DNA from: Cellulophaga sp. RHA19
GTDB lineage: Bacteria > Bacteroidota > Bacteroidia > Flavobacteriales > Flavobacteriaceae
DNA: 64,000 bases
Assembly (NCBI RefSeq): GCF_002813425.1
Contig: NZ_PHUL01000001.1
Location: forward strand, 434,001 to 498,000
Direction of reading: 5' to 3'
The notes beneath the pieces were generated by a model that worked only from the letters and a program-made list of their open reading frames with translations, did no database searches and was not told the DNA's origin. This document shows positions 1 to 64,000 of this stretch, one piece after another. The stretch's first letter is position 1, and the number at the start of each line of letters is the position of its first letter. A program made the translations under genes and the position numbers.

Positions 1-1
1 A

Positions 2-892
2 CACGCTACAGTTATTACTATTGGTACTTTTGATGGTGTGCACATTGGTCATAAAAAGATACTAGAAAGACTCATAAATAGTGCCAAACTATTAGAAATA
101 GAAAGTACAGTACTTACTTTTTTTCCGCACCCTAGAATGGTTTTGCAACAAGATAGCAATATTAAACTACTTAACACTATTGAAGAGAAAGAAATGATAC
201 TAAGCAACTTAGGCTTAGATTTTTTAATTATTCATCCTTTTTCTAAAGAGTTTTCTAGATTAAGCGCCATAGAATTTGTTCGTGACCTCCTAGTTAATAA
301 ACTCAATACTAAAAAAATTATTATAGGTTATGACCATAGATTTGGACGTAACCGTAATGCAGACATTAACGATTTAAGAAACTACGGCACTACGTTTGAT
401 TTTAATGTTGAGGAAATTACCGCACAAGAAATTGATGATGTCTCTGTTAGCTCTACTAAAATAAGAAAAGCACTTGCAGAAGGTGATGTAAGTAAAGCAA
501 ATAGTTATTTGGGCTACAATTATATGCTAACAGGTATAGTTACCAAAGGCAAAGGCTTAGGCAGACAATTAAATTACCCCACAGCAAATATTTATATCAA
601 AGAAGAATACAAACTAATTCCTAAAAACGGAGTATACGCTGTTAAAGCAAAACTAAACAACTCTACAGTTTTTGGAATGATGAATATTGGCTACAACCCA
701 ACTGTAAACGGTACAGAAAAAACCATAGAAGTTAATTTCTTTAATTTTGATGGTGACCTTTACGGTAAAAAAATACAAGTAGATATTTTAGACCGTATTA
801 GAGATGAAGTAAAATTTAACTCTTTAGACGATTTAAAAGAGCAACTTGCAAAAGACCAAGAAACTGCCACTAGTTTAATTGCTAAACTATGA
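2..892 (+). CDS. ribF: Bifunctional riboflavin kinase / FAD synthetase (5' partial)
   Basis: RibF phosphorylates riboflavin to FMN and adenylylates FMN to FAD in the cytoplasm. The frame is open to the first base of the window, and the residues before the GTG at 38 (ending VTIGTFDG) belong to the conserved nucleotidyltransferase N-terminus, so the gene starts upstream and this is a fragment lacking only a few residues. The FAD synthetase half carries the nucleotide-binding GVHIGH motif at the start and the SSTKIR motif before the domain boundary. The C-terminal flavokinase half has GKGLGRQLNYPTAN, with the PTAN metal/nucleotide motif. The stop overlaps the next start as ATGA, implying translational coupling to the HTTM gene. 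Identification is secure. Confidence 0.96.
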   Translation, partial: HATVITIGTFDGVHIGHKKILERLINSAKLLEIESTVLTFFPHPRMVLQQDSNIKLLNTIEEKEMILSNLGLDFLIIHPFSKEFSRLSAIEFVRDLLVNKLNTKKIIIGYDHRFGRNRNADINDLRNYGTTFDFNVEEITAQEIDDVSVSSTKIRKALAEGDVSKANSYLGYNYMLTGIVTKGKGLGRQLNYPTANIYIKEEYKLIPKNGVYAVKAKLNNSTVFGMMNIGYNPTVNGTEKTIEVNFFNFDGDLYGKKIQVDILDRIRDEVKFNSLDDLKEQLAKDQETATSLIAKL

Positions 893-2199
893 ACTCCTTT
901 CTTTTTAAAAAAATAGACAACGCGGGCCTAATTCTCTTTAGGACTTTTTTTGGTATTTTAATTAGTTTAGAGTCTTTTGGCGCTATACTTACTGGCTGGG
1001 TAAGAACAAATCTTGTAGAACCTACTTTTAATTTTAGTTTTATAGGTTTTGAGTGGCTAACAGTGTTTACAGGTCCAGGTATGTACGCCTACTTTGTTTT
1101 AATGGGTATTACCGGTATTTTTATTTCTATAGGTTACAAGTACAAATACAGTATGCTTGCCTTTGCTATTTTATGGACAAGCGTATATTTAATGCAAAAA
1201 ACATCGTACAACAACCATTACTACCTTCTAATGCTAATTTCGTGGATAATGGTATTTTTTCCGGCAAACGCAGACAATTCTGTAGATGCTAGAAAAAAAC
1301 CCGAATTGCGCACTAATAAAATGTATGCTTACTACAAGTATATTATTGTGCTGCAATTAATTATAGTTTACACGTATGCCTCTGTAGCAAAATTATATGC
1401 AGACTGGCTAGATTTTGGTTTTATAAAAGTATTGATGCAAAATAAAGCAGATTACTTTTTAATTGGAGACTTTTTACAACTTGCTTGGGTACACAAAATT
1501 GTAGCTGTTTTTGGTATTTTGTTTGATTTACTAATTATTCCGGCACTGTTGTGGAAACCAAGTAGAAAAATTGCATTTATACTCGCTATATTTTTTCATT
1601 TGTTTAACTCTATTGTTTTTCAAATTGGTATTTTCCCTTACTTAGCTTTAGCTTTCACTGTTTTCTTTTTTGAACCACAAAAGCTTAGAAATATCTTTTT
1701 CTTAAAAGAAAAAAAACATAAAGAATACTCATCAGCAATTCCAAAACACAAAACTATTATTATTGGTGTTTGGGTAATTTATTTTTTGTTTCAATTAGGC
1801 TTGCCCATAAGGCATCACTTTTTTAAAGATGATGTACTTTGGAATGAAGAAGGCCACAGGCTTAGTTGGCGTATGATGTTGCGCTCGCGTAGCGGAAGTG
1901 TTAGTTTTACTACTGTAGACAAAAACACAAATAAAAAAACACGCATCAATCTAAACAATTATCTTACAAAAAAACAACGTAGAAAAATTGGTGCCTACCC
2001 AGATTTTATTTGGCAATTTGCACAACACTTAAAACAAGAAGCCAAGGAAGACGGTAAGGATATTGCTGTTTACGTAAAATCTAGAGTAAGCATTAACGGT
2101 AAACCATACCAACCATTTATAGACCCAACTGTAGATTTAGCACAAGAGAAATGGCATCATTTTAAACACAATAATTTTATTTTACCAAGTCCTAAGTAA
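889..2199 (+). CDS. HTTM domain integral membrane protein
   Basis: This is a 436-residue protein of the HTTM (horizontally transferred transmembrane) family, related to vitamin-K-dependent gamma-carboxylase-like membrane proteins. About eight hydrophobic segments span residues 10-275; the final 160 residues are hydrophilic and contain RHHFFKDDVLWNEEGHRLSWRMML, split here around WNEEGHRLSW, the conserved block that follows the membrane domain. The substrate is unknown in bacteria. It overlaps ribF by four bases and sits in the ribF-serS neighbourhood. Topology and family are clear; function is not. Confidence 0.85.
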   Translation: MNSFLFKKIDNAGLILFRTFFGILISLESFGAILTGWVRTNLVEPTFNFSFIGFEWLTVFTGPGMYAYFVLMGITGIFISIGYKYKYSMLAFAILWTSVYLMQKTSYNNHYYLLMLISWIMVFFPANADNSVDARKKPELRTNKMYAYYKYIIVLQLIIVYTYASVAKLYADWLDFGFIKVLMQNKADYFLIGDFLQLAWVHKIVAVFGILFDLLIIPALLWKPSRKIAFILAIFFHLFNSIVFQIGIFPYLALAFTVFFFEPQKLRNIFFLKEKKHKEYSSAIPKHKTIIIGVWVIYFLFQLGLPIRHHFFKDDVLWNEEGHRLSWRMMLRSRSGSVSFTTVDKNTNKKTRINLNNYLTKKQRRKIGAYPDFIWQFAQHLKQEAKEDGKDIAVYVKSRVSINGKPYQPFIDPTVDLAQEKWHHFKHNNFILPSPK

Positions 2200-2289
2200 A
2201 GTATACAGCCACAAAGTCTTCAACTTTTACGCATTCTCTTTTGCGCAATCCCTTTTTACCATTAAATTTGCTGTTAAAATTAAAAATAG

Positions 2290-3561
2290 ATGCTACAGCT
2301 TCAAGCTATTCGAGAACAAAAAGACGAGATTATTATCGCCCTAAAAAAGCGTAATATAGATGCAGCTCCTTTGTTAGAAAACGTACTTTCATTAGATGAA
2401 AAACGTAGAGATGCACAAACCAAATTAGACAACACACTTGCAGAAAGCAATAAGTTATCTAAAGAAATTGGTATGCTTTTTAAATCCGGAAAAGCATCTG
2501 AAGCAACTACTTTAAAAGAACGCACTGTTTCTTTAAAAGAAGAATCTAAAACATTACAAGAAGAGCTAAATACTGTTGCAGAGCAGTTACAAACATTGTT
2601 ATACCAAATTCCTAATGTACCACACCCAAGTGTGCCTGCAGGTAATACAGATGAAGACAATGAGGAAATTTTTAGAGAAGGAGATATTCCAGAATTAATA
2701 GAAGGTGCATTGCCACACTGGGAACTTGCTAAAAAATACGACATTATAGATTTTGAACTTGGTGTTAAAATTGCTGGTGCTGGTTTTCCTGTTTACAAAG
2801 GAAAAGGTGCTAGGTTACAGCGTGCGCTTATTGCTTACTTTTTAGATAAAAATACAGCTGCTGGTTACCAAGAAATTCAAGTTCCGCATTTGGTAAATGA
2901 AATTTCTGGTTACGGAACCGGTCAATTACCAGATAAAGAAGGACAAATGTACCACGTTACAGAAGACGACCTGTATTTAATACCTACAGCAGAAGTCCCT
3001 GTAACTAATATTTTTAGAGACACCATTGTTAACCAGAAAGATTTTCCTATTACCTACACAGGCTACACACCTTGTTTTAGGAGAGAGGCTGGTAGTTATG
3101 GGGCACACGTTCGTGGCTTAAACAGACTACACCAGTTTGATAAAGTAGAACTTGTACGTGTAGAACACCCAGACAATTCTTATGCTGCCTTAGATGGTAT
3201 GGTAGAGCACATAAAAGATATTTTAAGAGAATTAAAGTTACCATACAGATTGCTACGCCTTTGTGGTGGCGACCTTGGTTTTACAGCTGCTCTTACGTTT
3301 GATTTTGAAGTGTTTTCTACTGCACAAGACCGTTGGTTAGAAATTAGTTCTGCTTCTAATTTTGAAGCATACCAAGCAAATAGACTTAAGTTACGTTTTA
3401 AAGACGAAAATGGTAAAAGCCAATTTGCACATACATTAAACGGAAGCTCTTTAGCTTTACCACGTGTTTTAGCTGGAATTTTAGAAAATTACCAAACAGA
3501 AAATGGCATTAAAATACCAGAAGTTCTTGTGCCTTATTGTGGTTTTGATATGATAGATTAA
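2290..3561 (+). CDS. serS: Seryl-tRNA synthetase
   Basis: This class II aminoacyl-tRNA synthetase charges tRNA-Ser (and tRNA-Sec where present) with serine. The 423-residue length is typical. Residues about 28-105 form the antiparallel coiled-coil arm that grips the long variable arm of tRNA-Ser. Motif 2 is visible as TPCFRREAGSYGAHVRGLNR, and motif 3 appears near the C-terminus as LNGSSLALPRVLAGILEN. The TAEVPVTN serine-recognition segment is present. The ATG at 2290 gives the normal MLQLQAIRE N-terminus. It lies 90 bases after the HTTM gene and leads a run of plus-strand genes. Confidence 0.98.
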   Translation: MLQLQAIREQKDEIIIALKKRNIDAAPLLENVLSLDEKRRDAQTKLDNTLAESNKLSKEIGMLFKSGKASEATTLKERTVSLKEESKTLQEELNTVAEQLQTLLYQIPNVPHPSVPAGNTDEDNEEIFREGDIPELIEGALPHWELAKKYDIIDFELGVKIAGAGFPVYKGKGARLQRALIAYFLDKNTAAGYQEIQVPHLVNEISGYGTGQLPDKEGQMYHVTEDDLYLIPTAEVPVTNIFRDTIVNQKDFPITYTGYTPCFRREAGSYGAHVRGLNRLHQFDKVELVRVEHPDNSYAALDGMVEHIKDILRELKLPYRLLRLCGGDLGFTAALTFDFEVFSTAQDRWLEISSASNFEAYQANRLKLRFKDENGKSQFAHTLNGSSLALPRVLAGILENYQTENGIKIPEVLVPYCGFDMID

Positions 3562-3589
3562 GGTTCTTTAACAAGAACTTCTTATATTC

Positions 3590-5407
3590 TTGGTATCTTT
3601 ACTTTTAAAAATAGATTTCTTGAGAATATTTATACTTATACTAGCCTGCTGTTTTGCACAACTTTCTGTTGGGCAAAACAGCTTTTTAGCTAAACAGTAT
3701 TTTGATGATGGAGATTTTGACAAAGCCGTAATTTTTTACGAAAAGCTTGTAAAAGAAAACCCAAGAAGATCTGACTACCAAACATTTTTAATTAGCTGCT
3801 ACCAGCAACTAGAGCGTTATTCTGATGCAGAAAAGCAAATACAACAGAATTTACAGTCAAACAATCCGCACCCAGTATATTACATAGACTTAGGACATAA
3901 TTACACCCTACAGGGTAATGATGCAGAAGCCACTAAATATTACGACTTAGCATACTCAAAAGTAGCAGAAAACCCCAGAGACGGCTATGGTTTAGCCTAC
4001 AGGTTTCAAAAATATTCCCTTTTAGAATATGCTGCAAAAACATATAGTAAAGCAATGGAATTAAATCCTGACTTGGATTTTAATTTTCAGTTAGCACGCA
4101 TTTACGGAGAACAAGGCAATGTAGAAAAAATGTTTTACAGCCTGCTTAATATCATAGGTAAAAACCCAGATAAAATGCCAACTGTAATTCGTAGTTTAGA
4201 CGATTTTATCACATCAGATTCTGATTACAGAAACAACATCATTTTAAAAAAACTAATTCTTAGAAACGCACAACGTACCCCAGATATTATATGGAATGAA
4301 ATGTTGAGTTGGCTATTTATACAGCAAAAACAATTTAACAGTGCTTTTAGTCAAGAAAAAGCTATTTACAAACGCTCCCAAGAAAGTAGTTTAAGAAGAT
4401 TGCAAACATTAGCCAACATTTGTGTTGATGAAAACCAAAAAGAAACTGCCCAAGAGGTCTACAATTATATTGTAACCAACAGCACCAGAGAAGACAATAT
4501 AAAACTCTATGCAGAACTACAAAGAATAGAGCTAGATTTAGAATTGTCTGAAAATAAAAATATAGAAATAGCACAAAAATCTTACAACTATCTTTTAGAA
4601 ACTTATGGTTATAAAACGCACACTATACTGCTACAATTAAAGTATGCTAACTTTTTAGCTTTTAAGAAGAATAATTCTGAAGAAGCAATAACCGTTTTAA
4701 AAAAGACATTAGAATTACAACTTAACAAGTATGAAGAAGCTAAAATAAAAATGACTTTAGCAGATATACTTGTTTACAACAAAAGGTTTAACGAGGCTCT
4801 AATTTACTATACACAAATTCAGAAAAACTTAAAAAATGATATTCTAGCACAAAATGCTAGGTTTAAAGTTGCAAAAGCTAGTTTTTACAAAGGTGATTTT
4901 GACTGGGCTTTGGCGCAATTAAAAGTGTTACGCAGCTCTACATCTCAGCTAATTGCTAATGATGCTATGCAATTAAGCTTATTAATTTCTGATAACAGCC
5001 TTCAAGACTCTACTAAAACAGCATTAAAAAAGTATGCTACGGCAGATTTATTAGCGTATCAAAACAAGACAACAGAAGCCATTACCACTTTAGATGATAT
5101 TTTAGAAAACCACAAAGGTGAAAAAATTGAAGACGAAGCCTTATTAAAACAAGCTGAACTACTTATACAACAAAAAAAGTATGAGAAAGCCGAGTTTAAT
5201 TATCTAAAAATTATAGAATTTTACGCCTCCGGAATTTTAGCTGATGACGCCCATTATGCCTTAGGCGAACTATACCGCACTATTCTTTACAAGCCAGAAG
5301 AAGCAAAATACCATTATGAAAAAATAATTTATGGCTACCAAGACAGTTACTATTTTCCGTTAGCCAGAAAAGAGTTTAGAAAACTTAGAGGAGACGCTAT
5401 AAATTAG
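3590..5407 (+). CDS. Exported tetratricopeptide-repeat protein
   Basis: This 605-residue protein has an N-terminal signal segment (IFILILACCFAQLSVGQ) followed by repeated TPR helices across almost the whole length, for example YFDDGDFDKAVIFYEKLVKENP near the start and KKYEKAEFNYLKIIEFY near the end. It is probably periplasmic or outer-membrane associated and acts as a protein-binding scaffold, similar in plan to BamD/YbgF-type TPR proteins but not assignable to one. There is no ATG upstream in frame after the stop at 3569, so TTG at 3590 (or TTG at 3620) must be the start. Its 28-base distance to serS suggests cotranscription. Confidence 0.82.
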   Translation: MVSLLLKIDFLRIFILILACCFAQLSVGQNSFLAKQYFDDGDFDKAVIFYEKLVKENPRRSDYQTFLISCYQQLERYSDAEKQIQQNLQSNNPHPVYYIDLGHNYTLQGNDAEATKYYDLAYSKVAENPRDGYGLAYRFQKYSLLEYAAKTYSKAMELNPDLDFNFQLARIYGEQGNVEKMFYSLLNIIGKNPDKMPTVIRSLDDFITSDSDYRNNIILKKLILRNAQRTPDIIWNEMLSWLFIQQKQFNSAFSQEKAIYKRSQESSLRRLQTLANICVDENQKETAQEVYNYIVTNSTREDNIKLYAELQRIELDLELSENKNIEIAQKSYNYLLETYGYKTHTILLQLKYANFLAFKKNNSEEAITVLKKTLELQLNKYEEAKIKMTLADILVYNKRFNEALIYYTQIQKNLKNDILAQNARFKVAKASFYKGDFDWALAQLKVLRSSTSQLIANDAMQLSLLISDNSLQDSTKTALKKYATADLLAYQNKTTEAITTLDDILENHKGEKIEDEALLKQAELLIQQKKYEKAEFNYLKIIEFYASGILADDAHYALGELYRTILYKPEEAKYHYEKIIYGYQDSYYFPLARKEFRKLRGDAIN

Positions 5408-5458
5408 TTATAGCTTTGCAGATTGTAAAAAAGTAAACATCACACTAAAAAATATATT

Positions 5459-5791
5459 ATGTACATATACAATGTAACCATTAACATAGAAGAAGCAGCA
5501 CACGACAAATGGTTGTCTTGGATGAAAGAAACACACATACCAGATATGCTAGCTACAGGTAAATTTACAGGAGCTAAAATGTGCAAAGTAATTATAGAAG
5601 AAGAAATGGGTGGCGTAACATACTCTGTACAGTACAGCACGCCAAACAAAGAAACTCTAGAGGTTTATTACAAAGAAGATGCAGATAAGTTGCGTGAAGA
5701 GGCTAACAAGCATTTTGCGGGTCAGTTTGTAGCTTTTAGAACAGAATTAGAGGTTATTGGAGAAGCTGTACTAACTCCTGCTAAAAAATAA
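5459..5791 (+). CDS. DUF4286 family protein
   Basis: This 110-residue cytoplasmic protein matches the short DUF4286 family typical of Bacteroidota. It opens MYIYNVTINIEEAAHDKW and has the characteristic MKETHIPDMLATGKFTGAKM segment; the predicted fold is a ferredoxin-like alpha/beta (dimeric alpha-beta barrel type). No catalytic residues are evident. It sits between the TPR gene and rsmA, an order I recall as common in flavobacteria, but its function is unknown. Confidence 0.85.
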   Translation: MYIYNVTINIEEAAHDKWLSWMKETHIPDMLATGKFTGAKMCKVIIEEEMGGVTYSVQYSTPNKETLEVYYKEDADKLREEANKHFAGQFVAFRTELEVIGEAVLTPAKK

Positions 5792-5839
5792 ATTTTTACA
5801 CTGTAAAAACCTGGTATTAAATTATTAGCTACACAATTT

Positions 5840-6700
5840 ATGTCTAAAAAGAAAAAAGAGTTTTTTAAAAAAAATAAGGCCGAACGCAGAAATGATAGCC
5901 CCGTAAAAGCTAAAAAACACCTTGGTCAGCATTTTTTGACAGATGAAGCTATTGCACAACAAATTGCTGAAACATTAACCCATAAAGGGTACACTAATGT
6001 TATAGAAATTGGGCCAGGTACAGGCGTGCTTACCAAGTACATTTTAAAACACAATTTAAATTTAATAGCTATGGATTTAGATACTGAATCTATAGCATAT
6101 TTAAATCAGAATTTTTTGTTAGAGCACCCAAAGTTACTTACACGTAAAGGAACGTTTAAAGTTGTGGAGGCCGATTTTTTAAAACAAGATTTAACCACCA
6201 TTTTTGGTGATGAGCAATTTGCTATAAGTGGTAATTTCCCGTACAACATATCTACACAAATTGTGTTTAAAACACTAGAACACAAAGAGCAGATACCAGA
6301 GTTTACAGGAATGTTTCAAAAAGAAGTTGCAGAGCGTATTTGCTCTAAAGAAGGTAGCAAAGCATATGGTATTTTATCTATACTAGCACAAGCATATTAC
6401 CACGCAGAATATTTATTTACAGTACCGCCAACAGTTTTTAATCCGCCACCAAAGGTAGATTCTGGCGTACTTAGACTAACACGTAAAGAAAACTTAGACA
6501 TTGGCGTAGATGAAAAATTACTATACCGTGTTGTAAAAGCAGTTTTTAATCAGCGTAGAAAAACTATTAGAAATAGCTTAAAAACCTTTGAACTTTCTGA
6601 TAATTTAAAAGAAGACCCTATCTTTGGCAAACGTCCAGAACAATTAGCAGTTGCGGATTTTGTAGCACTTACAAAAAAGATAGCCAATGACACCGTTTAA
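5840..6700 (+). CDS. rsmA: 16S rRNA (adenine(1518)-N6/adenine(1519)-N6)-dimethyltransferase
   Basis: RsmA (KsgA) dimethylates two adjacent adenosines in helix 45 of 16S rRNA late in 30S assembly, using S-adenosylmethionine. The sequence has HLGQHFL at 27-33, the SAM-binding motif I EIGPGTG at 56-62, and catalytic motif IV NFPYNIS at 132-138. The C-terminal helical domain (about 195-286) includes [13 protein letters not shown], typical of the family. The length of 286 is slightly above normal because of a basic N-terminal extension (residues 1-22). It overlaps mgtE by 14 bases, so the two are probably cotranscribed. Confidence 0.97.
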
Positions 6701-8033
6701 ATTAACAGACGAGTTTTTACAGCACATAGAAGCATTAATTTCCAGTCAAAAAGATACTGACATTCAGCTTCTTTTAGAGGAAGTACACTATGCAGATATT
6801 GCGGAAATTGTTAATGAGCTAAACACCGATGACGCTACCTATATTATTAAATTATTAGAGAGTGATAAAACCTCTGATATTTTAACTGAATTAGATGAGG
6901 ACGTTAGAGAATCTATTTTAGGAAACTTATCTACAAAAGAAATTGCAGATGAGCTTAATGAGTTAGACACAGATGATGCGGCAGATATAGTTGCAGAGTT
7001 ACCACAGAACATTGTAAAAGAGGTAATTTCTGAGCTTGAAGATAGAGAACACGCAAAAGATATTGTAGACCTTTTACGTTATGACGAGTACTCTGCTGGT
7101 GGTTTAATGGCAAAAGAACTTGTAAAAGTTAACGTAAACTGGAATGTACTTACCTGCGTAAAAGAAATGCGCGCACAGGCAGAAAACGTTACCAGAGTAC
7201 ACTCTATTTACGTGGTAGATGACGAGGAAAAACTTAAAGGCAGACTGTCTTTAAAAGATTTACTTACCACATCTACAAAAACACATATTAAAGATGTGTA
7301 TATCCCAAAAGTAGATTCTGTTTCTGTAAACGAAAAACCAGAAGAAATTGCAAAAATAATGTCTAGGTATGACCTTGAAGCCATACCTGTTGTAGACGAA
7401 ATTGGCAGATTAGTTGGTAGAATTACAATTGATGATATTGTAGATGTTATTAAAGATGAAGCCGATAAAGATTATCAAATGGCAGCTGGTATATCACAAG
7501 ATGTAGAAGCAGATGATAGCATTTTAGATTTAACAAAAGCACGTTTGCCTTGGCTAATATTAGGTCTTTTTGGTGGTGTAGGTTCTGCCACAATAATGGG
7601 CACTTTTGAAGGCGTTATAAAAGGGCACATTTCTCTTTTATTGTTTACACCATTAATTGCCGCAATGGCTGGTAATGTTGGTGTGCAATCTAGTGCAATT
7701 GTTGTGCAAGGTATTGCCAATGATGATTTAAAAGGTAGTATGGTAAACAGACTAATAAAAGAAATACTTTTATCTGCACTTAACGGTACCATATTAGCCA
7801 TTATACTTTTTTGCTTTGCTTGGCTTATGGAGGGCGATGTAAAAATGGCATTTGCCATATCTATATCTCTTATAGCTGTAATTATTGTAGCTGGTATTAT
7901 TGGCACATTTGTACCTATTTTTTTACATAAAAGAGGAATTGATCCTGCCATTGCAACTGGGCCATTTATAACAACAAGTAACGATATTTTTGGTATAATT
8001 ATTTATTTTTCAATAGCTAAACTATTTTTATAA
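6687..8033 (+). CDS. mgtE: MgtE-family magnesium transporter
   Basis: This is a homodimeric inner-membrane Mg2+ channel. The 448 residues show the full MgtE plan: an N-terminal superhelical domain (1-130) with repeated acidic [16 protein letters not shown] segments, two CBS domains (about 135-255) that gate the pore by binding Mg2+, and a five-helix pore domain (285-448) with the conserved [14 protein letters not shown] and [13 protein letters not shown] signatures of the ion pathway. Start is ATG 6687 inside the rsmA 3' end. It converges on the Lrp gene with a 6-base overlap of coding ends and no clear terminator between them. Confidence 0.95.
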
Positions 8034-8480
8034 AGCATAAGCTGTATCGTTTTTTATTTCTTCTAACACAAAAGAACTTTGCACATTAGATATGCCTTTT
8101 ATTACAGATAACTTATCTAAAACAAATTGCTGATACTGCGTCATATCACTAACAGCAACTTTTAATAAAAAATCATAATTACCAGACAAGTGTTGGCAAC
8201 TCATTATTTCTGGTAAATGAGCAATATTATTTTTAAAATTATCTATCAACTCCCTAGAGTGTGTTGCTAAAGTAATATGGCAATACACCTTAATGGTTTT
8301 ATTAATCATTTCTTCGTTAAGCAAAGCCACATACCCTTTAATATAATTTTGCTGTTCTAGTTTTTTAATACGCTCAAAAGTAGGCGACACCGTTAACCCT
8401 ATTTTATCTGCAATTTCTTTAGTGTTTTGCTTTGCATTTTGTTGCAACAGCATTAGTATTTTTTTGTCTACAGCATCCAT
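8028..8480 (-). CDS. Lrp/AsnC family transcriptional regulator
   Basis: This 150-residue regulator has an N-terminal winged helix-turn-helix (about 5-50; TKEIADKIGLTVSPTFERIKKLE) and a C-terminal RAM/AsnC ligand-binding domain (about 65-145; HLSGNYDFLLKVAVSDM). Members sense amino acids and act as dimers or octamers. It is divergent from the histidine decarboxylase, with 161 bases between start codons, so control of that gene in response to an amino acid is a reasonable inference, though not demonstrated. Confidence 0.92.
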   Translation of the reverse strand: MDAVDKKILMLLQQNAKQNTKEIADKIGLTVSPTFERIKKLEQQNYIKGYVALLNEEMINKTIKVYCHITLATHSRELIDNFKNNIAHLPEIMSCQHLSGNYDFLLKVAVSDMTQYQQFVLDKLSVIKGISNVQSSFVLEEIKNDTAYAL

Positions 8481-8641
8481 ATCAGTATATTTTTTTGTTA
8501 GGTCGATAGTTTTTAAATAAAAACAGAATAATCAAATTGAAAATAAACCATAATCCAGTATAATTTATCAAACTAACACCAAATTAAAGATACTTTGACT
8601 GAAAATACTAATTTTACAGTATTAAAACCTACTAAACTACT

Positions 8642-9793
8642 ATGTATCAAAATATATCAGAAAAAGACGCAGAACGCCTTTACAAACTAAAGGAAAACAT
8701 AGAGCAAGCTAGAGATACATTTTTAGGGTATCCTGTATCTAAAGATTTTGATTATTCTGAGCTCAGCAGCTTTTTACAATACCCAATAAACAACTTAGGA
8801 GATCCGTTTGAAGATGGCACATACAAGGTGCAAACACACGAAATGGAAAAGGAAGTTGTTGGTTTTTTTGCTAAACTATTTAGAGCACAACCAACAGATT
8901 ATTGGGGATATATTACTAATGGCGGCTCTGAAAGTAACTTATACGGATTATACTTAGCACGTGAGCTATACCCAAAGGGAATGGTATATTATTCTGAGTC
9001 TACACACTATAGCGTGCGTAAAAATATTCATTTATTAAATATTCCAAGTATCATTATACGTTCTCAAGAAAACGGAGAAATAGATTATGAAGATTTTGAG
9101 AATACAGTTAAAATGAATCGTCATAAACCTGCCATTGTACTCACCACATTTGGCACCACAATGAAGGAAGCAAAAGATGATGTTTCTAAAATAAAAGGTA
9201 TTTTAAAAAACTTAGCTATACAAGACCATTACATACATTGTGATGCTGCTTTATCTGGAACCTACGGAGCCTTTATGGAGCCGCGTATACCGTTTGATTT
9301 TAGAGATGGTGCAGATAGTATATCTATAAGCGGACATAAGTTTATAGGGTCTCCAATTCCGTCTGGCGTTATTATAACTAAGCGTAGCAATAGAGACCGT
9401 ATAGCAAAAGGCATCTCTTACATTGGCTCTTTAGACACTACAATTACCGGCTCTAGAAATGGTCATAGTCCATTATTTTTATGGTATGCGCTTAAAAAAA
9501 TAGGCGTAGAAGGTTTAAGAGCTCGTTACCAAAAGAGTTTAGAAACCGCTGTATATTGCGAAAATAGGTTAAAGGAAATTGGTGTAAACGCTTGGCGTAA
9601 TCCAAATTCTATTACCGTTGTTTTTCCTAAAACAGCATTAGAAATTAAACAAAAATGGCAATTGGCTACAGAGGGTAATGTTGCACACGTTATATGTATG
9701 CCTAATGTTACAAAAGCACAAATAGACGAGTTTATTTATGATATGTCACAGGCCAGCACTATTGAAGAAGAAGAATTTGAGCTAGATTTTTAG
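8642..9793 (+). CDS. hdc: Pyridoxal-phosphate-dependent histidine decarboxylase
   Basis: This group II PLP decarboxylase of 383 residues is the size of the Morganella-type enzyme that converts histidine to histamine and CO2. Visible PLP-site features are TNGGSESNLYG (92-102), the STHYS histidine H122, HCDAALSG with D201, and the Schiff-base lysine K233 in SISGHKFIGSPIPSG. The SGHKF context and lack of a long N-terminal extension favour histidine decarboxylase over the larger glutamate or aromatic enzymes, but a related substrate is possible. No amino-acid/amine antiporter is adjacent. A divergent Lrp-family regulator lies upstream and a strong terminator follows. Confidence 0.85.
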   Translation: MYQNISEKDAERLYKLKENIEQARDTFLGYPVSKDFDYSELSSFLQYPINNLGDPFEDGTYKVQTHEMEKEVVGFFAKLFRAQPTDYWGYITNGGSESNLYGLYLARELYPKGMVYYSESTHYSVRKNIHLLNIPSIIIRSQENGEIDYEDFENTVKMNRHKPAIVLTTFGTTMKEAKDDVSKIKGILKNLAIQDHYIHCDAALSGTYGAFMEPRIPFDFRDGADSISISGHKFIGSPIPSGVIITKRSNRDRIAKGISYIGSLDTTITGSRNGHSPLFLWYALKKIGVEGLRARYQKSLETAVYCENRLKEIGVNAWRNPNSITVVFPKTALEIKQKWQLATEGNVAHVICMPNVTKAQIDEFIYDMSQASTIEEEEFELDF

Positions 9794-9819
9794 ATTAACA
9801 CTACTAGTTTAGAACCCAA

Positions 9820-9853
9820 AAGTCAATGGATGTTATTTCCATTGGCTTTTTTT
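9820..9853 (+). terminator. Rho-independent terminator after hdc
   Basis: Arms AAGTCAATGGA (9820-9830) and TCCATTGGCTT (9838-9848) pair with one G-U, followed by a run of T to 9853. It separates hdc from the lipoprotein gene and argues against starting that gene upstream at TTG 9852, which lies in the T-run. Confidence 0.8.
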
Positions 9854-9896
9854 GTTGCCAATTGGTTATCTTTATAGAACAACAAAGCAACTACCA

Positions 9897-10892
9897 ATGA
9901 TAAAAAACTTGTTAAATATATGTGTTTTACTCCTTTTATTTAATGCTTGTAAACCCAAAGACAAACCCGCTACCGCAACAGATAACACAGACCGTAATAC
10001 AACTAATAGCTCACCTACAAAGATTAACAATACTGCTTTAATTATTTTAGGCACTGTACAAGATGCTGGCTCACCACAAATAGGGTGCAAAAAAGACTGC
10101 TGCAAAGACTTATTTACAAATCCAGATGCTAGCAGAAAAGTAGTTTCTTTAGGAGTTATAGACACCAAAAACAAAGCAACTTTTTTATTTGAAGCCACAC
10201 CAGATATTGCCACACAGGTAAAAGCGCTAAAAAACAGTGCAAACTTTAATGCTAAAGAAACTCCTACAGGCATTTTTTTAACGCACGCACATATTGGTCA
10301 TTATGCAGGTTTAATGTTCCTAGGTAAAGAAGCTATGAATGCCAATTGCGCTGCGGTTTACGCTATGCCAAAAATGAAAACCTTTTTAGAGAATAACGGA
10401 CCTTGGAGTCAGCTTATGGCTAACAAAAACATAGAAATAAAAGCTACTGAAAACAACAAAAAAATACAGCTAACCCCTTCTTTAAAAGTAGTTCCGTTTA
10501 CAGTGCCACACAGAGATGAGTTTTCTGAAACCGTAGGTTACACTATAATTGGACCAAACAAAAGTGCTTTGTTTATTCCGGATATTGACAAGTGGAATAA
10601 GTGGGAACAAGATATTATTGCCGAAATTGCAAAAGTAGATTATGCATTTATAGATGCTACTTTTTATGATGCCGAAGAAATAAACAACAGAGATATTTCA
10701 GAAATTCCTCATCCATTTATTGTAGAAAGTATGGAGCTGTTTAAAGAGCTTCCTAAAGCAGAAAAAAGCAAAATAAATTTCATTCATTTTAATCATACAA
10801 ATCCAGCCTTAAATATAGAAAGCGCTAAGGCAAAACAAATTATACAAAACGGATTTAACATTGCGCAGATTAACGGTATTTACAACTTATAA
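9897..10892 (+). CDS. PqqB-like metallo-beta-lactamase-fold lipoprotein
   Basis: The protein has a lipoprotein signal (MIKNLLNICVLLLLFNAC), so it should be anchored in the envelope. The mature domain begins ALIILGTVQDAGSPQIGCKKDCC, resembling the N-terminus of PqqB with its Cys-rich loop, and has a metal-site motif THAHIGHYAGL, a variant of HxHxDH in which the Asp position is Gly-His; FIPDIDKW and FIHFNHTNP follow. Start was set at ATG 9897 because an upstream TTG (9852) lies in a terminator T-run and would bury the signal peptide. PqqB-like MBL enzymes exist without PQQ synthesis genes, and none are seen here, so the role is unknown, probably hydrolytic. It ends 40 bases before ggt. Confidence 0.78.
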   Translation: MIKNLLNICVLLLLFNACKPKDKPATATDNTDRNTTNSSPTKINNTALIILGTVQDAGSPQIGCKKDCCKDLFTNPDASRKVVSLGVIDTKNKATFLFEATPDIATQVKALKNSANFNAKETPTGIFLTHAHIGHYAGLMFLGKEAMNANCAAVYAMPKMKTFLENNGPWSQLMANKNIEIKATENNKKIQLTPSLKVVPFTVPHRDEFSETVGYTIIGPNKSALFIPDIDKWNKWEQDIIAEIAKVDYAFIDATFYDAEEINNRDISEIPHPFIVESMELFKELPKAEKSKINFIHFNHTNPALNIESAKAKQIIQNGFNIAQINGIYNL

Positions 10893-10932
10893 AACGCCTT
10901 ACAAATATTATATTTACTCTAAAATTACACCT

Positions 10933-12603
10933 ATGAAAATTAAACTGTTTTACCTTTTAGTTTGTGCACTTTTCACTACAGTTATCAAAGCACAGACCTA
11001 TGCTAAAAATGGTATGGTAGTGTCAGACAACAGTGCGGCATCTAAAGTTGGTGCAGAAATCCTTAAAAAAGGTGGTAATGCAATAGATGCATCTGTTGCA
11101 ACTGCTTTTGCTTTAGCCGTTACGCATCCACAAGCTGGTAATATTGGCGGTGGTGGCTTTTTAGTTTTTATGAAATCTGATGGTAACGCTACCACAATAG
11201 ATTTTAGAGAAAAAGCACCTTTAAAAGCAACTACAAATATGTTTTTAGATGAACAGGGCAACTTAATACCTGGCTCTAACCACAATGGTTTGCAATCTGT
11301 TGGTGTACCCGGCACGGTTGCAGGGCTATTTATGGCGCATAAAAAATATGGTAAGCTACCTTGGGCATCACTTGTACAGCCAGCTATTGATTTAGCAGAA
11401 AACGGTGTGCCTTTGTCTTACACGCTGTATAAACACGCCCTACATTATAAAAAGGAATCTGAATTTATGGCCAATTATTTTACCAATGAAAAAGGTGAAA
11501 TAACACAAATGGATGAAATTTGGAAACAACCTGTACTTGCCGCAACGCTAAAAGAAATTAGAGATAATGGTAAAGACGGTTTTTACAAAGGTAAGGTAGC
11601 CAAAGAAATTGCTCGTTTTATGAAAAAAAATGATGGTTTAATTACATTAAAAGATTTAGTAAAATATGAAGCCGTAGAAAGAACTCCTTTAAAAGGAACT
11701 TATAAGGGGCACGACATTTTTGTAATGCCACCTCCTAGTTCTGGTGGAGTTGCATTGTTAGAAATGATGAATATTATGGAGTTAGCAGATTTTAATAACA
11801 CGCCTTTTAACTCAACACCTTACGTACATTTGGTAGCAGAAGCTATGCGTAGAGCTTTTGCAGATAGAGCAGAACATTTAGGTGATCCTGACTTTAATTT
11901 AAATATGCCTTTAGAAAAACTTACGTCTAAAGAATTTGCTAAAAACAGGTTTAAAAATATAGATTGGCAAAAAGCATCTGTAAGCGATTCTACCAAATTT
12001 GGACAAATTTACGAAGGCAACAATACCACTCATTTATCTATTTTAGATAAAGAAGGTAATGCCGTATCGTTAACCTACACTTTAGAACATTCCTACGGTT
12101 CTAGATTAGGTTCTCCTAAACTTGGTTTTATTTTTAATAATGAAATGGGAGATTTTAATCCGCAACCAGACTACACAAACAGCAAAGGCTTAATTGGTTC
12201 TGCTGCTAACATTATTAAGCCAGAAAAAAGAATGCTTTCTAGTATGACTCCTACAATTGTAGCTAAAGACGGTAAAGCTGTTTTGGTTATTGGTAGCCCA
12301 GGCGGAAGAACAATTATAAACACGGTCTTTCAAACAGTTTTAAATGTAATTGAGTTTGATATGCCTATACACAAAGCTATTGAAGCTATGAAAATTCACC
12401 ACCAATGGTTACCAGACCGTATTTTGTATGAAAAAGATTTACTATCACCAGACACTATAAAGGCATTAGAAGCTATGGGACATACAATGGTAGAACGCGA
12501 GCACTTAGGCAGGCTAATGGGTATTACTGTAGATACTGAAAATAAAGTTTACATAGGAGCATCAGATTCTTCTAGTCCAGATGGTGGTGCAATTGGTTAT
12601 TAA
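10933..12603 (+). CDS. ggt: Gamma-glutamyltransferase precursor
   Basis: GGT cleaves gamma-glutamyl bonds such as that of glutathione in the periplasm. The ATG at 10933 gives a good signal peptide (KLFYLLVCALFTTVIKAQ); an upstream TTG reading at 10861 overlaps the previous gene. The precursor is 556 residues and should autocleave before T365 in NTTHLSI, leaving that Thr as nucleophile of the small subunit. Other family blocks are GNIGGGGFL (69-77), PPPSSGGVALLEMMNIME (267-283) and GSPGGRTIINTVFQ. No partner gene is evident; it may be transcribed with the lipoprotein upstream. Confidence 0.95.
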   Translation: MKIKLFYLLVCALFTTVIKAQTYAKNGMVVSDNSAASKVGAEILKKGGNAIDASVATAFALAVTHPQAGNIGGGGFLVFMKSDGNATTIDFREKAPLKATTNMFLDEQGNLIPGSNHNGLQSVGVPGTVAGLFMAHKKYGKLPWASLVQPAIDLAENGVPLSYTLYKHALHYKKESEFMANYFTNEKGEITQMDEIWKQPVLAATLKEIRDNGKDGFYKGKVAKEIARFMKKNDGLITLKDLVKYEAVERTPLKGTYKGHDIFVMPPPSSGGVALLEMMNIMELADFNNTPFNSTPYVHLVAEAMRRAFADRAEHLGDPDFNLNMPLEKLTSKEFAKNRFKNIDWQKASVSDSTKFGQIYEGNNTTHLSILDKEGNAVSLTYTLEHSYGSRLGSPKLGFIFNNEMGDFNPQPDYTNSKGLIGSAANIIKPEKRMLSSMTPTIVAKDGKAVLVIGSPGGRTIINTVFQTVLNVIEFDMPIHKAIEAMKIHHQWLPDRILYEKDLLSPDTIKALEAMGHTMVEREHLGRLMGITVDTENKVYIGASDSSSPDGGAIGY

Positions 12604-12620
12604 TTTTAATACATTTTATT

Positions 12621-12986
12621 TTGAAAACCATCAACCTAAAAGAAAAACAAAGCAAGTTTAGTAAACAGTGGCATCCGCACCAAATTGCTGTTGTAGACAA
12701 TATGCAGGTACTTTTAGCCAAATTAAAAGGCAACTTTGTTTGGCACGCACACGAAAATGAAGATGAACTTTTTCAGGTACTAAAAGGTACATTGTATATG
12801 CAATTTAGAGACCGTACAGAAATAGTAAAAGAAGGCGAAATAATTGTGGTTCCTAAAGGCGTAGAACACTGCCCTAAAACAAAAAATGATGAAGTTGTAG
12901 AGGTTTTGTTGTTTGAGAAACAATCTATTTCACACACAGGCACTGTTATTGACGAGAAAACACAAACTGAATATCCAAAAATATAA
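12621..12986 (+). CDS. Cupin-fold protein
   Basis: This 121-residue single-domain cupin begins at TTG 12621 (no in-frame ATG gives the full domain). The metal-binding cupin 1 motif is visible as WHAHENEDELFQVLKG with two His and one Glu, and motif 2 as VPKGVEHCPK. It is a small cytoplasmic protein, perhaps an isomerase or sugar/acid-binding cupin; the substrate cannot be named. It ends 2 bases before the dehydrogenase gene, so the two are likely cotranscribed. Confidence 0.83.
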   Translation: MKTINLKEKQSKFSKQWHPHQIAVVDNMQVLLAKLKGNFVWHAHENEDELFQVLKGTLYMQFRDRTEIVKEGEIIVVPKGVEHCPKTKNDEVVEVLLFEKQSISHTGTVIDEKTQTEYPKI

Positions 12987-12988
12987 TA

Positions 12989-13927
12989 ATGAAAGTATTG
13001 CATTTAGATAAAAATCATCCTTTAATAATAGAACAATTTAAAGATTTTGGTTTTGTAAATGATATAGATTACACAGCAACTAAAGAGGAAGTTGAAGCTA
13101 TTATTCACAACTATGAGGGATTAATTATACGCAGTAGATTTCCGTTAGACAAAGCATTTTTAGACAAAGCAGCCAACCTAAAATTTATAGGAAGATTAGG
13201 TGCTGGCCTAGAAAATATAGATACAGATTACGCTACGCAGAAAGGTATTTTTTTAGCTTCTGCCCCAGAAGGCAACCGCAATGCTGTTGGCGAACACACA
13301 TTGGGTATGATTTTATCTTTGTTTAATAAGTTAAATAAAGCAAGCCAAGAAATCCGTAATGGCAAATGGGACAGAGAAGGCAACCGAGGTATTGAGCTAG
13401 ACGGTAGAACCGTTGGTATAATAGGCTACGGAAATATGGGTAATGCTTTTGCTAAAAAACTACGTGGTTTTGATGTAGATGTATTGTGCTATGATATTAA
13501 AGATGGTGTTGGCAACGAAAATGCAACTCAAGTATCATTAAAAGAGTTACAACAAAAAGCAGATGTATTAAGTCTACACGTACCACAGTCTAATTCTACC
13601 AAAAATATGGTAACAACAGGCTTTATTAATGACTTTAAAAAGCCGTTTTGGTTGTTTAATACTGCTCGTGGTAAATGTGTAGTAACAGCAGATTTGGTGG
13701 CAGCACTAAAAGAAGGTAAAATATTAGGCGCAGGACTAGATGTTTTAGAATATGAAAAAGCCTCTTTTGAAAATATGTTTACAGATAATGAACTCCCTAA
13801 AGCTTTTGAATACTTAATACAATCTGATAAAGTTTTACTTAGTCCGCACGTAGCTGGCTGGACCGTAGAAAGCAAAATTAAACTTGCACAAACTATTGTA
13901 GATAAGGTAGAAGCAAAGTTTTTGTAA
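12989..13927 (+). CDS. D-isomer-specific 2-hydroxyacid dehydrogenase
   Basis: This 312-residue NAD(P)-dependent oxidoreductase belongs to the D-2-hydroxyacid/phosphoglycerate dehydrogenase family. The Rossmann motif GYGNMG is at 146-151, the substrate Arg is R227 in NTARGK, and the catalytic His is H287 in LSPHVAG. It is shorter than full SerA and lacks an ACT domain, so serine biosynthesis is possible but unproven; hydroxypyruvate or glyoxylate reduction are alternatives. It follows the cupin with only 2 bases between. Confidence 0.88.
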   Translation: MKVLHLDKNHPLIIEQFKDFGFVNDIDYTATKEEVEAIIHNYEGLIIRSRFPLDKAFLDKAANLKFIGRLGAGLENIDTDYATQKGIFLASAPEGNRNAVGEHTLGMILSLFNKLNKASQEIRNGKWDREGNRGIELDGRTVGIIGYGNMGNAFAKKLRGFDVDVLCYDIKDGVGNENATQVSLKELQQKADVLSLHVPQSNSTKNMVTTGFINDFKKPFWLFNTARGKCVVTADLVAALKEGKILGAGLDVLEYEKASFENMFTDNELPKAFEYLIQSDKVLLSPHVAGWTVESKIKLAQTIVDKVEAKFL

Positions 13928-13958
13928 CTTTAAAAGTGAACCAAAGGAACACAAGATT

Positions 13959-14414
13959 ATGCAATCTAAAGCCGTAACACCAGACCAATATATAAATGAA
14001 CTACCAGAAGAGCGTAAGGAAACTTTTTCTAAAATTAGAGAAATAATTTTAAATAATATCCCTGCTGGTTTTACAGAAACTATGAGTTATGGTATGTTAG
14101 GCTATGTTGTACCACATATCTTATATGCAGATGGCTACCATTGTGATCCAAAGTTGCCACTACCCTTTATGAATGTGGCTTCGCAAAAAAACTTTATTGC
14201 CTTGTACCATTCTGGTATTTATGCAGACCCAGACTTGTTAAATTGGTTTACTAAAGAATATCCTAAGCATTGCAAACGCAAGTTAGATATGGGCAAAAGC
14301 TGTATAAGATTTAAAAAGTTAGATGATATCCCATACGAGTTAATTGGCGAACTGGCTACAAAAATGACGGTACAACAATGGATAGATTTATACGAGAAAA
14401 ACACTAAAAAATAA
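13959..14414 (+). CDS. DUF1801 domain protein (YdhG-like)
   Basis: This 151-residue soluble protein has the DUF1801 layout: an N-terminal helical part (VTPDQYINELPEERKETFSKI), the MSYGMLGYVVP strand, and the GKSCIRFKKLDDIPYELIGEL segment near the C-terminus. The fold resembles the iron-binding frataxin/YdhG group, but no function is established. It lies in a plus-strand run with the dehydrogenase upstream and a VOC protein 7 bases downstream. Confidence 0.85.
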   Translation: MQSKAVTPDQYINELPEERKETFSKIREIILNNIPAGFTETMSYGMLGYVVPHILYADGYHCDPKLPLPFMNVASQKNFIALYHSGIYADPDLLNWFTKEYPKHCKRKLDMGKSCIRFKKLDDIPYELIGELATKMTVQQWIDLYEKNTKK

Positions 14415-14421
14415 AACCAAT

Positions 14422-14808
14422 ATGAAGAATAGGGTAACAGGCTTAGGTGGTTTCTTTTTTAAAACAGAAGACCCAGATAAAATAAAGCAATGGTACAAAG
14501 ACAGATTAGGTCTAGATACAGACCGTTATGGTTGTACCTTTTGGTGGAAAGATAAAGAAGGAAACGATTGTAGTACCCAATGGAGTCCAATGAAAAATGA
14601 CACCACGTATTTTGAACCTAGCAAATCTTCTTTTATGATGAATTTTAGGGTTGAAAACTTAGAGAAATTATTAGAAGTACTAAAAGCAGAAGGTGTTACT
14701 ATTGTTGGTGAAATAGAAGAATATAGCTACGGAAAATTTGGATGGATACTAGACCCTGACGGAAATAAACTAGAATTATGGGAGCCAATAGACGAAGCTT
14801 TTAAGTAA
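14422..14808 (+). CDS. VOC family (glyoxalase/bleomycin-resistance fold) protein
   Basis: This 128-residue protein is a single vicinal-oxygen-chelate unit made of two beta-alpha-beta-beta-beta modules. It starts GLGGFFFKTEDPDKIKQWYKDRLGL and ends GWILDPDGNKLELWEPI, whose Glu in LELWE is the usual metal ligand. It is cytoplasmic, with unknown substrate. It is 7 bases after the DUF1801 gene and probably part of the same transcript. Confidence 0.88.
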   Translation: MKNRVTGLGGFFFKTEDPDKIKQWYKDRLGLDTDRYGCTFWWKDKEGNDCSTQWSPMKNDTTYFEPSKSSFMMNFRVENLEKLLEVLKAEGVTIVGEIEEYSYGKFGWILDPDGNKLELWEPIDEAFK

Positions 14809-14867
14809 TAATTAAAAAAAATTACTACATTTATCTCACAATTAAATTAAACCAACACACAAAAATT

Positions 14868-15251
14868 ATGTCAGAAGAAAACAAGGATTTTGCTGATGAA
14901 GCAAAAGAAACAACAAACGAATTTGCAGAAGGCGCAAAAGAAGCTGCTAACGATATATCTGAAGGCCTAAACAATATGGCTGGAGGAGAAAACAAGAAAA
15001 TGCTAGTTGGTATTTTAGCAATTATCTTTGGATCTTTAGGAGTTCATAAATTTATTTTAGGCTACCAAAAAGAAGGTATTATTTTGCTAGTTGCAACCGT
15101 AGTAGGTTACGCAACTCTTTGCATTGCTGTTGGTGGTATCATTCTTGCAGCAACTTGGATTATTGGTATTGTTGAAGGTATTATGTACCTAACAAAATCT
15201 GATGAAGAATTCTACAACACATACCAAGTAGGTAGAAAGCCTTGGTTTTAA
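14868..15251 (+). CDS. TM2 domain membrane protein
   Basis: This 127-residue protein starts with a charged, acidic helix (residues 1-43, rich in Glu/Ala/Lys) and then two membrane helices of a TM2 domain: GILAIIFGSLGVHKFILGYQ and a second segment ending TWIIGIVEGIMYL. The GxxxxHKFYLG-type pattern is preserved as GSLGVHKFILGY. Function is unknown; TM2 proteins are small inner-membrane proteins. A terminator directly follows. Confidence 0.9.
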   Translation: MSEENKDFADEAKETTNEFAEGAKEAANDISEGLNNMAGGENKKMLVGILAIIFGSLGVHKFILGYQKEGIILLVATVVGYATLCIAVGGIILAATWIIGIVEGIMYLTKSDEEFYNTYQVGRKPWF

Positions 15252-15279
15252 AGAATTAAAACAAATTACAAAACAGAAG

Positions 15280-15308
15280 GGCTATCTATTTTTTAGATGG
15301 CCTTTTTT
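15280..15308 (+). terminator. Rho-independent terminator
   Basis: Stem GGCTATCTA (15280-15288) with TAGATGGCC (15294-15302), one G-U pair, and a T-run 15303-15308. It ends the plus-strand run that finishes with the TM2 gene and overlaps the 3' end of the convergent minus-strand gene. Confidence 0.8.
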
Positions 15309-16311
15309 AGTTTACAGACTCATAATCTAAGGGTAATGTATTTGCTATTCTAAGCAAGCCCATATCGCCGCCAAACAACACCACATCTACAGGAGAATGG
15401 TTGCCATAAGCATCTATTTCAAAAGGGTTTTGAGTTACTACAACAAAAGAATTACTCCACCTATTATACAACACATTTAAGCGCTCTAAAGTCTGCGTTA
15501 CTTTGGTGTTACCATTGCCTATACTTTCTACTTTGTAATAGTCATAAGGGTTTACTTCTAAACTCTCTTTAAAAATTCTAAAATTTTCTTCTGTTAGTCT
15601 CTTTGCAGACAAAGCACGCATAAAATGTAATGTAGACCCATAATAAGTAAGTTCTCTATTTTTAATATACTTACGCCTTGTTTTTTTATCTATTTCCTTA
15701 AACAAGGTAGTGCCTGCATAAAACACAGAACCTGTTAACCTAAAACCATTTATATTGGTTTTATACCTAACCTCAAAATCTTGTAAATGATACTCTAAAT
15801 TATACCCTAAAAATTTATTTTGAACTAGAATAGGCTTGTTGGCATAAGCATAAAGTACATCTTCTTTTTTACTGTAGTACAAGCGTATGTCATCTTCATT
15901 TAAAATTTTACATTTTTGTGCTGGTAAAGTGGAGCCTAAAAACTGATTTCTAAAGATGCGTAATTTCTTTTCTCTACTCCAAGTGTCTGGTTCCAGAACA
16001 ACCTCATTTAATTCTTCTATGGCTTCTTGTAAGTAAATAGTACCTACAGTTGTTTTACCAACTACATTTACAACCTTATTTTTAAATCCAAAATAACTTA
16101 TGACTAAAGGTGAAGTACTATTTTTTTCTGTAGAAATACTAAAATAACCATCTGTAGTTGTAATCACACCAATGGTTGTACCATCATAAAAAACAGATGC
16201 TCCTTGCAAAGGTTCTTTACTAACCTCATCTAAAACATAACCATTAACAGTATTTTGCGTGAATCCTTGTAGAAAAAGAAGTGCAAATAAAAAAAAGAAA
16301 CTCGTTTTCAT
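15307..16311 (-). CDS. Carboxypeptidase-regulatory-like domain exported protein
   Basis: The 334-residue protein has a signal peptide (TSFFFLFALLFLQGFTQ) and an N-terminal CarboxypepD_reg-like beta-sandwich (about residues 20-100; VNGYVLDEVSKEPLQGASV, ISYFGFKNKVV). The remainder resembles no enzyme I recognise and has no beta-barrel receptor domain. ATG at 16311 is preferred over the GTG two codons upstream because it gives a compact signal peptide. The gene lies 11 bases downstream of the acyltransferase gene, so the two form an operon. Its role is probably in the envelope. Confidence 0.8.
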   Translation of the reverse strand: MKTSFFFLFALLFLQGFTQNTVNGYVLDEVSKEPLQGASVFYDGTTIGVITTTDGYFSISTEKNSTSPLVISYFGFKNKVVNVVGKTTVGTIYLQEAIEELNEVVLEPDTWSREKKLRIFRNQFLGSTLPAQKCKILNEDDIRLYYSKKEDVLYAYANKPILVQNKFLGYNLEYHLQDFEVRYKTNINGFRLTGSVFYAGTTLFKEIDKKTRRKYIKNRELTYYGSTLHFMRALSAKRLTEENFRIFKESLEVNPYDYYKVESIGNGNTKVTQTLERLNVLYNRWSNSFVVVTQNPFEIDAYGNHSPVDVVLFGGDMGLLRIANTLPLDYESVN

Positions 16312-16322
16312 TTGCACTAGTA

Positions 16323-18131
16323 TTATTCTGTTTGTCCGTTGTGTAGTTTTTGTTCCAATTCTGCCTGAAATTCTTCCATAACCGGCTTAACAGTACTTTC
16401 TGGTATATCTGCAATTTTAATATACATTAAACCATCTACAGAGTTATTAAAAAGCGGATCTACGTTAAATGCTACCACTTTTGCATTTTGTTTAATATAT
16501 TTTTTAATTAAAACAGGCAAGCGTAAGTTACCTGGTTCTACCTCATCAATAAGTCTATCAAACTTATTTAAATCGGCTTCAGTTTCATCAAAAATAAATT
16601 CTTTATCTGCGTCTTTTAATTTTACCTTAAACTCTTTTTTAGGCCTAATATACTGCGCTACATACGGATCCCAGTAGTTAGATTTCATAAACTCTATCAT
16701 TAAAGATTTAGAGAAATTAGAAAACTGATTACTAATACTAACACCACCTATTAAGTACTTATACTCTGGGTGCCTAAGTGTTGTGTGCACAATACCTTTC
16801 CAAAGTAAAAATAGAGGCATTGGTTTTTGCTGGTATTCCTTTACTATATATGCCCTACCCATTTCTATGGTTTGCTGCATCATACCATACAGTTCTGGCT
16901 CTAACCTAAAAAGATCTTGAACATAAAAACCATCTATACCATATTTTTTAAATATTTCGCCTCCAAGCCCCATACGGTAAGCACCAACTATAGCTTTTCC
17001 TTGGTCATCCCACAGAAAAAGATGGTGGTAATAATTATCAAACTCATCTAAATCTATAGCCTTATTAGTTCCTTCACCAATAGCTCTAAAAGTAACCTCT
17101 CTTTGCCTACCTATTTCTTGTAAAATAGAAGGCATATCATCTGCGGTAGCCAAAAAGACTTCATAAGATTTACTTTGTAAAAGTCTACAATCTTTTTTAC
17201 GTAATTCTTCAATCTCCTTTTCTATAATGTCTCTGCTAATAGGTGTTGCTATTTTTTTAGGAGCTTTGGGTATTTTTAGTGTTGTAGGTACTTTATCTAT
17301 CAACCTTTCTTTTTCAAAGGCATTAGACAACATATATGTTTTTCTACGCAATAAATCTGTAAAATCTGCTAAGCTCTTGTGTTCGTTCTGAGTTTTTACA
17401 GTTATAGGCTGACCAATTCTAACTTTAATGACTCTGTTTTTTTGCGTAGTTACTTCAGACGGTAATTTAGCAGTTCTAAAAACATCACTAATTTTAGACA
17501 ACCTGTAAAACAACCTACTATTTTTAGCGTGAAAATAGATTGGAACCACAGGCACTTCTGCCCTTCTTATGAGCTTTAAAGCAGTTTCTTCCCAAGGTTT
17601 ATCTACAATTAATTTTCCATCTCTATAAGTAGATACTTCACCTGCAGGAAAAATACCCAATGGATGTCCTCCTCTTAAATGTAGCATCGCATTTTTAAAT
17701 CCGGCTAAACTACTTTTTACATCTTTTCTAGTCTCAAAAGGATTTACAGGTAATATGTAAGGCGACATTGGCTCTATTCTATTTAACAGAAAATTAGCCA
17801 TTATTTTAAAGTCGGCCCTATGTTGCAAAAGTAATTTTAACAATAAAACACCATCTATACCACCCAGCGGATGGTTAGATATGGTGATGTATGCTCCGTC
17901 TTTTGGAAGTCTTCTAAAGTCTTCCTCAGGAATCTCAAATTTAATTTGGTAATGCTCTAAAATAGCATCTAAAAAAGCGGTCTCTGTTAGGTGCTTATGG
18001 TCATCATAAAAGGCATTAATACTAGATATTTTAGTCACCTTCATTAACAACCAACCTATAAAAGTACCAACAAAACCAAACTTATCTACTTTAATGGCCT
18101 GCGCAACTTCTTTTGCTGTAACTAATCCCAT
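16323..18131 (-). CDS. olsF: Bifunctional acyltransferase (OlsF-like ornithine lipid synthase)
   Basis: This 602-residue two-domain acyltransferase has the layout of OlsF, which makes ornithine lipids by N-acylating ornithine and then O-acylating the product. The N-terminal half (about 70-300) is a PlsC-type O-acyltransferase with NHPLGGIDG (86-94) and FPAGEVS. The C-terminal half (about 310-590) is an OlsB/hemolysin-like N-acyltransferase of GNAT type with the REVTFRAIGEGTNKAIDLDE segment. Flavobacterium johnsoniae has a characterised member of this plan; the substrate here (ornithine versus glycine or other amino acid) is inferred. A good minus-strand promoter precedes it. Confidence 0.8.
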   Translation of the reverse strand: MGLVTAKEVAQAIKVDKFGFVGTFIGWLLMKVTKISSINAFYDDHKHLTETAFLDAILEHYQIKFEIPEEDFRRLPKDGAYITISNHPLGGIDGVLLLKLLLQHRADFKIMANFLLNRIEPMSPYILPVNPFETRKDVKSSLAGFKNAMLHLRGGHPLGIFPAGEVSTYRDGKLIVDKPWEETALKLIRRAEVPVVPIYFHAKNSRLFYRLSKISDVFRTAKLPSEVTTQKNRVIKVRIGQPITVKTQNEHKSLADFTDLLRRKTYMLSNAFEKERLIDKVPTTLKIPKAPKKIATPISRDIIEKEIEELRKKDCRLLQSKSYEVFLATADDMPSILQEIGRQREVTFRAIGEGTNKAIDLDEFDNYYHHLFLWDDQGKAIVGAYRMGLGGEIFKKYGIDGFYVQDLFRLEPELYGMMQQTIEMGRAYIVKEYQQKPMPLFLLWKGIVHTTLRHPEYKYLIGGVSISNQFSNFSKSLMIEFMKSNYWDPYVAQYIRPKKEFKVKLKDADKEFIFDETEADLNKFDRLIDEVEPGNLRLPVLIKKYIKQNAKVVAFNVDPLFNNSVDGLMYIKIADIPESTVKPVMEEFQAELEQKLHNGQTE

Positions 18132-18149
18132 AAATTATATTGTGATAAA

Positions 18150-18182
18150 CAAATATAACTTATTAGTTTTAATGTAAAACAA
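18150..18182 (-). promoter_or_regulatory. Flavobacterial promoter of the olsF-like gene
   Basis: Read on the minus strand, a perfect -7 box TATATTTG (18157 down to 18150) follows TTG (18182-18180) at 22 bases. It lies about 20 bases before the olsF-like start codon. Confidence 0.65.
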
Positions 18183-18210
18183 TGTAGGTTATTTTAATAC
18201 CAACAATATG

Positions 18211-19461
18211 TTACTTTACTACTAGTTGTACGGTTTCTTTAGCTCTTTGTTCAAGTAAAATTTCTTTTCCGTTTTGTATACTTTCTATAGCCTTTGTGTT
18301 AAAATGACGAATAGTGAATAAAGAAACTCCCTCTTGGTGGTTTACCTTAAATTTTCCTTTTAGTTTGTTAAGTAAATCTGGTAACTGATCAAACTTATTA
18401 TCTACACACACAGAAAAACTAATGGCAGAGTTCTGAATTAAGTCTACCTTCATTTTATGGTCATGCAACAACTTAAACAACTCACTAATACTATCTTCTA
18501 CAATAAAAGAAAAATCTAAAGAAGAAAGTTTCATTAAAACCAAATCTCTTTTTATAATAAAACAAGGTACTTTTGGTTCTATTCCTTCACCTTTACCAAC
18601 AGTAGTTCCTGCATCTAATGGGTTTAAAAAAGATTTTACACGCAGCGGAATTTCTTTACGCTGTAGAGGCTGTAATGTTTTTGGGTGAATTACAGACGCA
18701 CCATAAAATGCAAGTTCTATTGCTTCTCTGTATGATATTTTGTTTAACAACTGTGTTTCTTCAAAATACCTTGGATCTGCATTTAAAACACCAGGTACAT
18801 CTTTCCAAATAGTAACCTCTGTAGCATTTAAGCAATACGCCAAAATAGCAGCAGAATAATCAGACCCTTCTCTACCTAAAGTAGTTGTAAAGTTATTATC
18901 ATCACTCCCTAAAAAACCTTGCGTTATGTTTAGTTTGCTTTTATCTATACCAGCAGTAATTTTCTCTTGTGTTTTGTCCCAGTCTACAATTGCGTCTCTA
19001 TAATTATCACTCGTTTTTATAAACTCACGAACATCTAACCAATTGCTTTGTATATTAACTTGGTTTAAATATGCATTTAAAATAGTAGTAGAAAGCAACT
19101 CTCCGTAACCAACAACTTGGTCGTACACAAAACTACGTTTTGGCGACTTGTTCCACGCTAAAAAGCCCTGTACCTCATCAAACAAAACTTTAACTTTAGC
19201 ATAAACTTCATGTTGTTTATTGTCAAACAAATCATTTAAAATATTTGTATGAAAATCAACAATTTCTTGAATTGTTGCTGGTAAAGCAGCCTTATCATTA
19301 AAATAAGCATTTACAACATCTTCCATTGCATTTGTTGTTTTGCCCATTGCAGAAACAACTACCAAAGTGTTAGTATGCCCAACTTGTTGTAACACATTTA
19401 CAACATTCTTTACACCAGTAGCATCTTTTACAGAAGCGCCACCAAATTTAAAAATCTTCAT
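18211..19461 (-). CDS. Monofunctional aspartate kinase
   Basis: This 416-residue aspartokinase phosphorylates aspartate, the first step toward lysine, threonine and methionine. The N-terminal motif is KFGGASVKD (5-13, where many enzymes have FGGTSV); GREGSDYSAAILA and DVPGVLNADPR are typical of the kinase domain, and tandem ACT-like regulatory segments fill the last 130 residues (KLSSLDFSFIVEDSISELFKLL). Start is ATG 19461. The GNAT gene lies 37 bases upstream in the same direction, suggesting an operon. No hom or dapA gene is nearby. Confidence 0.93.
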   Translation of the reverse strand: MKIFKFGGASVKDATGVKNVVNVLQQVGHTNTLVVVSAMGKTTNAMEDVVNAYFNDKAALPATIQEIVDFHTNILNDLFDNKQHEVYAKVKVLFDEVQGFLAWNKSPKRSFVYDQVVGYGELLSTTILNAYLNQVNIQSNWLDVREFIKTSDNYRDAIVDWDKTQEKITAGIDKSKLNITQGFLGSDDNNFTTTLGREGSDYSAAILAYCLNATEVTIWKDVPGVLNADPRYFEETQLLNKISYREAIELAFYGASVIHPKTLQPLQRKEIPLRVKSFLNPLDAGTTVGKGEGIEPKVPCFIIKRDLVLMKLSSLDFSFIVEDSISELFKLLHDHKMKVDLIQNSAISFSVCVDNKFDQLPDLLNKLKGKFKVNHQEGVSLFTIRHFNTKAIESIQNGKEILLEQRAKETVQLVVK

Positions 19462-19498
19462 TTTATTATCTTATATTTTGTATTAACTAGCCTATGTA

Positions 19499-19978
19499 TT
19501 AAAGGTTAGCTATGTAATTTTCAATTCCTTTTTCATCTAAATGTACAACGTCCCAATCTCTTTTTACGTCTGCACCTTTACTTTGGTAAAATTTAATAGC
19601 TGGCTCGTTCCAATCTAAAACTTCCCAACATATACGTTTTACACCTTGACTATGGCCGTATTTTATAACCTCATTTAATAACAAAGTTCCTAAACCAGAA
19701 CCACGCATTTTTTGAGTAACAATTAAATCTTCTAAATGCAAAACAGGACCTTTCCAGGTAGAATATCTGTTATACACCAAAGCAAGACCTGCTATTTCAT
19801 TATTTGCCTCTGCAACAAAGCAGTGAAACAATTTATGATCTCCAAAACCATCTAAAATTAAATCATCTACAGTAACTTCTACCGCTTCTGCTTCTTTTTC
19901 AAAAAGTGCCAGTTCCTTAATTAAATTAAGTACTTGCGGCATATCTTCTCTGGTTGCATCTCTAGTAATAAACTCCAT
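19499..19978 (-). CDS. GNAT acetyltransferase of the diamine/thialysine N-acetyltransferase type
   Basis: The 159-residue protein resembles spermidine/spermine- and thialysine-type acetyltransferases: IRDATREDMPQVLNLIKELA-like N-terminus (residues 4-22), FHCFVAE, the LHLEDLIV strand, the acetyl-CoA loop MRGSGLGTLL, and the diagnostic WNEPAIKFYQSKGA near the end. Start was moved to ATG 19978; the longer reading adds a basic leader that overlaps the fbp promoter region. A small amine or thialysine is the likely substrate. It is divergent from fbp. Confidence 0.85.
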   Translation of the reverse strand: MEFITRDATREDMPQVLNLIKELALFEKEAEAVEVTVDDLILDGFGDHKLFHCFVAEANNEIAGLALVYNRYSTWKGPVLHLEDLIVTQKMRGSGLGTLLLNEVIKYGHSQGVKRICWEVLDWNEPAIKFYQSKGADVKRDWDVVHLDEKGIENYIANL

Positions 19979-20049
19979 AATTTTTCTTCTAATAAACTGC
20001 AAAGTAACACGTTTAAGCGACTTTAAATAACGAAAACGTTGTAGTATCA

Positions 20050-20067
20050 CAAAATTATCGATATTTG
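20050..20067. promoter_or_regulatory. Overlapping divergent -7 boxes of the GNAT/fbp intergenic region
   Basis: A near-palindrome CAAAATTATCGATATTTG has TAATTTTG on the minus strand (20057-20050) and GATATTTG on the plus strand (20060-20067), both close to the TAnnTTTG -7 consensus, sharing the central ATCGAT. It lies 25 bases before fbp. Confidence 0.5.
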
Positions 20068-20091
20068 TACTTAAATAAAACACAGCTATTG

Positions 20092-21102
20092 ATGGACAAA
20101 AAAAACAAGACTTTAGGAGAATTTATCATTGAAAACCAATCCTCATTTCAATATTCTTCTGGGGAACTCTCTAAACTAATTAACGCCATACGTTTAGCCG
20201 CAAAAGTGGTAAACCACGAGGTAAACAAAGCAGGATTAATAGATATATTAGGCGCTGCTGGCGATACTAACATACAAGGAGAAGACCAACAAAAGCTAGA
20301 TGTTTTAGCAAACGAAAAGTTTATACAAACGCTAAAAAACAGAGAAATTGTTTGTGGTATTGCATCGGAAGAAGAAGATGATTTTATTAGCATTAATAGC
20401 CAAGATGAGCAACACCAAAACAAATATATTGTACTTATAGACCCATTAGATGGTTCTTCTAACATAGATGTAAACGTATCTGTGGGTACAATTTTTTCTA
20501 TATACCGTAGAGTAACTCCCGTTGGTACACCAGTAACAATAGAAGACTTTTTACAACCAGGCGATAACCAAGTAGCAGCAGGTTATATTGTTTATGGCAC
20601 ATCTACAATGTTAGTATATACAACAGGTGATGGTGTAAATGGTTTTACATTAAACCCAGCAATTGGTACTTTTTACTTGTCTCACCCAAATATGCAATTT
20701 CCAGAAACAGGTAAAATATACTCTGTTAACGAGGGTAACTACATACACTTTCCGCAAGGCGTAAAAGATTATATAAAATATTGCCAGCAAGAAGAAGGAG
20801 ACAGGCCATACACCTCTAGGTATATTGGCTCATTAGTATCAGATTTTCATAGAAATATGATAAAGGGTGGTATTTATATGTATCCAAAAAGTAGTAAAGC
20901 CCATGAAGGTAAACTGCGTTTGTTGTATGAGTGTAACCCAATGGCATTTTTAGCAGAACAAGCAAATGGTAAAGCAACTAATGGTAAAGAGCGTATAATG
21001 GCTTTAAAGCCAACAGAATTGCACCAACGTGTACCTTTTTTCTGTGGTAGCACAAAAATGGTAGAAAAAGCAGAAGAATTTATTGCTAAAGCAAGTAAAT
21101 AA
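20092..21102 (+). CDS. fbp: Class I fructose-1,6-bisphosphatase
   Basis: FBPase hydrolyses fructose 1,6-bisphosphate in gluconeogenesis. The 336-residue protein starts at ATG 20092 ([15 protein letters not shown]); a TTG 27 bases upstream is unlikely. Metal and active-site motifs are visible as [26 protein letters not shown] and [22 protein letters not shown], and the C-terminal [13 protein letters not shown] is typical. A strong bidirectional terminator separates it from the convergent TerB gene. Confidence 0.97.
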
Positions 21103-21130
21103 TAAACTTAAAAGCTATAAAAACAAAAAA

Positions 21131-21155
21131 CGAGGCAAAAGCCTCGTTTTTTTTT
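21131..21155. terminator. Bidirectional terminator between fbp and the TerB gene
   Basis: Perfect stem CGAGGC/GCCTCG with loop AAAA, T-run 21147-21155 on the plus strand and an A-run before the stem that serves the minus strand. Confidence 0.88.
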
Positions 21156-21175
21156 ATACTTGTAAGCCTATTTGT

Positions 21176-21598
21176 TTATCTTCTAACAAACATAGCATAA
21201 TCTTCAAAATCTAATTTTCCACCAAAAATAGTTATAGATCTAGAAATTACCTGATCTGCCGACTCATTAGAATATCCTAAACCAATAGCATATTTTTTAA
21301 TAAGCAAACGCTCATCATCATCAATATTATGATCTGCAAATATAATTTTAAACAAATCGTACATACGCTCTAAACGTCTGTCTAAACTTGTTGGCGGATC
21401 TATTGGGTATTTCCCTGGGTTTTTCATTACCTCTTTGTACTCAGTTTCAGTAATATCTAATTTACGTGCAAAACGGTCTAAAACAACTTGCTCTGCATCA
21501 TTAACCTCACCATCTACACTTGCTAAAGAAGCAATAGATGCAAAGTGTGCAACATTTTTTCTATGTTGGCTATTACCGTATAAATCTTTAAAAGACAT
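21176..21598 (-). CDS. TerB-like tellurite-resistance-fold protein
   Basis: This 140-residue all-helical protein matches the TerB fold: HFASIASLASVDGEVNDAEQ and FKIIFADHNIDDDERLLIKK, two acidic D-x-(E/D)-x-E loops that may bind metal. TerB-like proteins occur in many contexts besides tellurite resistance and no other ter gene is present, so the name gives fold rather than role. It has its own promoter (21655-21622). Confidence 0.82.
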   Translation of the reverse strand: MSFKDLYGNSQHRKNVAHFASIASLASVDGEVNDAEQVVLDRFARKLDITETEYKEVMKNPGKYPIDPPTSLDRRLERMYDLFKIIFADHNIDDDERLLIKKYAIGLGYSNESADQVISRSITIFGGKLDFEDYAMFVRR

Positions 21599-21621
21599 AA
21601 TTTATAATTTAATTTAGACTG

Positions 21622-21655
21622 CAAATATAATTTTTTGCAATTATAGAACTTCAAA
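21622..21655 (-). promoter_or_regulatory. Promoter of the TerB-like gene
   Basis: Minus strand: TTTG at 21655-21652, 22-base spacer, then TATATTTG at 21629-21622, both agreeing with the Bacteroidota consensus, 23 bases before the ATG. Confidence 0.68.
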
Positions 21656-21671
21656 ATTTTAAAATTATTTT

Positions 21672-21763
21672 GGGCGTTCGTCAAAACAGCTGTTTTTAAC
21701 GCCGTGCTATACGTTACTAATCCTCGCAAAAAGCTGCGGGTTATTCACTACTATCACTAACGC
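21672..21763. repeat. Structured GGGCGTT...AACGC intergenic element
   Basis: A noncoding block of about 92 bases with a base composition richer in G+C than its surroundings. It has terminal GCGTT (21674) and AACGC (21759) in inverted orientation, a perfect palindrome AAAACAGCTGTTTT (21683-21696), and a CGCA-AAAAGC-TGCG hairpin (21725-21738). I recall intergenic repeats beginning GGGCGTT and ending TAACGC in other flavobacterial genomes, but only one copy is in this window, so repeat status is inferred. Confidence 0.5.
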
Positions 21764-21779
21764 AGTAAAAAGTAACCGC

Positions 21780-21811
21780 TTTGTTTTAATGTAAGATTTT
21801 ACTTATATTTA
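21780..21811 (+). promoter_or_regulatory. Promoter of the first GLPGLI gene
   Basis: TTTG (21780-21783), 20-base spacer, TATATTTA (21804-21811; 7 of 8 to TAnnTTTG), 22 bases before the start codon of the GLPGLI run. Confidence 0.6.
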
Positions 21812-21833
21812 TAATATAACAACCTCATAAGTA

Positions 21834-22559
21834 ATGAAGCATTTTATATTACTCATCTTTTTTAGTTTAAGTATTATTAGCGCTCAAACGCAAAAAGGAA
21901 AAGCCACCTATAAACTAAAACACCCGAAAATAGATGTAGTAAACCCAACAAAAAAACCATCTGCAATGGGCAACAGACTAACAGAGTCTATAAAAACAGC
22001 CCAAGAGCTCATAGAATTTAATTTGGTTTTTAATAATAAAGAGTCTGTTTTTTACAGAGAAGAAAAACTATATGCAAACCTAGACAAGTTTACTAAAGGT
22101 ATTATAGAAGTATTAAGCGAAGGTAGTTATTACAGTAACATAGCTACCAACCAAAAATTAAAATCGACCTCTTTTGATAATCAAAAATTTATTGTAAACA
22201 TTTACCAACCACAGCCTTGGAAAATTAAAGACACAACCAAAACCATACTTGGTTATACTTGCCATAAAGCCACACTTACCAAAACAAATAAAAAAACAAC
22301 AAAAGACTATACTGTAGAAGCTTGGTTTAGCAAAGATATACCCTACTATTTTGGCCCAGACGAGTACAATGGTTTACCAGGACTTATTTTAGAACTAAAG
22401 CTAAACCCTAAACAAACATTATACTGCACAAATGTAAAACTACAGACTAAAAAAAATAAACTATTTACAAAACCTACAGAAGGAACTTACGTTAACTCTA
22501 ATGAAGAGTTTCTAGACATTGTAAAAACATTAGCCTCTACAGCAAAGCAAAAATATTAA
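21834..22559 (+). CDS. GLPGLI family exported protein, copy 1
   Basis: This 241-residue protein belongs to the GLPGLI family, secreted or periplasmic Bacteroidota proteins of unknown function. It has a signal peptide (HFILLIFFSLSIISAQ), a beta-rich body, the ILGYTCHKATL segment, EAWFSKDIPYYFGP, and the namesake NGLPGLILEL near residue 180. It opens a six-gene run of paralogues and is closest to copy 2, with long near-identical stretches at the DNA level around the motif, consistent with recent duplication. Confidence 0.88.
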   Translation: MKHFILLIFFSLSIISAQTQKGKATYKLKHPKIDVVNPTKKPSAMGNRLTESIKTAQELIEFNLVFNNKESVFYREEKLYANLDKFTKGIIEVLSEGSYYSNIATNQKLKSTSFDNQKFIVNIYQPQPWKIKDTTKTILGYTCHKATLTKTNKKTTKDYTVEAWFSKDIPYYFGPDEYNGLPGLILELKLNPKQTLYCTNVKLQTKKNKLFTKPTEGTYVNSNEEFLDIVKTLASTAKQKY

Positions 22560-22607
22560 TTAAGGTACACGTAAACCTTCTTTTTTATTTATTACAAAAC
22601 TTTAAAA

Positions 22608-23366
22608 ATGATATTGATTAAAGAAAGTAAGTTTCATTACCAAAAAAGATTTCTAATTATTACCATCCTCTTTTGTATATCAATTACAAATGCTCAAATA
22701 CAAAAAGGTATGGCTACTTATAAGAGTAAACATCCAGAAATAGATGTAGTAGACCCAACAAAAAAACCTTCACATACTAGAGATCAGATTAAACAATCTA
22801 TAAAAACAGCGGATGAACTAATTGATTTTAACTTAGTGTTTAATAACAAAAAATCTCTGTTTTATAAACAAGATAAAATATATACTAATGTAGACCGTAT
22901 TACCAGAACTATGATTAATGCCACTTATAGTGGTACTTATTATTCAGATATTGAAAACAATGAAAAATTAAGAGTTGTTACTTTTTCTGGAGAAACCTTT
23001 ATAGCCAATATTAACAAAAATCTGCCTTGGAAAATTACTGATACAACAAAAGTTATACTTGGCTACACATGCTACAAAGCAACATTATTAAAAAAAAATG
23101 AGAGGACTAAGAAATACAATACCATAGAAGCTTGGTTTAGTAAAGAAATACCCTATTATTTTGGACCTTTAGAATTCAATGGTTTACCAGGACTTATTTT
23201 AGAACTAAAGCTAAATCCTAAACAAACAATATACTGTACAGGTGTAAAACTACAGAGTAAAAAAAATAAACTACTTACAAAACCTACCGATGGTAAACAT
23301 ATAGAATCTCTTGGAGAACTAAATAAAATAGCCATAGAACTAATGCGTAAAAAAAGTCGAAAGTAA
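22608..23366 (+). CDS. GLPGLI family exported protein, copy 2
   Basis: This 252-residue paralogue has signal sequence RFLIITILFCISITNAQ after a longer basic N-terminus, then the same order of blocks as copy 1: ATYKSKHPEIDVVDPTKKP, VILGYTCYKATL, EAWFSKEIPYYFGP and NGLPGLILELKLNPKQT. Copies 1 and 2 share the HPxIDVVxPTKKP block that the other four lack. It lies 48 bases downstream of copy 1. Function is unknown. Confidence 0.87.
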   Translation: MILIKESKFHYQKRFLIITILFCISITNAQIQKGMATYKSKHPEIDVVDPTKKPSHTRDQIKQSIKTADELIDFNLVFNNKKSLFYKQDKIYTNVDRITRTMINATYSGTYYSDIENNEKLRVVTFSGETFIANINKNLPWKITDTTKVILGYTCYKATLLKKNERTKKYNTIEAWFSKEIPYYFGPLEFNGLPGLILELKLNPKQTIYCTGVKLQSKKNKLLTKPTDGKHIESLGELNKIAIELMRKKSRK

Positions 23367-23460
23367 ACACATTAATAAAGAAAAAGAATACAAATTATTT
23401 TTAAACTAAAAATATAGTTTTATATTAGCAAGGTCATCATCAATAAACAACAGGCTATAT

Positions 23461-24174
23461 ATGAAACATTTACTCTATTTAATTTTACTACTTCCTTTTC
23501 TTTCTTTAGCTCAAATACATAGCGGTACTATAACCTATAATGTTGCTTTGAATAAGGAAGAAGATGAAAGTTACAAAGGCAAGGAAGAATTAAAAGCGTT
23601 AATGATGTCAGTAAGTAAAGCTGCAGCAAACGTAAACTACAAACTTCAGTTTAACGCAGCATATGCAAAGTTTAATGTGGACAACAAATTAGCTGTAAAA
23701 GATAGTTATTTAGAAAATTTAGCCAGTATTATTTCTGGAAACAAAGGAACTTATTACACATCTTTATCTGAAAAAAAACAGATAATAAAAACAGATGCAG
23801 GTATAAATATTGATGCTCCAATAGAAAATGAAGATTGGGACCTAACTAAAGAAACTAAAAAAATAGGAGATTTTTTATGCTATAAGGCAACAAAAGTAAA
23901 AACAGTACCTAAAGGAGATGTTACTGTAGTAGCATGGTATACACCAGAAATACCATTTGCTTATGGTCCAAACCATTACGTAGGTCGGTTACCAGGCCTA
24001 ATATTAGAATTAAATGGCTTAATGGCTACTTACAAAGCCAAAGAGATAAAACTAAACCCTAAAAAAGCAATTGTTATAAAGTGGCCAAAAGAGAAAAATA
24101 ATATGTCTGCAAGCGAGTATAAAAAAGCTGGTGACAAACTCTATCAAGATCGTAAAGATGAGCGTAAAAGATAA
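23461..24174 (+). CDS. GLPGLI family exported protein, copy 3
   Basis: This 237-residue paralogue has a signal peptide (HLLYLILLLPFLSLAQ), an internal KKIGDFLCYKATKV block, VAWYTPEIPFAYGP and a variant motif GRLPGLILEL in which the first Gly of GLPGLI is replaced by Arg after an inserted residue. The C-terminal tail is highly charged (DRKDERKR). The 3' end overlaps the next coding sequence by 17 bases. Confidence 0.85.
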   Translation: MKHLLYLILLLPFLSLAQIHSGTITYNVALNKEEDESYKGKEELKALMMSVSKAAANVNYKLQFNAAYAKFNVDNKLAVKDSYLENLASIISGNKGTYYTSLSEKKQIIKTDAGINIDAPIENEDWDLTKETKKIGDFLCYKATKVKTVPKGDVTVVAWYTPEIPFAYGPNHYVGRLPGLILELNGLMATYKAKEIKLNPKKAIVIKWPKEKNNMSASEYKKAGDKLYQDRKDERKR

Positions 24175-24868
24175 ACATAGTATTGTTGTAAACGTTATGT
24201 TTCTAGTGTTGTGCTTTACTAGTGTAATAGCGCAAAAAACAACGTCTGGCAGTATTACATATACAGTTAATTTAGCTCCAGAATTAATTAAAAACATTTC
24301 TAAAACAAATAACCCTAGTACAAGAGCAATATTAAAAAACTCTAAAGAAGTTAGTTACGCTTTAAATTTTAATAGCAAATTATCTACCTATCAAAAAAAT
24401 GAAAGCTTGTATGATGAAAGCAAACAAAAACTTAACTTAGTTACTACTGGAGCAGGCGGTGCAAGTATATTCTACTATAACACAAAAGATAACACTTTAC
24501 TTAAACAGTTAAAATTAGGAGGAGATACTTTTTTAATTACTCAAAACACTAAAAAATGGAAGCTTTTAAATGCTTCAAAAAAAATAGGGAAGTACAATTG
24601 TTACAAAGCAACTCTTTTAGATAAAAACAATAAACTAACCAAAATAACGGCTTGGTATACTTTAGATTTTCCCTTACCATATGGCCCAAAAGATTACAAT
24701 GGTCTACCAGGCATAATATTGGAGTTGTACGAAGGTAAATTCTTTTTTAAAGCATATAAAATACAGTTATCAAATAAAGATAAAATTATAGAAAAGTCAG
24801 TAGACGGTATTAAACTAACACAAGAAGAATTTAATAACAGATTTAAAGGTTTTTTTGATGAAAAATAG
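24158..24868 (+). CDS. GLPGLI family exported protein, copy 4
   Basis: Paralogue of 236 residues when started at ATG 24158; a GTG at 24131 and an ATG at 24197 are alternatives, the last giving a very short signal. The signal core is VMFLVLCFTSVIAQ. Family blocks are KKIGKYNCYKATL, TAWYTLDFPLPYGP and NGLPGIILEL, where Leu-Ile of the name motif is Ile-Ile. Start and end overlap both neighbours, indicating translational coupling. Confidence 0.82.
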   Translation: MSVKDKHSIVVNVMFLVLCFTSVIAQKTTSGSITYTVNLAPELIKNISKTNNPSTRAILKNSKEVSYALNFNSKLSTYQKNESLYDESKQKLNLVTTGAGGASIFYYNTKDNTLLKQLKLGGDTFLITQNTKKWKLLNASKKIGKYNCYKATLLDKNNKLTKITAWYTLDFPLPYGPKDYNGLPGIILELYEGKFFFKAYKIQLSNKDKIIEKSVDGIKLTQEEFNNRFKGFFDEK

Positions 24869-25598
24869 TGTTGTAAAAATTGTATTAGCATTGATTCTAC
24901 TAAGCAACTTTACTTATAGTCAAGAGCTGAGCGGTATTATTATGTATAATGGATCTTTAAACAAAACTTATATAGATAGCGTATTAAAGACAATTTACAA
25001 TAATAAAAATATACCTCATGCTCATAAAGAATTTGCCAAAAATGAATATGGAAGTGCTGCTGACGTAGATTACTATTTACATTTTAAAAATAATCAATCG
25101 TATTTTTATTACAATGATGCTATTGAATTGGAAACAGGGCACAATCCAACATCGAGCTTAATAGGTAAAATGCCCTTTTATAGAAATATAAAAGCAAATA
25201 ATATTATAGAAATAAACCAATACGTAGGAACAATAGACAGAAAACCTCTACAATGGAAAATAACTAATAAAAGAAAAAAAATTGGCAAATATGTTTGTAA
25301 CCAAGCATTGGTAACTGAAACTTTATTTAGCAGACAAGGACATTATTATACTGAAAAAGTAGAAGCTTGGTTTACCACAGAAATACCTGTAAGCATTGGT
25401 CCTAAATTATATACTGGTTTACCAGGTTTAGTCTTAAAGATTAAGACAGATAAATTTACAATGACGGCAACCGAAATAAATTTAAACCCAACAAAAGGTG
25501 TAAATATTACAGTGTCCAATTTAAATAAAATAATTACCCAAGAACAAGCTAATAAGAAGTGGGAAGAACTAGCAGAGGCTAGTAAGCAAAATAACTAA
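24858..25598 (+). CDS. GLPGLI family exported protein, copy 5
   Basis: This 246-residue paralogue starts at ATG 24858, inside copy 4 by 11 bases. It has a signal peptide (VVKIVLALILLSNFTYSQ), then KKIGKYVCNQALV, EAWFTTEIPVSIGP and TGLPGLVLKI. It is the most diverged in its central part, including an RQGHYYTEKV insertion before the EAWF block. Function is unknown. Confidence 0.83.
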   Translation: MKNSVVKIVLALILLSNFTYSQELSGIIMYNGSLNKTYIDSVLKTIYNNKNIPHAHKEFAKNEYGSAADVDYYLHFKNNQSYFYYNDAIELETGHNPTSSLIGKMPFYRNIKANNIIEINQYVGTIDRKPLQWKITNKRKKIGKYVCNQALVTETLFSRQGHYYTEKVEAWFTTEIPVSIGPKLYTGLPGLVLKIKTDKFTMTATEINLNPTKGVNITVSNLNKIITQEQANKKWEELAEASKQNN

Positions 25599-25622
25599 TA
25601 GAAATTTTAGATACCTATAACT

Positions 25623-26306
25623 ATGCAAAAAATAGTATTACTACTTATATTTTTTATTTCAGTTGCCATTCATTCTCAAAATAGCACAATTAAATACAAG
25701 GTTTCTACTAATAAAGCATTTGGGGACAGCAGCAAAGACAATACACTAAGTGACGTTAACAATGCACTACTAAACACAACTTTAAATTTTAAACTAACTT
25801 TTAATACTAATGAGTCTTTTTACGAGCTAGATGAGTTATTGGATGATGGTATAAACAGTAAAATAGCCGGTATATTTTTTGGAGCTTCAAAAAAATATTA
25901 TATAAACATAAACACCAATGAGTTTATTCTTCAATCTCTAGCATACGGAGACTTATATCTAGTTTCATTAGAAAAGCCAAATTGGGTATTAAAAAAAGAA
26001 AATAAAAAGATAGGAAAATATACCTGCTACAGGGCTGTAACAGAATACACAGTAGTAAACAGCAAAGGGAGTTTTATAAAAAGGGTAACCGCTTGGTATA
26101 CTCCTCAAATTAAAGGAAGTTTTGGTCCTAGAGGTTATTTTGGTCTGCCAGGAACAATATTAGAGCTACAGGATGATAAAATATTAATCTCTGCTACAGA
26201 GGTAAATTTATTATCTAAGAAAAAAAATGAAATTAAAAAGCCCACAAAAGGAAAAAAGATATCGAAAAAAGAATATGATAATTTAAATCCACCTCTTAGG
26301 AATTAA
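25623..26306 (+). CDS. GLPGLI family exported protein, copy 6
   Basis: This shortest paralogue (227 residues) has a signal peptide (KIVLLLIFFISVAIHSQ), KKIGKYTCYRAVT, TAWYTPQIKGSFGP and FGLPGTILEL, so the name motif has drifted to GLPGTI. It lies 20 bases before the beta-barrel receptor gene and completes the run, suggesting that GLPGLI proteins and receptor are made together. Confidence 0.84.
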   Translation: MQKIVLLLIFFISVAIHSQNSTIKYKVSTNKAFGDSSKDNTLSDVNNALLNTTLNFKLTFNTNESFYELDELLDDGINSKIAGIFFGASKKYYININTNEFILQSLAYGDLYLVSLEKPNWVLKKENKKIGKYTCYRAVTEYTVVNSKGSFIKRVTAWYTPQIKGSFGPRGYFGLPGTILELQDDKILISATEVNLLSKKKNEIKKPTKGKKISKKEYDNLNPPLRN

Positions 26307-26326
26307 AAAAATCAAGTTCTCATTTT

Positions 26327-28999
26327 ATGACTAAAAAGCTATTTTTTATATTCTTCATTATTTCATTTATTGCATACAGCCAAGAAATTACATACAAAGG
26401 CTTTGTGCAAGACAGCGTGCAAAGTCCTTTGCCTAATGCTAATATTTTAGCTTTTCCAGATAGTGATGATGCAGAAACTGCTTTTGCAATAACCAATGAA
26501 AAAGGTGCTTATATTTTACGTTTGCAAAAAGGCTATACCTACCAAATTAACATTAGCTATATAGGCTATAAAAAACTAGTAGTTTCCACTACAGCAACAG
26601 AAAAAACCACTAAAAATTTTGTTTTACAAGAAGATGTAAACACTTTAGACGGTGTAGAGGTCACCTATAAAATACCTATAGAGGTTAAAGAAGATACTAC
26701 CGTTTATGATACAGATGCCTTTACCAATGGTAAAGAACGCAAACTAAGAGAAACCTTAAAAAAACTACCTGGTTTAGAGGTAGACAGGGAAGGTAATGTA
26801 ACCTCTAACGGTAAAAAAATTACCAATGTTTTGGTAGACAACAAACCCTTTTTTACAGGAAACACTAAAATGGCGGTAAACAACATACCTGCCAATGTAG
26901 TAGACCAAATAGAGGTTATAGATAACTATAGTGAAATTGCTATGCTTAAAGGGTTGCAAGACACAGATAAAATGGCACTAAACATTAAACTTAAAAAAGA
27001 TAAAAAACGCTTTTTGTTTGGAGATTTAGATGTTGCTGCGGGCCATAAAGACAGGTACACCATACACCCAAATGTATTTTACTACAGTCCTAAAACCAAC
27101 ATTAATTTTATTGGTGACGTAAACAATACTGGCGAAAAAGCATTTACGTTTAGCGACTATATGGAGTTTGAAGGCGGTTTTAGCAAAATACTGGCTGGTT
27201 CTGGCAGTATGTCTAGTTTGTTTCAGTCAGACTTTAGTCAGTTTTTAAACAACAATAATTTTAAAGAGCGTAGTCAAAAATTTGGTGCGTTTAATCTACG
27301 CCAAGCTATAAATAGCACCACAGATATTAGTGGCTATGTTATTGCATCTAAAACAGATACCGATACAGAAAACCAAACCGAGAATATTTACCAAAACAAC
27401 AACGATCCTTTTACAGAAAACAGAACCACCACTGGCAATGCCAATAACTTTTTTACCATTGGTAAAATAACACTAGATTATGACCCAACATACAAAGAGG
27501 ATTTTGCCTTTAATACGTTTGTAAAACTAACCAACAACAATGGTTTAAACTCTATTAACACAAACAGCCCAACAAACACCAATAGCATACGTACCGCTAA
27601 TGATATAGATGCACTAACCTTAAAACAAAACGTAACCTATAGTCGTAAATTAACAGACAACCACACCGGCACTTTAGAGGCTACACACAATTACACCATA
27701 GACAAGCCCAACACAAATTGGCAAACAGATAAAGAAATACTACAAGGATTAATTCCGTTACAGGCAGATGATGTGTATAACATACAACAAACCAAAGAAG
27801 TAAAAACACACAGTGTAAATGCCATTGTAAAAGACTATTGGGTGTTAAACAACTACAACCATTTGTATTTTAGTTTGGGTGTAAACTCAACCTTTAACTC
27901 TTTTGTAAATGAAGATGTACAGCTCTTAAGTAGCGGAGAAATAAACAATTTTAACACTGCCGATTTTGGTAACAACCTACAGCATAATTTTATAGACACT
28001 TATGTTGGTTTAGAATACAAATTTAGAACTGGTATTTTTACGTTTAAACCTGCCGTATATCAGCATTATTTTAATTGGTCTTTACATCAACTACAAACAA
28101 AAACAACCAATACAAAAACGGTACTTACACCAGAGTTTACCACAGAAATTAAATTTAAAAACGGCGCAAAAGCAAATTTTAAGTACAAAGCAAATGCTCG
28201 TTTTCCTTCTGTAAATAACCTAGCAAGTAATTTTATACTCCGTAATTTCAATTCGGTTTTTAGAGGCAATGCTAACTTGGAAAATGAGTTTTTTCATACC
28301 ACAAGTTTTAACTACTCTAAAAGAAGTTTATTGCGTGGTTTATTTTACAACTTAAATGTTAGATACAATAAAAAAACAAAGCAGTTAAAAGGAGAAACGC
28401 AGTTGCAAGGCATTAACCAATTTAATTCTTTAATACTGTTTACACAACCAGAAGACGACTGGTACTTTAGTGGCAATTTTAATAAAAGAATAAAAAAAAT
28501 AAGGGCTAAATATAGAGGCTCCTACAACTACAGTAATTTTTACCAGCTTGTAAACTCAGAGACACAAAAAAACACCTCTGGGAGGTTCTTAAATACCGTG
28601 AGCTTAGAGACTATTTTTAAAAAAGGCCCAAATTTAGAGGTTGGCTACACACAAACCGATAGTGACTACAACACATCTGTAGGGAAAAACAAGTATAGAA
28701 GCACCAATTTTTTCACCTATTTAGATTATGTTCTTCTAGAAGATTTTACCTTAAAAGCAGAATATAATTTTGATAATTATGTGAATAAAGACCGAAACAT
28801 AGATAATAGCTTTGACAATGCTATGGTTTCTCTTTTTTATCAACAAGAAGATAGCCCTTGGGGTTTTGAAATTAAAGCTACTAATTTATTTGACACACAG
28901 TTTAAGCAAGACAATTCTTTTAGTACATTTTTAATAAGCGATAGTAAAACCTTTATCTTACCACGCATTGTACTTTTTAAAATTAGCTACAAACTCTAA
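26327..28999 (+). CDS. Outer-membrane beta-barrel receptor with carboxypeptidase-regulatory N-domain
   Basis: This 890-residue outer-membrane protein has a signal peptide (LFFIFFIISFIAYSQ), a CarboxypepD_reg-like domain (about 20-105), a plug-like domain (about 115-215; TLKKLPGLEVDREGNVTSNG, VLVDNKPFF) and a long beta-barrel to the C-terminus, which ends in the aromatic strand ILPRIVLFKISYKL. It resembles TonB-dependent receptors lacking SusD partners and the Bacteroidota outer-membrane beta-barrel family 3. The six GLPGLI genes immediately upstream suggest a joint role at the cell surface; the ligand is unknown. Confidence 0.87.
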   Translation: MTKKLFFIFFIISFIAYSQEITYKGFVQDSVQSPLPNANILAFPDSDDAETAFAITNEKGAYILRLQKGYTYQINISYIGYKKLVVSTTATEKTTKNFVLQEDVNTLDGVEVTYKIPIEVKEDTTVYDTDAFTNGKERKLRETLKKLPGLEVDREGNVTSNGKKITNVLVDNKPFFTGNTKMAVNNIPANVVDQIEVIDNYSEIAMLKGLQDTDKMALNIKLKKDKKRFLFGDLDVAAGHKDRYTIHPNVFYYSPKTNINFIGDVNNTGEKAFTFSDYMEFEGGFSKILAGSGSMSSLFQSDFSQFLNNNNFKERSQKFGAFNLRQAINSTTDISGYVIASKTDTDTENQTENIYQNNNDPFTENRTTTGNANNFFTIGKITLDYDPTYKEDFAFNTFVKLTNNNGLNSINTNSPTNTNSIRTANDIDALTLKQNVTYSRKLTDNHTGTLEATHNYTIDKPNTNWQTDKEILQGLIPLQADDVYNIQQTKEVKTHSVNAIVKDYWVLNNYNHLYFSLGVNSTFNSFVNEDVQLLSSGEINNFNTADFGNNLQHNFIDTYVGLEYKFRTGIFTFKPAVYQHYFNWSLHQLQTKTTNTKTVLTPEFTTEIKFKNGAKANFKYKANARFPSVNNLASNFILRNFNSVFRGNANLENEFFHTTSFNYSKRSLLRGLFYNLNVRYNKKTKQLKGETQLQGINQFNSLILFTQPEDDWYFSGNFNKRIKKIRAKYRGSYNYSNFYQLVNSETQKNTSGRFLNTVSLETIFKKGPNLEVGYTQTDSDYNTSVGKNKYRSTNFFTYLDYVLLEDFTLKAEYNFDNYVNKDRNIDNSFDNAMVSLFYQQEDSPWGFEIKATNLFDTQFKQDNSFSTFLISDSKTFILPRIVLFKISYKL

Positions 29000-29026
29000 T
29001 TGTTTAAAATTGTAGCTTTATATTTG
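29000..29026 (+). promoter_or_regulatory. Promoter of mfd
   Basis: TTG (29000-29002) directly after the receptor stop codon, 16-base spacer, perfect -7 box TATATTTG (29019-29026), 18 bases before the mfd start. The short spacer is at the low end of the known range. Confidence 0.6.
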
Positions 29027-29044
29027 CAAAAAATGTATTGACTT

Positions 29045-32000
29045 TTGGGAAAATCTCTCATTTTAAAATCGTTGGCACAGCTTCCGCAAATGCAGAAACT
29101 GCAAACTACTATTGCCAAAAATGAAAAAAACACAACACTTACAGGTTTAACAGGCTCTGCCCTATCCTTTGTAATAGCTGAAACTTTTAAAGAAGCAGAC
29201 ACCCCTTTTCTGGTTGTTTTTAGCGACAAAGAAGAGGCGGCTTACCATTTAAATGACTTGGAGCAATTGGTAGGCGAAAAAGATGTGCTCTTTTATCCTG
29301 GTAGTTACCGCAGGCCTTACCAAATAGACGAGGTAGATAATGCTAATGTACTGCTACGTGCAGAGGTTTTAAACCGAATTAATTCGCGTAAAAAACCAGC
29401 ATTACTAGTTACCTATCCAGATGCGTTGTTTGAGAAAGTGGTAACCCGTAAAGAACTAGATAAAAACACTTTAAAAATTAAGGTTGATGACACCATTACC
29501 CTAGATTTTTTAAACGAAGTGTTGTTTGAGTATAAGTTTAAACGTGTAGATTTTGTTACCGAACCTGGAGAATTTTCGGTTCGTGGTGGTATTGTAGATG
29601 TTTTTTCGTTTTCTAATGATGTACCATACAGAATAGAATTTTTTGGTGATGAAGTAGATAGCATTAGAACTTTTGATGTAGAAACACAATTGTCTACAGA
29701 CAAAGTCACTAAAATTACTATTGTACCCAATGTAGAAAATAAATTTTTAGACGAAACCAGAGAAAGCTTTTTAAAATACATTGCTTCTAAAACTGTCATT
29801 TTTTCTAAAAACACAGAGCTTTTACACGACAGACTAGACTCTCTTTACGCAAAAGCAGAAGAAGCTTTTACAAAACTTACAGGTGAGCTAAAACACGCTC
29901 AACCTAAGGAGTTGTTTGTAGATTCTAATCAGTTAAAAAAAGAGTTTGATGCATTTAATGTTATAAGCATTCATCAAACAGCAACAAATGCAGATAAATC
30001 TATTGTTTTTCATTCTAAACCACAGCCGTCTTTTAATAAAAAGTTTGACTTGCTTATTGAAAACCTAGATCAAAATCACGCTAATAACTATACCAATTAT
30101 ATTTTTTGTGCCACAGAGCAACAAGCAAAACGTTTTCATGATATTTTTGATGAAGTAGAACAAGATGTACACTATAAAACAGTTGTATTACCTCTTTTTC
30201 AGGGCTTTATTTTAGATGATATAAAAGTTGCCTGTTACACAGATCATCAAGTTTTTGAACGTTACCATAAATTCAACCTTAAAAATGGATACGCTAAAAA
30301 GCAAGCTATAACACTTAAGGAACTTACCAAATTAGATATTGGAGATTATGTAACACATATAGATCATGGTGTTGGTAAATTTGGTGGTTTACAAAAAATA
30401 GATGTAGAAGGTAAAAAACAAGAGGCTATAAAATTAATGTATAGTGAGCGAGATGTGTTGTACGTAAGCATACACTCACTACACAAAATATCTAAATTTG
30501 CCGGCAAAGACGGTAAGCCTCCTAAAATATTTAAACTAGGTTCTGGTGCTTGGAAAAAACTGAAGCAAAAAACCAAAACTAGAGTTAAACAAATTGCGTT
30601 TGACCTTATTAAAGTATACGCCAACCGTAGACTTAAAAAAGGATTTAAATACGCTCCAGATAGTTATTTACAGCACGAGTTAGAGGCGTCTTTTATTTAT
30701 GAAGATACCCCAGACCAAAGTAAGGCCACCGAAGATCTAAAAAAAGATATGGAGAGTGATAGGCCAATGGATCGCCTTATTTGTGGTGATGTTGGCTTTG
30801 GTAAAACAGAGGTTGCTATACGTGCCGCTTTTAAAGCTGTGGATAATGGCAAACAAGTAGCTGTTTTAGTACCAACAACTATATTGGCTTTTCAGCACCA
30901 TAAAACATTTGCAGAGCGTTTAAAAGATATGCCTGTAACGGTAGATTATGTAAACCGTTTTAGAACTGCAAAAGAGAAAAAAGAAACACTACAACGCCTA
31001 GCAGAAGGTAAAGTAGATATTATTATTGGCACACACCAATTAGTTAATAAAAACGTAGTTTTTAAAGACTTAGGTTTGCTAATTGTAGATGAGGAGCAAA
31101 AATTTGGAGTTGCTGTAAAAGATAAATTAAAGTCTATTAAAGAAAATGTAGATGTACTTACATTAACTGCTACACCAATACCAAGAACGTTGCAATTTAG
31201 TTTAATGGCTGCCAGAGATTTATCTACAATAAATACAGCACCACCAAACAGATACCCAATAGACAGCCACGTTGTACGCTTTACAGAAGACACTATTAGA
31301 GATGCAGTTTCTTACGAGATACAAAGAGGCGGACAAGTATTTTTTATACACAACCGTATAGAAAACATTAAAGAGGTTGCTGGTATGTTACAGCGTTTGG
31401 TTCCTGATGCTAAAATTGGCATTGGTCACGGACAAATGGACGGTAAAAAACTAGAGACTTTAATGCTTGCTTTTATGAATGGCGAGTTTGATGTTTTAGT
31501 ATCTACAACTATTATAGAAAGTGGTTTAGATGTTCCTAACGCCAATACTATTTTTATAAACAATGCCAATAATTTTGGTTTAAGTGATTTGCACCAAATG
31601 CGTGGTCGTGTTGGGCGTAGCAACAAAAAAGCTTTCTGTTATTTTATTACACCACCTTATGACTCTATGAGTAACGATGCTCGTAAACGTATACAAGCAT
31701 TAGAACAATTTACAGAATTGGGTAGTGGTTTTAATATTGCAATGAAAGATTTAGAAATACGTGGTGCAGGTGATATTTTAGGTGGTGAGCAAAGTGGTTT
31801 TATTAATGAAATTGGTTTTGATGCATACCAAAAAATACTTGCAGAAACGGTAGAAGAATTAAAAGAAAACGAGTTTAAAGATTTATACGAAGAGGTAGAA
31901 GGCAAAGACAAAGTGTTTGTAAAAGAAACCCAGATAGACTCGGATTTTGAACTTTTATTTCCTGATGATTATGTAAATAATGTTACAGAACGATTAAACT

Positions 32001-32386
32001 TATACACTCAATTAAACTTAATTACCACAGAAGAAGGTTTGGTTAAGTTTGAAAAAGAATTAGTAGACCGTTTTGGTGAAATACCTAGTCCTGTTGAAGA
32101 CTTACTAAACTCGGTTCGTATAAAATGGATTGCAAATAGCCTAGGTTTAGAAAAAATTGTACTTAAAAAAGGTAAAATGATTGGGTATTTTATAGCAGAT
32201 CAACAATCTGGATTTTACCAAAGTCCTAAATTCACTAAAGTATTACAATTTGTACAAGCCAATACCGCAATTTGTAAAATGAAAGAAAAACAAACCAGAG
32301 CCGGCTTACGCTTACTTTTGGTTTTTGATAAAATTACAACAGTAGAAAAAGCATTAAAAAGCTTAGCTCCTTTTAATACGCATTAA
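29045..32386 (+). CDS. mfd: Transcription-repair coupling factor
   Basis: Mfd removes stalled RNA polymerase and recruits UvrA to the lesion. The 1113-residue protein has the full layout: UvrB-like N-terminal domains (GSYRRPYQIDEVDNANVLLR), the RNA-polymerase-interacting domain (GDYVTHIDHGVGKF), the SF2 motor with Walker A GDVGFGKT (581-588), DEEQ box, TATPIPRTLQ and MRGRVGRS, and a C-terminal TRCF domain. There is no in-frame ATG upstream (ATG 29034 runs into a stop), so TTG 29045 is the best start; ATG 29090 would trim conserved N-terminal residues. It has its own promoter. Confidence 0.97.
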   Translation: MGKSLILKSLAQLPQMQKLQTTIAKNEKNTTLTGLTGSALSFVIAETFKEADTPFLVVFSDKEEAAYHLNDLEQLVGEKDVLFYPGSYRRPYQIDEVDNANVLLRAEVLNRINSRKKPALLVTYPDALFEKVVTRKELDKNTLKIKVDDTITLDFLNEVLFEYKFKRVDFVTEPGEFSVRGGIVDVFSFSNDVPYRIEFFGDEVDSIRTFDVETQLSTDKVTKITIVPNVENKFLDETRESFLKYIASKTVIFSKNTELLHDRLDSLYAKAEEAFTKLTGELKHAQPKELFVDSNQLKKEFDAFNVISIHQTATNADKSIVFHSKPQPSFNKKFDLLIENLDQNHANNYTNYIFCATEQQAKRFHDIFDEVEQDVHYKTVVLPLFQGFILDDIKVACYTDHQVFERYHKFNLKNGYAKKQAITLKELTKLDIGDYVTHIDHGVGKFGGLQKIDVEGKKQEAIKLMYSERDVLYVSIHSLHKISKFAGKDGKPPKIFKLGSGAWKKLKQKTKTRVKQIAFDLIKVYANRRLKKGFKYAPDSYLQHELEASFIYEDTPDQSKATEDLKKDMESDRPMDRLICGDVGFGKTEVAIRAAFKAVDNGKQVAVLVPTTILAFQHHKTFAERLKDMPVTVDYVNRFRTAKEKKETLQRLAEGKVDIIIGTHQLVNKNVVFKDLGLLIVDEEQKFGVAVKDKLKSIKENVDVLTLTATPIPRTLQFSLMAARDLSTINTAPPNRYPIDSHVVRFTEDTIRDAVSYEIQRGGQVFFIHNRIENIKEVAGMLQRLVPDAKIGIGHGQMDGKKLETLMLAFMNGEFDVLVSTTIIESGLDVPNANTIFINNANNFGLSDLHQMRGRVGRSNKKAFCYFITPPYDSMSNDARKRIQALEQFTELGSGFNIAMKDLEIRGAGDILGGEQSGFINEIGFDAYQKILAETVEELKENEFKDLYEEVEGKDKVFVKETQIDSDFELLFPDDYVNNVTERLNLYTQLNLITTEEGLVKFEKELVDRFGEIPSPVEDLLNSVRIKWIANSLGLEKIVLKKGKMIGYFIADQQSGFYQSPKFTKVLQFVQANTAICKMKEKQTRAGLRLLLVFDKITTVEKALKSLAPFNTH

Positions 32387-32469
32387 AACAAATGCAAATA
32401 CACAGTTTGGTTCGGTTTTTGAAAATAAGCTAAATAACTAAGCATTAACCATTGCTAAAAAAGCATACT

Positions 32470-33786
32470 ATGAAAAAAACACTAACATTATTATTTGCTC
32501 TTATTGCTGTATCTGTAACAGCACAACATACCATATCTGGCGTATTTTCACCAGCTAAAGACTATACTTGGCTTATTGCATACCAACTTAAACCTGGCAC
32601 ACAAGTTTATGTTGCTGATACTAAAATAGAAGATGGTAAATTTAAACTAGAGCTACCTGCCAACGCAGCTGCCGGAACTTATAGATTGGTGTATGCTGTA
32701 CCACAAGAAGAGTTTAATTTTGATGTTTTATACAATGGCAAAGAAGATATTGTACTTAATTTTAATGCTCAAGATGGTGCAACGTATACTACATCAGAAG
32801 AAAATAAAATAGTAAACAGTTATTTTTTAGAAATTAATGCTTTGCAAAAGCAGGTTATAGATTTTTACACATCTAACAGTACAAATAAAAAAGAACTAGC
32901 AAAGCTTTATAATAAAATAAATAGCACACAAGCTAGGTATGAAACTGATGCTAAGGGTTTAATTGCACTTAATTTTATTAAAGCCAACAAGCCATACATT
33001 GCAAAAAAACATGAAACAATATATGAGTTTGTTGAGCATAAAAAGCAAAATTATTTTTCGGCAATAGATTTTAAAAACAAACAGCTACAAGCATCTTCGT
33101 TTTTAACAGATAAAACATTAAATTATGTGTACACATCTTTACCGTTAAATAAAGTTACAAAAGATGAAACTGAGACAATTTTACAGCAAAATATACAAAC
33201 TGTAGCTAGCAAACTAGATGGTGTTCATGAGACATTTAAGTTTAGCCTTTTTTATGATATGTGGATTTATGCTGCCAGTGCTAAGTATGATAAAACATCA
33301 GACTTTATAACCACTAATTACCTTAAAAAACTTGGAAACATAACTAACAACCAAGAAATTATTAAAAATATAGATGCACATACTAGATTAAGAATTGGCG
33401 CAAAAGCACCTGAAATTACTTGGAATGATGGCAAAAATAGTCTTAGCAAATTATCTGGAGCAGATAATTACGTTGTTGTTTTCTGGAGCAGTACATGTTC
33501 TCATTGCTTAAAAGAACTACCAGAATTAAACAAAGCAATGCAAACACTACCTAATGTAAAAGTACTAGCTGTTGGTTTAGAGGACGAGTACAATTATTGG
33601 GACACAGAATCTGCTAAACTAAAAAGCTTTACACACGCTTTAGCCCTTGGTAAATGGGATAGTAAATACGCAGATTTATATAATGTTTCTGCTACACCTA
33701 CCTACTTTATTTTAGATAAAGACAAAAGAATTGTAAATAAACCAGAGACTTACAAAGAGGCTCTAGAATATTTAAAAAAGAAATAA
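32470..33786 (+). CDS. TlpA-like thioredoxin-family periplasmic protein
   Basis: This 438-residue protein has a signal peptide (KTLTLLFALIAVSVTAQ), an N-terminal beta-rich domain of the DUF4369 sort (about 22-110; HTISGVFSPAKDYTWLIAYQ), a helical middle, and a C-terminal thioredoxin fold (about 305-438) with active site CSHC in FWSSTCSHC and the cis-Pro loop SATPTYFI. It is likely a periplasmic thiol-disulfide oxidoreductase for envelope proteins. ATG 32470 was chosen over an upstream TTG (32452). Confidence 0.87.
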   Translation: MKKTLTLLFALIAVSVTAQHTISGVFSPAKDYTWLIAYQLKPGTQVYVADTKIEDGKFKLELPANAAAGTYRLVYAVPQEEFNFDVLYNGKEDIVLNFNAQDGATYTTSEENKIVNSYFLEINALQKQVIDFYTSNSTNKKELAKLYNKINSTQARYETDAKGLIALNFIKANKPYIAKKHETIYEFVEHKKQNYFSAIDFKNKQLQASSFLTDKTLNYVYTSLPLNKVTKDETETILQQNIQTVASKLDGVHETFKFSLFYDMWIYAASAKYDKTSDFITTNYLKKLGNITNNQEIIKNIDAHTRLRIGAKAPEITWNDGKNSLSKLSGADNYVVVFWSSTCSHCLKELPELNKAMQTLPNVKVLAVGLEDEYNYWDTESAKLKSFTHALALGKWDSKYADLYNVSATPTYFILDKDKRIVNKPETYKEALEYLKKK

Positions 33787-33797
33787 TAAAAATAGAC

Positions 33798-34457
33798 TTA
33801 CAAGGCCTTTAGATCTTTAATAGTTTTAAAGGCTACGTCTACTTGCTCATCATTTACTAAAATGGTAAATTCGTTTGTGGTAGAAATCACCTCAAAAAGT
33901 ACAATACCTTCCCAAGCCAAACGCTGAAAAATAAAGTAATAAATACCAGGTACAGATACGTTTTCTGCTGGTAGCTTTACAGTTATAGACGATAAATTTT
34001 CGGCCTTTTGCGTACACCTTTCGTGCTTAAACAACTCTTCAACCGTCTTATCTAATGTATTGTTTACAACTATATTTAGCTCATTTACTCCTCTAGAAGA
34101 TGTGTAAAAAACATCTTTATTTTTATTAACCTCTTTTAATAAATTAGTTTGATTATCAAGAATAGAATCAGATAATAAAAAAGTAAAATCTGTTAAAGAA
34201 GACCTTACAGTAATTTCACCTATATTTTTAAGAACCTTTACAATTTTGTGAGTAGCTCTAAACTCTAAATCATCAGATAATCGTTTTAAGGCCATAACAA
34301 TGGCTCCGTTTCTAATATCTTTCCCTAACTCAGACTCTATTTCTGGTTTAATAATTCTAGATAAGGAAGTTAAATTAATAATACTCTGTGCTAAAGCACT
34401 TTGTAGAAAGGGTTTCTTTTTAATATACTCTTCTACTACTGATGATATTGTTTTCAT
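33798..34457 (-). CDS. ACT-domain-like protein of unknown function
   Basis: This 219-residue soluble protein has no kinase domain. Its first 80 residues are helical and resemble a DNA- or protein-binding segment (KTISSVVEEYIKKKPFLQSAL, split here at residue 16); the last 60 (VSVPGIYYFIFQRLAWEGI then ISTTNEFTILVNDEQVDVAFKTIKDL) have the beta-alpha-beta-beta-alpha-beta pattern of the second ACT domain of aspartate kinases. Similar stand-alone proteins are sometimes labelled aspartate kinase in flavobacteria, which would be wrong enzymatically. It converges on the thioredoxin gene with 11 bases between stops. Confidence 0.65.
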   Translation of the reverse strand: MKTISSVVEEYIKKKPFLQSALAQSIINLTSLSRIIKPEIESELGKDIRNGAIVMALKRLSDDLEFRATHKIVKVLKNIGEITVRSSLTDFTFLLSDSILDNQTNLLKEVNKNKDVFYTSSRGVNELNIVVNNTLDKTVEELFKHERCTQKAENLSSITVKLPAENVSVPGIYYFIFQRLAWEGIVLFEVISTTNEFTILVNDEQVDVAFKTIKDLKAL

Positions 34458-34612
34458 CTTGTTATTGGGGTTTGGTTGTTTGCTCTTAATCTGGTTAAAA
34501 AACTATTCTTATTAGACTTATTTAGAATAAAAAATGTCTTTTGAAAGTTCAAAAATAACAAATTGTTTTAAATGTAACAATTGCAATGTAATAAAAATTG
34601 GTGTCTCTTTTT

Positions 34613-34972
34613 TTAAAAATGATAAAAAGCGTCGGTTAAATGCTCAATTTTTAAATTATCTTCATTTTTTAAGATTGTGATAATATCAAATCTAACATCT
34701 ACATCTAAATCATTATCAGACACATAATGATCTGCTGCCATAACAAGAAGTTTTATTTTTTTTGCTGTTACAGTATCGGCAATGTTCTGCAACGCATCAC
34801 TACTTCTAGATTTTACCTCTATAATTGCCAAAGTGTCTTTTTGCTGAGCAATAATATCAACCTCAGCTTTTAGATAGCGGTAATTAAGATGTTTAATAGT
34901 GTACCCATTGTCTCTTAAAAACTGTACAGCAAGCTTTTCTCCTTCTTTACCAAACTGATTGTGATCTCCCAA
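34613..34972 (-). CDS. YraN family (UPF0102) endonuclease-fold protein
   Basis: This 119-residue protein of the UPF0102/YraN family has a restriction-endonuclease-like fold. The conserved pattern is visible: GKEGEKLAVQFLRDNGY, EVDIIAQ and IIEVKSRS, the D..(E)xK nuclease-like core, then VRFDIITI. It begins with TTG at 34972, as no ATG gives the family N-terminus. YraN proteins are proposed to act in DNA metabolism, without a proven activity. A tail of 140 untranslated bases separates it from the ACT-like gene. Confidence 0.9.
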   Translation of the reverse strand: MGDHNQFGKEGEKLAVQFLRDNGYTIKHLNYRYLKAEVDIIAQQKDTLAIIEVKSRSSDALQNIADTVTAKKIKLLVMAADHYVSDNDLDVDVRFDIITILKNEDNLKIEHLTDAFYHF

Positions 34973-35167
34973 AATTTAAATTTAACATACAAATTAGTGT
35001 ATTTTACCGAAAAAAAAAGCTTTTCATCATCTAAAACTTTCTGTTTTACGTAACTAATAAAGTGAGCGTGTTAACTTTTTTAACTAATTATATACTCATT
35101 TGTATATTTTAACGTTAAAAGTAAACACGTGACCTAATAACCAAACAATACAAATGCAACAATAATT

Positions 35168-36658
35168 ATGGCATATTTTGTGAATTGCAATACTGCATCG
35201 CTAAACCCCATAGGTGGTAATTTAGATAAAAACAAGGCAGAACACCTTTACAGACGATTAGGTTTTAGTGCCTCTGTAGATACTATAAATGCTGCCATTG
35301 GACAACCAGTTTCTTCATATATAGATAACTTAATAGCTGAAGCAGTTAGTATGCCTGAAATTGCAGCACCAGAATGGGCAAACTGGACAGGTGCAGATTA
35401 CCCAGAAGATAGCGATTTAAGAAATCCTATATTAAATCAGCAAAAAGACGATTTTTATAATTTATACATAACAGGTTTAATAAATAATAACCTTAGAGAC
35501 CGCTTAAGTTTCTTTTGGAGCAACCATTTTGTTACTGAATACAGAAACTATAGAGCCGCCCCTTTATTATATCGTTATGTAGATTGCCTACAACGTAATT
35601 CTATTGGCAACTTTAAAACATTTGTTAGCGAAATAGGTTTAACAGATGCAATGTTGTACTATCTAGATGGCGTATTTAATAATGGTAATAACCCTAATGA
35701 AAATTACGCTCGTGAATTATATGAACTTTTTACTTTAGGTGAAGGTAATAATTACACCGAAGAAGATATTATAGAAACAGCAAGAGCTCTTACTGGATAT
35801 GTAGAAAGGGGTGAGGAAAGTTATACTCCAGTTACATTTGACCCAGAAAAACATGATGCAGAAAGTAAAACAATATTTGGGCAAACTGCTAATTTTGATT
35901 ATGATGGTGTTATAGATAACTTGTTTACACAAAGACCCAATGAGATTAGTTGGTTTATTTGTAAAAAACTATACGAGTTTTTTATACATCCAGACTCAGA
36001 TGACACCTCTGGCAGTAATGCTGAAGAAATAATACAAGGTTTAGCTGCAACGTTTAGAGCTAATGATTTTGAATTAGCACCAGTACTCTCTCAACTTTTT
36101 AAAAGTGAACACTTTTTTGACGAAGAAGCTTTAGGTGTAATTATTAAGAGTCCGTTTGATATTTATATTAATTTGATAAACGAGACCCAATTCTCATACG
36201 ATGACGATACAATTGCAAGTGTTGAAAATATTTGCAGATTAATAGGTCAAGAGTTATTTAACCCACCCGGAGTAGAAGGCTGGTACAGAGATAGAACATG
36301 GATTAACACCAATTTTATGATTGGTCGTTGGTTATCCTCAGAATTATTTTTACAAAACGCATGGAATGCTAACCCAGAGCAATTTAGAGACTTTGCAGTG
36401 TCTGTAACTCCAAACGCATCTACAGAAAGTAATCCTGATGTTGTAACTCAGGCTATTTTAGACAAACTATTACCTAAAGGTATAGCTGCAGACGAACAAC
36501 AAAATGTCTATGATGTTTTTAGAGATGATGCTTTAGTACAATATTACGCAGCACCTGATGGCGATGGATCTTGGAGTCTTTATTACCCAGGAGCAGATGT
36601 TCAGGTATACCAACTACTACTACACATTATTAGACAACCAGAATTTCAATTAAAATAA
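35168..36658 (+). CDS. DUF1800 domain protein
   Basis: This 496-residue protein belongs to DUF1800, almost always encoded next to a DUF1501 protein. Characteristic pieces are HLYRRLGFSA, LRDRLSFFWSNHF, ENYARELYELFTLGEGNNYTE (split around the ELFTLG motif), FNPPGVEGWYRDRTW and the closing HIIRQPEFQLK. It has no obvious N-terminal signal peptide. The pair is proposed to act in an exported or cell-surface process in Bacteroidota and Planctomycetes but the activity is unknown. The DUF1501 gene starts 9 bases downstream. Confidence 0.9.
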   Translation: MAYFVNCNTASLNPIGGNLDKNKAEHLYRRLGFSASVDTINAAIGQPVSSYIDNLIAEAVSMPEIAAPEWANWTGADYPEDSDLRNPILNQQKDDFYNLYITGLINNNLRDRLSFFWSNHFVTEYRNYRAAPLLYRYVDCLQRNSIGNFKTFVSEIGLTDAMLYYLDGVFNNGNNPNENYARELYELFTLGEGNNYTEEDIIETARALTGYVERGEESYTPVTFDPEKHDAESKTIFGQTANFDYDGVIDNLFTQRPNEISWFICKKLYEFFIHPDSDDTSGSNAEEIIQGLAATFRANDFELAPVLSQLFKSEHFFDEEALGVIIKSPFDIYINLINETQFSYDDDTIASVENICRLIGQELFNPPGVEGWYRDRTWINTNFMIGRWLSSELFLQNAWNANPEQFRDFAVSVTPNASTESNPDVVTQAILDKLLPKGIAADEQQNVYDVFRDDALVQYYAAPDGDGSWSLYYPGADVQVYQLLLHIIRQPEFQLK

Positions 36659-36667
36659 CCACTTACT

Positions 36668-38389
36668 ATGTGCGATACAAATTCTAAAGTACAACATGCA
36701 GACAAAGAGGCTCATGACTTAGAGCATAAAAAATGGAACAGACGTTCTTTTTTACAAGCTATGGGTATGGTTGGTTCTGGATCTATGCTACTAGGTAGTA
36801 ATGTACTTAATGCTTCGGCTACATCACCTTTAGCTACTGCTATAGCTGATGCAGAAGCAGACGGAAAAATATTAATATTAATTAGACTTGCAGGTGGTAA
36901 TGATGGTTTAAGTACCGTTATACCTATAGAGCAATATGACACATATGCTAACGCAAGACCAAACATATATATACCAGAAAGTAAAGTATTAAAATTAACT
37001 GATAATTTTGGAGTTCCTTCTTATATGGCGCCTTTAGAGCGTATGTGGGGAGAAGGTCAATTTAAGGCTGTACACGGCGTTGGTTATGAAGGGCAAAGTC
37101 TTTCTCACTTTACAGGGTCAGATATTTTTGCAAATACAGATTTAAATACTACTGGATTTACAGGAACAAGAACTGGTTGGATGGGTAGACACTTTGAAGA
37201 GTGTTTTCCTGATTATCTTATGAGTCCACCACCTGCACCAGCAGCTATACAAATAGGACAATACGGAAGCTTGGTATTTGAAGGTGAAGAAACAAATTAT
37301 GCCTTTGTAACTAGTAATATTAATCAATTAGAGAAAATTGCAGAAACAGGTGATAATTTTGCCTTAGATCCAGCTCTTTTTGATGGTTGTATGTATGACG
37401 ATCAACTTAAGTTTTTAAGAGGCGTTGCAAATACAACTTATGAGTATTCTGGAACAATACACGAGGCTTACAAACGTGGTGAAGCCTTAGGTTGTAGCAT
37501 AGAATACCAAGACAATAGTTTTGCTAAACAATTAGCTGTACTAGCTAAACTTATTAAAGGAAATTTAGGTACAAAAGTATATATGATTTCTATGGGTGGT
37601 TTTGACACGCACGGTAATCAACCATTAGCACATGAACGACTAATGACCAACTTATCTGTTGCAGTAAGCGATTTTTATCAAGACTTAGCCTGTACAGATC
37701 AAGATGATAAGGTTTTAAGTATGACCTTCTCTGAGTTTGGACGTAGAATATATGAAAACGGATCTAACGGTACAGATCACGGTAAAGCTAGTCCTACTCT
37801 ATTTTTTGGATCAGGATTAAACGGTAGTGCTTTTGTTGGTGATCATCCTTCATTAGAAGATCCTAATGAAAGAGGAAACTTAGAGTACACAATGGACTTT
37901 AGAGACCTTTACGGTACTGTTTTAGCAGAATGGCTATGTGTACCAAGAAATTTAGTAGAACAACATCTTTTAGGTCGTCCTTACGTACCTGTAAACTTAG
38001 GTTTTAATTGTAGCGGAGAAGATTTTCCAGATATTGCTATAGATGATGAAAATCCTGTTTTACCAGGACCTGGAGATGGTGGCACTGACCCTACTGACCC
38101 AACAGAACCTGAACCAATACCAGAAAATGTTATTGTACATAAACCATATTACCCAACAAAAGGAAACCCTTCTATACATTTAGAAATGCCTTTTACTGCA
38201 CACGTAGACATACAGTTATATAATATTTTAGGTCAAAACTTAGGAACAGTGTACAACGCTATGACTACAGAAGGAGATCAAGAAATTAACATAAGAGAAC
38301 GCATACCTGTAAACCTTGCTACTGGTAAATATATTTACAGAATAAGTGTTCAAAATCAGAAAATGAGCAAATCTGTAATGGTATCTTAA
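36668..38389 (+). CDS. DUF1501 protein with Tat signal and T9SS sorting domain
   Basis: This 573-residue protein is DUF1501 (sulfatase-like superfamily). A twin-arginine type signal is seen as WNRRSFLQAMG (23-33). The body has RLAGGNDGLSTVIP, VGYEGQSLSHFTGSDIF and MSMGGFDTHGNQ and ends with an approximately 75-residue type IX secretion sorting domain after a Pro/Asp/Gly linker (DGGTDPTDPTEPEP), including VDIQLYNILGQNLGTVYN and LATGKYIYRISV. It therefore should be exported to the periplasm by Tat and through the outer membrane by T9SS. It is operonic with the DUF1800 gene. Confidence 0.9.
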   Translation: MCDTNSKVQHADKEAHDLEHKKWNRRSFLQAMGMVGSGSMLLGSNVLNASATSPLATAIADAEADGKILILIRLAGGNDGLSTVIPIEQYDTYANARPNIYIPESKVLKLTDNFGVPSYMAPLERMWGEGQFKAVHGVGYEGQSLSHFTGSDIFANTDLNTTGFTGTRTGWMGRHFEECFPDYLMSPPPAPAAIQIGQYGSLVFEGEETNYAFVTSNINQLEKIAETGDNFALDPALFDGCMYDDQLKFLRGVANTTYEYSGTIHEAYKRGEALGCSIEYQDNSFAKQLAVLAKLIKGNLGTKVYMISMGGFDTHGNQPLAHERLMTNLSVAVSDFYQDLACTDQDDKVLSMTFSEFGRRIYENGSNGTDHGKASPTLFFGSGLNGSAFVGDHPSLEDPNERGNLEYTMDFRDLYGTVLAEWLCVPRNLVEQHLLGRPYVPVNLGFNCSGEDFPDIAIDDENPVLPGPGDGGTDPTDPTEPEPIPENVIVHKPYYPTKGNPSIHLEMPFTAHVDIQLYNILGQNLGTVYNAMTTEGDQEINIRERIPVNLATGKYIYRISVQNQKMSKSVMVS

Positions 38390-38418
38390 TCAGTTTACAT
38401 TACAATTAATTGTTACTC

Positions 38419-38454
38419 AAAAGCACCTATTATTTTAATTTTAGGTGCTTTTTT
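38419..38454. terminator. Bidirectional terminator
   Basis: Stem AAAAGCACCTA (38419-38429) with TAGGTGCTTTT (38442-38452), extended by T residues. It ends the DUF1501 transcript and overlaps the end of the small minus-strand gene. Confidence 0.85.
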
Positions 38455-38623
38455 ATGTCAGTTTAGTATTGCTCTTTTTTGTTTTAAAGTCGAGCTCTTT
38501 TTTAACTCTAGAGTTTTTATTTTTATATACTCTAGTTACATCTTCTTCATTTTTAGGAACATCTTTTAATTTATCTAAATCAACAGATTTTAAAATATCT
38601 TTGTGTACTGGTTTGCCACTCAT
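38453..38623 (-). CDS. Small basic/acidic hypothetical protein (56 aa)
   Basis: This minus-strand frame encodes 56 residues starting MSGKPVHKDILKSVDLDKL and ending KTKKSNTKLT. It is strongly charged, without membrane segment or Cys, and reads as a natural protein with balanced codon use, whereas the overlapping plus-strand frame translates as a run of Leu/Phe/Ser typical of a shadow. The stop is next to the shared terminator, as expected of a real gene. I do not recognise the family. Confidence 0.62.
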   Translation of the reverse strand: MSGKPVHKDILKSVDLDKLKDVPKNEEDVTRVYKNKNSRVKKELDFKTKKSNTKLT

Positions 38624-38743
38624 ATGATTACATTTTATACTATTACAACTAAAAAGTACGTCTTATATTTTAATTAATCGGTGTATCACAACTATTTTTA
38701 AGTATTAAGGGCACCAACCTTTACATTTATTTCAATCTTTTTC

Positions 38744-38774
38744 TTTAGTACTGCTAGCTAAAAATGTATTTTTG
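38744..38774 (+). promoter_or_regulatory. Promoter of metG
   Basis: Perfect -7 box TATTTTTG (38767-38774) 18 bases before the ATG; a weaker TTTAG (38744-38748) sits at -33 with a 18-base spacer. Confidence 0.55.
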
Positions 38775-38792
38775 CAGCTTAATTCAATTTTA

Positions 38793-40871
38793 ATGGCACA
38801 AGAAACTAAAACACCAAGCAGATATACAATTACAGCAGCATTACCCTATACAAACGGACCAATACATATTGGCCATTTGGCAGGTGTATATGTACCTGCA
38901 GATATTTATGCACGTTATTTAAGAGGCACAAATAAAGATGTTGCATTTGTATGTGGTAGTGATGAGCACGGTGTTGCCATTTCTATGAAAGCCAAAAAAG
39001 AAGGTATTACACCTAAAGAAGTTATAGATAAGTACCACGCAATTATTAAACAATCTTTTTTAGATTTTGGTATTACGTTTGATAATTACTCGCGTACTTC
39101 TGCACAAGTACATCATGATACAGCTTCTGAGTTTTTTAAAAACTTATATGACAAGGGTGATTTTATAGAAGAAACTACAGAGCAATTGTATGATGCAGAA
39201 GCTAAGCAATTTTTAGCAGATAGGTTTGTAATTGGTACGTGCCCAAAATGTGGTCATGAAGAGGCTTATGGTGACCAATGCGAAAATTGCGGGTCTACCT
39301 TAAATGCTACCGAGTTAATAAACCCAAAATCTACAATATCTGGTGCTGTACCAACATTAAAAGAAACAAAACACTGGTTTTTACCTTTAGATAGATACGA
39401 AGACTTTTTAAAAGAATGGATTTTAGAAGGACATAAAAACGATTGGAAACCTAACGTTTACGGACAATGTAAATCTTGGATTGATGACGGTTTAAAACCA
39501 CGTGCAGTAACAAGAGATTTAGACTGGGGAATTCCTGTTCCGGTACCTGGCGGAGAAGGCAAAGTACTTTATGTTTGGTTTGATGCTCCTATTGGTTACA
39601 TATCATCTACAAAGGAGTGGGCTGCTCGCGAGGGCAAAGACTGGGAGCCATACTGGAAAGACGAGAATACAAAAATGCTTCATTTTATTGGTAAAGACAA
39701 TATAGTATTTCACTGTATTATTTTTCCGAGTATGTTAAAAGCACACGGAGATTTTATTCTACCTGAAAATGTACCTGCAAACGAATTCTTAAACTTAGAA
39801 GGTAATAAATTATCAACCTCTAAAAACTGGGCCGTTTGGTTGCATGAGTATTTAGAAGATTTTCCTGACATGCAAGATGTGTTGCGTTATACATTAACTG
39901 CAAATGCACCAGAAACTAAGGATAACGATTTTACTTGGAAAGATTTTCAGGCACGTAATAACAACGAGTTGGTTGCCATTTTTGGTAACTTTATAAATAG
40001 AGTTGTGGTATTAACAAACAAATATTACAATGGTGTTTTACCAACACCTGCTGCATTTACAGACGTTGATAAAGCTACTTTAGAAGAGGTTAAAAAATAC
40101 CCAAGCATAATTTCTAGCTCTTTAGAACGATATAGATTTAGAGAAGCCGGACAAGAATTAATGAACCTTGCTAGACTTGGTAACAAATACTTAGCAGACG
40201 AAGAGCCTTGGAAAGTAATAAAACAAGATGAAGAACGTGTAAAAACCATAATGTATGTTGCGCTACAAATAGCATCTGCATTAGCCGTTTTAAGTGAACC
40301 TTTTTTACCGTTTACATCAACAAAACTTAAAAATATTTTAAATGTAGCTGCTGCAGATACAACTGTAGAATGGAACACCGTTTCTACCTTAGATGTGTTA
40401 TTACCAGCCGGACATACAATTAACAAAGCAGAGTTATTGTTTAGAAAAGTTGAAGACAAAGAAATTGAAGCTCAACTAGCAAAATTAGAAGCTACAAAAA
40501 AAGCAAACCTACAAATGAATAAAGAGGTTACTCCACAAAAAGACACCATTACTTTTGACGATTTTACAAAGTTAGATATGCGTGTTGGTACTATAATAGA
40601 AGCAGAAAAAATGCCAAAAGCTAAAAAGTTATTGGTTTTAAAAGTAGATACTGGTTTAGATACACGTACTATAGTTTCTGGTATTGCAGAAAGCTTTACT
40701 CCTGAAGAAATTGTAGGTAAAAAAGTAACTGTACTTGTAAACTTAGCACCAAGAGCATTACGTGGTGTAGATAGTGAAGGAATGATTTTGATGACAGAGA
40801 ATGCAGACGGCAAATTAGTTTTTGTAAATCCAGATGAAGATGGTGTAAATAGTGGAGAAACAATTAATTAA
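38793..40871 (+). CDS. metG: Methionyl-tRNA synthetase
   Basis: This class I synthetase of 692 residues charges tRNA-Met. The HIGH signature is in [12 protein letters not shown], the zinc knuckle is CPKC...CENC (visible as [18 protein letters not shown]), and the KMSKS loop is [10 protein letters not shown]-terminal OB-fold tRNA-binding domain (about 590-692) begins at [16 protein letters not shown] and includes [18 protein letters not shown]. Start was set at ATG 38793 ([13 protein letters not shown]), since the -7 box overlaps an ATG/other codon seven codons upstream. It is followed by ferritin at 28 bases. Confidence 0.97.
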
Positions 40872-40899
40872 TTTGTAATTTTATAAAAAGCAGAAAATT

Positions 40900-41418
40900 A
40901 TGTTATCAAAAAATATAGAAAAAGCACTTAACAACCAGATAAAAATAGAAGCAGAATCTTCTCAAATTTATTTAGCAATGGCTTGTTGGGCAGAGGTTAA
41001 AGGTTTAGAAGGTGTTGCTGGTTTTATGTACGACCAATCTAACGAAGAAAGAGACCATATGCTTAAACTTATTAAGTTTGTTAATGAACGTGGCGGACAC
41101 GCACAAATATCTGAGCTTGCTGCACCAAACGTTACTTTTTCTTCTTTTAAAGAAATGTTTGAAAAATTATTTGAGCACGAAGTTTTTGTATCTAACAGTA
41201 TTAACGAACTAGTACATATTAGTTTACAAGAAAAAGACTATGCTACGCATAACTTTTTACAATGGTACGTATCTGAGCAAATAGAAGAAGAAGCAATGGC
41301 ACGCACTATTTTAGATAAAATAAACCTTATTGGAGATGATAAAGGTGGCTTGTATTTATTTGATAGAGATATACAGCAAATAACAGTATCTACCGCATCT
41401 ACAGAAAACCCACAATAA
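40900..41418 (+). CDS. ftnA: Non-heme ferritin
   Basis: Ferritin stores iron as a 24-subunit cage. The 172-residue chain has four long helices and the ferroxidase ligands of bacterial ferritin: E17 in IEAESSQIYLAM, E50 and H53 in NEERDHMLK, E94 in FEHEVFV, and QIEEEA around 126-131. This matches FtnA rather than heme-binding bacterioferritin. A Cys/Lys-rich small protein gene follows. Regulation by iron is likely but no Fur box is evident. Confidence 0.96.
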   Translation: MLSKNIEKALNNQIKIEAESSQIYLAMACWAEVKGLEGVAGFMYDQSNEERDHMLKLIKFVNERGGHAQISELAAPNVTFSSFKEMFEKLFEHEVFVSNSINELVHISLQEKDYATHNFLQWYVSEQIEEEAMARTILDKINLIGDDKGGLYLFDRDIQQITVSTASTENPQ

Positions 41419-41493
41419 GTTTAACGTAATAATCTTATTTAGATTAATTTAAAATAACTACTTTTGCCTTACTATTTTTAGGCATAAGTAGTT

Positions 41494-41667
41494 ATGGGCA
41501 AAAAGAAGGACAAGAAAAAGGAAAAAAAAGCATTAAAAAAATTACTAAAGGATACTCCTAAAGTAGCCGGTAAGGTAAAAAGCAAATGCTGTAGTAAATA
41601 CAAAAAGTCTGAAAGCAAGCGATGTAAAAAATGTCCTTGTTTTGATTTGCTTAAAAAAGTGGCATAA
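41494..41667 (+). CDS. Small Lys/Cys-rich protein (57 aa)
   Basis: This 57-residue protein begins MGKKKDKKKEKKALKKLL, contains a lysine-rich N-terminus and five Cys clustered in the second half as KCCSKY, KRCKK and CPCF. The Cys pattern suggests metal or iron-sulfur binding, and the position 75 bases after ferritin suggests a role in iron handling, but that is inference. A T-rich stretch and palindrome-like TAGGCATAAG precede it. It was too short to be picked by length alone; codon use and the clear M-start/stop support it. Confidence 0.65.
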   Translation: MGKKKDKKKEKKALKKLLKDTPKVAGKVKSKCCSKYKKSESKRCKKCPCFDLLKKVA

Positions 41668-41841
41668 ACCTATGCACTTTATCTAATTTTCATTTTTATT
41701 TACACCTAATTAACACTACTTCCAGTATCTTTACATCATATTTGGACTACAAAATTATTTGCATCATTATTTTATGCAAATGAGTTACACTGTGGTCTAA
41801 TAATTGAGTTATTTCGTATATACATAAAACAAATAAATATT

Positions 41842-42321
41842 ATGAAACAGTTAATAGTACTACTACTTGCAGTAAGTTTAGTTTCTTGCGGAGCATCAAA
41901 AACAGTAAGAACATCAAAAAAAGTAATTAAAGGAGAATGGACACTTAGCAACATTACTTATAGTGAAGCTGGTGAATACAACGTTACACTTTTAAATGAT
42001 GTATCTAAGGATTGTTTTAACGGTAGTTCTTGGTCTTTTATACCTAACAACAATACAGGTAAATACAGCATAAACAATGCAAATTGTGCTACAGGAGAAC
42101 GTAATTTCATTTTTACAATTCAAGAAATTGATGAAACTACAGGTTTGTATGACTTTTTAATTAAGCCAACAGACGCAAAAGGAAAAAGCCAAAACAATGT
42201 TGGTTTTAGATTATCATTAGCACTGTTAACAGAGTCTAACATGACGTGGACACAAACATTATCTGTAGATGGTAAACCATTTACTATTACAATGAATTTT
42301 ACAAAAGCAGACTGGCAATAA
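41842..42321 (+). CDS. Lipocalin-like lipoprotein
   Basis: This 159-residue protein has a lipoprotein signal ending LVSC at residue 16 and a single beta-barrel-like domain that begins KGEWTLSNITYS, the usual opening of lipocalin-like (DUF4923/lipocalin_5 type) proteins of Bacteroidota; two further Cys (SKDCFNGSSW and NANCATGE) may form a disulfide. It is periplasm-facing and its ligand is unknown. It lies 41 bases before the OmpA gene and is likely cotranscribed. Confidence 0.78.
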   Translation: MKQLIVLLLAVSLVSCGASKTVRTSKKVIKGEWTLSNITYSEAGEYNVTLLNDVSKDCFNGSSWSFIPNNNTGKYSINNANCATGERNFIFTIQEIDETTGLYDFLIKPTDAKGKSQNNVGFRLSLALLTESNMTWTQTLSVDGKPFTITMNFTKADWQ

Positions 42322-42362
42322 ACACAACCCATTACTTATTAAATAATTTTAAAAATAAACAC

Positions 42363-43067
42363 ATGAAAACAACAATAAAAAAAATAACATTAGGTGCTTT
42401 TGCATTACTATTAATGGCAAATTTTACAAGCTGTGATGCGGTACAAAATGCAAACAACAAACAAAAAGGTGGCGCAATAGGTGTTGCTGGTGGTGCAATT
42501 TTAGGAGCAATAATTGGTAACAACGTTGGTAAAGGTAATAGCGAGTTAGGTGCTGTTATTGGTGGTGTTGTTGGTGGTGGTGCTGGTGTACTTATTGGTA
42601 ACAGAATGGATAAGCAAGCTCAAAAAATTGAGAACGAAATTCCTGGTGCACAAGTAGAGCGTGTAGACAATGGTATTGTTGTAACTTTTGATGAAAATAG
42701 TGGTGTATTTTTTGACACAGCTAAATACAACATTAATGGTGCTTCTAAAACATCTTTAGATAAATTAGCAAGTGTATTTACAGAGTATCCAGATACTAAC
42801 ATATTGGTAGTAGGCCACACAGATAGTTCTGGTGCTGCAGATTATAATATGACATTATCTAAAAATAGAGCAAACGCTGTAACATCATACTTAACAGCTA
42901 AAGGTATTGCTGCTAGTAGATTTACTACACAATGGTTTGGTGAAGAACAACCAACTAACGACAATTCTACTGCAGAAGGTAGAGCAAAAAACAGAAGAGT
43001 TAACGTTGCTATTTTACCTAATGAGAAAATGATAAATGATGCTAAAATGCAGTCTGGCGAAAACTAG
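42363..43067 (+). CDS. OmpA-family lipoprotein with glycine zipper
   Basis: This 234-residue envelope protein has a signal ending NFTSC (Cys22), a glycine-zipper membrane segment (about 38-85; GGAIGVAGGAILGAIIGNNVG and later repeats) and a C-terminal OmpA peptidoglycan-binding domain (about 115-225) with NILVVGHTDSSGAADYNMTLS and GRAKNRRVNV. It should link outer membrane to peptidoglycan. It follows the lipocalin lipoprotein and is ended by a strong terminator. Confidence 0.92.
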   Translation: MKTTIKKITLGAFALLLMANFTSCDAVQNANNKQKGGAIGVAGGAILGAIIGNNVGKGNSELGAVIGGVVGGGAGVLIGNRMDKQAQKIENEIPGAQVERVDNGIVVTFDENSGVFFDTAKYNINGASKTSLDKLASVFTEYPDTNILVVGHTDSSGAADYNMTLSKNRANAVTSYLTAKGIAASRFTTQWFGEEQPTNDNSTAEGRAKNRRVNVAILPNEKMINDAKMQSGEN

Positions 43068-43119
43068 AAAATTTATAGCACAGAAATTCGATTAAATCAA
43101 TTGAGTTAAATATATTAGA

Positions 43120-43154
43120 GACCTTATAAAACTAATTTTTATAAGGTCTTTTTT
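43120..43154 (+). terminator. Terminator between OmpA gene and tex
   Basis: Stem GACCTTATAAAA (43120-43131) with TTTTTATAAGGTC (43136-43148) and T-run to 43154; only one base separates the T-run from the tex start codon at 43156. Confidence 0.85.
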
Positions 43155-43155
43155 A

Positions 43156-45279
43156 ATGATAAAATATATACTTAAACACACACAGTTACCAGAACTAAGT
43201 GTAAAAAATACTATAGAGCTTTTAAATGAAGATTGCACCATACCTTTTATATCTAGATACCGAAAAGAAAAAACAGGTAATTTAGACGAGGTTCAAATTG
43301 GTGATATTGTTACTTACAAAGCACAGTTTGAAGCCTTAGAAAAAAGAAAAACAGCAATACTTAAAGCTTTACAGGAGCAAAATGTTTTAACCACAGAACT
43401 CCAAACTAAAATTGCTGCTACAGACAACCTTACTACTTTAGAAGATATGTACTTGCCTTATAAGAAGAAGCGCAAGACAAAGGCAGAAACCGCTATTAAA
43501 AATGGTTTAGAGCCATTGGCCAAAATAATAATGGCACAGCGTAATGATGAAATTGAATACACTGCCTCTAAATACTTAAACGAAACCATTATTAATGAAG
43601 ACTTGGCTTTAGAAGGAGCCAGACACATTATTGCTGAATGGATTAATGAGCGTAGTGATATTAGAAACGGTATACGTTACCAGCTTGAAAATTACGCCCT
43701 AATTGCTACCAAAGTAATTGGCACTAAAAAAGAAGATGAAAAAGCGCAAAAGTTTAGAGATTATTTTGACTGGAGCGAGGCTTTAAAACGTTGTCCATCA
43801 CACAGGTTACTTGCCATTTTAAGAGCCGAAAAAGAAGGTTTTATTCGTGTTAAAATAGAAATAGACAAAGAACGTGCTTTAGACAAAATTGAAAGTAGAA
43901 TTATTAAAAGCAACAACGCGTGTAGCTCTCAAATAGAACTAGCCATACAAGATGCTTACAAAAGACTACTACTACCCTCTTTGTCTAACGAGCTTTTAAA
44001 AAATGCCAAAGAAAAAGCAGATGCAGATGCAATAGCTGTTTTCTCTAAAAATTTAAAACAGTTACTTTTAGGTTCTCCGTTAGGCGAAAAAAGAATTTTA
44101 GCTTTAGATCCTGGTTTTAGAACCGGATGTAAATTAGTGTGTTTAGATGCGCAAGGAGATTTGTTGCATAATGAAACCATTTATCCGCATGCACCACAAA
44201 ACAAAAGCACAGAAGCTATTAAAAAAATTAGCTCATTAACAGATGCTTATAAAATTGAAGCCATAGCAATTGGTAACGGTACAGCATCTAGAGAAACAGA
44301 GCATTTGGTAAAACAAATACATTTTAAAAACCCTGTAGAGGTTTTTGTGGTAAGCGAGGCAGGAGCATCTATATACTCGGCATCAAAAATTGCTAGGGAT
44401 GAGTTTCCAGATTATGATGTAACCGTACGTGGTGCAGTTTCTATTGGTCGTAGACTAGCAGACCCATTAGCAGAATTGGTAAAAATAGACGCCAAATCTA
44501 TTGGTGTTGGGCAATACCAACATGATGTAGACCAAAGCAAACTAAAACAATCTTTAGATACCGTTGTAGAGAGTTGTGTAAACTCGGTTGGTGTAAATAT
44601 AAACACCGCAAGTACTTCTTTATTAAGTTATGTGTCTGGTATTGGGCCAAAATTAGCAGAAAATATAGTAAACTACAGAAACGAAAATGGTGCTTTTACA
44701 AGCAGAACAGCCATAAAAAAAGTACCACGTTTGGGTGGCAAAGCCTATGAGCAAGGCGCAGCCTTTTTACGTATAAAAAATGCTAAAAACCCGTTAGATG
44801 ATTCTGCCGTACACCCAGAAAGTTACAGCATAGTACAACAAATAACTAAAGATGCTAAAGTTAGCATACAAGAGCTAATTGGTAATAAAGAAGTACTGCA
44901 AAAAGTAAACCTGCAAAACTATTGTACAGATACTGTTGGTTTACCTACATTGCAAGACATTGTTAAGGAGCTAGAAAAACCAGGTTTAGACATTAGAGAA
45001 AAAGCCAAAGTGTTTTCTTTTAACCAAAACATACGGTCTATTACAGATTTAAGCCCAGGACAACTACTACCTGGCATAGTAAACAACATTACCAATTTTG
45101 GTTGCTTTGTAGATGTTGGTATTAAAGAAAGTGGTTTAATACACATATCTAACTTAGCAGATACTTTTGTAAAAGACGTTAATGAGCACGTAAGTCTACA
45201 CCAACAAATATTAGTAAAAGTATTAGAGGTAGATGTTGCCCGTAAACGCATACAACTAGCATTACACAAAAATATGTAA
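43156..45279 (+). CDS. tex: Tex family RNA-binding transcriptional accessory protein
   Basis: Tex is a nucleic-acid-binding protein related to Spt6. The 707-residue protein has the N-terminal Tex helical region (ELLNEDCTIPFISRYRKEKTGNLDE split at RYRKEKTGNLDE), the YqgF-like RNase H fold (ILALDPGFRTGCKLV), helix-hairpin-helix domains (YVSGIGPKLAENIVNYR) and a C-terminal S1 RNA-binding domain (about 630-705; GIVNNITNFGCFVDVG). The start is at ATG 43156, immediately after the terminator of the upstream gene. Confidence 0.96.
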   Translation: MIKYILKHTQLPELSVKNTIELLNEDCTIPFISRYRKEKTGNLDEVQIGDIVTYKAQFEALEKRKTAILKALQEQNVLTTELQTKIAATDNLTTLEDMYLPYKKKRKTKAETAIKNGLEPLAKIIMAQRNDEIEYTASKYLNETIINEDLALEGARHIIAEWINERSDIRNGIRYQLENYALIATKVIGTKKEDEKAQKFRDYFDWSEALKRCPSHRLLAILRAEKEGFIRVKIEIDKERALDKIESRIIKSNNACSSQIELAIQDAYKRLLLPSLSNELLKNAKEKADADAIAVFSKNLKQLLLGSPLGEKRILALDPGFRTGCKLVCLDAQGDLLHNETIYPHAPQNKSTEAIKKISSLTDAYKIEAIAIGNGTASRETEHLVKQIHFKNPVEVFVVSEAGASIYSASKIARDEFPDYDVTVRGAVSIGRRLADPLAELVKIDAKSIGVGQYQHDVDQSKLKQSLDTVVESCVNSVGVNINTASTSLLSYVSGIGPKLAENIVNYRNENGAFTSRTAIKKVPRLGGKAYEQGAAFLRIKNAKNPLDDSAVHPESYSIVQQITKDAKVSIQELIGNKEVLQKVNLQNYCTDTVGLPTLQDIVKELEKPGLDIREKAKVFSFNQNIRSITDLSPGQLLPGIVNNITNFGCFVDVGIKESGLIHISNLADTFVKDVNEHVSLHQQILVKVLEVDVARKRIQLALHKNM

Positions 45280-45284
45280 TACAA

Positions 45285-45318
45285 AAAAGGCTTTCTAAAC
45301 CAGTATAGAAAGCCTTTT
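45285..45318. terminator. Bidirectional terminator between tex and ssb
   Basis: 13-base stem AAAAGGCTTTCTA (45285-45297) with TAGAAAGCCTTTT (45306-45318); A-run on one side and T-run on the other serve both converging genes. Confidence 0.87.
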
Positions 45319-45344
45319 AAATTTTGGTTAGTGTTTGGTATATT

Positions 45345-45680
45345 TTATCCTTTACCAAGCATTAAAATCTCGTTACAATTAACCTCTGTAATGTATTTTT
45401 TTTCTCCTTCTTTAGTCTCGTAAGACCTGTTAACCAACTTGCCCTCTAAAGCAATTTCTTTTCCTTTGGTAATATATTTTTCTACAATTTCTGCGGTTTT
45501 ACCCCAAGCAACAACATTGTGCCATTGGGTATCTGTTACTTTTTCGCCAGCAGCATTTTTGTAAGTCTCGTTAGTAGCTACAGAAAAGCGTGCCAATTTT
45601 TTACCGCCATCTAAGTTCATAATTTCTGGGTCGTTACCAAGGTTCCCAATCAACTGTACTCTGTTTTTAAGTGCGTTCAT
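45345..45680 (-). CDS. ssb: Short single-stranded DNA-binding protein
   Basis: This 111-residue SSB consists of just the OB fold: MNALKNRVQLIGNLGNDPE, RFSVATNETYKN, TQWHNVVAWGKTAEIVEKY and ALEGKLVNRSY. The usual linker and acidic C-terminal tip (DDDLPF type) that recruit repair proteins are absent; the protein ends NEILMLGKG. It is thus probably a paralogue rather than the main replication SSB. Its start side faces the repeat-rich accessory array, with 389 bases to the first cassette gene. Confidence 0.9.
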   Translation of the reverse strand: MNALKNRVQLIGNLGNDPEIMNLDGGKKLARFSVATNETYKNAAGEKVTDTQWHNVVAWGKTAEIVEKYITKGKEIALEGKLVNRSYETKEGEKKYITEVNCNEILMLGKG

Positions 45681-45973
45681 AATTTGTGTGTTTTAATGTT
45701 TAACAGTTAATACTACCAAAGCACTATTGCAATGGCACTGCAAACTTATGGGCACCAGCAAATTTTAGTCGGGTACAAAGCGCTTACTTTCGGTTGTAAA
45801 TGTTTGTAGTCGTTTAAAAACGACACACACAACCACAAAATGTTATTGTAAATAAGCTTATTCTAATGCATTTTATACATAAAATTGGGCCAATTACACA
45901 TTTCCGTAATTACAGTACATAAAATAGTTTTAAATTGTGAGAAAAATAGCAACCAAATAACAGCTAATAATGT
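45681..45973. other. Noncoding region between ssb and the cassette array
   Basis: No gene is supported in this stretch. It contains a hairpin GTCGTTT-AA-AAACGAC (45809-45824) and several CA-rich tracts; an in-frame open stretch at 45885-46073 is not credible as a gene. A recombination or attI-like site could lie here but no integrase is seen. Confidence 0.5.
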
Positions 45974-46044
45974 AAAACGTGCGTTTATCCAGCCATATGG
46001 GTGGAATAAACGCAATACATTGCGTTTATATGTAGTTAGGGCTA
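45974..46044. repeat. Array entry site with tandem alternative hairpins
   Basis: Three copies of GCGTTTA in alternating orientation can form either a hairpin 45981-46013 (GCGTTTAT..AATAAACGC) or a perfect one at 46007-46028 (TAAACGCAAT, loop AC, ATTGCGTTTA). Directly after lies GTTAGGGCTA (46035-46044), which is the exact reverse complement of TAGCCCTAAC at 47286-47295. It marks the crossover point of the first cassette. Confidence 0.6.
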
Positions 46045-46069
46045 ATATCCACTCAAACCCAAAAAAACT

Positions 46070-47281
46070 ATGATTTACAAGAAAGTTCCTGGGAAAGAAC
46101 CTGAAGAAATTCACTCAAAAGGAGAACAAGCTGAAGAATTAGTTAATTCATTATCTAAAAATGCCTATTTAAAACATTGGTGTTATCCAAATCCAATTGA
46201 CATAGATGGCGACAAGAAAGAAATCTGTGATTTACTCATTTTGTTTTTTGACACAGCTATAATTATATCAGTTAAAAATTATGATTTAAAAGGAAATTAT
46301 GAAAGGTTTAAAAAGAAAGTAATAGAAAAATCGAGTAAACAACTTTTTGGTGCAGAAAGAAAACTGTTTAAATCTAATCGACCAGTAAAAATATCCCATT
46401 CCGAAAAAGGAGAAGAAATATTTAATCCTGACGATTATAAAAACATTTTCAGAATTACAGTTAGTGCTGGAGAAGATTTTGAAAATTATGAATTTATCGA
46501 CAACAAAGAAGGAAAAGGTTCAGTAACAATTTTTAACAAAGAAACTTTTGAAATTATTATTCAAGAATTAGATACGATTAAAGACTTAATCGAATACCTA
46601 AAATCTAGAGAGGATTTATTATTAAAAAATCTCGGAAATAAATGCAACTGCACTGAAAAGGATTTACTCGCACAGTTTTTAATGAACAAAAGAGAATTCT
46701 CAAATGAATTAATAGCTGACTTTGAGAATGAAACAGAGTCTTTAAAAACTAAATGGGATTCTTATATTCAAAGCAAATCTGTATTTATAAAAAAACTTGA
46801 AGATGAAAAGAGTTACTTCATTGATGAATTAATTAAAAATGACGTCTTAAAATTACCAAATGGAGAATTATTAGCCAAAGAGTTAATGACTTTGAGCAGA
46901 TTTGAAAGACGTATTATTGCACAAAACCTATTTGAAATAGTAGAAAAAAATGAAGATAAAGCTGATTTTCTAGCAAGAAGGTTTTTGAAATATAATGGAA
47001 TCGGTTTTTTGTTTATTTATTATCCAATAGAAAAAACTCAAGAGGAAATTGATTTTATACTTCAAAAAGCTCAAGAATTATATGCCTACTATCATAATTC
47101 AAATAAAGTTGTTTTATTAGCAGCTTCAAAAGGGTTGAAACAATGGAAATTTGGATTATTCCAAGCGACTGAATTAAACGAACAAATTGAAAACTATCTA
47201 CAAGAATTAGCAAAAACATTTGGTTGGTTCCAAAACGAAAAACGAACTGAAAGAATAATTAAAGAATATCCAGACGAATAA
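46070..47281 (+). CDS. Nuclease-like protein of cassette 1
   Basis: This 403-residue cytoplasmic protein is unrecognised by name. Near the N-terminus it has ICDLLILFFDTAIIISVKNY (residues about 52-71), a D-x(n)-(V)xK arrangement like the PD-(D/E)xK/NERD nuclease core, preceded by WCYPNPIDIDGDKKE. The middle (170-290) is helical and rich in Lys/Glu, probably coiled coil. The C-terminal third is mixed alpha/beta. The gene starts 35 bases after the first crossover core and its stop lies just before the first attC-like site. A DNA-cutting or defence role is an inference only. Confidence 0.6.
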   Translation: MIYKKVPGKEPEEIHSKGEQAEELVNSLSKNAYLKHWCYPNPIDIDGDKKEICDLLILFFDTAIIISVKNYDLKGNYERFKKKVIEKSSKQLFGAERKLFKSNRPVKISHSEKGEEIFNPDDYKNIFRITVSAGEDFENYEFIDNKEGKGSVTIFNKETFEIIIQELDTIKDLIEYLKSREDLLLKNLGNKCNCTEKDLLAQFLMNKREFSNELIADFENETESLKTKWDSYIQSKSVFIKKLEDEKSYFIDELIKNDVLKLPNGELLAKELMTLSRFERRIIAQNLFEIVEKNEDKADFLARRFLKYNGIGFLFIYYPIEKTQEEIDFILQKAQELYAYYHNSNKVVLLAASKGLKQWKFGLFQATELNEQIENYLQELAKTFGWFQNEKRTERIIKEYPDE

Positions 47282-47285
47282 ATAC

Positions 47286-47421
47286 TAGCCCTAACACCGT
47301 GTATAATTAATGGCTAGTTCTCGCCTACTTACGAAAATCCTCAAGGATTTTCTATTCGGTTTTTATTTGCTAAACTAAGTGCTTAAACACGCCACTAATC
47401 ATACACAAACACGTTAGGTGC
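47286..47421. repeat. attC-like site 1 (family A)
   Basis: Begins with core TAGCCCTAAC (47286-47295) and ends at crossover GTTAGGTGC (47413-47421). Outer arms GTGTATAATTAATGGC and GCCACTAATCATACAC are imperfectly complementary, as are inner arms around GAAAATCC-TCAA-GGATTTTC (47333-47352). Contains GTGCTTAAAC block shared with sites 4-6. Confidence 0.72.
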
Positions 47422-47470
47422 AATTTGACATAACAACATCGGAAAACAAAAAACGTAAACTGAATAACAA

Positions 47471-47950
47471 ATGGTAGTAATTGCGATAGTAATTATTTTA
47501 GTCCTTGGATGGATTATTTTCGAACAATCAAGTGCGAAAAAAAATCAAGAAGAACACAATAATAGATTTAAAAACTATGACCTAAAGAGAAAGGAGAATT
47601 TTAAAAAAGTTCCTGAATTTTTGGATAATTACTCAAAGACAGAATCTATATTCAGAAAACTTGTTGATTCGGAAATCAATGGACTTGAAGTGTTGCGGAC
47701 TTTTGAACCTGATGACCAAACTACACAGATAACACGAAATGTTTCTCTAACTTATAACGACATTGAATTTTATATAACTTTAACAGGAACTTATTTTGAT
47801 TGTAGATGTCTTTTTTTGAGCAAAAAAAATAAGAATTTGAATTTTGATATAAAATTCGCAAATAACGAAGATGATAATATTACTATTTCGAATATTACAA
47901 ACGAACTGAAAAGATTATCAAAATACGAAAAAGAAAAAATGTTGAACTGA
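47471..47950 (+). CDS. Single-span membrane protein of cassette 2
   Basis: This 159-residue protein has one N-terminal membrane helix (VVIAIVIILVLGWIIFEQ) followed by a charged, soluble part with no recognised domain. Two Cys lie close together in FDCRCLF near residue 114. The gene is the sole one in its cassette, beginning 58 bases after the crossover at 47413. It has no similarity I recognise, and a small host-interaction or immunity role is possible but unsupported. Confidence 0.62.
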   Translation: MVVIAIVIILVLGWIIFEQSSAKKNQEEHNNRFKNYDLKRKENFKKVPEFLDNYSKTESIFRKLVDSEINGLEVLRTFEPDDQTTQITRNVSLTYNDIEFYITLTGTYFDCRCLFLSKKNKNLNFDIKFANNEDDNITISNITNELKRLSKYEKEKMLN

Positions 47951-47975
47951 TTAAATAAATTGAAGATTAAAAAAC

Positions 47976-48114
47976 TGCACCTAACACAGTATAAAAATAA
48001 TTGCGGTTTTAGTGCTTAATCAAAGGTTGTTGCGTGTTTGTAACGTCTGAATTTCCTTCGGAAATTCCTCGCATACAAACCCGCAACTATTCTTATACAT
48101 AAACGTTGCCCGTA
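47976..48114. repeat. attC-like site 2 (family A variant)
   Basis: Core TGCACCTAAC (47976-47985) and crossover GTTGCCCGTA (48105-48114). Arms ATAAAAATAATTGCGG and CCGCAACTATTCTTAT are complementary with few mismatches; a second stem CGAATTTCC-type GAATTTCCTTCGGAAATTC lies at 48049-48067. TTTAGTGCTTAA, on the right side in sites 1 and 4, is on the left here. Confidence 0.72.
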
Positions 48115-48133
48115 ATTAAAAAAAAATGAACAT

Positions 48134-50200
48134 ATGAGCAAAATTTACAGACTATCATTTTTAGGAATTTCATTTGTAATCTTAATTATTTTAGGCTACT
48201 CTTTAACTGATAATTTCGATTTTCTTCTAGACCATTTTTGGTTTACTTCTGGATTATTACTGTTAATTCTGCTCTCACTAATTGACCAACCACATTTTTC
48301 GAAAGATTCTAACATTTTTGTTAATGCAATAACCGCAGGAATTTCATTACTAATTGTAGACGAAAGCAATCGAGATTTTATTTTTTGGGTTTTTCTTTCA
48401 ATAATTATTTATTTAACTGTAAGTAGCTATGTTTTATTATGGTTAAGGCAGAAAAGCCTTGGTTTGGAAAATAAATTAGTCCGTTTAATATCAAGATTAA
48501 ACAGAGAAATTGGAAAACCCGAAACACTTTTTTCAAGCTTTTTCATTTGGGGAGTTTATAAACAATTTGGAACTGGAAATAATCAATTTAATGGACTGTT
48601 ATTATTTTGGGCAATATTTATTATTTTAAATATTCCATCTTTAGCTAAATCGATTGAAGATTTATTCGCAATTGGAAAAGATAAAAGTAATAAGTTAGCA
48701 TTAGGACAAATATTTGGTGTACAATCAAAAAACACTTTTTTAGTACGCTTATATGATTCTTCAGAAAGAATTGTAAATACTCGTATTTTCGACTTTGTAG
48801 AATTTAAATATTCAACAGATAAAAAGATTAGAAAAGGTTTACTTTTAGAAACCTATCTATTAAATCAACAACAATGGGTTAAAGTTTTATCTAATAATGA
48901 AATAGAAAAAATATTTGATGAAAACATTTTTGAAAATCATAAATCAGATGTCGTTTATAGAATAGACAAAATTCCTGAAAATGATTATTTAAAAAGGTTT
49001 GTAGGCATTGTAACTGAAAATAGTACTATTTCCAAAATACGTTTCATCTACAATTCTAAAATAAAAATTAATGAAGGACAGCTTTTAGAAGTATCTATTC
49101 AAGGTCAAAAAGTTCTTTATCAAATTATCGAAGGAATAACAAAAATTGAACAACTGGAAAACAAAAACCAAACTGGACTTATTTTAGGAGAAGCTTTACA
49201 ACTTGGTACTTGGAATGAAGATAAGTTTCAATTTGAACAATTCGGTTGGGTTTCTGAAATTAACACACCAATTTATATAGCTTCACCTATTAAAGAACCT
49301 AAAATTGAAAATAATGAATATAAAATTGGAAATATACCAAATACGAATTACCCAGTAGTCTTAAATAAAGACACTGCAATATCTCATCATATGGCAGTAG
49401 TTGGAGTTACAGGAACAGGTAAATCAGTATTTTCTAGAAACCTTATCCGACAATATTTAGAAGACGAAAACACCAAGGTTATTTGTATTGATTTCACGGG
49501 AGAATATATTGGTAAATTTGCAGATTTAGACCCAATAAAAACTATTGATGAACATCTTAGTGAACAATTATTTAAAGATATTGATTATATAGAACGAGAA
49601 ATAGGAAGCAATTATAATAAAGACAATGATAATTCAAGGAAAAAGAAAAAAGAAGTTTCCGAGAAAATTAACGAACAAGTAGAGACATTCTTAAAAGGAG
49701 ATAATAAACTTTCTATTTTTGAATTACCTCACGTGGAAAATACAACTGGTGTTTTAACTTACACCAAAACATTTTTTAGAATTTTATTTCATATAGCTAA
49801 AACACAAAATAATTTTGGAAAACGAATATGTATAGTTTTAGAAGAAGCTCATACAATTATTCCTGAATGGAATTTTTCTGGAGTATCAGATAAAGCTTCT
49901 CAACCTTTACTTAATAGTATTGCACAAATAGCCTTACAAGGACGGAAATATAATGTTGGTTTGTTAGTTATTGCTCAAAGAACAGCAAATGTTTCTAAAA
50001 CAATTTTAACACAATGTAATACCATAATTTCATTTCAGGAATTTGACAAAACAAGTAGTGATTTTTTATCTAATTATTTCGGTCAAGAAATTACAAAGTC
50101 ATTACCAAAACTTAAATTTAGACAAGCAATTATTGCAGGAAAGGCATTGAAATCAAACGTTCCTATGATATTTGAAGTTCCGAATATAAAAGAAGAATAA
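48134..50200 (+). CDS. Membrane-anchored HerA/FtsK-like ATPase of cassette 3
   Basis: This 688-residue protein begins with about five hydrophobic segments (LSFLGISFVILIILGYSL, FWFTSGLLLLILLSL and others to residue 180), a beta-rich HAS-barrel-like region (about 185-400), and then a DUF87/HerA-type ATPase domain: Walker A GVTGTGKS at 424-431, Walker B IVLEEAH near 570, and VIAQRTANVSK sensor segment. HerA-like motors move DNA and pair with nucleases such as NurA or with defence partners. Membrane anchoring suggests DNA or protein translocation at the envelope. It is the largest cassette; a terminator lies in its 3' site. Confidence 0.78.
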   Translation: MSKIYRLSFLGISFVILIILGYSLTDNFDFLLDHFWFTSGLLLLILLSLIDQPHFSKDSNIFVNAITAGISLLIVDESNRDFIFWVFLSIIIYLTVSSYVLLWLRQKSLGLENKLVRLISRLNREIGKPETLFSSFFIWGVYKQFGTGNNQFNGLLLFWAIFIILNIPSLAKSIEDLFAIGKDKSNKLALGQIFGVQSKNTFLVRLYDSSERIVNTRIFDFVEFKYSTDKKIRKGLLLETYLLNQQQWVKVLSNNEIEKIFDENIFENHKSDVVYRIDKIPENDYLKRFVGIVTENSTISKIRFIYNSKIKINEGQLLEVSIQGQKVLYQIIEGITKIEQLENKNQTGLILGEALQLGTWNEDKFQFEQFGWVSEINTPIYIASPIKEPKIENNEYKIGNIPNTNYPVVLNKDTAISHHMAVVGVTGTGKSVFSRNLIRQYLEDENTKVICIDFTGEYIGKFADLDPIKTIDEHLSEQLFKDIDYIEREIGSNYNKDNDNSRKKKKEVSEKINEQVETFLKGDNKLSIFELPHVENTTGVLTYTKTFFRILFHIAKTQNNFGKRICIVLEEAHTIIPEWNFSGVSDKASQPLLNSIAQIALQGRKYNVGLLVIAQRTANVSKTILTQCNTIISFQEFDKTSSDFLSNYFGQEITKSLPKLKFRQAIIAGKALKSNVPMIFEVPNIKEE

Positions 50201-50201
50201 C

Positions 50202-50393
50202 TACGGGCAACAAAGAACTGAGGTAAAAAACAAACAAATTCTTCGTTAATTTGAGGCATTATTATAGTAAGCTCATAGATTCTAAAGCTGATTCTTTGGG
50301 CTTTTTTATTGTATTTATTTTACATTTATCTAGTCAGTATAGAAACGCTAGTATTTACCACCTGCTCAACACTTCTTATAATGAACGTTTTTC
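50202..50393. repeat. attC-like site 3 with embedded terminator
   Basis: Core TACGGGCAAC (50202-50211) is the exact complement of the cassette-start core at 48105. The right arm (CTCAACACTTCTTATAATGAACGTT, 50365-50389, given in part) is close to the right arm of site 2. Left AAGAACTGAGGTAAA can pair with the right TTTACC...CTCA...CTTCTT. The insertion makes it about 190 bases, longer than the others. Confidence 0.6.
50269..50307 (+). terminator. Rho-independent terminator inside site 3
   Basis: Imperfect stem AAGCTCATAGATTC (50269-50282) with GATTCTTTGGGCTT (50290-50303) and T-run to 50307, downstream of the HerA-like gene. Confidence 0.6.
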
Positions 50394-50412
50394 GTGATTT
50401 GAGATAACCGAA

Positions 50413-51051
50413 ATGATAAAGATATTTAAGCGAAATATTAAGTCTGAATACGAGGAAAGATTAAAAAAATCGTTTCCAAAAGAATTGTATTCAGACTTGA
50501 ATGAAGTTTTGAAAATTTTACCATTAGATAAGAATCTAGTTAAATTATGTGATGGCCAAACTCATAAAGCTGACAATCTAATTCACGAATTGGAATTGAA
50601 TATTGAATTTAACAACGAAACTCTAATAATTCCTTCTAGACTTTACTTTAACGAACCAAATCCAGAATTAGAGAAATCTTTGACTGATAAACAAAAAGAC
50701 ATTTTAAATTGTATTTATTTACGTCATCACAATGGATATTTAAGAGAAAAACGACTGAATTTAATATCTGATAATTCAGAAAAGTGGACTGTTCCATTTA
50801 TAATCCATTTAATTGGTGAATATGTTTATGAATTACTTCCTATTATTGACAAAAAAATAAACAAAAACACTCTGGATTATTACGTTGATTTTATAGGTGA
50901 AAACCCTAAATATTGGCAACAGACTGAAAGTAGAATGATAAGCTATTGGAATGAATATTATAGGTGCAAATTTCCGAAACTGAAAGATTATTTGGGATTT
51001 GAAATTGTTAACCGAATAAAAAAACGAAAGCAGAATAATGGCTATAAGTAA
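50413..51051 (+). CDS. Hypothetical protein of cassette 4
   Basis: This 212-residue soluble protein has no signal or membrane segment and no recognised domain. It is rich in Lys, Asn and Leu; visible pieces are YSDLNEVLKILP, YLRHHNGYLREKR and VPFIIHLIGEYVYELLP. Its last residues (NNGYK) are encoded inside the attC-like site, so the stop codon lies within the repeat arm GGCTATAAGTAATTGC. Its ratio of charged residues resembles small cassette-borne immunity-like proteins, but that is not evidence of function. Confidence 0.6.
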   Translation: MIKIFKRNIKSEYEERLKKSFPKELYSDLNEVLKILPLDKNLVKLCDGQTHKADNLIHELELNIEFNNETLIIPSRLYFNEPNPELEKSLTDKQKDILNCIYLRHHNGYLREKRLNLISDNSEKWTVPFIIHLIGEYVYELLPIIDKKINKNTLDYYVDFIGENPKYWQQTESRMISYWNEYYRCKFPKLKDYLGFEIVNRIKKRKQNNGYK

Positions 51052-51165
51052 TTGCTACTTCTACCCTATTTACAAATCCCAAAAGCGTTGAAATTTTATC
51101 TAGTTTTTATTTGCTAAATTTAGTGCTTAAACCACGCAACTAACATACACAAAACCGTTGTTCCC
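51032..51165. repeat. attC-like site 4 (family A)
   Basis: Left arm GGCTATAAGTAATTGC (51039-51054) and right arm GCAACTAACATACAC before crossover GTTGTTCCC (51157-51165). The first core is decayed (GCAGAAT where GCACAAC is expected). The interior is nearly identical to site 5, including CAAATCCCAAAAGCGTTG and TTTGCTAAATTTAGTGCTTA. Confidence 0.7.
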
Positions 51166-51174
51166 AATTAAAAA

Positions 51175-51993
51175 ATGAATAAACCAATACTAATAGTACT
51201 TATTCTAATAACAATTTTATCTTGTAAAACTGAAAAGTCAACTGAAATAATTGTTATTGGAACACTTCATAAACCAGAATCTAATTTTAATTCAGAAATT
51301 CTCTTTAATATATTAGAAGACGTAAAACCTGATTTTATATTACGAGAAGTAGATTCTTCATTCTTTACTTCTGATTTTAGATACAAAAATGTATCAACAA
51401 GCAATGAAGCTATAGCATCAGAAAAATATTTTAAAAAATATTCCAAGACAAAATTAAGACCTTATGAGTTTGAAGGCAGAAATGAATACCGATTAAATAT
51501 TGGTTCACGCCCAACAGACGGTTTAACAACAAAATTATTGGATAGCTTAAATAAAGCTAATTTATTAACTGCTGCTGAATCTAAAATTTACAATAAATAT
51601 GAATCTCTTTTGGAGCCACTAATAATATTGGCTTCTAAATCACCTGAAAATTTTAACAACAGCACAACGGATAGTATTTGCGCAGAAAGACAGTATTATC
51701 AGTATAAAATGTTATCGAAAATTACAAATGTAAGAGATGAGTTCTCAAATCGCTTTCATACCAAACCAAATGGAGAAAAAATAAGTTACCGAGATGGGTT
51801 TCAGTTAGTTTGTGATTTTTGGGATTTAAGAAATAAAACAATGGCAAAAAATATAATGACGATTTCTGAACAGAACAATGGCAAACGAATTGTTGTTCTC
51901 TGTGGATTTATGCACAGATATTATATTTTAAGTGAATTGAAAAAACTAACCAAAGGCAAGAAAATTATAATAAAAGAATATTACGAGAATTAA
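51175..51993 (+). CDS. TraB/TIKI-like lipoprotein of cassette 5
   Basis: This 272-residue protein has a lipoprotein signal ending ILSC (Cys17). The pattern IGTLH (28-32), E58 in ILREVD, RN at 219-220 in DLRNKTMAKNI and GFMH at 244-247 fits the TraB/PrgY/GumN/TIKI superfamily, in which two GxxH motifs and acidic residues form a putative metal site. It is thus possibly an envelope-anchored metallohydrolase. It starts 18 bases after crossover 51157 and is the sole gene of its cassette. The superfamily call is from motif pattern only. Confidence 0.6.
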   Translation: MNKPILIVLILITILSCKTEKSTEIIVIGTLHKPESNFNSEILFNILEDVKPDFILREVDSSFFTSDFRYKNVSTSNEAIASEKYFKKYSKTKLRPYEFEGRNEYRLNIGSRPTDGLTTKLLDSLNKANLLTAAESKIYNKYESLLEPLIILASKSPENFNNSTTDSICAERQYYQYKMLSKITNVRDEFSNRFHTKPNGEKISYRDGFQLVCDFWDLRNKTMAKNIMTISEQNNGKRIVVLCGFMHRYYILSELKKLTKGKKIIIKEYYEN

Positions 51994-52001
51994 AAAACTA
52001 A

Positions 52002-52137
52002 GCACAACAACTCATAAAATTAATTGCTACTTCTACCCTACTTACAAATCCCAAAGCGTTGAAATTTTATCTAGTTTTTATTTGCTAAATTTAGTGCTTA
52101 AACCACGCAACTAACCAGATACTAAACCGTTGTGCAT
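52002..52137. repeat. attC-like site 5 (family A)
   Basis: Core GCACAAC (52002-52008) is complementary to crossover GTTGTGC (52129-52135) in place, though it matches the cassette 5 start (GTTGTTCCC) over only five bases. Interior almost identical to site 4 over more than 80 bases. Confidence 0.72.
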
Positions 52138-52141
52138 CATT

Positions 52142-53275
52142 ATGAAAAACATTATAAAGAAAATTCAAACTATAACATTTTTACTATTAAGTTGTTTTAT
52201 TTACGCTCAAAACAATTCGGCTTTTGAAATTGAATTCAGTGGAAAACTTTATTTTGACAACATAAAAGATAGCCTCAAGTATTCTAAATTTTACAGCAAA
52301 ATGGATAGTGAAATTTCAGAGCGTATTCTTACAGCCGAAAAGGAAATTGTAATCATAAATAAGGATACCATATTGATTGAACAGTTTCCGAAAAAAATTG
52401 GTCCTTCAAAAACAATGTATATTAGGAATTCTAATATAAACGATAGACTTGATTTAAACTCTGGAAAAAAAACTAAATGGAATAACCCATATATTACATC
52501 AAAATATCGTAAAATTAATAATTACAAAAGAATTCCTACTGAAGACCAAAAAATAATAGGAGAGGAATGTGAAGCGTGGATTTCAAAATCTAAAAATGGC
52601 TGGAATAAAATTTGGATTTCAAAAGTAAAATTAGAAAATTCAGAATTAGAATACCCAGACTTAATTATTAATGGGTTTTTAGTACTAAAAAGAACTAAAC
52701 ATTTAAATGGAGGTGGAAATATAGATTTTGAGGCTCAGTCAATTAACAAAATAAATATATCTAATTTCAAAAATATTTTGGGAAAACATTTAATAGTTGA
52801 TATTAAAACAAAATATAGTCCTATTGATGAAAACCAAAAATTATCTGACAAATCAATAAAAGTTGGAAATCAAGTTGACAATTTTGCATTCAGAAATGTA
52901 TTCGAAAATGACCTTATTAAACTTTATGATATTACTAAACAAAAGAAATATACAATTGTAGAGTTTTGGGGAACTTGGTGCGTACCTTGCTTACTTGCAA
53001 ATGAAAAAATTAAAGAGTTAAAAAAAACTTATGAAGATAATCTATCAATTTTCTCAATCAACGCCGACGATAGAAATATAAGTAAGTTAAAAAAAATGAT
53101 TGAGAAAAAAGAAATGAATTGGTCTCACGGTTATGCGACTGAAAAGCTACTGAAAGTTTTTAATAATAAAGGAACTTACCCAAGGTTAGTTATATTGAAT
53201 AACGAAAATCAAGTTTTGTTTATTGGAAACCCACAAGTTGATTTAGATAAAATAAAAGAAGTATTGAATAAATAA
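52142..53275 (+). CDS. TlpA-like thioredoxin of cassette 6
   Basis: This 377-residue protein has a signal peptide (TITFLLLSCFIYAQ), an N-terminal beta-rich region (about 20-230) whose IIGEECEAWISKS...NKIWIS stretch recalls the GLPGLI-type fold, and a C-terminal thioredoxin domain (about 240-377) with WGTWCVPC active site and TYPRLVIL cis-Pro loop. It is likely a periplasmic thiol-disulfide oxidoreductase. ATG 52142 was chosen; a TTG at 52130 lies in the crossover core itself. It is the only gene of its cassette. Confidence 0.82.
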   Translation: MKNIIKKIQTITFLLLSCFIYAQNNSAFEIEFSGKLYFDNIKDSLKYSKFYSKMDSEISERILTAEKEIVIINKDTILIEQFPKKIGPSKTMYIRNSNINDRLDLNSGKKTKWNNPYITSKYRKINNYKRIPTEDQKIIGEECEAWISKSKNGWNKIWISKVKLENSELEYPDLIINGFLVLKRTKHLNGGGNIDFEAQSINKINISNFKNILGKHLIVDIKTKYSPIDENQKLSDKSIKVGNQVDNFAFRNVFENDLIKLYDITKQKKYTIVEFWGTWCVPCLLANEKIKELKKTYEDNLSIFSINADDRNISKLKKMIEKKEMNWSHGYATEKLLKVFNNKGTYPRLVILNNENQVLFIGNPQVDLDKIKEVLNK

Positions 53276-53277
53276 CA

Positions 53278-53412
53278 ATGCACAACAATGGCTATAAGTA
53301 ATTGCTTGTTCTAGCCTATTTACGAAAGTCCTTTCTGACTTTTTCACTCGGTAATTATTTACTAAATTAGTTGCTTAAAACACGCAACTAATCTGATACA
53401 AACGCGTTATCA
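53278..53412. repeat. attC-like site 6 (family A)
   Basis: Core ATGCACAAC (53278-53286) is the exact complement of the cassette start core (52129-52137). Arms GGCTATAAGTAATTGC (53290-53305) and GCAACTAATCTGATAC flank an inner stem GAAAGTCC-TTTC-GGACTTTTT-like region; ends at crossover GTTATCA (53406-53412). Confidence 0.72.
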
Positions 53413-53467
53413 TTTATTGCGATACGAATTCTAGTTAAGTAAAAAAATATTTAAATTAAAACTCATC

Positions 53468-53713
53468 ATGTCTAAATTTCATTTTATTATGGTTCTTATT
53501 ATTTGGGGCTTGTCTTTAGACTTACTAGTAAAAACAAAGCGTTCGTTATCTAGTATTTTATTAAATACTGGTCTTGGATTATTTGTTGTGTGTATTTTCC
53601 TTAATGTCTTTTTAGATTTAAGAAGCCCTATCTTATACATTATTCGGAATTATGTTTCTGCTATACTTATTGTTATTGGTTTCTTTATGTTGGTAAGGAA
53701 ACATATCAAATAA
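53468..53713 (+). CDS. Small membrane protein of cassette 7
   Basis: This 81-residue protein consists of about three hydrophobic segments: FIMVLIIWGLSLDLLV, LLNTGLGLFVVCIFLNVFL and YVSAILIVIGFFMLV, separated by short basic loops. No family is recognised. It begins 62 bases after crossover 53406, the position expected of a cassette gene, and is followed by a degenerate site. Confidence 0.6.
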   Translation: MSKFHFIMVLIIWGLSLDLLVKTKRSLSSILLNTGLGLFVVCIFLNVFLDLRSPILYIIRNYVSAILIVIGFFMLVRKHIK

Positions 53714-53754
53714 CATGTAATTCTACAGTAAAATAAAAGTCATTTAATATGGCT

Positions 53755-53845
53755 AAAAAATGAAAACATAAAAATTCAGCTTTGTGTAATTCCTAAAAGT
53801 TAGTGCCTTTTTACACGCTACGTTTCATACAAAAGACCGTTTATA
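53755..53845. repeat. Repeat family B, copy 1
   Basis: Shares with 57228-57305 the stretches AATGAAAA..ACATAAAAATTC and CTTTTTACACGCTACGTTTC (53807-53826; 57266-57285), then CA.AAGACCGTT ending at a GTT core (53839-53841). No clear left arm. It is probably a different, more decayed type of cassette site. Confidence 0.5.
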
Positions 53846-53852
53846 CCTAATT

Positions 53853-53887
53853 AAAAAACCACTCGAACTTTAATTAAAACTCGAGTG
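53853..53887 (-). terminator. Terminator of the reductase gene (minus strand)
   Basis: Arms CACTCGA (53860-53866) and TCGAGTG (53881-53887) with complementary A/T interior; the A-run 53853-53858 gives a U-run for the minus-strand transcript ending at 53906. Confidence 0.75.
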
Positions 53888-53905
53888 ATTCTTAAAAATT
53901 ACCTG

Positions 53906-54919
53906 TTAATTTAAACGTTGTTTTACAGATTTAACCGTGTCTAAAACAGATTTTTCAAAAGAAATTGGCTTCCAATTAAATACTTCTTTTGTTTTGCTAA
54001 CATCTGCGTTATAGGTGTTCCCAATAAAAGGTTTCATACCTTTTAAATCGCTATTAAAATTAGACATAAATTTTAATAAGAAATTTGGACCTTCTAAAGT
54101 GCTTACTTTATCGTTTCCATTTGCTTTTAGAATTTGAGCCATTTCTTTAAACGAATATGGATTTTCGGTTGCAACAACAAATCGTTGTCCGTTTGCCTTC
54201 TCATTTTCTAAAGCCTTAACGTGTATACTGGCAATATCTCTTACATCAGACATATTCATACGTACTTTGGCAAGCATTGGCATTTTACCAGTAATCATAT
54301 CCTTAACAATATTCATTGATTCACCAGAGAGTTTATCTGACAAGGTTGGTCCCCAAATTGGACCTGGATTAATAACAACCAATTCCAACTTATTATCTCC
54401 TTTTTGAGTTTCTATAAAATCCCAGGCACTCTTTTCTGCAAGTGTTTTACTTTTTACATAGGCAGACATATTTTTAGCATTTGGGTTAGTCCAAGTATCT
54501 TGCTCTATGTTTAATGACTTATTTGCATCACCAAACATTGCTACCATAGAAGAAGTTAAAACCACGCGTTTTACACCTGCGCTTTTAGCAAAATTTAAAG
54601 CACGTTGTGTACCGTCAATAGCAGGTTTTATAATTTCGTTTTCATCTTTAGGCTCACTTGCCACATAAGGCGAGGCAATATGTAAAACATAGTCACAATC
54701 TTGCATTGCTTCCATCCAGCCTTCATCTTTTAAAAGGTTAAGCTCACAAAACTCTAAATTACCATTGGGTTCAACTTCTTTTTTAATTAATCTTATTAAT
54801 TCATCTGCTTTAGATAAGTTCCTAACAGAACCTTTTACGGCATATCCATTTTTTAGTAATTCCACTGCTGCGTGCAGACCAACATACCCTGAAACTCCTG
54901 TTACTAATACTTTTTTCAT
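53906..54919 (-). CDS. NAD(P)-dependent epimerase/dehydrogenase (extended SDR)
   Basis: This 337-residue cytoplasmic oxidoreductase has the N-terminal dinucleotide motif TGVSGYVGLHAA (7-18), the S...YxxxK active site visible as SSMVA...YVKSK, and a NAD-binding Rossmann fold typical of dihydroflavonol-4-reductase/aldehyde-reductase-like members. It may reduce aldehydes or steroids; no specific substrate is supportable. It is the only minus-strand gene of the array and is divergent from an HxlR-type regulator that lies next to it, suggesting that the pair is a regulatory unit. Confidence 0.85.
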   Translation of the reverse strand: MKKVLVTGVSGYVGLHAAVELLKNGYAVKGSVRNLSKADELIRLIKKEVEPNGNLEFCELNLLKDEGWMEAMQDCDYVLHIASPYVASEPKDENEIIKPAIDGTQRALNFAKSAGVKRVVLTSSMVAMFGDANKSLNIEQDTWTNPNAKNMSAYVKSKTLAEKSAWDFIETQKGDNKLELVVINPGPIWGPTLSDKLSGESMNIVKDMITGKMPMLAKVRMNMSDVRDIASIHVKALENEKANGQRFVVATENPYSFKEMAQILKANGNDKVSTLEGPNFLLKFMSNFNSDLKGMKPFIGNTYNADVSKTKEVFNWKPISFEKSVLDTVKSVKQRLN

Positions 54920-55054
54920 TTTATTATATTTTATTTACATCAAAATATTACTTGCTAATTGCAAGCAAAGATACTATTTTACTTTTATTTTGCAAGTAAT
55001 AAATAATTAAACGTATTTTTACAGAATTATTAGTATGATAATACCACATTAAAA

Positions 55055-55474
55055 ATGGAACATAAATTTAGATGCAACTGCCCTATTACAAGCGCTATTG
55101 ATATTATTGGAGATAAATGGTCTTTAGTAATTATTAAGCAAATGTTGACCGAAAAGAAGAAAACATTTAAAGATTTTATTGAGAGCGAAGAAGCTATAGC
55201 AACAAATATTTTGTCTTCGAGATTAAAAATGTTAGAAGAATTTAAAATTATAGTAAAAGGAAAACTTCCTGAAAACAAAAAAACAAACATCTATACTTTA
55301 ACAGAAAAGGGAATTGCACTTACACCATTAATTGTAGAACTATCTATTTGGAGTGATGCTAATCTACGAGAGTTTCATTCTGATTTATATGCAGGTGAAG
55401 AGTTAAAAATGTTAAGAGGTAACAAAGAAAAGTTTATTGAAAATATAGTAGAAAATTATAAGAAGAATAATTAG
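55055..55474 (+). CDS. HxlR-family winged-helix regulator
   Basis: This 139-residue DNA-binding regulator has the HxlR signature near the N-terminus (CPITSAIDIIGDKWSLVIIKQM) and the winged helix to about 100 (TNILSSRLKMLEEFKIIVKG, LTEKGIALTPLIVELSIW). Two Cys at positions 7 and 9 (CNC) may be redox- or aldehyde-sensing, as in other HxlR proteins with conserved N-terminal Cys. It is divergent from the SDR gene by 135 bases and probably controls it. Confidence 0.88.
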   Translation: MEHKFRCNCPITSAIDIIGDKWSLVIIKQMLTEKKKTFKDFIESEEAIATNILSSRLKMLEEFKIIVKGKLPENKKTNIYTLTEKGIALTPLIVELSIWSDANLREFHSDLYAGEELKMLRGNKEKFIENIVENYKKNN

Positions 55475-55503
55475 CTATAATAACATATTGAGAAAAAAAT
55501 AAA

Positions 55504-55623
55504 ATGTCATTTTTTGACACTAAATATAAATTAAAAGCTAACGAATATAGTTTAGTGGTACCATTAGTATTAAATAATACTAATATTACTCTTAGTAAAG
55601 ACTATAAAAACGGATATGATTAA
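55504..55623 (+). CDS. Possible 39-residue peptide or gene remnant
   Basis: ATG at 55504 opens 39 codons ending at TAA 55621-55623, with residues MSFFDTKYKLKANEY at the start and LNNTNITLSKDYKNGYD at the end. It looks compositionally protein-like but is short, has no neighbour evidence, and may be the decayed end of a larger cassette gene. Very uncertain. Confidence 0.25.
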   Translation: MSFFDTKYKLKANEYSLVVPLVLNNTNITLSKDYKNGYD

Positions 55624-55678
55624 AAAATTTCTACTAAGGCTAGCTATTGTTATGCTTCCTTAGGTAGTTATTTAATTA

Positions 55679-55721
55679 GGTGCTTAAACCACTCAGCAAA
55701 CCATACAAAAACACGTTGAAC
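55679..55721. repeat. Half attC-like site (right arm only)
   Basis: GGTGCTTAAACCACTCAGC and CATACAAAAACACGTTG match the right halves of family A sites (GTGCTTAAACCACGCAAC...CATACACAAAACCGTTG). No matching left arm is found upstream, so this is a decayed or truncated site with crossover GTTGAAC at 55715. Confidence 0.55.
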
Positions 55722-55789
55722 AACATTTCTAAAAACGGCATAATTATTGTTAAATTCCTATAATATTTTAACTATAAAAAACAGTTTAA

Positions 55790-56353
55790 ATGAGAAAATC
55801 ATTACTAACACTAGCTTTTTGTGTACTGACTTTAATTGCAAAATCACAAACCGCAAGTGTTGAACAATCCATTTATGGAATACAAACAGGAGTTTTAGGA
55901 ATTTGGGCTCATAAGGAGACAAAATTATCTAATCAAATTGTTTTAAGAGCAGAAATTGGAATGGATGCTGGTTTTTGGGGAGGAAGTTTTTATCCTAAAA
56001 ATGGATATTTAATGACACCTGTAATTAGATTAGAACCTAGATGGTATTATAATCTTAACAAAAGAGTCTCTAAATCGAGAAATATTAGCGGAAATAGCGG
56101 AAATTTTTTAACACTACAAACAAATTATAACCCAAATTGGTTTGTAATATCAAATTATGATAATGTAGAAGTGGCTGACCAAATTTCCATAATACCAACT
56201 TGGGGAATTAGAAGAAATATTGGGAATCATTTTACATACGAAACTGGAATTGGAATTGGATACAGATATATTTATGCTAAAAGTGTGGGGTATTTGGAAA
56301 ATGAAGAAGAAGCTGCTTTGAATTTACATTTAAGAATTGGTTACCGATTTTAA
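55790..56353 (+). CDS. Outer-membrane beta-barrel-like exported protein
   Basis: This 187-residue protein has a signal peptide (KSLLTLAFCVLTLIAKSQ), several amphipathic beta strands with alternating aromatic residues (YLMTPVIRLEPRWYYNL, YETGIGIGYRYIYAK) and a final strand NLHLRIGYRF ending in Phe, the pattern of small outer-membrane barrels. There is no recognised domain name. It starts 75 bases after crossover-like GTTGAAC 55715, so it may be a cassette gene. Confidence 0.65.
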   Translation: MRKSLLTLAFCVLTLIAKSQTASVEQSIYGIQTGVLGIWAHKETKLSNQIVLRAEIGMDAGFWGGSFYPKNGYLMTPVIRLEPRWYYNLNKRVSKSRNISGNSGNFLTLQTNYNPNWFVISNYDNVEVADQISIIPTWGIRRNIGNHFTYETGIGIGYRYIYAKSVGYLENEEEAALNLHLRIGYRF

Positions 56354-56387
56354 TTAGAATAATAAACGACACCACAACAAAGTACTA

Positions 56388-56912
56388 TTGGAGATTAAAG
56401 AATATAAACTTTCTGAAAAAGAACTTAAAAAAATTAAGAAGAAATACTGGAAATCTATACTGGTAAATGCTATTATGTTTTTGGTGTTTACCATACTATT
56501 TTATTTATCAAATAAAAACAGAACTAATTATGATTTCTCCTTAATACTTTTCAACATATTATTTGGCATAGCTGTGTTATTATTATTTCTAAATTTAATA
56601 GGTACTATACTTAGTAGCAAAGACTTAAGAAAAGATAGCAAGGAAAGAAAAAAAATAAAAACTACAATTATTATAAAAGAAAAAAATGAGCTTGTTAAAA
56701 CAGGATCTAGCAGGAGTAATATTAGTACAACCACCTATAGACTGTTGTTTGAAAACAACGATTTTTTGACGGTATATGATGTAAGAAAAAATGATTTCAA
56801 TAAAGTAAAGGTGGGTGATACAATAACTTTGGTTTGTGCCAAATACAGCAAATTAGTTATTAAAATTGAATGGAATTCTATAAGTATAGAAAACAAAGGT
56901 TACTTAGCCTAA
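56388..56912 (+). CDS. Two-span membrane protein
   Basis: This 174-residue protein has two adjacent hydrophobic segments (ILVNAIMFLVFTILFYL and FSLILFNILFGIAVLLLFLNLIG) and a soluble C-terminal part rich in beta strands (TYRLLFENNDFLTVYDVRKND). It begins with TTG 56388. No family is recognised. The gene lies 34 bases after the beta-barrel gene with CACAACAA between, a possible decayed core. Confidence 0.6.
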   Translation: MEIKEYKLSEKELKKIKKKYWKSILVNAIMFLVFTILFYLSNKNRTNYDFSLILFNILFGIAVLLLFLNLIGTILSSKDLRKDSKERKKIKTTIIIKEKNELVKTGSSRSNISTTTYRLLFENNDFLTVYDVRKNDFNKVKVGDTITLVCAKYSKLVIKIEWNSISIENKGYLA

Positions 56913-57331
56913 ACTTGTTTGCAGTAATGGTTTTAAGCAATTTAAGCTATGTAGAAAAGCATTCATTTTACAAAAAAAACTCAAGGTTTAACCAAATATT
57001 AACTAGATATTCTAAGAATGGAATTAATGTGAGATAGTTAAACATTACATTTGAAAGAAATGAAATTGTTATGAATTATTCTGTGATGGGCAGCTGTAAC
57101 AAAAACTGTATACAAGAATGCCTGCCTAAACGTAATGCAGAATTTAAGATAAACCGTAAGGTTTGTGTATATTTATAAAGTCTGCTAAATAGAATATTAC
57201 GCGACAGCGAAATGGTTTTTTTTTGCTTTTAAAAATGAAAAATTAAAAACATAAAAATTCGGCATCTTTTTACACGCTACGTTTCATTCACAAGACCGTT
57301 ATGTTTAATTCCAAAAACAGCTTAAATTATT
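56913..57331. other. Noncoding stretch with repeat families B and C
   Basis: This 419-base stretch holds no supported gene. It contains a family C motif at 57165-57188 (GTGTATATTTATAAAGTCTG core) and a family B unit at 57228-57305 ending in core GTTATG (57298). A short frame at 57071-57178 reads as MNYSVMGSCNKNCIQE, with three Cys, but lies in a repeat and is not accepted as a gene. Confidence 0.5.
57228..57305. repeat. Repeat family B, copy 2
   Basis: Contains AATGAAAAATTAAAAACATAA and the stretch CTTTTTACACGCTACGTTTC (57266-57285), the same as copy 1 (53807-53826), then CACAAGACCGTT and a cassette start GTTATG at 57298. The RDD gene starts 34 bases downstream, in the same spacing as family A cassettes. 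Confidence 0.55.
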
Positions 57332-57931
57332 ATGAAAGAATTGACATTTGAAATAATTTTCTTAGCGGTTTTAATACTCGCGTACTTTGGAGTTTATTAC
57401 TTATCTAATTATTTGATTACTTATGAGCTAAAAAAGAAAAACACGAATAGAATATCTAACGTTAAGACTTACAAAACAATAACAAGAAGAGGTGAAGAAT
57501 ATGATTATGAATTTCCTCTAAACCCAAATATTGACGGATTTTGGATTAGATTCTTTGCCAAATTATCTGATTATAGTATTTATGCAGGATTCTTCTACTT
57601 GTTTAACAAAATGTTTAAGGAAATAAACTGCTATCCTTTTGTAATAGCTTTTCTTGCCTTATTCATTATCAATCCGATTTTTGAATCATTAACTGGTAAA
57701 ACATTTGGGAAATATATCTTTGGTATGAGAGTAATTGACGATTTTGGAGATAACCCATCATTTTTGACATCATTTATTAAAAACCTATTACAACTTTTTA
57801 GTATCGTATTTTTAATACTCTCAAGTTCAACTTTATTGGAAGACGAAATGTTTTTTCATAACAAAAAGACATTTACATACACAATTTGGAACAAAGACAA
57901 AGAAAAAATTTTAACGCAATTAAATACCTAA
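57332..57931 (+). CDS. RDD family membrane protein
   Basis: This 199-residue protein has an N-terminal span (IIFLAVLILAYFGVYYLS), then an RDD domain (about 70-190): DGFWIRFFAKLSDYSIYAGFFYLF, then NPIFESLTGKTFGKYIFGMRVI with the typical G-K-x-x-G-M-R segment, and a final LFSIVFLILSSS span. RDD proteins are thought to transport or bind small solutes; the substrate is unknown. It is in a cassette starting at core GTTATG 57298. Confidence 0.8.
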   Translation: MKELTFEIIFLAVLILAYFGVYYLSNYLITYELKKKNTNRISNVKTYKTITRRGEEYDYEFPLNPNIDGFWIRFFAKLSDYSIYAGFFYLFNKMFKEINCYPFVIAFLALFIINPIFESLTGKTFGKYIFGMRVIDDFGDNPSFLTSFIKNLLQLFSIVFLILSSSTLLEDEMFFHNKKTFTYTIWNKDKEKILTQLNT

Positions 57932-57939
57932 ACAAAACT

Positions 57940-58102
57940 AATAAGTGCTTAACCCAAAGTTTAGTGTATTTTTATAAAGTATGCCAAGTATTTTGATTTG
58001 ACTTTGAATAAGAAAAATTAAAAACATTTGCTTGACCAGAAGCTAAAAGCCTGCCAGATTTCTACAGGATTTTACTCATAGTCGCAACTTTAGCGTTAGG
58101 CA
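57940..58102. repeat. Repeat family C / cassette-like site
   Basis: TTTAGTGTATTTTTATAAAG (57960-57979) matches the family C motif at 57164. The right part ends GTCGCAACTTTAGCGTTAGGC, with crossover core GTTAGGCA (58095-58102) 49 bases before the alpha/beta hydrolase gene. Confidence 0.5.
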
Positions 58103-58150
58103 AATAAAATATTTAGTAAACAAATGCAATTATAAAGAAAATAAAACATT

Positions 58151-59644
58151 ATGACTTCAAACTATTTTTCAACAATAAATAATTTGCAAACAAAGCATAC
58201 CTATAAAAACTTAATTCTACTAGGTTTATTGACTATACTAGTTTTTAGCATACCGCATATTTCATATTCCCAAGAAAAGAAGACAGAGCAAACATGGGAA
58301 CTACCAGAGATAAAAAACTCATCGGTAGTTGTTAAAACTGAAACCAATTATTCAGAAGTAAATGACACTATACCAATTCGTGGAACACAATACATGATTA
58401 GAGTTCCAGAAGCATGGAATGGGATTTTATTGAACGATTTGGATTATTTACAGTCTGCCAATTCAGAAAGAAATCTTCATCTTTTGGAAGAAGGATATGC
58501 ATTATCAGGCACTAAACGCCGTCCAGATAGATTTTCGAATTATGACCCTGCTCACGAAATCCACGACATTATTTCGGTGCTTGATATTTTTGAAAAAACA
58601 TTTGGAAAGCCAAAACACACAATACAATTGGGTTGTTCTGGTGGTGGCACAATAACTTTGGCTATGGCTGAAATTCATCCTGACCGCATAGACGGAGGAA
58701 TTGCAGGTTGTGCCGCAACAAGTGCTTGGATGGCAAATACACATATGGACGCCCTATTTGTATTACAAGCTCTAATTGCTCCAAAATTACCTATTGTTGG
58801 ACTTCCTTTAAAAGGTAAAAGAATAGAAGAAATAGAGTTAAGTTGGCAAAAAGCTATTAAAGCAGCACAACAAACACCAGAGGGGCGTGCACGTATAGCC
58901 TTAGCATTTACCATTGGTCAATGGCCTGCATGGGGAGCTGCTTGGATGGAACCTTTTCCCCAACCAGATGTAAACAATGCAGATGAACTTCAAGAAAGTA
59001 TGTATAAGTGCTTAATAAAATTACTACCATCCCAAAAAGCTTTTGGCACAGTTATGCTAGAGCAATCTGGTGGTGGACAACTAAGGTTTAATGATGGAGT
59101 TGATTATACTGAGTATTACAAAAATGGCAATCCTGATTTTAAAAAGGCTGTTGAAAAATTATATAAAAAAGCAAATATAAAGCTGGAAGATGAACTTATA
59201 AAAATAAACGCAGCTCCTAGAGTAAAAGCTGATGCAGAAGCATTAAACTACTGGAGTTCCCCAGGACGAACACATATTGGAGAACCTAAAATACCATTAT
59301 TACGAATAAACACAACTGGCGATGGTTTAGTTTATCCTAGTATGGCACAAGGTTATGGAGAGTTGGTTGAAGAAAAAGGCTATTCCAAGCTTTTTAGACA
59401 AGCTTACGTTAATAGTTGGGGACATTGTACTTTTTCTTTAGCTGAATGGTTGGCAGCAATTGAAACAATGGTACAACGAATTGAAAATGGAGAATGGCCA
59501 AATACTGACCCTAAAACATTAAATTCTTTGGGAAAATCTTTAGATGCAGAAAGCGATGTTCGTTATATTGATTATAAGCCTGTTGGTAAATACAATAGAA
59601 CGTGGAGTCCTTCAGTTGATAATTTTATTGAGAAACAAAAATAA
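58151..59644 (+). CDS. Exported alpha/beta hydrolase
   Basis: This 497-residue protein has a long leader with one hydrophobic core (NLILLGLLTILVFSIPHISYSQ, about residues 19-40). The catalytic domain has the nucleophile elbow GCSGGG (Ser about residue 163), an acidic residue in NTTGDGLVYP, and His in NSWGHCTFS; AEIHPDRIDGGIAGCAATSAW is typical of secreted prolyl-oligopeptidase-like esterases. It may act on esters or peptides in the periplasm. It lies in a cassette starting at 58095 and is followed by a degraded site. Confidence 0.78.
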   Translation: MTSNYFSTINNLQTKHTYKNLILLGLLTILVFSIPHISYSQEKKTEQTWELPEIKNSSVVVKTETNYSEVNDTIPIRGTQYMIRVPEAWNGILLNDLDYLQSANSERNLHLLEEGYALSGTKRRPDRFSNYDPAHEIHDIISVLDIFEKTFGKPKHTIQLGCSGGGTITLAMAEIHPDRIDGGIAGCAATSAWMANTHMDALFVLQALIAPKLPIVGLPLKGKRIEEIELSWQKAIKAAQQTPEGRARIALAFTIGQWPAWGAAWMEPFPQPDVNNADELQESMYKCLIKLLPSQKAFGTVMLEQSGGGQLRFNDGVDYTEYYKNGNPDFKKAVEKLYKKANIKLEDELIKINAAPRVKADAEALNYWSSPGRTHIGEPKIPLLRINTTGDGLVYPSMAQGYGELVEEKGYSKLFRQAYVNSWGHCTFSLAEWLAAIETMVQRIENGEWPNTDPKTLNSLGKSLDAESDVRYIDYKPVGKYNRTWSPSVDNFIEKQK

Positions 59645-59667
59645 AATACATCAGTAACAACTGCTGT

Positions 59668-59748
59668 TAATACCCAGATATAATTAATGCGATAACTTAG
59701 TATTTATATGATTTTAGGGCCTCCTAATCATCAGAATACAAATGGCTA
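59668..59748. repeat. Degenerate attC-like site closing the array
   Basis: GTTAATACCCAGATATAATTAATGC (59667 onward, in part) resembles the left arm of site 1 (ACCGTGTATAATTAATGGC), and CCTAATCATCAGAATACAAA (59723-59742) resembles its right arm. Cores have decayed. The sequence lies immediately before the WapI-like gene. Confidence 0.5.
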
Positions 59749-59754
59749 TATTAA

Positions 59755-60207
59755 ATGATATTTCAAGGAACTAACAACCAAACTGTAGAACTAAGGATAA
59801 TAGATTATCAGTTTCCTAAAATTACCAATTGTGAATATGACTCTAATTGGCCTATAATTTACTTAAATGTAAAAAGTGATTTTGGTAATTGGCAATACAC
59901 AGATCCATCCCTGTTAGTAAAGGAAGTTTTAGAAATTATAGATTGGTTAAAAAAAATATATAAAAACGAAACGCCAAAATATAAATGTTTGGAGTTTATT
60001 GAGCCAAATTTGGCTTTTGAACTAATAAACACTGGTGTGGACTTTAATACTATTCGCATAAAATTTGATTTGGAATCTAAGCCTCAGAATGCAGATGATG
60101 AAAAGGATTATTTTGTGGACTGTAATTTTAATAATTCTGAACTGAACAAAATTATTGAAGGACTAAAAAAAGAATTAAAACCCTATTTAAAAAGAGCTGT
60201 CAAATAA
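59755..60207 (+). CDS. WapI-like immunity protein (hypothetical)
   Basis: This 150-residue soluble protein begins MIFQGTNNQTVELRIIDYQFP and has NWPIIYLNVKSDFGNWQYTDPSLLVKE (W-and-D block), the plan of WapI-type immunity proteins against contact-dependent toxins. No toxin gene is next to it. The start ATG 59755 lies 7 bases after a decayed array site, so this may have been a cassette gene. The WapI-like identification is from recalled pattern and could be wrong. Confidence 0.55.
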   Translation: MIFQGTNNQTVELRIIDYQFPKITNCEYDSNWPIIYLNVKSDFGNWQYTDPSLLVKEVLEIIDWLKKIYKNETPKYKCLEFIEPNLAFELINTGVDFNTIRIKFDLESKPQNADDEKDYFVDCNFNNSELNKIIEGLKKELKPYLKRAVK

Positions 60208-60330
60208 AAAAAACCAGCTATTTTCTTCATTAACTAAACACTTTATCTTCTTTACACAGTACTAAAAGCAAAAAACTGATTGTTAATTTACTAATAACCA
60301 TTAGTTAATCTGCTTAAAGTATTTGCCTAG

Positions 60331-60338
60331 TAATTTTG
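60331..60338 (+). promoter_or_regulatory. Possible -7 box of the PI-PLC-like gene
   Basis: TAATTTTG fits TAnnTTTG and lies 38 bases before the ATG; no clear -33 TTG is at the right spacing. Confidence 0.35.
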
Positions 60339-60376
60339 GCTAAAATTAATAACAACTTTTAACCAAAATTTAAAAA

Positions 60377-61885
60377 ATGAAAAACCTACTTAAAACAAAA
60401 ATGATGATATGTATCATTATTTTAACCAGTTTACAAAGTGTTTCTGCACAAGATGCAAACCAAATGAACAAACAGCGCAGATATGATGAAATATCATGGC
60501 TTATTACCCACAACGCAAACAATAATAACACAGATGGCCCACAAGGTTTTTTTGGCTGCTTAGGCGGAAGAAATCAAGGAAAAGGTATTAAAGCCCAACT
60601 ACAAGATGGTATTAGAAAGTTTATGGTAGATATACACAATGTTCATGGCGAATTAAGATTAAAACACGGATCACCAAATATGTGTATGATGGATGCCAAA
60701 GACTTTAACAACATTATTGAAGATTGGTTAAAAAATCATCCGTTAGACATTATTACACTACACGTACAAGCCGGCCGTAACTTAGGGATTTCTGGTATGG
60801 ATGATATTTTTTACGGAAGAAGAAGTGGCTACAAAAATATGTCTAACTACATATACAACCACAGTACTTATGTTAGTGCTAGTAGACCTGCAAATTCTGG
60901 TTCAGATACTTACCCTACAATTCAGGAAATGATTAACTCTAATAAAAGACTAGTTATTTTTAGTGAAACCAACTACAATAGTAATATTTACAGATACGAG
61001 TTTACAAATACAGTACAAAACCCGTATAGAGCAGGGCAAGTAAGTCATCTTTGGGATACCAATAAGTTTAAGGTAGACAGAGGCATAGACCACAAAACAA
61101 TACTTACAGTAAACCATTTTGCAGGAGACGCACCAACATACAACGCAGACAAAAATAAATCTAGAGAAGCCAACAAAGATGTAAGCAAAAAAGCGGTAAC
61201 TGCTTGGTTTCAGTTTGGGCACAGACCTTCGGTTGCTATAGATTATTATAATTTATCTAATGGAAGATCTACCATATCTCAGATTAACGAAGTAAACACT
61301 TTTAATGAAGTTAGAGGCAGATTTATTGACTCTAGAAACCCTAATTCTCACATTAAAAATGTGACAACTTATTTAGCCGAATATGTAAATGGTCAATGGA
61401 AAAAAATTAAAAACATTGAGTATAAAGGAGAAAGAGCAAAATGGAATTTATTTTACTCTTTTCCTGCAAGACCAAATGACAATAGAGCACTTTTTTTTGA
61501 ACACCCTAACTATACCTTTTCTCCTAGTTTTATTAAAATTGGAGATTATGATGGTACTCAAAGTAAAACCTACACAGTTAATATTACTGCCAGTCAAAAA
61601 AATACATCAAGGTCTTTTGCCGCTAACTCAACATTAAATCAACTGGCTGTATACCCAAATCCATCTTCAAACGGGGAATTAACTTTTAGCTACAACACAG
61701 ACCTACCTAAAAACTTAACATTAGACTTATATGATTTAAAAGGACAACTCATAAAAAGGGTTACTAATAAAACGGTTATAGGTAAAAATGAACTGCATTG
61801 GAACTTTAATAGTTTAAAAGGAATTTATATTCTTAAAGGTAAATTAGGAGAAGAAACAATTACTAAAAAAGTAGTATTTAAATAA
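60377..61885 (+). CDS. PI-PLC-like secreted phospholipase with T9SS tail
   Basis: This 502-residue protein has a signal peptide (MMICIIILTSLQSVSAQ), a PI-PLC X-type catalytic domain with THNANN (first His) and DIHNVHGELRLKHG (second His), and QPI/IITLHVQAGRN strands, and at the C-terminus a T9SS sorting domain starting AVYPNPSSNGELTFSYNTD and ending ETITKKVVFK. It should cleave phospholipids such as phosphatidylinositol or glycosyl-phosphatidylinositol anchors at the surface or outside. A terminator follows. No operon partner. Confidence 0.82.
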   Translation: MKNLLKTKMMICIIILTSLQSVSAQDANQMNKQRRYDEISWLITHNANNNNTDGPQGFFGCLGGRNQGKGIKAQLQDGIRKFMVDIHNVHGELRLKHGSPNMCMMDAKDFNNIIEDWLKNHPLDIITLHVQAGRNLGISGMDDIFYGRRSGYKNMSNYIYNHSTYVSASRPANSGSDTYPTIQEMINSNKRLVIFSETNYNSNIYRYEFTNTVQNPYRAGQVSHLWDTNKFKVDRGIDHKTILTVNHFAGDAPTYNADKNKSREANKDVSKKAVTAWFQFGHRPSVAIDYYNLSNGRSTISQINEVNTFNEVRGRFIDSRNPNSHIKNVTTYLAEYVNGQWKKIKNIEYKGERAKWNLFYSFPARPNDNRALFFEHPNYTFSPSFIKIGDYDGTQSKTYTVNITASQKNTSRSFAANSTLNQLAVYPNPSSNGELTFSYNTDLPKNLTLDLYDLKGQLIKRVTNKTVIGKNELHWNFNSLKGIYILKGKLGEETITKKVVFK

Positions 61886-61891
61886 AAAATT

Positions 61892-61927
61892 AAACAAACA
61901 GGGAAGTTTACTTCTCTGTTTGTTTTT
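61892..61927 (+). terminator. Rho-independent terminator after the PI-PLC-like gene
   Basis: Arms AAACAAACAGGGAAGT (61892-61907) and ACTTCTCTGTTTGTTT (61910-61925) with one mismatch and a T-run to 61927. Confidence 0.8.
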
Positions 61928-62042
61928 TCTACTAGTTGCATTCATTTTTTTACAATAACTGGTTGTGCAGACAATTGTGTAAAGAGTTTTTTTATTATAC
62001 CAATCATAAAATTTAATTTCAGGACATTAAACGTAAAATATT

Positions 62043-62050
62043 TATATTTG
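62043..62050 (+). promoter_or_regulatory. Possible -7 box of the 77-residue gene
   Basis: TATATTTG is a perfect -7 box about 55 bases before the start codon at 62106; a -33 TTG is not obvious. Confidence 0.4.
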
Positions 62051-62105
62051 GCCATGTAACACATACTACAACTAGCTGTATTAACTCCTGAACCTTTACA
62101 AGAAA

Positions 62106-62339
62106 ATGATTATTGAAAAAGAAGAAAAATTTAAAGAGGTACTTTCTAAAATAGAAGGAAAAATTGACGAACAGAGCTTTTTTAATAAGTTCTTAGAGTT
62201 ATACCCTGAGGATTGGAAAAAACTTAAAATTACATTTTCAAAATTTAAGAGAAGTAAACAGTTTGGAAAAACAATTCCGTTACCTAAGCCAGAAACGTCA
62301 TTACGAAAAGAAATTAGATTATGGCTACAAAAGCAATAA
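62106..62339 (+). CDS. Small hypothetical protein (77 aa)
   Basis: This 77-residue protein is strongly basic and has no signal or membrane span. It begins MIIEKEEKFKEVLSKIEGKI and ends LRKEIRLWLQKQ. It is likely helical throughout. Function is unknown and no domain is recognised, though the Lys/Glu-rich helical make-up with WKKLKITFSKFKRSKQFG is consistent with a small nucleic-acid- or protein-binding protein. It lies 52 bases before the kelch gene. Confidence 0.6.
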   Translation: MIIEKEEKFKEVLSKIEGKIDEQSFFNKFLELYPEDWKKLKITFSKFKRSKQFGKTIPLPKPETSLRKEIRLWLQKQ

Positions 62340-62391
62340 ACTTAACTGCCATACTAATTGCTAACAAAGCACAAAACAATCCCTTTTAATT

Positions 62392-63729
62392 ATGAAATTT
62401 ACACTCTTATTTTTTTTGTTTACAATAGCGGTAAACGCACAAAACATAAAGGGAACTGTTTTGAACAAGGAAACCAACAAACCTATAGAAAATGTAAGCA
62501 TAACAATTAAAGGTGAATCTACAGGCACATATACCAACAGTAAAGGGCAATTTGCATTACATTACAGCTCAAAAATAAAATCTACTACCAAACTAATTTT
62601 TTCTAGTATTGGCTACAACAAAAAAGAAGTATTTGCCGAGGTACTAAAACAAAATAATTATGTTGTTTTTCTTTTACCCAAAGTAGAAAACTTAAAAGAG
62701 ATTATAGTTTCTTCTAATAAAAAATTAAAAAGAAATATTGGCTATAAAAAACTAGCAGAAATGCCTTTTGGTGTATCTAACTTTGGATCTACAATTATTA
62801 ATGATAAGCTGTACGTAACTGCTGGTGATTTATCTTTTATTGAAGAAAATGAAAAAAGAGCTATAGATAATTCTGAAACTATGTCTAAGTTAGTTTCAAA
62901 CTTAAAACTAAATGGCTCCTGGGAGGGTTATAGTAACAAAATACAGATATATGATTTTAAAAATAATTCTTGGGAAGTTACCAAGGAAAAACTAGATAAA
63001 AAGGCATTTCACAAAACAGTTGCTGTCAATAATAAATTATACATTTTTGGAGGTAAAACAATATCTCCAAACAAAAAGAGAGAATATTTAAATAATAAAA
63101 TTGAAATATTAAATACAGCCACAAATGAGATTGTTATTGATGATGCATACCCACACCAGGCTATAAATTTTACTGCCGTAACCTACCATGAGAATATAAT
63201 TATAATGGGAGGTTCTACCAAATTATTAGACAACGGAAAAAAATTGTATCGTAACAATTCTTATATATTTAATACCATTACAGGTTACTGGCACCAATTA
63301 ACAAATATGTTAAAAGACAAAGAAGCTAACGGTATAGCAGCAAATAACAAAGTCTTTTTAATTGGAGGTTTTCGTAACGGACCATTAAAGAATATTGAAT
63401 CTTACGATTTAGAAACTGCAAAATGGGAGTTAGAAGGAACATTATTTAACGGAATTGAAAAACCTGCACTAGCTTACAACAATAACATTATTTATATTTT
63501 CAACTCTAAAAAAATACTTACTTACAACACTAAAACAAATCTTTTAAAGGAGTATAAAATAGATATCCCTTTAAAATATGCCAATATGCATTATTTAAAT
63601 GGCAAGTTGTATATACTTGGTGGCTCTAATAGTTTTAATTACAAAATAAAGACCTCAAAAGAAGTATATAGTATAGACTTACAAGAGTTTAAAACAACAA
63701 AAGTTGCCAAGGAAAAATATATAAGTTAA
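62392..63729 (+). CDS. Exported kelch-repeat protein with carboxypeptidase-regulatory domain
   Basis: This 445-residue protein has a signal peptide (KFTLLFFLFTIAVNAQ), a CarboxypepD_reg-like domain (about 18-105; IKGTVLNKETNKPIENVSI) and then six kelch-like beta-propeller blades (about 120-430) such as VNNKLYIFGGKT, HENIIIMGGSTK, NNKVFLIGGFRN and LNGKLYILGGSNS. It probably binds a surface partner. No enzymatic residues are evident. Confidence 0.85.
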   Translation: MKFTLLFFLFTIAVNAQNIKGTVLNKETNKPIENVSITIKGESTGTYTNSKGQFALHYSSKIKSTTKLIFSSIGYNKKEVFAEVLKQNNYVVFLLPKVENLKEIIVSSNKKLKRNIGYKKLAEMPFGVSNFGSTIINDKLYVTAGDLSFIEENEKRAIDNSETMSKLVSNLKLNGSWEGYSNKIQIYDFKNNSWEVTKEKLDKKAFHKTVAVNNKLYIFGGKTISPNKKREYLNNKIEILNTATNEIVIDDAYPHQAINFTAVTYHENIIIMGGSTKLLDNGKKLYRNNSYIFNTITGYWHQLTNMLKDKEANGIAANNKVFLIGGFRNGPLKNIESYDLETAKWELEGTLFNGIEKPALAYNNNIIYIFNSKKILTYNTKTNLLKEYKIDIPLKYANMHYLNGKLYILGGSNSFNYKIKTSKEVYSIDLQEFKTTKVAKEKYIS

Positions 63730-63750
63730 ACAACAAGATACTTACAAATA

Positions 63751-63793
63751 AAAAAACCACAACAAACACCTAGTGCCCTTTGCGGTTTTTTTT
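63751..63793. terminator. Bidirectional terminator before the last minus-strand gene
   Basis: AAAAAACCACA (63751-63761) pairs with TGCGGTTTTTT (63781-63791) with one A-C mismatch; A- and T-runs on both sides serve both converging genes. Confidence 0.65.
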
Positions 63794-63811
63794 ATTCGAT
63801 TATTAAGTTTA

Positions 63812-64000
63812 TTAAACTTTATCAAAACTTAAAAACACTCTGTTGTCTTTATTGGCTGCAACATCTAAGTTTCCGTATATATACCCCATACCTGTGTGAG
63901 ATAATGATACAATTGGCCAATTGCTATTTAACACTGTAAAATCTGCTAGTTTGGTATCAAAATCTAACATTAAAATTAAACCATCTTTTTCTTGACTATT
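63812..64000 (-). CDS. C-terminal fragment of an unidentified protein (truncated by window edge)
   Basis: On the minus strand an open frame enters from the window edge and ends at TAA 63814-63812 after 62 codons: it reads NSQEKDGLILMLDFD at the start and ends RVFLSFDKV. It has no internal stop and a balanced composition with Trp-Pro-Ile and Gly-rich strands, suggesting the beta-rich end of an exported protein. There is too little to name it. Confidence 0.6.
   Translation of the reverse strand, partial: NSQEKDGLILMLDFDTKLADFTVLNSNWPIVSLSHTGMGYIYGNLDVAANKDNRVFLSFDKV

Follow-up and report, generated by a model that had tools for sequence, protein, structure and literature searches.

A gene cassette array in Cellulophaga sp. 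RHA19 as a probable landing platform of a chromosomal integron

Could an array of gene cassettes that has no integrase beside it be part of an integron? This question is raised by a 64-kb stretch of DNA from Cellulophaga sp. RHA19 (contig NZ_PHUL01000001.1; the whole stretch is called the window here), in which an array extends from position 46036 to about 59745. A first-pass annotation had described about 13 kb of accessory genes, nearly all on the plus strand, and had read them as integron-like. The list of open reading frames agrees with this description, as the accessory genes at about 46.0-59.7 kb are all on the plus strand with the sole exception of that at 53906-54919, and the integron-like reading is supported. 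It was also correct that no integrase is present in the window; one is located elsewhere in the genome. Here, we propose, with a probability of roughly 0.88, that this array forms one of the landing platforms of a chromosomal integron. We found no description of such an integron among the papers listed by our searches, which extended neither to bioRxiv nor to most subscription journals, and none of these listed papers reports integrons from either Cellulophaga or Flavobacteriaceae. For the phylum, passages of two reviews count the Bacteroidetes/Chlorobi group or Bacteroidota among the integron hosts (PMC2426708, PMC8618304). According to the part of the IntegronFinder 2.0 survey considered here, Bacteroidetes were previously represented by In0 elements only, and the survey contributes a single complete integron, from Salinibacter ruber, as well as integrons of Chlorobi and Ignavibacteriae (PMC9024848).

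The features of the array are listed in Table 1. Based on 17 sites of the RHA19 genome, five of them in the window, we built a covariance model, R1, and the scan with it, a check that the first-pass annotation had proposed, finds clustered sites. In the window, the five training sites have E values of at most 3.3e-19, two weak sites lie outside the training set, and the remaining matches all have E > 0.5. Note that matches in the own genome are partly circular, because R1 was built from sites of that genome, while those in other genera are not. An attC-type site is found at seven of about 11 window junctions, and the other four are degenerate or belong to another length class, with no significant R1 match (about 50.2-50.39, 57.1-57.3, 57.94-58.1 and 59.65-59.75 kb). 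Therefore, the earlier claim that every gene is followed by a site of about 130 bases stands in part: R1 recovers seven sites, but four junctions are decayed or of other length, and the lengths are not loosely 130 but 116-123 or 183-186 nt when measured from core triplet to core triplet (37 sites). With Rfam at the gathering score, no family was found in the window, and a tRNA was the sole match in L008, L009 and L187. A phage collection searched with window positions 46035-48140 gave no match.

Table 1. Coordinates of the features of the array and its head (positions in the window)
Feature	Position	Strand	Description
Upstream part of attI module	45892..45940	+	Inverted repeat AATTAC-N8-GTAATT (45892-45911), conserved TTTTAAATTGT stretch
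attI-like site	45979..46037	+	GTGCGTTTA, CATATGG block, palindrome AATAAACGCAATACATTGCGTTTA (46005-46028), crossover GTT 46035-46037
Cassette 1	46036..47413	+	ORF 46070-47281, 403 aa, without Pfam match; end complementarity 46036/47294 9/9
attC-like site 1	47290..47418	+	R1 122.5 bits, E 1e-23; in training set
Cassette 2	47414..48105	+	ORF 47471-47950, 159 aa, without Pfam match; end complementarity 47414/47984 9/9
attC-like site 2	47980..48110	+	R1 106.7 bits; in training set
Cassette 3	48106..50387	+	ORF 48134-50200, 688 aa, HerA-like ATPase PF01935; end complementarity 48106/50210 9/9
3' site of cassette 3	~50210-50387	+	Degenerate
Cassette 4	50388..51157	+	ORF 50413-51051, 212 aa
attC-like site 4	51031..51162	+	R1 101 bits, R'' triplet altered; in training set
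Cassette 5	51158..52129	+	ORF 51175-51993, 272 aa
attC-like site 5	52003..52134	+	R1 106.2 bits; in training set
Cassette 6	52130..53406	+	ORF 52142-53275, 377 aa, thioredoxin-like (Pfam); end complementarity 52130/53285 8/9
attC-like site 6	53281..53411	+	R1 112.9 bits; in training set
Cassette 7	53407..53839	+	ORF 53468-53713, 81 aa, 98% identical in G006
Weak attC-like site, cassette 7	53729-53844	+	R1 E 0.0035; outside training set
Two-gene divergent unit	53840..55715	.	Epimerase 53906-54919 (-) (Pfam); ORF 55055-55474 (+), putative HxlR-type regulator by eye
Weak attC-like site, divergent unit	55603-55720		R1 E 5.9e-5; outside training set
Unit	55716..57298	+	ORFs 55790-56353, 56388-56912; decayed site before 57299, no significant R1 match
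Unit	57299..58095	+	ORF 57332-57931; decayed long-class site ~57935-58095, no R1 match
Last unit	58096..59745	+	ORF 58151-59644, 497 aa; then strongly decayed site-like stretch, no R1 match

Then, do the ends of the sites follow the attC core logic, as had been claimed? If cassettes are circular, as in integrons, the two ends of each should complement one another across its gene: the 9 bases that follow G| where a cassette begins should be the reverse complement of the 9 that precede |C at the end of that cassette. They are so in all 9 positions in three cassettes and in 8 of 9 in a fourth. The bare count of complementary end pairs in the window is not above that in the reversed sequence (7 vs. 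9), and many cassette pairs occur by chance in A+T-rich DNA when no chaining is required. What stands out is the chaining of pairs at 40-260 nt, with three in a row in the window and one in the reversed window. Among related loci, chains of at least three were found in 9 of 79 and in none of the 79 reversed ones; one reversed control from outside this set, L100, also reached three. At canonical IntI arrays, a loose chain test failed to separate the arrays from reversed controls, with a reversed chain of equal or greater length in seven of eight loci, including L292.

The sites could also be characterized by their stems, in which 8 of 11 pairs show changes on both sides. In predicted folding, the bottom strand forms the more stable structure in 36 of the 37 sites. 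The inner stem, read on the top strand, contains 86 A.C against 6 G.T oppositions, and 87 against 11 in other genera. Since an A.C mismatch in the top strand corresponds to a G.T wobble in the bottom strand, it would be the bottom strand that folds. The canonical R' box, GTTRRRY, fits in 5 of 48 sites.

The search for an attI, another of the checks proposed at first pass, led to an attI-like site that, judged on sequence, heads the array. The RHA19 genome contains 17 copies of it at eight places (the window copy and 16 others), and attC matches at 2831, 3605-3608 and 3789 kb lie where no attI was found. When dispersed attI copies from five species are aligned, the upstream part of the module proves conserved, and it is possibly a promoter reading into the array. 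The window attI adjoins ssb, and the same ssb locus holds an attI in four related species, with differing or reordered cassettes. A comparison of neighbours for cassette change had been proposed, and related species do differ at this attI: across five species, with one genome each, cassettes have been changed or reordered, that is, gained, lost and moved between species at the ssb platform. For example, the protein of cassette 4 has a 96% identical counterpart at a different array position in G006, where the homologue of cassette 5 (84% identical) precedes that of cassette 4 instead of following it.

Which enzyme could act on these sites? A genome-wide search for a tyrosine recombinase, as suggested with the first reading, found a gene at 728.9-729.7 kb, about 250 kb from the window, beside a second array (729 kb). 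It is frameshifted in RHA19, and intact (297 aa) in four Cellulophaga relatives. The IntI-type integrase with its added helix, for which a search had been proposed, was not found genome-wide; the enzyme lacks this helix, and the only matches to the IntI profile are the split enzyme, XerC and XerD, all below the cut-off. The curated cut-off of this profile (TIGR02249) is 265 bits, while the enzyme scores 206.2 and 206.8 bits. The IntI insertion grips the extrahelical bases of the folded attC. This insertion of about 42 residues is absent here, IntI4 residues 184-245 being opposite query residues 202-220, and the spacing from KDR to HxLRH is 58-59 in the 56 enzyme relatives measured versus 99-100 in eight IntI. 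The structure model predicts no helix between H189-202 and H219-232, and the best three rows of the Foldseek comparison, two Xer and one IntI, are tied. In the tree, 21 IntI rows form a clade (100/100), and the 58 rows of the enzyme family (96/89) are located outside it; this tree is midpoint-rooted and carries a long-branch warning, with Xer represented by two rows on long branches. The enzyme is thus not an IntI, as it lies outside the clade, falls below the cut-off and is without the insertion.

Could the array be simply a CALIN, the kind of element that the first-pass annotation mentioned, left by a canonical IntI integron whose IntI has since been lost? The GTT/AAC cores, the L''/L' stem, the mostly single-gene units and the lack of a nearby integrase would all fit, and integrons and CALINs are common elsewhere, as stated in the part of the survey considered (PMC9024848). 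It is true that two or more attC sites lie without a nearby integrase. However, the array is headed by an attI-like site of its own, which sets it apart from a simple CALIN, and the genome contains no match above the IntI cut-off. In the phylum, IntI above the cut-off occurs in 105 of 395 genomes, and among 108 genomes with an IntI match, one belongs to the same class and none to the same order or family. Moreover, a one-base bulge gain, i.e., an extrahelical base, is seen in 17 of 90 sites of this family, versus 9 of 10 attCs next to a canonical IntI in the phylum (L292). This single control array was chosen for its long pair runs, and one of its ten sites is possibly no genuine attC. The inner stems of L292 likewise lean to A.C (11 vs. 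4). Already weakened by this evidence, a lost IntI seems to us very improbable.

The integron that we propose is further indicated by the positions of the sites relative to the enzyme. Each of the five Cellulophaga genomes with the enzyme has an attI that starts about 20 nt after the enzyme gene. In G000 and G002 this attI leads into an array, while the contigs of G003, G006 and G012 end within 2.4 kb. The four copies in other genera all have attI and cassettes behind the enzyme. Within the genus, co-oriented attC sites are found downstream of 15 of 19 family genes and upstream in 1 of 15 stretches. At enzyme relatives in other genomes, all 59 R1 matches, from 25 of 77 loci, are downstream and on the strand of the enzyme, the other 52 loci having no R1 match. 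A cassette start within 200 nt of the enzyme is seen in a minority of loci, 18 of 52, compared with 13 of 878 control windows. In distant genera, the attI palindrome scores at least 8 in 7 of 18 array heads versus 12 of 1080 control windows, the other 11 heads being without a strong palindrome. A divergent Zn-ribbon gene often accompanies the enzyme relatives in other Bacteroidota. Since co-oriented arrays are present in other Bacteroidota too, the cassette system is not peculiar to this lineage, a possibility that had been raised at first pass.

These positions also bear on the explanation that the sites are mobile or structural intergenic repeats, and that genes are exchanged between them by homologous recombination with no site-specific enzyme. 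Recombination between the sites is conceivable, as they resemble each other, and shared blocks sometimes begin inside the preceding site. However, the complementarity joins the start of a cassette with its end and is poor inside a single site (mean 5.0 of 9), a pattern not predicted by recombination between repeats, and all 59 sites at the loci in other genomes lie behind one recombinase family, on its strand. In addition, identity at attI stops by the GTT: between G012 and the window it runs through the flank to this point, and in 7 of 7 comparisons it continues at most 1 base past it. We therefore consider such repeats slightly less probable even than a lost IntI.

Weakest of all is the explanation that XerC and XerD, both present in the genome, act on the sites as on dif-like modules with the 297-aa enzyme unrelated: the attI palindrome with its short centre resembles a Xer-type core site, but hairpin sites of 120 nt whose complementary ends belong to the same cassette are presumably not dif-like, attI is directly behind the enzyme in all nine copies examined, and XerC/XerD-like matches occur across the 13 genus members without the enzyme, where the attI core has no match in 12 and one two-mismatch match in the 13th, against at least 10 forward matches in each of the five with the enzyme or a broken copy. 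It should be noted that the enzyme and the dispersed attI may be confined to one clade of the genus, so this 5-versus-13 split may represent one evolutionary event.

Returning to the proposed integron, the RHA19 genome has an array with 3' attC-type sites, GTT/AAC cores and a stem, and a recombinase gene beside the 729-kb array. The tyrosine recombinase would move the attC-like sites of circular cassettes into attI-like sites, with the crossover between G and TT. A single gene would serve eight attI platforms, seven of them distant from it, including that at ssb. The enzyme, which is not in the IntI clade and has no insertion, would be related to IntI. Its attCs mostly have no extrahelical bases, and its substrate would be the folded bottom strand, favoured by the asymmetry of A.C (top) and G.T (bottom). 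We infer that this enzyme performs the recombination, and does so in trans on the folded bottom strand. Because its gene is frameshifted in RHA19, the array there is probably frozen at present. A broader reading, for which we see even odds, is that a second integron lineage runs through Bacteroidia, using folded single-stranded attC without the helix or extrahelical bases usually considered necessary, by an A.C/G.T strand code and perhaps aided by the Zn-ribbon protein, with the Cellulophaga enzyme feeding at least eight attI platforms.

If this is true, the class around Flavobacteriaceae has integrons that were missed by IntI-based searches, and its cassette pool is uncounted. With eight or more dispersed attI per enzyme, there would be many places for a first cassette in one chromosome, and an integron in which many platforms share one enzyme would have an unusual genome architecture. 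In the part of a tyrosine recombinase study considered here, the IntI insertion is described as not fully conserved in an integron-like subgroup, yet essential for integron function (PMC8138268). An enzyme without the insertion, together with sites that mostly lack the base it reads, would make the recognition of folded attC testable by comparison.

Compared with the IntI integrons, such as the Vibrio cholerae superintegron and class 1, the system is alike in its mostly single-gene co-directional units, GTT/AAC cores, stem-forming attC, attI at the array head, tyrosine recombinase and bottom strand predicted to fold. It differs in the enzyme, which is outside the clade and without the insertion, in the attCs, most of which have no extrahelical base and few the R' box GTTRRRY but which show the A.C/G.T strand code, and in the divergent Zn-ribbon gene. 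Furthermore, attI lies behind the enzyme gene, which is directed towards the array, and many attI are far away. Integrons of inverted orientation, in Treponema and others, have a canonical IntI. Integrase and cassettes are co-directional in both, whereas here the enzyme comes from another clade; the term "inverted IntIs" is used in the part of PMC8352920 considered. Like a CALIN, the window is without an integrase, but it has its own attI-like head, syntenic in other species. Xer recombinases, finally, act on dif sites, and in comparison with archaeal XerA and bacterial XerC/XerD, the XerC and XerD of RHA19 are separate genes outside the clade of the enzyme.

All accessory genes but one lie on the plus strand between ssb and a phospholipase-like gene in the window (bases 434001-498000 of the closed 3,934,755-base chromosome), much as the first-pass annotation had described them. 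It had also suggested that the site ends follow an attC-like logic, which holds as a complementarity between the two ends of the same cassette: reading on from G| at its start gives the reverse complement of what precedes |C at its end, as GTTAGGTGC at 47413 does for GCACCTAAC, which ends at 47985. A covariance scan, recommended at the same time, was performed with our own model, R1, which was derived from 17 sites of this genome. Its stem comprises 11 pairs, and in 8 of these both sides show changes. At E <= 0.01, at least 52 sites were found in the genome, mostly clustered, a lower bound with 150 of 5467 candidates scored. In the window, R1 matches seven sites, of which the five strong ones are members of the training set. 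The description of a site of about 130 bases after each gene is thus confirmed in part: four junctions of the window are decayed, and the lengths are 116-123 or 183-186 nt (37 adjacent sites in four arrays).

The end pairing was studied in 48 cassettes of the same four arrays: 4 in the window, 16 in the array at 729 kb of this chromosome, and 9 and 19 in two arrays of a related genome, G199. Because these cassettes were picked for at least eight paired end bases, the pairing itself is there by selection, and the evidence consists of the chains and the controls. The two arms within one site have a mean of only 5.0 of 9 positions paired in this set; therefore, the end pairing belongs to the cassette and not to the site. 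Chains of at least three were found in 9 of 79 loci of other Bacteroidota, versus 0 of 79 in the reversed sequence, and the reversed sequence of L100, a stretch outside this set, gives a chain of three. For the window, the chain is 3 versus 1 reversed, and the bare pairs without chaining are 7 versus 9 reversed.

Directly before cassette 1 lies a 59-bp attI-like element composed of GTGCGTTTA, a CATATGG block, AATAAACGCAATACATTGCGTTTA, six bases and GTT, a candidate for the attI that had been advised as a search target. The fetched regions of the genome contain 17 copies at eight places, which are listed in the table with the other features. The palindrome has 31 matches in the genome and 0 in the backward reading, most places being counted on both strands since the motif is nearly palindromic. 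At 729 kb, the copy begins 19 nt downstream of a tyrosine recombinase gene and stands at the head of an array of about 24 kb. All other copies share about 80 bp of extra upstream homology, which includes an inverted repeat and a promoter-like stretch, the 1404-kb copy being the most diverged among them. For eight of these 16, between one and four of the sampled related species carry a counterpart at the orthologous position; for seven, none of the sampled relatives does, their copies having been fetched in part; and one had too little upstream sequence for comparison.

Coordinates of the features (own genome; L008 and L060 are fetched stretches carrying the 729-kb array and part of the 1351-1404-kb region, respectively)
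Feature	Position	Strand	Remark
ssb	window 45345-45680	minus	array flank; name assigned by us from the sequence
phospholipase-like gene	window 60377-61885		other array flank; name assigned by us from the sequence
attI-like places	411, 480 (window), 695, 729, 1351-1404 (ten copies), 2047, 3558, 3811 kb
Zn-ribbon gene	L008 13366-13797	minus	divergent from integrase
recombinase gene, first frame	L008 13853-14281
recombinase gene, second frame	L008 14251-14739
ORF-less cassette, first copy	L008 14790-15008
ORF-less cassette, second copy	L008 19129-19346
transposase gene	L008 16134-17132		inserted in 729-kb array
gene resembling this transposase	L060 9758-10729		1351-1404-kb region

At 1351-1404 kb (L059-L062), the ten copies are all reverse and spaced 2-13 kb within 53 kb, with genes in between, a layout of several platforms in a row. 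A weak attI-like motif at 1605078, beside a partial R1 match at 1604438, is perhaps a decayed platform. The attC-like matches at 2830796, 3605305-3608311 and 3789317, with no attI motif found nearby, are CALIN candidates. The ORF-less cassette of the 729-kb array, present in two copies, is 218-219 nt long, and the transposase inserted in this array is presumably IS110-type.

The genome-wide search for a tyrosine recombinase, also proposed at first pass, led to the recombinase gene at 729 kb, which has an array behind it and is split into two overlapping frames. Intact orthologues of 297 aa are present in four relatives (G002, G003, G006 and G012). Among the 18 genomes of the genus, the attI core has 10 to 15 forward matches in each of the five with the enzyme, versus none in 12 of the 13 without it and one, with two mismatches, in the remaining genome (G017); the backward control gave 0-1 matches. 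This 5-against-13 split may reflect one clade. Arrays behind the enzyme are seen in the present genome and G002; in G003, G006 and G012, no more than 2.4 kb of contig remains behind it. Three more of 397 family genomes carry an enzyme at least 78% identical, in four copies, all of which are followed within 30 nt by the attI palindrome (two or three mismatches) and then by cassettes; the first clean cassette pair comes 7.9 kb on in G074, and one cassette precedes the contig end in G122. Since the genome's own enzyme is broken, the array in the window probably stands as a frozen platform at present.

The cassettes behind ssb differ among species. The cassette variation for which a comparison of strains had been recommended is thus seen between species, as changed and reordered cassettes, with one genome compared per species and draft contigs often ending inside arrays. 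The order Tex-ssb-attI is found in G012, G002 and G006 and ssb-attI in G003, the Tex of G006 and G003 being mostly or wholly before the fetched stretch. Three protein genes of the window array recur in G006, where two of them have changed places; no protein gene is in common with G012, G002 or the 19 kb fetched from G003. The attI is absent at the fetched ssb loci of G007, G008 and G009 (a short stretch in G009) and in a genome-wide pattern search. In seven comparisons, identity was followed across the border between attI and the flank or enzyme gene that precedes it. The block stops at GTT or one base beyond in three of them and within the site, as much as 20 nt sooner, in the other four, and continues farther in none. 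Two arrays of the genome, at 738 and 2049 kb, have a cassette gene in common, with 94.8% identity over 806 nt.

The first-pass suggestion of a system peculiar to this lineage has to be amended. With R1, derived from own-genome sites, 77 of 80 loci of other genomes (by title mostly Bacteroidota, the majority from other genera; L107, L119 and L146 left out) were scanned, and all 59 matches, from 25 loci, are downstream of the enzyme and on its strand, with no match in the other 52. A 9-of-9 cassette start lies within 200 nt of the enzyme in 18 of the 52 loci whose sequence extends 1200 nt or more past it, versus 13 of 878 control windows. C-terminal-half matches of at least 137 bits were obtained for 40 of 60 relatives (genus 18/18, other family members 17/19, other families 5/23). 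An integrase relative in Flavobacterium psychrophilum DSM 3660 (L152) has a cassette start 107 nt behind and one attC-like match.

The family also has a second form of about 375 aa with an N-terminal extension, which is about 75 residues in L017-L038. Within the genus, R1 sites occur in 18/18 genomes; they are downstream of 15 of 19 genes of the family, some of which are cut or broken, always on the gene's strand, and upstream in one of 15 stretches. In the short-form loci tested, a small divergent Zn-ribbon gene lies upstream of the enzyme; it is present in 37 of 80 loci (L101-L180), upstream and on the opposite strand in all 37. Its product, without a Pfam match and named DUF2116 Zn-ribbon in some sources, is a possible partner or regulator of the enzyme.

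The IntI-type integrase with its added helix, for which a search had been advised, was not what the search yielded. Against the model for integron integrases, the enzyme reaches 206 bits, below the cut-off of 265, and against the XerC and XerD models 166-171 bits; residues 184-245 of IntI4 align with only 19 of its residues. The distance from the KDR motif to HxLRH is 58-59 residues in 56 measurable relatives versus 99-100 in 8 measurable canonical IntI (the motif did not fit 21 further IntI, four relatives and two Xer), and the AlphaFold model (mean pLDDT 83.9, pTM 0.67) has no helix in this gap. In a tree of 81 rows, midpoint-rooted and with long branches meeting, canonical IntI (21 rows) form one clade (100/100) and the enzyme family (58 rows) another (96/89), in several parts of which array-bearing enzymes are found. 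Canonical IntI exceeds the cut-off in 105 of 395 phylum genomes; among 108 with an IntI match, one is of the same class, the number of same-class genomes in the 395 not being given, and none of the same order or family.

Folding is more stable for the bottom strand than for the top strand in 36 of 37 sites, and 36 of 37 bottom strands are more than 2 standard deviations below dinucleotide shuffles. The 592 inner-stem pairs (16 positions in 37 sites, read without gaps) comprise 461 Watson-Crick, 86 A.C on the top strand, 6 G.T and 39 others, and the tenth pair of the outer stem is A.C in 44 of 48. Each A.C of the top strand corresponds to G.T on the bottom strand, which can therefore pair at nearly every position. 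Sites at other loci gave 607 Watson-Crick, 87 A.C, 11 G.T and 31 others in the 46 readable of 51 taken from the 59 R1 matches, long-class and partial ones omitted. A one-base bulge helps 17 of 90 enzyme-family sites (own genome 3/19, G199 5/23, elsewhere 9/48) versus 9 of 10 in the control, a single array next to one of the phylum's canonical IntI, with 11 A.C and 4 G.T.

Known integrases, according to a passage in PMC8946536, recognise the bottom strand of attC in its folded form, extrahelical bases included. The simplest reading of the sequences, we infer, is that the enzyme would recombine the folded bottom strand, as IntI does, and that wobble pairs, instead of extrahelical bases, would tell the strands apart. 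Use of the sites as double strand by the enzyme is possible as well. The insertion of IntI is termed essential for integron function in a passage of PMC8138268; the present enzyme is without it and its sites are mostly without an extrahelical base, both missing together.
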